A stretch of DNA of 11,775 nucleotides from an uncultured Nitrososphaera sp. (lineage in GTDB: Archaea; Thermoproteota; Nitrososphaeria; Nitrososphaerales; Nitrososphaeraceae): contig NZ_CAMLDP010000061.1 of NCBI RefSeq assembly GCF_946478925.1, forward strand, positions 1-11,775. The letters run 5' to 3'. The notes beneath the pieces are model-generated. The model worked only from the letters and a program-made list of their open reading frames with translations, did no database searches and had not been told where the DNA came from. The position numbers were made by a program, and so were the translations under genes. Position 1 is the first letter of the stretch. Each line of letters opens with the position of its first letter. Of this stretch, positions 1 through 11,775 are shown piece after piece.

Positions 1-112
1 AGTAGTAGTAGCTTCCAGTCCTGTCTTTCGCTTCAAGTGGAAGAATATCAAGTTGAGCAAGTGCTTGGCCGGTGATACAATAGATTAATCATTAAATGCT
101 TTATCTTTTCCT

Positions 113-131
113 ACAGATCTTTCAGATCTGT
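113..131. repeat. Perfect inverted repeat (8-bp arms, 3-bp loop)
   Basis: The arms ACAGATCT (113-120) and AGATCTGT (124-131) are exact reverse complements around TTC. The right arm runs directly into the TGCA-type palindrome at 129-142. It could be a second protein-binding site in the same control region or a short hairpin. No T-run follows it, so a terminator is less likely. Confidence 0.6.
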
Positions 132-142
132 AATGCAATGCA
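129..142. promoter_or_regulatory. TGCA palindrome, copy 1 (degenerate)
   Basis: The sequence is TGTAATGCAATGCA, 12 of 14 identical to the form TGCAGTGCAATGCA. A TATA-like GATAAAT follows at 152-158. A GTG lies at 186, 43 bp after the motif, the same spacing seen at the intact genes. The gene behind it (186-339) is broken. Confidence 0.55.
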
Positions 143-185
143 GTCCTGAAAGATAAATCTCGCACGTATTAAATTAATGATCACC

Positions 186-339
186 GTGAACATCCGAAAT
201 TCATGCACCTTGGGATTGACTAGTGGAAGCCGGAGCAGGTATCCATCTGTACGGAGGCGGATTCTCGGTAGATGAAATTGCTGATCAGATGGATGTAGGA
301 GTGAAGATAGTAGTAAAAGTAATATCTTTTCTTCCTTGA
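186..339 (+). pseudogene. Broken small helix-turn-helix gene
   Basis: From 250 to 324 one frame reads LYGGGFSVDEIADQMDVGV and then a hydrophobic tail ending in TGA at 337-339. This aligns without gaps to the MYEAGLSIKEISEQLDI stretch of the intact 54-residue helix-turn-helix protein at 9696. In that frame a TGA at 217-219 blocks the upstream part, leaving only a GTG at 223 that would give 38 residues. The GTG at 186, which has the conserved spacing to the TGCA palindrome and a TATA-like box, is in another frame, so one frameshift separates promoter-proximal start and helix-turn-helix core. I read it as a decayed paralogue of the 9696 gene. A functional 38-residue peptide starting at 223 cannot be excluded. 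Confidence 0.4.
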
Positions 340-624
340 ACCGTTCAACCTCTGATAGGTAAATATGGTAATCTGGTTGAAATTCATGGTAGCGACCACG
401 TTTGCGATTAATACTCTCCGATGAATGCCATTATTTCGATATCTATGCCGATTGGATTGCACTTAATCATACCTTTCTTCACCTTTAGGACGCCGCCATG
501 ATTTGCTTCCAGAACTTATTTTAAGAACTTTTCATGTGATGCACTTGCAGATCTAATTGGGCATATCAAAAGGACTAAAACATACAAGTCATAGCAAAGA
601 CTCTGTAGGTAACGGCAGCGACAC
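340..624. other. Non-coding stretch before the VIT1 gene
   Basis: No convincing ORF was found on either strand. The minus-strand reading from 462 down to 220 is low-complexity Tyr/Arg-rich sequence antisense to the broken helix-turn-helix gene and resembles nothing. The stretch contains a direct repeat of AGAACTT near 511-530. A possible A-rich promoter box (AAACATACAA, about 577-586) precedes the VIT1 start. No TGCA palindrome is present at the usual spacing from 625. Confidence 0.4.
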
Positions 625-1311
625 ATGAAATGGACACTTGAGGATTTTGTCTATGGCGCAACAGACGGCGCTGTCACTACCTTTGCCGTAGTTGCTGGTG
701 TGGTGGGTGCATCGCTTTCACCTGCCATAGTGCTCATTCTCGGATTTGCCAATCTCTTCGCAGATGGGTTTTCCATGGCAGTAGGAAACTATCTTGCAAC
801 AAAGTCCAAAAAGGAGGCCATTGAACGAGCACGTCACCACGAAGAGTGGGAGATTGACCACCTTGCTGATCAGGAAAAGCAGGAAATCCGCGACATTTAT
901 GCAAAAAAGGGTTTCAAGGATGAACTGCTAGAAGAGATCGTACGCATAATTACGTCTAGGCGAAAGGTGTGGCTTGACACAATGATGAAAGAAGAGCTCG
1001 GACTAATCGAGGATCAAAAAAGACCAATCGATACAGCAATCACAACATTTACTGCCTTCAATGCGATAGGCTTCATACCGCTCTTGCCGTTTGTCATCAT
1101 ATATGCAACGGGTGCCATAGCAGTATCCCAAGATGCGTTCGTATTTTCCAGCATCTCAACCGCGGTAGCATTTTTCATTATTGGCACAGTGAAAGGAAGA
1201 ATATTGGGCAAGCCACTTGGTCGCTCCGGCCTCGGTACCCTGGGCCTCGGAGGCATTGCTGCAGCAGTAGCCTTCATTGTGGGATACTTGCTGAATCGGC
1301 TTGTGTCATGA
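625..1311 (+). CDS. VIT1/CCC1 family Fe2+/Mn2+ transporter
   Basis: This 228-residue membrane protein belongs to the VIT1/CCC1 (DUF125) family, which moves Fe2+ or Mn2+ out of the cytosol. The N-terminal signature VYGATDGAVTTFAVVAGV (residues 9-26) opens the first membrane helix. The second helix region, ILGFANLFADGFSMAVGNYL (38-57), is also characteristic. Residues about 60-130 form the charged cytoplasmic helices that carry metal-binding carboxylates and histidines in the family (HHEEWEIDH, then MMKEELGL). Three further hydrophobic helices follow, giving the usual five. Length is normal. The ATG at 625 starts right at the conserved MKWTLEDFVYG, with no Shine-Dalgarno. Unlike most genes here it has no TGCA palindrome, so it is probably controlled separately. 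The direction of transport and metal preference cannot be read from sequence. Confidence 0.9.
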   Translation: MKWTLEDFVYGATDGAVTTFAVVAGVVGASLSPAIVLILGFANLFADGFSMAVGNYLATKSKKEAIERARHHEEWEIDHLADQEKQEIRDIYAKKGFKDELLEEIVRIITSRRKVWLDTMMKEELGLIEDQKRPIDTAITTFTAFNAIGFIPLLPFVIIYATGAIAVSQDAFVFSSISTAVAFFIIGTVKGRILGKPLGRSGLGTLGLGGIAAAVAFIVGYLLNRLVS

Positions 1312-1368
1312 AGGTGTCATATGGAGAGTATAGAGAGGCAATTTCTTAACAGAGAATGAAGAAGAATA

Positions 1369-1382
1369 TGCAGTGCATTGCA
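1369..1382. promoter_or_regulatory. TGCA palindrome, copy 2
   Basis: The sequence is TGCAGTGCATTGCA, identical to copy 6 at 4398. It lies about 50-57 bp ahead of the thermosome remnant at 1440-1556, as expected if that remnant once had this promoter. No intact gene now begins at the usual distance. Confidence 0.7.
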
Positions 1383-1439
1383 GGGCACACCCCGAGGAGA
1401 AATAGCAGCGAGTTCCTGATACCAATAAGAAATATCTAG

Positions 1440-1556
1440 CTATCCGCAGTAGAAAGCACGAAGGAAGGCATTCCAATTGTGTTACTTAAGGAAGGTTCTT
1501 CTGAAATTAAATGCAAGATTGCCGTGCGAAATAACATTGAGGCTGCCACGCTATAA
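1440..1556 (+). pseudogene. Thermosome (group II chaperonin) N-terminal remnant
   Basis: One frame reads AVESTKEGIPIVLLKEGSSE (1446-1505) and then KCKIAVRNNIEAATL before TAA at 1554-1556. This matches the start of archaeal thermosome subunits, which have a form like IPVLLLKEGSSETKGK followed by QRNNI-AAK. An in-frame TAG at 1437-1439 precedes it, there is no start codon, and the roughly 500 remaining residues of the chaperonin are absent. It is therefore a truncated dead copy. A TGCA palindrome lies upstream at 1369-1382, so the parent gene was probably part of the same regulon. Confidence in the family is good. How the rest was lost is not visible, as no mobile element is seen. Confidence 0.7.
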
Positions 1557-1590
1557 TAGAAAATCCCGCGAGTTTTTATAAGGAGTACAG

Positions 1591-1604
1591 TGCATGGCGG
1601 TGCA
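1591..1604. promoter_or_regulatory. TGCA palindrome, copy 3 (core diverged)
   Basis: The sequence is TGCATGGCGGTGCA. Both outer TGCA boxes are exact but the central TGCA is changed. It ends 42 bp before the ATG at 1647, with GATTAAG (1613-1619) as a TATA-like element between. This supports 1647 rather than 1590 as the start of the next gene. Confidence 0.5.
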
Positions 1605-1646
1605 TACCCGGTGATTAAGAACAAACCTGCGGTAAGAATTCTCGAC

Positions 1647-1970
1647 ATGGACACAACGTTATTGCGCTCTGACGAAAATAGAAAAAAGATGCTTGCAGAT
1701 TTGGAGAACAAATACGGCGTTGTTTTCAAGCCGATGGCCCAAGCGGTAGAGGATGCCGTCCTTGAACGATTACTAACTGAATTGGAAAGAAAGAACAAGG
1801 ATGTTGCCGAAACAAGAACAATAGAAAATCGCAGTGCCGCATATGACCGGTACGTGATGATGATAGCCGATTATCTATGCATACCGACGATCTTGACGGC
1901 GTTGTTCGCGTCTTACCCGTGGATGAAATTATGGTGGCCGTGGATTCAGGACTATCGCACAGACCATTGA
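1647..1970 (+). CDS. Unknown protein, helical with aromatic C-terminus
   Basis: I do not recognise this 107-residue protein. Residues 8-60 are rich in Lys, Glu, Asp and Leu and probably helical. Residues 70-100 are hydrophobic and end in a Trp-rich stretch (SYPWMKLWWPWIQ, 89-101) that could touch or cross the membrane. The frame stays open to GTG codons at 1611 and 1590, which would add 12 or 19 residues. ATG 1647 is chosen because it stands 42 bp from a TGCA palindrome with a TATA-like box between. Another TATA-like sequence at 1573-1582 (TTTTTATAAG) would instead favour the GTG at 1611. It could be lineage-specific, and translation is not proven. Confidence 0.5.
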   Translation: MDTTLLRSDENRKKMLADLENKYGVVFKPMAQAVEDAVLERLLTELERKNKDVAETRTIENRSAAYDRYVMMIADYLCIPTILTALFASYPWMKLWWPWIQDYRTDH

Positions 1971-2058
1971 TAAAATTCCACTTTGTGGTTGTCTATGATA
2001 ACTCGGCTGTTTAATGCCGGCCATTCGCTCTTTTCTAATTGTCGCAAAACATAATGAG

Positions 2059-2081
2059 TTATTCGAATATTATTCGAATAA
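2059..2081. repeat. Perfect 10-bp-arm palindrome
   Basis: The arms TTATTCGAAT (2059-2068) and ATTCGAATAA (2072-2081) are exact reverse complements around ATT. Each arm itself contains the palindrome ATTCGAAT, so the element can also be read as two direct TTCGAA boxes 11 bp apart, about one helical turn. It lies between the ends of two convergent genes (1970 and 2168), so it may be a bidirectional terminator or a protein-binding site. Confidence 0.65.
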
Positions 2082-2167
2082 GGTTCTCTCCACATAGTGT
2101 TGCCGCAGGATTGGATTTGTCGTCCAAATTGCAAGAGTTTGGGCTCTGCCCGGATTTTGCGGCTAGT

Positions 2168-2512
2168 CTAAAGCGCCCTATCTCCCTTTTCACCATTGCC
2201 CAAGTCATACGCTTCCGTCACTTCGTAGACAAATATCTTGCCTATTGCAGAAGCGCCCGTGCCAAAAGTCTGGAGAACGTCTTTTACGATCTCTTTGCTC
2301 ATGGCATCAGATGCTATCACTTGGACCTTGGTGCGGAACCCGAATTCCGGCACATACGTCATGACCCCTCTCCCTACTGTCACAGGAGTCTGTCTTGCAC
2401 GCCCTCTCCCCTTAATATCGTAAAACGACATCCCTCCGACCTGATGCTTGTGCAGCAGTTCATTAAGCTGGGGCAAGTGCTCTTGCGGAATAATTATGTC
2501 AAGCTTTTTCAT
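2168..2512 (-). CDS. glnK: Nitrogen regulatory protein P-II (GlnK-like)
   Basis: This 114-residue protein has the P-II fold. P-II trimers sense ATP/ADP and 2-oxoglutarate and bind partners, classically the ammonium channel AmtB, through the T-loop. The start MKKLDIIIP is typical. Residues 34-56 are the T-loop, opening with KGRGRARQTPVTVGRG. GTGASAIGKIFVYEV (84-98) carries the nucleotide-binding B-loop with its GKIFV strand. NGEKGDRAL (106-114) is a short C-loop. The tyrosine that is uridylylated in enterobacterial P-II is absent from the T-loop, as in many archaeal P-II proteins. A longer reading to 2563 is rejected because ATG 2512 gives the family start and has GTTTATC 26 bp upstream. The gene is not next to an amtB here. 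It diverges from a CBS gene around a shared TGCA palindrome. Confidence 0.88.
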   Translation of the reverse strand: MKKLDIIIPQEHLPQLNELLHKHQVGGMSFYDIKGRGRARQTPVTVGRGVMTYVPEFGFRTKVQVIASDAMSKEIVKDVLQTFGTGASAIGKIFVYEVTEAYDLGNGEKGDRAL

Positions 2513-2548
2513 GAATGTTATTTTTCTACATGCGAATGATAAACTAGT

Positions 2549-2562
2549 TGCACTGCTCTGCA
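2549..2562. promoter_or_regulatory. TGCA palindrome, copy 4, between divergent genes
   Basis: The sequence is TGCACTGCTCTGCA. Both outer TGCA boxes are exact and 12 of 14 bases match the reverse form TGCATTGCACTGCA. It is 36 bp from the P-II ATG on the minus strand and 40 bp from the CBS ATG on the plus strand. TATA-like boxes lie on both sides: 2538-2544 for minus and TTAAGAA at 2573-2579 for plus. Confidence 0.65.
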
Positions 2563-2602
2563 AACATACTCGTTAAGAAGAAGCTATTCTAATACTTGAG
2601 AT

Positions 2603-3040
2603 ATGAGTGCAGTTAGCGAAATAATGTGTGCAAAAGTCATAACTGTCGACGGCAACTCTGAACCATTAGTTCTTCAGATTGTTGATATGATGGTCAAGAA
2701 CAAAGTGGGCGCCGTCATAATTCTTGAAAATGGAAAGCCGTCGGGCATTATTACCGAGAGGGATATCCTCAAGAAAGTCTCCGTTCATAACAAAAAACCG
2801 GAGGATATTGCTGCCAAGAACATCATGTCATCGCCTCTGATAACCGTAAAGGCTTATGATTCCATAGATACTGCAGCCCAAGCCATGACTAAGAACAAAA
2901 TAAAAAGACTGCCAGTCTTGGAGGACGACGGCTCTATTGTAGGGATGATATCTTCGACAGACATTGCCAAAAAGCTGGCCAAGATACTGGCCGATGATTA
3001 CAACAGATACCGCTCCCTTAGGGCGGCTCTTGAATTGTAA
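2603..3040 (+). CDS. CBS-pair (Bateman module) protein
   Basis: This 145-residue protein consists only of two CBS domains, about residues 7-62 and 71-130. The first holds GKPSGIITERDILKK (44-58) and the second SIVGMISSTDIAKK (111-124), the standard strand-turn-helix endings of CBS repeats. Such paired domains bind adenosine nucleotides (AMP, ATP, or S-adenosylmethionine in known cases) and usually modulate a partner. No catalytic domain is fused, so it is a free-standing sensor with an unknown partner. ATG 2603 is 40 bp from the shared palindrome. A TGCAGTTAGC just inside the gene is not a full motif. The divergent pairing with P-II suggests that nitrogen or energy status is being sensed, but this is inference. 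Confidence 0.88.
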   Translation: MSAVSEIMCAKVITVDGNSEPLVLQIVDMMVKNKVGAVIILENGKPSGIITERDILKKVSVHNKKPEDIAAKNIMSSPLITVKAYDSIDTAAQAMTKNKIKRLPVLEDDGSIVGMISSTDIAKKLAKILADDYNRYRSLRAALEL

Positions 3041-3051
3041 ATAACAATAGT

Positions 3052-3207
3052 TCAATACCTGTCCATGGTTGCGCCCTTGTGGCAGGCTTGGCATGCTCCG
3101 CACCACTCGCACACATGTGGCGTCTCGATGTTGCACTTGACGCACCTTGTTTCTGGATTGTGGACAGGAGTCTCGTGGTAGTTATGCGGTTGGCGCATGC
3201 GTGTCAT
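3052..3207 (-). CDS. Small cysteine-rich protein coupled to Hsp20
   Basis: This 51-residue ORF begins MTRMRQPHNYHE and has six cysteines: RCVKCN (22, 25), then CEWCGACQACHKG (33, 36, 39, 42). The spacing CxxC-x7-CxxCxxCxxC suggests two zinc knuckles or possibly an iron-sulfur site. Its ATG (3207-3205) overlaps the TGA of the Hsp20 gene as ATGA, so it is almost certainly co-transcribed and translationally coupled with hsp20. It ends 11 bp from the stop of the convergent CBS gene. The same CxxCxxCxxC run occurs in the 101-residue protein at 4051-4356. A role as a redox- or zinc-responsive partner of the stress operon is a guess. Homology cannot be checked here. Confidence 0.75.
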   Translation of the reverse strand: MTRMRQPHNYHETPVHNPETRCVKCNIETPHVCEWCGACQACHKGATMDRY

Positions 3208-3656
3208 TTGACTGGCACCTTCATCGCTTGTCGGGACGCACCTTCTTCCGCCTTTGGGAGTCTGACAGTCAATACACCATTGTTCATGTCTGCTGAAACC
3301 TTGGATGGTTCAATTTCTTCAGGAACAGGTATCCTGCGGTAGAAAGATCTGGCAGACCTTTCGCTGTAAAGGTAGCCTCCGCGCTTTTCCTCAGACTTGC
3401 CAGATATCTCGACTGTGTTGCCTGTCGCCTTGACTTCAATCTTGTCCTTATCTATTCCCGGCACCTCGACATGGATCTGGTACCTGTCACCCTTATCTGC
3501 CCGGTCACAGAGCGGAATCCGCATATTTCCGAGATTCAGCCCCGGCCAGGCGCTCATCATGGCAGCGATTTCTCTCCTAAATCCGTCAAACATGTCATCC
3601 ATCTCACTTCTTTTTGCAAGTATGTTTCTCTTGGCAAGTTTGCCAGATTTTGTCAT
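3204..3656 (-). CDS. Small heat shock protein Hsp20/alpha-crystallin
   Basis: This 150-residue small heat shock protein is an ATP-independent holdase. The N-terminal arm, about 45 residues, contains EMDDMFDGFRREI. The alpha-crystallin domain runs from about 50 to 145, with YQIHVEVPGIDKDKIEVKA, then VEISGKSEEKRG, an SFYRRIPVPEEI strand, and the signature NNGVLTVRLPK. The C-terminus is short (MKVPVK), with no clear IxI motif. Longer starts exist (ATG 3665, TTG 3671). ATG 3656 is preferred because the TATA-like TTTCAAATA (3688-3680) and the TGCA palindrome (3697) then stand 24 and 40 bp upstream, like the neighbours. The small cysteine-rich gene follows in an ATGA overlap. Family assignment is firm and the start is less so. 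Confidence 0.9.
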   Translation of the reverse strand: MTKSGKLAKRNILAKRSEMDDMFDGFRREIAAMMSAWPGLNLGNMRIPLCDRADKGDRYQIHVEVPGIDKDKIEVKATGNTVEISGKSEEKRGGYLYSERSARSFYRRIPVPEEIEPSKVSADMNNGVLTVRLPKAEEGASRQAMKVPVK

Positions 3657-3696
3657 ATGCGTCATCTTCAATCAGTTGGTATTTGAAACCCGGGTA

Positions 3697-3710
3697 CGCA
3701 GTGCATTGCA
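3697..3710. promoter_or_regulatory. TGCA palindrome, copy 5, between divergent genes
   Basis: The sequence is CGCAGTGCATTGCA, one base from copies 2 and 6. It lies 40 bp from the preferred Hsp20 start (minus) and 45 bp from ATG 3756 (plus). TATA-like boxes are at 3688-3680 (minus) and TAAATA at 3727-3732 (plus). Confidence 0.75.
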
Positions 3711-3755
3711 ATGTATACTTGTTCTGTAAATACGCGCAGAACATAACATCGTACA

Positions 3756-3875
3756 ATGAGCAGGCTATCGAAGCCAAAAATGAGTGATGGGGCATTCGTG
3801 CTCATAGCCGTTGTATGATGCCTGGCCGCTTTTGCCATCCTTCTTGCAGCGGTAAGCACCGCCGCCGTTAGATAG
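3756..3875 (+). pseudogene. Tiny membrane-protein ORF with in-frame TGA
   Basis: ATG 3756 opens MSRLSKPKMSDGAFVLIAVV and then meets TGA (3816-3818). Reading on in the same frame gives CLAAFAILLAAVSTAAVR and TAG at 3873-3875. With any residue at the TGA, the two halves form one smooth transmembrane helix of about 25 residues after a basic N-terminus, so the ORF was very likely a single-span membrane protein of about 39 residues. The promoter layout is intact: TGCA palindrome 45 bp upstream and TAAATA 23 bp upstream. The simplest reading is a TGG-to-TGA or similar nonsense mutation. Alternatives are readthrough or a sequencing error. A 20-residue product is also possible. Confidence 0.5.
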
Positions 3876-3976
3876 GTGTTCAGATTCCTGCAAGAAAAGA
3901 CCCGAGACATCATAGCGTTTAGAAATGTTGACGGTCTAGTAAAGATCGTATGCATGAAAGGGATTACAGGCGAGAA

Positions 3977-4000
3977 CCCGCCTCCGCTCATGAGGGCGGG
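3977..4000 (+). terminator. GC-rich hairpin, possible terminator
   Basis: CCCGCC (3977-3982) pairs with GGCGGG (3995-4000) across a 12-base loop that contains the palindrome CTCATGAG. CGATTTT follows. It lies downstream of the tiny membrane ORF and just beyond the end of the minus-strand zinc-ribbon gene. A terminator for one of them or a structured RNA are both possible. The T-run is short. Confidence 0.35.
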
Positions 4001-4050
4001 CGATTTTGCATTAGAGCATAAAGGCAGTAAAAGTCAATGCGTACGAATAG

Positions 4051-4356
4051 TCAGCGAAGCGGAAGTTTTCTTACAAAGCGGAGCGTGATTCCTCGTTTTT
4101 CATCCCTTTCAAGTATGCACATTTCATCAACTGCCATCGGGATCATTGAAGTCCGCATTTGACATATCGGGCAAGTTAACTGTATGCCTCTTTCATTGAT
4201 GCAGGTTGCACACCACTTGCAACTATCGCAAATTTCAAGCACAATGTCAGGAAAGGTTTCGCCGGTGATTTTTTCTTGCCGTGTATTCAGGTCATCATAA
4301 GGCAAGACCTGGATTTCAGGCGAGTCCTTCTCCCTCTGCTCTCTTTTACGGGGCAT
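4051..4356 (-). CDS. Zinc-ribbon-like cysteine-rich protein
   Basis: This 101-residue protein has no family I can name. Residues 1-30 are charged and probably disordered. The middle carries ICDSCKWCATCI (Cys 43, 46, 49, 52), then TCPICQ (Cys 62, 65), with Cys 80 further on. The last two pairs could make one zinc ribbon and the first two another. The CxxCxxCxxC run is shared with the 51-residue protein downstream of Hsp20. ATG 4356 is 41 bp from the TGCA palindrome, with TTAATTA (4387-4381) 25 bp upstream, so a leaderless transcript is likely. It diverges from the UspA gene around one palindrome. The role may be a zinc-dependent nucleic-acid or protein-binding factor, but this is not established. 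Confidence 0.7.
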   Translation of the reverse strand: MPRKREQREKDSPEIQVLPYDDLNTRQEKITGETFPDIVLEICDSCKWCATCINERGIQLTCPICQMRTSMIPMAVDEMCILERDEKRGITLRFVRKLPLR

Positions 4357-4397
4357 ATGTATACCAGTCTCAACTTGTCGTAATTAAGCTTCAAGAA

Positions 4398-4411
4398 TGC
4401 AGTGCATTGCA
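4398..4411. promoter_or_regulatory. TGCA palindrome, copy 6, between divergent genes
   Basis: The sequence is TGCAGTGCATTGCA. It is 41 bp from the zinc-ribbon ATG (minus) and 57 bp from the UspA ATG (plus). The longer plus-side gap is filled by a GT-rich repeat. TATATA stands at 4442-4447. Confidence 0.8.
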
Positions 4412-4420
4412 GTAAAGCCA

Positions 4421-4446
4421 TGTTGTGTGTGTATGTGTGTGTATAT
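4421..4446. repeat. GT dinucleotide repeat in the UspA promoter
   Basis: An imperfect run of TG/GT units broken by TA lies between palindrome copy 6 and the TATA-like box. It makes the palindrome-to-start distance 57 bp instead of the 36-46 bp seen elsewhere, as if the repeat had expanded inside the promoter. Confidence 0.6.
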
Positions 4447-4468
4447 ACTCCCTCGTGAAATTACAACC

Positions 4469-4921
4469 ATGGTTTCGAGGATTCTTGTACCGCATGATGG
4501 GACTGTAATGTCCGACAGAGCACTGGCCAAGGCGACGGAGTTTGCCAAGGCGCTCAGAGCAGAGATTGTCATTGTACATATTGTAGACAGCAGGTTCGTG
4601 CCGCCAAGCGCCACGCTTGGATTCATAAGCGACAAGACGTCGCTCGAGGGAGCCAAGACGGAGCTTATCCGCATCCTAAAGTCCGGCTCGGAGCAGATGC
4701 TCAAGCAAAAGATGGAAAAGGTAAAGGCAGAGGGGATAGGCGTCGATTTTATCCTAGGGGTCGGTTCTCCCGCTGACGAGATAGTCAAGATTGCCCGCGA
4801 TACAAATTCAGACCTGATAATTATGGGAAGCAGGCAGCTTCATAGCGGAATAGGTGCACTGGGCAGCGTCGCAAGGAAGGTATCAGAGACCGCAGACCGG
4901 CCAGTTATGATAATACCCTGA
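4469..4921 (+). CDS. Universal stress protein (UspA family)
   Basis: This 150-residue UspA-domain protein starts MVSRILVPHDGTVMSDRAL, the usual first strand with the Asp that contacts nucleotide in ATP-binding members. It ends with SDLIIMGSRQ, ALGSVARKVSE and RPVMIIP. The family ATP motif is G-x2-G-x9-G-S. Here the second Gly is Gln (GSRQ) and the following loop is one residue short, so nucleotide binding may be altered or lost. The frame is open back to 4397, inside the palindrome, but ATG 4469 is the family start and lies 22 bp after TATATA. It converges with the SnoaL-like gene, with 6 bp between stops. It probably responds to stress together with the divergent zinc-ribbon gene. Confidence 0.88.
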   Translation: MVSRILVPHDGTVMSDRALAKATEFAKALRAEIVIVHIVDSRFVPPSATLGFISDKTSLEGAKTELIRILKSGSEQMLKQKMEKVKAEGIGVDFILGVGSPADEIVKIARDTNSDLIIMGSRQLHSGIGALGSVARKVSETADRPVMIIP

Positions 4922-4927
4922 TTGATT

Positions 4928-5320
4928 CTATCTTACGAACTTGATGTGAAGGGTCTTTATCTTCCACCCTCTCTGTTCGTCCGGTTCAAGCCCGAATGTA
5001 AATCTGGCCTTCGTCTTGTCACCTTTCTCGAAAGTGACAAGGGCGGTCAACCGGTCGTCGGGCTGACCGGGTTCTGCTTCCTTTGATATCTTGATCTTGC
5101 GGCGCATGTCGCTGTTTGCCATCAAGGCCACCTTGAGAAATGGCTCGATTGACGAGCGACCATGCAACACCTGGGACGTGCTAAAAGGCTCATAGATTAT
5201 CGCGTCGTCATCAAAGAGGTCAAGAAGGCCTTCTAAGTCTCGGTCCGATATTAGCCTGAAATATCTGTATACAATGTCCTCGCGGCTCTCGGCCCTTTTG
5301 ACCTTGCTTTTACGCATCAT
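4928..5320 (-). CDS. SnoaL-like / NTF2-fold protein
   Basis: This 130-residue protein has an NTF2-like cone fold of the SnoaL type. The N-terminal helix has EDIVYRYFRLISDRDLEGLL, followed by LFDDDAIIYEPF and LHGRSSIEPFLK, the usual second and third elements. Beta strands follow (LTALVTFEKGDK, ARFTFGLEPDE), then a final GWKIKTLHIKFVR. Members are small-molecule isomerases, hydrolases or binding proteins, and the ligand cannot be predicted. ATG 5320 and 5317 are adjacent. ATACTAA (5348-5342) is 22-25 bp upstream and a TGCA palindrome stands at 5376. A weak AGGTGA (5335-5330) could act as a ribosome site. It has its own promoter although the ribbon-helix-helix gene lies just upstream on the same strand. 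Confidence 0.8.
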   Translation of the reverse strand: MMRKSKVKRAESREDIVYRYFRLISDRDLEGLLDLFDDDAIIYEPFSTSQVLHGRSSIEPFLKVALMANSDMRRKIKISKEAEPGQPDDRLTALVTFEKGDKTKARFTFGLEPDEQRGWKIKTLHIKFVR

Positions 5321-5375
5321 GACACGTGTTCACCTTTGCCATTAGTATGATCTGTTGATAGATAACCTATCGGAT

Positions 5376-5389
5376 TGCAGTGCAATGCA
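5376..5389. promoter_or_regulatory. TGCA palindrome, copy 7
   Basis: The sequence is TGCAGTGCAATGCA. It is 55 bp from ATG 5320 of the SnoaL-like gene and only 13 bp past the stop of the ribbon-helix-helix gene. No plus-strand gene begins on the other side, so it serves one direction. Confidence 0.75.
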
Positions 5390-5402
5390 GTTTATTCAGT
5401 AC

Positions 5403-6014
5403 TTACCTCAGCACTACCTCGGCAACGGTGGTGTTTGGCGTGACGTGAATATCGGCCTTTACCTTTGCAAGGTTTTGAAATATCAAGTTGAGGAGCTCTT
5501 TGGTAAAGAGCGACCAGTTCTCGCCAAGCTCGTGTTGCACTACAAAGACGTGCTTGCTTGACCCCTCTATTCGGTGGTCGGCCTTTATTCCAGAGACCTT
5601 CATGTACTCTTCCAGGACAGAGAGGACCACCCAGAGGTTGTAGTGTTTTTTCATGAAAAGCACAGAGTCCTTCATTAGATTAAAGGCGATCTGCGCCGCC
5701 TCTTTCACTATCTGGTCCCTATAGATCTCAACCTCTTTTATACCGCCAGCCTTGGCCGAAGAGATTGCCTTGTCGATGAGCGTCGAGAGCATCAATTTGG
5801 GTACAGGCATCATGCCAATCTTGCTCTCATATCTGTCCCACTCTGCATAGCGCTTGAGCACTTGGTTGACAAGGACATTGAGTGAAATTTCGCGCGTGTC
5901 TGCCTCGCCCTGTAGTTCATCTATTACCGACGAGTCAATTCTGAATGTGACGCTTCGAGTTTTTCTCGACTGTGATGAGGAAGATGCTTCTATGCCTTCA
6001 GAGTCTCCAGACAT
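5403..6014 (-). CDS. Ribbon-helix-helix protein with large C-terminal domain
   Basis: This 203-residue protein has a Ser-rich leader (residues 1-20) and then a CopG/Arc-type ribbon-helix-helix domain: SVTFRIDSSVIDELQGEADT (22-41), ISLNVLVNQVLKRYAEWDRY (43-62). The first strand would enter the DNA major groove as a dimer. Residues about 70-203 form an unknown alpha/beta domain with an amphipathic helix (KEAAQIAFNLMKDSVLFMKK) and a conserved-looking HELGENWSLFTKELL, which may bind a ligand or mediate oligomers. A TATA-like CTTTTTAAG lies near 6054-6046 and the ATG is at 6014. No TGCA palindrome is at the usual place. It is a plausible DNA-binding regulator for this cluster, not proven. Confidence 0.78.
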   Translation of the reverse strand: MSGDSEGIEASSSSQSRKTRSVTFRIDSSVIDELQGEADTREISLNVLVNQVLKRYAEWDRYESKIGMMPVPKLMLSTLIDKAISSAKAGGIKEVEIYRDQIVKEAAQIAFNLMKDSVLFMKKHYNLWVVLSVLEEYMKVSGIKADHRIEGSSKHVFVVQHELGENWSLFTKELLNLIFQNLAKVKADIHVTPNTTVAEVVLR

Positions 6015-6022
6015 GTGTAGAT

Positions 6023-6036
6023 ACAGTGCCAGCTGT
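6023..6036. promoter_or_regulatory. Possible operator (ACAG-N6-CTGT) at the RHH gene start
   Basis: ACAGTGCCAGCTGT has exact 4-bp inverted arms with six bases between. It lies between the TATA-like box and the ATG of the ribbon-helix-helix gene, a position where binding would block transcription. It has the same arm-N6-arm architecture as the TGCA palindromes. Autoregulation is a guess. Confidence 0.3.
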
Positions 6037-6060
6037 GAAATTCGGCTTAAAAAGGCTTTT

Positions 6061-6502
6061 TCAACGCGCTATGAGAACCGGGCAACTAGAGAGCTCCGCG
6101 ACCTTGCGTGCAACACTACCGAGCGCTTTGAGCTTGGACATGCTTTGAGTCCTTCGCTCCCCATAAGTATCAAGTCAATCTTCTGTTTTCTTGCAGTCTG
6201 TCTCCAATATCTAAGCCGCAGGGTCGCCAACAGCATGCACAAGCTTTGCATTCACGTCGTGTGTTTTTGCAGCTATCAACAAGTGATTCTAACGATCTTA
6301 CAACGGACCCGCGAGGCGATTCTGTATCAAATTCGGCGGCCTCGTTTATTGCCTCATTGTACGTGTAAACGAGCCAAGGGAGCCCCGTGACGGTCAGAAA
6401 CGTAATTTTGGCGCCGGATAACTCGGCAATATATTCCGCGTACTTGGCAGCCCTTACAGAGAACTATGAGCCGTCCTATGAGACAAGTATGCTGCGATAC
6501 AT
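6061..6502 (-). pseudogene. UspA pseudogene, last gene of CBS-C2H2 operon
   Basis: The full length of a UspA protein can be traced across frames. ATG 6502 gives MYRSILVS, a TAG, DGS, a second TAG (6466-6464), then FSVRAAKYAEYIAELSGAK and ITFLTV in the same frame. After a shift come VNAKLVHAVGDPAA and a third TAG. A further shift gives IDLILMGSEGLK. The last shift gives ALGSVARKVAELSSCPVLIA, ending in TGA at 6063-6061. Three nonsense codons and about three frameshifts make it clearly dead. It begins 4 bp after the stop of the CBS-C2H2 gene, mirroring the intact CBS-UspA pair at 7163-8090. The C-terminus is close to that of the UspA at 4469. Confidence 0.85.
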
Positions 6503-6506
6503 GCGC

Positions 6507-7064
6507 TCAGATCTGCCTCAGGTCACCTTCCAACAATCCGCTTCCAATGTGAAGTCTGTCCACATGCTTGGAGAGATCCTGCTTGCTCTCAAATCCTGAA
6601 CCACAATACGGGCAAGTTACTCCGGTAAGTATTGAGCTTGTCTCGATCTGTCCAGTCTCAACACTCTTGCTTGGGCTGTTGCCAATGACCGATAACAACG
6701 TTACAAACCCGACTATTTTCCCACTTCTTCTGACTGGAAGCCTCCTTATTCCCGCTTTTCTCATTAGGAGGGTCGCCTCCATTGCAGTTGCCGATTCATC
6801 TATAGAAATTAAAGGCTTGCTCATGACCTCTTTCAAGGTTATCTTGAAGGGCCCCTTGCTTTCAGCCACCACCTTGTACAGGATGTCCCTCTCGGTGATA
6901 ATTCCGATCAGCTCTTTTGTCGTGTCGTTTCGAGATACAAACACGCACGTAGAATCCTTCCTCTTCATAGCTTTTGCTGCCTGTATCACTGTGGCTGACT
7001 CCTCCATCACCAACATATCGGGATTTGCCAGTTCCCCGACCTTCCTCCCAAGATTGGCTTGCAT
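6507..7064 (-). CDS. CBS-pair protein with C-terminal C2H2 zinc finger
   Basis: This 185-residue protein begins with two CBS domains (about 12-68 and 77-128), marked by IGIITERDILYKV (53-65) and GKIVGFVTLLSVIG (115-128). A linker of about 20 residues leads to a classical zinc finger, CPYCGSGFESKQDLSKHVDR followed by LH (151-172), with spacing C-x2-C-x12-H-x4-H. A nucleotide-sensing Bateman module joined to a possible DNA- or RNA-binding finger suggests ligand-controlled binding. The ORF is open to 7118, but MQANLGRKVGEL at 7064 is preferred: ATATATT (7093-7087) is 23 bp upstream and the palindrome 39 bp upstream. It heads an operon with the UspA pseudogene and diverges from the CBS-UspA-permease operon. 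Confidence 0.87.
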   Translation of the reverse strand: MQANLGRKVGELANPDMLVMEESATVIQAAKAMKRKDSTCVFVSRNDTTKELIGIITERDILYKVVAESKGPFKITLKEVMSKPLISIDESATAMEATLLMRKAGIRRLPVRRSGKIVGFVTLLSVIGNSPSKSVETGQIETSSILTGVTCPYCGSGFESKQDLSKHVDRLHIGSGLLEGDLRQI

Positions 7065-7103
7065 GAAATGATTGTTGCAAAGGAACAATATATCATGGAT
7101 GTA

Positions 7104-7117
7104 TGCAGTGCAATGCA
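7104..7117. promoter_or_regulatory. TGCA palindrome, copy 8, between two CBS operons
   Basis: The sequence is TGCAGTGCAATGCA. It is centred between ATG 7064 (39 bp, minus) and GTG 7163 (45 bp, plus), with TATA-like boxes at 7093-7087 and 7133-7140. This is the clearest example of one element shared by two divergent leaderless promoters. Confidence 0.8.
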
Positions 7118-7162
7118 CAAGATTCCTAGACGTAAAATATTGCCCATAGCCATGTTCTTTCT

Positions 7163-7666
7163 GTGAGTATAGAGTCCATTTCCGTATCGAATTTCATGAC
7201 CAAGGTGGTCAGGACTGCAGGAGAGGATCAGACCATAAGAACGGTAGCAGAGATGATGGACAAACATGACATTGGAAGTGTCGTGATCATAGACAGCAAC
7301 GGTTCGCCCTCGGGCATAATCACAGAACGCGACATAGTCAGGCTCGTAGGTTCTCCAAAAACATCCTTTGCAGCATCTGCAAAAAGCGTGATGAAAAAGC
7401 CCATAATAACGGCTGATGCCATAACGTCGCTAAAGGACGCCCTCCAGACTATGCAGTCCAAAAACATCCGCAGATTGCCTATTGTTGAAAAGGGCAAGAT
7501 GGTTGGCATAATCACGGACAAGGACATCTTCCGGGCAATTCTGAAAAGCCAGACGCTCGTCTCGAGCGTAGTAAGTGACAGCGTGCTTATCGAGTATAGG
7601 CCGATCTACGAGCGGCTTTCCGAATTCATGCTGAGCGAGATATATCAACCACAAGGCGGCAGATGA
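7163..7666 (+). CDS. CBS-pair protein, first gene of CBS-UspA-permease operon
   Basis: This 167-residue protein has two CBS domains (about 8-66 and 74-130): SPSGIITERDIVR (48-60) and KMVGIITDKDIFRAI (112-126). A tail of about 35 residues follows (YRPIYERLSEFMLSEI), probably helical and perhaps for dimer or partner contact. GTG 7163 is the likely start, as it lies 22 bp after TAAAATAT and 45 bp from the palindrome. The ATG at 7196 would cut into the first CBS domain. The UspA gene starts 1 bp after its stop. The operon context suggests that this domain pair reports nucleotide or energy state to the UspA and the permease, but no direct evidence of that exists. Confidence 0.87.
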   Translation: MSIESISVSNFMTKVVRTAGEDQTIRTVAEMMDKHDIGSVVIIDSNGSPSGIITERDIVRLVGSPKTSFAASAKSVMKKPIITADAITSLKDALQTMQSKNIRRLPIVEKGKMVGIITDKDIFRAILKSQTLVSSVVSDSVLIEYRPIYERLSEFMLSEIYQPQGGR

Positions 7667-7667
7667 A

Positions 7668-8090
7668 TTGTATTCAAGGGTTCTCGTTGCTATGGACGGC
7701 TCAGACTGTGCGAAAAGGGCATTAGAGTCAGCCATGGACATAGTCAAAGCTTCCAACGGCTCCCTTACAATCATGCATGTTCTTCAGGTTCCAAGTACGC
7801 CTGGATTTGGAAAAAAGCTAACTACAGAGATTCTTCTAGTCTATAGAAGAGATGCGAGGGCTTTTCTCGAGGAACAGCAACGCGAAGCCGAATCGCACGG
7901 AATAAAGGCCGAGACCCTATTAGTAAAGGGCAGTCCTGCAAAAGCGATAATGAGCGCAGCAAAGGCAATGAATGCAGACTTAGTAGTCATAGGAAGCAGA
8001 GGTCTTGGAGGGGTCAAGGAACTCCTGCTTGGAAGCGTTTCAAATGCAATAGTGCATGGCTCCAAGATTCCCGTCCTGATCACCAAATGA
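7668..8090 (+). CDS. Universal stress protein (UspA family), ATP-binding type
   Basis: This 140-residue UspA protein has the first strand MYSRVLVAMDGSDCAKRAL with the nucleotide-contacting Asp, GSPAKAIMSAAKAMNADLVV in the middle, and an intact ATP motif: GSRGLGGVKELLLGSVSNAI, i.e. G-x2-G-x9-G-S. It ends KIPVLITK. The start is TTG 7668, one base after the TGA of the CBS gene, and no in-frame ATG precedes the first strand. Translation therefore probably depends on termination of the CBS gene. Its own TGA overlaps the permease ATG (ATGA). Compared with the UspA at 4469 it keeps all glycines, so the two probably differ in nucleotide handling. Confidence 0.9.
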   Translation: MYSRVLVAMDGSDCAKRALESAMDIVKASNGSLTIMHVLQVPSTPGFGKKLTTEILLVYRRDARAFLEEQQREAESHGIKAETLLVKGSPAKAIMSAAKAMNADLVVIGSRGLGGVKELLLGSVSNAIVHGSKIPVLITK

Positions 8091-9421
8091 CAGGGATTGA
8101 ATTGAGAAAGTCTGGCGACTTGCGCCTGAAGCGGAGCATAAGCCTTTTTCAGGCAATCATGTACGGCTCCGGCTTGATCCTTGGGGCCGGAATATACGTT
8201 CTGATAGGAGATGTCGCGGGCATCGCGGGCAACGCAATGTGGATTTCATTTGCCTTGGCCGCGGCAATTGCCACTTTTACAGGGCTCAGCTATGCTGAGC
8301 TGACTTCGGTCTTTCCAAAAAGTGCAGCGGAATATCTGTTTGTCAAGAATGCTTTTGGAAACAAATCATTAGCGTTTGTCTCTGGATGGCTCATTGTATT
8401 CGTCGCAGTGGTGTCCGCAGCGGCTGTGGCCATCGGCTTTTCCAGTTATCTTGCTGTTTTCTTTCCAGACCTTGGACAGTCGATTTCCGCAATTTTGCTT
8501 GTCGCAGTACTTTCCGGCGTGAATTTTATTGGCATTCGTGAGTCGATGTGGATGAATACAGCATTCACGCTCATAGAAATTGCAGGTCTTGCGATCATCA
8601 TATGTACAGGCTTGCTCTTTTCCTCTGCTACTGAAACGAACTTTTACGAGATGCCACCATCGGTGAACTCCTCTGCACTAGCGCTAAGTGCCATAGCTGG
8701 AGCGGCGGGCCTTGCGTTCTTTGCTTACTTTGGCTTTGAAAACCTGGCAAATATATCAGAGGAAACCAAGAACGCTCGCAGAACAATTCCGCTTGCACTT
8801 ATTGCATCTATAGCAATCACGACAGGGATTTACATACTGGTCGCAGTGGCAACTGCTGTGCTTGTCGGATGGGAGGCTCTTTCGTCGACAAATGCGCCTC
8901 TTGCGCTCGCAGCTGAAAAGGCATTTGGCAGGTCGGGCATTATCATTCTATCGTCAATCGCACTTTTTGCCACGAGCAACACAGTGCTAATGATGCTTGT
9001 CTCCGGATCCAGGATACTGTTTGGAATGGCAAATGACAAGGCAATCCCGTCGGCTCTGGCGTCAGTTCATCCGAGGACCAAGACGCCGCTAGGCGCCATA
9101 ATCGTGATCATGGCGCTTGTTATAGGCGTTGTAATAGCATCTTCAGGCAGGTTAGACGTCATTGCGAAGGTTGCGGTCTTTGGAATATTCATGGTTTATG
9201 TCATTGTTAATTTCGCATTAATATGGCTCCGGTACAAAAGACCCCGTATTGAAAGGCCCTTTCGCTCCCCTTTGAGCATAGGGAGGTTTCCCATTCTTGC
9301 AGGTCTTGGGCTATTAACCTCAGTCGCCATACTAACTCAGTTTGACATAGTAACTGTAGTAGCAGGGGCGGCAGCCGCCGCGTCAGGGTTGTTGGCGTAC
9401 CTAGTACTTAGAGGGAAGTAG
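8087..9421 (+). CDS. APC-superfamily amino acid/polyamine permease
   Basis: This 444-residue membrane protein of the amino acid-polyamine-organocation family has about 12 predicted helices. The substrate-site motif in helix 1 is present as GLILGAGIYVLIG (29-41). Near 211-235, FFAYFGFENLANISEETKNA followed by RRTIP matches the helix 6 unwound region and the loop after it that typify the family. Length is normal. Transport is usually secondary, driven by H+ or Na+, and the substrate cannot be told. The ATG overlaps the UspA stop (ATGA), so it is the third gene of a tight CBS-UspA-permease operon. UspA domains are fused to some APC carriers elsewhere, so a physical UspA-permease partnership is plausible here. 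Confidence 0.9.
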   Translation: MTGIELRKSGDLRLKRSISLFQAIMYGSGLILGAGIYVLIGDVAGIAGNAMWISFALAAAIATFTGLSYAELTSVFPKSAAEYLFVKNAFGNKSLAFVSGWLIVFVAVVSAAAVAIGFSSYLAVFFPDLGQSISAILLVAVLSGVNFIGIRESMWMNTAFTLIEIAGLAIIICTGLLFSSATETNFYEMPPSVNSSALALSAIAGAAGLAFFAYFGFENLANISEETKNARRTIPLALIASIAITTGIYILVAVATAVLVGWEALSSTNAPLALAAEKAFGRSGIIILSSIALFATSNTVLMMLVSGSRILFGMANDKAIPSALASVHPRTKTPLGAIIVIMALVIGVVIASSGRLDVIAKVAVFGIFMVYVIVNFALIWLRYKRPRIERPFRSPLSIGRFPILAGLGLLTSVAILTQFDIVTVVAGAAAAASGLLAYLVLRGK

Positions 9422-9460
9422 CGTTTCTTTTTGTTGTTGTTGCTGTTGTTGCTGCTACAG
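9422..9460 (+). terminator. T-rich TTG/CTG run after the permease operon
   Basis: Directly after the permease TAG the plus strand reads GTTTCTTTTTG and then a run of TTG with some CTG triplets up to about 9456. Archaeal termination mainly needs U-rich tracts, so TTTCTTTTT is a likely terminator. The triplet run is a microsatellite-like repeat. Confidence 0.45.
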
Positions 9461-9545
9461 CATCGCCACCATAACTCGAAAAACTTCAAAGTAATTTCTT
9501 GCAAGACATGAAGGGTAGCAGTAGCTATTTTTTGTCACACAAGTG

Positions 9546-9562
9546 GTGATATAGGATATCAC
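9546..9562. repeat. Perfect inverted repeat (7-bp arms, AGG centre)
   Basis: GTGATAT (9546-9552) and ATATCAC (9556-9562) are exact reverse complements. The element lies in the 274-bp gap between the permease and the helix-turn-helix gene. It may be an operator. Nothing else recognisable is in the gap besides the T-rich run, TTTTTG/CAAAAA arms at 9600-9616 and the TGCA palindrome. Confidence 0.5.
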
Positions 9563-9635
9563 AACCACAACCGCCGTCCGGCCGACTCGCGCGTAGTATT
9601 TTTTGCACGTCAAAAATGGCGACTCTATTTCATCA

Positions 9636-9649
9636 TGCACTGCCATGCA
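9636..9649. promoter_or_regulatory. TGCA palindrome, copy 9
   Basis: The sequence is TGCACTGCCATGCA, with both outer TGCA boxes exact. TTTATT (9664-9669) follows, and ATG 9696 is 46 bp away with no room for a leader. This puts the small helix-turn-helix gene under the same element as the stress genes. Confidence 0.75.
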
Positions 9650-9695
9650 CTGGAGTCCCGTACTTTATTCCTTTGATTTATCCGTAACATATTGT

Positions 9696-9860
9696 ATGTG
9701 CAGCGAAAAAGTCATCAACGTTGATCCGGCACTCTTGAAGCGACTTGCAAGAATGTACGAGGCCGGGCTGTCGATAAAAGAGATTTCAGAACAGCTTGAT
9801 ATTAGCGCAATATCTGCAAGGAGAATTCTGGAATTACTGGGGTACGCCGTCGCCGACTAG
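9696..9860 (+). CDS. 54-residue helix-turn-helix protein
   Basis: The protein is almost entirely one homeodomain-like or resolvase-type helix-turn-helix. After MCSEKVINVDPALLKRLARM (first helix), GLSIKEISEQLDISAISARR (24-43) holds the turn, with the pattern G-S-x2-EI-x2-L-x-I-S, then ILELLGYAVAD. A longer reading to 9603 exists, but ATG 9696 is supported by the palindrome and TATA-like box and by the absence of any homology-like sequence before it. The gene is 11 bp from the four-CBS gene that follows, so the two form an operon. As a tiny dimerising DNA binder under the TGCA element it is a candidate regulator of the cluster and of itself. A broken relative lies at 186-339. Confidence 0.75.
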   Translation: MCSEKVINVDPALLKRLARMYEAGLSIKEISEQLDISAISARRILELLGYAVAD

Positions 9861-9871
9861 GGGATTCTAAA

Positions 9872-10672
9872 ATGCAAGATATTACCATAAGGAAGGCGGC
9901 GCCTCGGATTTTTATGCGGCCGTTGCTGTATGTGAGTCCTTCTGATTCAATGCTTCAAGTCGCTACCTTTCTTGCAACAGGGCCCCAGATCTACGTGGAT
10001 GGCTTGGTTGTCCTAGACGAAAAAAAGAAACTTGCAGGCAGAATAGGCGGGTATGCCCTTGCAAACCACATCTTACAAACACGGGAAAAGTGGACGGATA
10101 GCAAGGCTTCCGCAATTTTGGAGCCTCTTGAGCACCCGCTGCAGGATAACGATCTTCTCTCAAAGGCGCTATGGATATTCAAAGATACTAGGTTTGCATT
10201 CATGCCGGTGGCATCATCAAATAACGAAGTAACTGCCTCGCTATCTCTCCGTGACTTGATAATTTATGCCACGAGACTAAAGGCCTTGATACAAGACCTG
10301 ACATCTCCTCTGCTGACTATTGATAATGATGCGAGCGTGCTGGATGCACTTGAATTCATGTTGGAAAAGGGCTTGCGGAATCTTGTCTTCTTAAGGGAGG
10401 ATGTCCCTTATGTCATCAATGATAGAAAGGTCCTCGAGTACATACTCCGACCTCTGACGAGAAAGATTGTTTCGCGCTCAGGCTTCGAAGTGCTTGCCAA
10501 TTCAAAGCTAACAGACCTTGATGCGACCAAGGGAATATGCGTGGATCCAAAGGGCTCTGCAGGTTCTGTTGCACATCTCTTTACCGACATTGGAACGTCG
10601 TGCCTTTTTGCAGGCAACAGGATACTGACTCCCTGGGACCTAGTAATGAAAGGTTCTGGGTTTATCAGTTAG
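9872..10672 (+). CDS. Four-CBS (double Bateman) protein
   Basis: This 266-residue protein can be read as four diverged CBS repeats: about 13-68 (PLLYVSPSDSMLQVATFLAT), 79-135 (HPLQDNDLLSKALWIF, SLRDLIIYA), 141-192 (SPLLTIDNDASVLDALEFML) and 210-262 (GNRILTPWDLVMKG). The usual G-x-(I/V)-T-x2-D endings are worn down (GRIGGYALANHIL, YVINDRKVLEYIL), so some sites may no longer bind nucleotide. No other domain is fused. The gene follows the helix-turn-helix gene by 11 bp, so the pair may act as a split regulator with a sensor part and a DNA-binding part. Its end overlaps the end of the convergent alcohol dehydrogenase gene by 8 bp. Recognition is by pattern and less certain than for the canonical CBS pairs. 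Confidence 0.75.
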   Translation: MQDITIRKAAPRIFMRPLLYVSPSDSMLQVATFLATGPQIYVDGLVVLDEKKKLAGRIGGYALANHILQTREKWTDSKASAILEPLEHPLQDNDLLSKALWIFKDTRFAFMPVASSNNEVTASLSLRDLIIYATRLKALIQDLTSPLLTIDNDASVLDALEFMLEKGLRNLVFLREDVPYVINDRKVLEYILRPLTRKIVSRSGFEVLANSKLTDLDATKGICVDPKGSAGSVAHLFTDIGTSCLFAGNRILTPWDLVMKGSGFIS

Positions 10673-11723
10673 GCGTTATTACGGCCCTTCCTGTTATCTG
10701 GCCATTTCTCAACAAGTCTATTGCATCGTTGACCTCTTCTAGCTGGAATGTTTGGAGCATGTGCTTTAACTTGCCTTGCTTTGCCAGCTCTATGACTTCC
10801 CGAAGTTCGTTGTAATTACCCCATAGCGAGCCGGTCACCTCATACTCGTTTAGCACAGTAGGCATCAACGGCAACTGCACTTTTGAGCCAAAAAGTCCCA
10901 CTATGGCAAGAGCACCGCCCTTTGCAAGAAGGTTAACTGACATTGAAGTAGTATTTTCTGCGCCTACACAGTCGATAATAATGTCGACACCCCTGCCTTG
11001 CGTTATTTCCATCACCTCTTTCCTAGTGCTCTCGGATAGCCGAATTGCATGCTCGGCACCAAGGTCTTTAGCAAACCTTAGCTTCTTGTCACTTCTGTCG
11101 ATTGCTATCGTCGTTGAATTTGGAGCAAGTAGCTTGGCATACTGAATACCATAGGATCCCAAGCCGCCAATACCCACTACTGCGATGGTTGTTCCAGGTA
11201 CAAGCAAATGGCGAAACTTCCTGATGGCGCGATACGGTGTCAAACCTGCATCTGTCAACGGCGCGATCTCTTCTGCCTTCAACTTTGTATCTTCCACTTT
11301 TATCAAGAACCTGTAGGAAGGAACCGCAATGTATTGCGAGAACCCGCCGTCGTATTGCGATAACCCTGGCCATTTGGCAGCAGGACACATCTGCTCGTCG
11401 CCCCTTTTGCATGCAAGGCAGGAACCACAGCCCCACCCGCCAAACACAGCCACTAGATCCCCTCTTTCACAAATGCCCTTGGGCACGGAATCGCCTATCT
11501 CTTCTACTGTGCCCGCAACTTCGTGCCCCGGTGTCTTTGGCAAAGCCAACGGTATTGCATCTCTCCACTCACCGTTTATCAGATGGAGGTCGCTGTGGCA
11601 CAGTCCGGCGCCACCCACCTTTACGACTACACCTTCGCCTCGTGGCCTTGGCATCTGAACAGATTCTACGACCAGAGGTTTTTGATATTCATGGATCCTT
11701 GCAGAAAGAATGTGTTCAGCCAT
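10665..11723 (-). CDS. Zinc-dependent alcohol dehydrogenase (MDR family)
   Basis: This 352-residue medium-chain dehydrogenase oxidises alcohols or reduces aldehydes with NAD(P). Catalytic zinc ligands are Cys 42 (GLCHSDLH) and His 67 with Glu 68 (PGHEVAGTVEEIG). Four cysteines for the structural zinc are in CGSCLACKRGDEQMC (99, 102, 105, 113). The Rossmann motif is VVGIGGLGSYGIQYAK, followed by an Asp (IAIDRSDKK) at the end of the second strand, which favours NAD over NADP. Length is normal. MAEHILSARI at 11723 is preferred to the longer start at 11753 because AAATAT (11750-11745) stands 22 bp upstream and the palindrome 39 bp upstream. The natural substrate is unknown. Its place in the regulon suggests aldehyde or redox stress. 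Confidence 0.92.
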   Translation of the reverse strand: MAEHILSARIHEYQKPLVVESVQMPRPRGEGVVVKVGGAGLCHSDLHLINGEWRDAIPLALPKTPGHEVAGTVEEIGDSVPKGICERGDLVAVFGGWGCGSCLACKRGDEQMCPAAKWPGLSQYDGGFSQYIAVPSYRFLIKVEDTKLKAEEIAPLTDAGLTPYRAIRKFRHLLVPGTTIAVVGIGGLGSYGIQYAKLLAPNSTTIAIDRSDKKLRFAKDLGAEHAIRLSESTRKEVMEITQGRGVDIIIDCVGAENTTSMSVNLLAKGGALAIVGLFGSKVQLPLMPTVLNEYEVTGSLWGNYNELREVIELAKQGKLKHMLQTFQLEEVNDAIDLLRNGQITGRAVITPN

Positions 11724-11762
11724 AGGAAAATGCGAAACAGCATCATATTTCAAGAAATAGGT

Positions 11763-11775
11763 TGCAGTGCAATGC
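11763..11775. promoter_or_regulatory. TGCA palindrome, copy 10 (cut by window end)
   Basis: TGCAGTGCAATGC is visible, and the final A would lie just outside the window. It is 39 bp from ATG 11723 of the alcohol dehydrogenase. A divergent plus-strand gene starting about 45 bp further on is predicted by analogy with the other copies. Confidence 0.7.

Follow-up and report, generated by a model that had tools for sequence, protein, structure and literature searches.

A four-box TGCA dyad as the operator of a predicted stress regulon in soil ammonia-oxidizing archaea, with an RHH protein as its candidate regulator

Introduction

Ammonia-oxidizing archaea are major soil nitrifiers whose gene regulation has hardly been mapped. 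The archaeal operators of NrpR, TrmB, MsvR and Phr are short inverted repeats near promoters and in this respect resemble the dyad described here, although their sequences and protein families differ from those of the present system. Among bacterial regulators, MetJ, which acts on the metbox operators of gammaproteobacteria, is an RHH protein and a repressor at bacterial promoters with 8-bp boxes of letters other than TGCA, while the operator of CopG, also an RHH protein, does contain TGCA boxes. To our knowledge, MetJ has no sensor domain of the H-NOX/V4R/Bet3-like fold, and we know of no sensor domain in CopG. According to the accessible part of PMC3228920, one MetJ homodimer occupies each short palindromic box and at least two boxes are required for repression. 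The locus analysed here is similar to the metbox system in its repeated short palindromic boxes, the occupation of each box by a dimer being a proposal in our case. CopG of plasmid pMV158 is presented, in the available portion of PMC3516476, as a regulator on a pseudosymmetric element overlapping the bacterial -35 region, whereas the four-box dyad reported here lies wholly upstream of the inferred BRE.

The candidate regulator and the gene content of the window (the whole stretch of 11,775 nucleotides that was analysed) can likewise be compared with described cases. MetOD1, an output domain of archaeal response regulators in methanogens, is HNOB/V4R-like and has a cluster of three Cys (accessible part of PMC5847659); the RHH protein of the window differs in having zero Cys and an RHH-like N-terminus. 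Integrated mobile elements of thaumarchaea carry UspA, CBS, RHH, multicopper oxidase and hemerythrin genes, a similar gene content, with no operator being described in the available part of PMC6563490. We found no description of this regulon in a search of open PMC papers.

A 25-bp dyad of four TGCA boxes

The first-pass annotation had reported ten copies of a 14-bp TGCA palindrome, starting at positions 129, 1369, 1591, 2549, 3697, 4398, 5376, 7104, 9636 and 11763, and all of them were confirmed on re-reading. Both outer TGCA boxes are exact in seven copies (1369, 1591, 2549, 4398, 5376, 7104 and 9636), those at 129 and 3697 have one mismatch each, and the copy at 11763 is truncated by the window end, with 13 of its 14 bases visible. 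The claimed excess over chance is upheld by shuffling: TGCA-N6-TGCA occurs seven times in the window versus a mean of 0.55 and a maximum of 4 in 500 dinucleotide shuffles, and TGCANTGCANTGCA four times versus a mean of 0.006 in dinucleotide shuffles. With one mismatch allowed, the window holds 19 occurrences versus a mean of 8.9, a number reached in none of 200 shuffles.

The palindrome is a real sequence, but as a unit it is only part of a 25-bp dyad, GAWTGCASTGCAWTGCASTGCAWTC, whose centre lies 2.5 bp off the one assumed earlier. The consensus layout is GAW-TGCA-S-TGCA-W-TGCA-S-TGCA-WTC, and sequence logos display repeated short self-complementary boxes within an overall dyad, as in a tandem-box operator, with the outer boxes weaker than the inner ones. 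The refined 25-mer with up to five mismatches is found seven times in the window versus 0 in 60 shuffles. Searches with the strict 25-mer (three mismatches) return few sites (seven in genome G029, two in G028 and none in G043), because the outer boxes are often decayed. No structured RNA was matched by Rfam in the window at the gathering threshold.

The distance from the dyad centre to the start codon is 48-51 bp in 86 of 188 site-gene pairs, start codons being approximate since the gene models were built from ORFs plus homology (under some labels, Usp or CBS paralogues are lumped together). Counted from its centre, the dyad extends to +12, and in 87 of 179 promoters the first base of the TATA element is exactly at +20, which puts the dyad edge against the inferred BRE; the promoters behind the dyad would be of the leaderless archaeal type, with the dyad abutting BRE/TATA. 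Divergent genes have the same geometry toward both sides of one dyad. Such rigid TATA spacing could also mean that the dyad is no regulator's operator but belongs to the core promoter, for use by an alternative TFB, a reading made very unlikely by the symmetry of the 25-bp dyad, by the use of one dyad by both divergent genes and by its end before the BRE position.

Genes behind the operator

The operator at 7101..7125 is common to divergent genes for a CBS protein with a weak C2H2 zinc finger (6507..7064, minus strand) and for a CBS protein (plus strand), and the distances from its centre to the two starts are 49 and 50 bp, respectively. This divergent pair recurs with its site in other genomes, and the genes downstream on the plus strand (CBS, Usp and amino-acid permease, 7163..9421) are likely to form an operon. 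Another site (4395..4419) lies between divergent genes for a cysteine-rich 101-aa protein (4051..4356, minus strand, 51 bp), which has no match in Pfam, and for UspA (4469..4921, plus strand, 62 bp). The operator at 3694..3718 is located 50 bp upstream of the Hsp20 gene (3204..3656, minus strand), with a site in all nine orthologues, and that at 9633..9657 is 51 bp upstream of the gene for a 54-aa HTH protein (HTH54), with a site in 5/5 orthologues; the latter gene likely heads an HTH-CBS operon (9696..10672, plus strand). The site at 5373..5397, with two mismatches to the 25-mer, is found just beyond the stop codon of the RHH gene and 68 bp upstream of the modelled start of a SnoaL-like gene (4928..5317, minus strand). 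At the window end, 11760..11775 is likely the truncated operator of a zinc alcohol dehydrogenase gene (10665..11723, minus strand); by arithmetic, 49 bp would separate its centre from the gene start at 11723. The operator at 1583..1607 is upstream of a gene ending at 1970, whose homologue in G043 has a site upstream too (328863, six mismatches).

The statement that the palindrome marks nearly every promoter held in so far as the ten copies read as described, but three of them are weak and several genes have no copy. No gene has been assigned to the copy at 129. The copy at 1369 (operator 1366..1390) fronts a thermosome remnant and would belong to a fossil promoter. The one at 2549 is without the central TGCA and is part of a decayed operator (2541..2565, nine mismatches to the 25-mer) between the genes for P-II (2168..2512, minus strand) and a CBS protein (plus strand), with the expected spacing of 50 bp to the latter; the P-II gene has a site in four of seven genomes. 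We found no site in the window for VIT1, the 51-aa Cys protein, the RHH gene, UspB, the amino-acid permease and the CBS gene at 9872, several of which are later operon genes. The predicted target content (Hsp20, Usp, CBS, thermosome, P-II and alcohol dehydrogenase) agrees with the label of a stress regulon.

Spread of the operator among genomes

Whole-genome pattern matching, which is free of segment selection, finds 160 exact copies of TGCANTGCANTGCA in 27 of 70 family genomes, versus four of the reversed control; in N. gargensis, all 13 exact copies fall inside 28.6 kb of a 2.83-Mb genome. The promoter, orthologue and gene-overlap statistics come from segments chosen for holding or adjoining exact sites. 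In these, the proposed location of the motif outside genes was borne out in a check run, with only one of 135 exact sites falling within a conserved gene model, although 48% of the bases are covered by such models; ten of the 135 are in any ORF model, as are 18 of 186 merged 25-mer sites. Conservation, the other refuting check named in the first-pass annotation, also came out in favour of the regulon: the site is kept before 54 of 54 orthologous operon heads in six gene families (less in other families), as compared in 13 genomes out of a set of 18 that also includes G024, G027, G068, G069 and G070, while operon interiors are mostly without it. A site is present at the same spacing in distant Nitrososphaeria. 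Of 537 gene models that carry no window label, 98 also have an upstream site, a number that may mix true targets with chance.

Clustering of the sites in one island could suggest a structural or mobile-element repeat (a centromere-like cluster, REP/MITE or methylation site) that is merely intergenic, and thaumarchaeal mobile elements do carry Usp, CBS and RHH genes (accessible part of PMC6563490). An outlying G042 site (C1:181134) has an integrase match some 5.4 kb away. However, placement is exact to the base pair relative to TATA and start codon, the sites track operon heads and conservation covers about 25 bp, so that such a repeat is extremely improbable. Phage_integrase (PF00589), sought in six genomes, gave matches in five, none inside the main islands (the nearest, in G029, is ~70 kb off), and the mobile-element explanation was rejected. 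The TGCA motif is almost certainly the operator of one stress regulon, as one symmetric signal at a fixed place before a cluster of stress-protein genes points to a single switch.

The candidate regulator

The best candidate for the protein behind this switch is encoded in the window itself (5403..6014, minus strand; Ngar_c20420 in N. gargensis), and appears to combine an RHH-like N-terminal domain (residues about 18-57) with an H-NOX/V4R/Bet3-like C-terminal domain (about 69-203). We put the probability that this RHH protein of the island binds the dyad as regulator at about 0.6. The protein and the site largely co-occur among genomes; in G067, sites are present but no close RHH orthologue is, and among 13 site-free genomes picked by genome number, one (G092) has an RHH homologue, with no site near it. 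In low-GC genomes, where a variant operator was sought, 13 aligned regions upstream of the RHH gene revealed no TGCA array.

Structure models of the protein have helices at 28-40/41 and 45-57/65 after an unassigned stretch (20-27), as expected if a strand forms only in the dimer; a second model from a wider alignment was no better (pLDDT 72.9). Conserved polar strand residues (RSxTxR) are seen in 32 sequences, with S21 and R25 invariant and T19, R20 and T23 conserved in at least 90%. Pfam CopG_antitoxin matches the protein with E 0.0051 and distant homologues with 3.2e-4 and 2.1e-4, all below cut-off. NCBIfam gave no match, and a PDB sequence search nothing meaningful for the protein alone or its alignment. 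YxSxR, the heme-propionate motif of H-NOX, occurs in 0/32 and 0/33 aligned sequences, and the V4R three-Cys cluster is absent, the aligned relatives having at most two cysteines.

A different binder is possible, if rather unlikely: the CBS-zinc-finger protein, a ~110-aa winged-helix protein of distant lineages, HTH54 or an RHH paralogue coded elsewhere. RHH paralogues are abundant, and the G067 sites would suit this explanation. The CBS-zinc-finger gene is site-bearing in 12/12 genomes, but one zinc finger would hardly account for a 25-bp four-box dyad. In seven of 17 distant loci, and also in L013, L014, L024 (twice) and L032, a site lies 48-49 bp in front of the winged-helix gene; as a shared regulator its protein was nevertheless rejected, since the matches in 12 site-bearing family genomes searched reach only 25-38% (G002 has none), a range similar to the 28-31% of four genomes lacking the site. 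HTH54 was rejected as well, being present in only five of 70 genomes.

A possible mode of action

For the RHH protein (window 5403-6014 and orthologues), we infer binding, activation and a ligand. One RHH dimer would sit on every TGCA box, each of which is self-complementary; boxes spaced by a helical turn would be occupied cooperatively, with the dimers on two faces of the DNA, and the C-terminal sensor-like domain would set occupancy. The bound protein would recruit TBP/TFB and so activate transcription, activation rather than repression being suggested by the fixed position of the dyad directly upstream of BRE/TATA. Repression, in which the bound protein blocks TBP/TFB access until stress releases it, is a serious but less probable option. 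The dyad edge (+12) against the inferred BRE, with TATA at +20, would fit it, and CopG is reported as a repressor (PMC3516476) and MetJ as giving repression (PMC3228920) in the accessible parts of these papers. Against it, the distance to TATA is constant to the base pair in roughly every second promoter and the site lies wholly upstream of BRE, two features that would be more usual for activators.

Tentatively, and with the odds against the full picture, the RHH protein may be a one-component stress master regulator of ammonia-oxidizing archaea, in which dimers whose H-NOX/V4R/Bet3-type sensor domain might respond to nitric oxide or a lipid load a four-box TGCA array, activate leaderless promoters bidirectionally from one site and control chaperones, Usp, CBS, P-II and alcohol dehydrogenase, the protein being kept with its operator across Nitrososphaeria. 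The operator ties many 'hypothetical' genes into one response, and the operator, promoter geometry, target list and candidate sensor-regulator, here joined from sequence alone, lend themselves to tests in vitro or in N. viennensis cultures. The RHH gene follows the site-bearing CBS-zinc-finger gene in ten of 13 genomes compared, and the RHH protein would thus regulate itself.

The operator is a 25-bp dyad

The first-pass annotation had described ten copies of a 14-bp palindrome, TGCA-N6-TGCA, and all ten were recovered at their positions by a sequence check of the window, seven with both outer TGCA boxes exact, as claimed. The excess over chance was likewise borne out: TGCAN6TGCA occurs 7 times against 0.55 expected from 500 shuffles, and TGCANTGCANTGCA occurs 4 times against 0.006 expected. 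The weak copy at 129 is enclosed by a perfect 9-bp inverted repeat (117-154; ATCTTTCAG...CTGAAAGAT) and has no assignable gene.

As the unit, the palindrome had to give way to a 25-bp dyad. The flanks of 135 oriented exact sites (matches to TGCANTGCANTGCA, overlapping sites each counted separately) carry letters consistent with a larger symmetry, and the logo of 92 gene-oriented promoters reads GAWTGCASTGCAWTGCASTGCAWTC, with the axis at the middle W, two strong inner boxes and two weaker outer ones. Measured from the middle of the 14-bp palindrome, site-gene distances split into two groups, around 46 and 52 bp, because the true axis is that of the 25-bp unit, from which the groups fuse into a single peak (48-51 bp in 86 of 188 pairs). 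At up to seven mismatches, the 25-mer has 256 matches versus 6 for the reversed control in 662,300 bases of fetched segments, which were selected around exact sites. At G068:C509:2444, G069:C219:3500 and G070:C58:4363 (genome, contig, position) the array is longer, with four or five exact TGCA boxes following one another at a 5-bp period.

The dyad is placed consistently with respect to the promoter. In 87 of 179 promoter cases, the best TATA-like heptamer starts at a distance of exactly 20 bp from the axis; a range of 18-22 bp takes in 116 of them. A TATA box at +20 with a start codon near +49 from the axis represents leaderless spacing. Divergent gene pairs share one common site, with the same geometry towards both genes. 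That the sites avoid genes was confirmed: conserved gene models, which cover 48% of bases, contain one of the 135 exact sites, and ORF models of any kind contain 10. At the window's UspA gene, a GT-rich repeat (4424-4448) separates operator from TATA and makes this spacing approximately 12 bp longer than in the orthologue from genome G043, which may mean altered regulation or be a sign of decay.

Conservation before orthologous genes

The window encodes P-II, Hsp20, a SnoaL-like protein, a zinc alcohol dehydrogenase (ADH), a ribbon-helix-helix (RHH)-like protein and a 54-aa HTH protein (HTH54), together with VIT1, an amino-acid permease, four CBS proteins (one, CBSzf, with a weak zinc finger) and two intact Usp proteins. 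A broken Usp gene (6070-6499, minus strand), detected as two tblastn pieces in different frames, lies between the CBSzf and RHH genes; its relative in G043 (334882-335337) is a single open frame. A thermosome N-terminal remnant (1368-1553, plus strand; 52% over 62 aa) retains an intact operator in front, the 1369 site, and a full-length counterpart stands at the end of the Nitrososphaera gargensis island (1609526-1611235).

Across 13 genomes including the window, with a site defined as the 25-mer at up to seven mismatches, conservation before orthologues is complete for Hsp20 (9/9), Cys101 (8/8), UspA (9/9), CBSzf (12/12), CBSb (11/11) and HTH54 (5/5). Counts are lower for ADH (6/8), SnoaL (7/13), P-II (4/7) and CBSa (2/9), and sites are absent or rare before VIT1 (0/8), Cys51 (1/10), RHH (1/13), UspB (1/6), CBSc (1/8) and the permease (2/8). 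Many genes of this last group are later operon genes, and gene order varies among genomes; UspB and CBSc have their own sites in G001, as does the permease in N. gargensis and G002.

Sites cluster in islands within the family

The window's ADH has matches of 67 and 66% identity in two MAGs of Nitrososphaera, which served as the entry to the family. Among 70 genomes of Nitrososphaeraceae, TGCANTGCANTGCA has 160 exact copies in 27 genomes, and the reversed control pattern 4 copies in 3. All 13 exact copies in N. gargensis lie within 1,579,134-1,607,744 of 2,833,868 bases; 18 further one-mismatch copies (control, 1 match) are divided between this stretch or its immediate sides (9) and elsewhere (9). 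Exact copies are similarly confined in G002 (7/7 on a single contig), G043 (5/6 inside 13.2 kb) and G028 (3/4 inside 10.2 kb), with weaker clustering in G001 (6/16) and G042 (11/22), in each case counted for one stretch or contig region. G028 carries a second group of four sites (2, 4, 4 and 6 mismatches) remote from its main island (C1:2921711-2927215), and an outlying exact site in G042 (C1:181134) lies approximately 5.4 kb from a Phage_integrase match.

Beyond the window's gene set, the N. gargensis stretch holds an intact thermosome, a multicopper oxidase, a hemerythrin and extra CBS and Usp genes. Thaumarchaeal mobile elements have similar gene content, but their description, in the part available to us, includes no operator (PMC6563490).

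A candidate regulator

The operator, its spacing and its conserved placement before genes are observed; the RHH protein (5403-6014, minus strand), with its predicted C-terminal H-NOX/V4R/Bet3-like fold, is a candidate binder. Its dimers would each occupy a self-complementary TGCA box, presumably on one face of the helix where boxes are a turn apart, and the array would be filled up from the opposite face. MetJ offers a precedent for working with a dimer on each short box and at least two boxes (PMC3228920). The bound array may then contact TBP/TFB immediately downstream and so activate transcription, with the C-terminal domain as a putative signal sensor. The RHH gene itself could be co-regulated via the CBSzf promoter; by gene coordinates, 10 of 13 genomes have the two genes on the same strand and in the same succession. 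Relatives of the RHH protein are strongly expanded in the 70 family genomes, with up to 19 matches per genome.

Operators served by one-component regulators are a familiar type of arrangement; searches of the open-access PMC literature turned up neither an operator nor a regulon of this form for these archaea. New here are the array of four TGCA boxes, the way it is placed in promoters and the predicted combination of RHH and H-NOX-like domains.

Distant lineages

Matches to TGCAWTGCASTGCAWNC occur in 28 of 250 genomes sampled from the class (control, 0/250); 11 belong to the family set, and the loci of the remaining 17 were examined. An RHH protein, at 41-46% identity to that of the window, shares the locus with the site in 4 of the 17. 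In seven (L180, L181, L184, L189, L191, L194 and L196), a gene for an IclR/TrmB-like winged-helix protein of approximately 110 aa starts 48-49 bp downstream of the site centre; a CBS gene follows it in six of the seven, with Usp or Hsp20 also in the locus. This protein, whose gene has its own operator, is possibly a second layer of regulation. An eighth locus with the gene, L190, has no site in front of it, and in L013, L014, L024 (twice) and L032 the gene is preceded, again at 48-49 bp, by a site that matches less well, with 5 to 7 mismatches.
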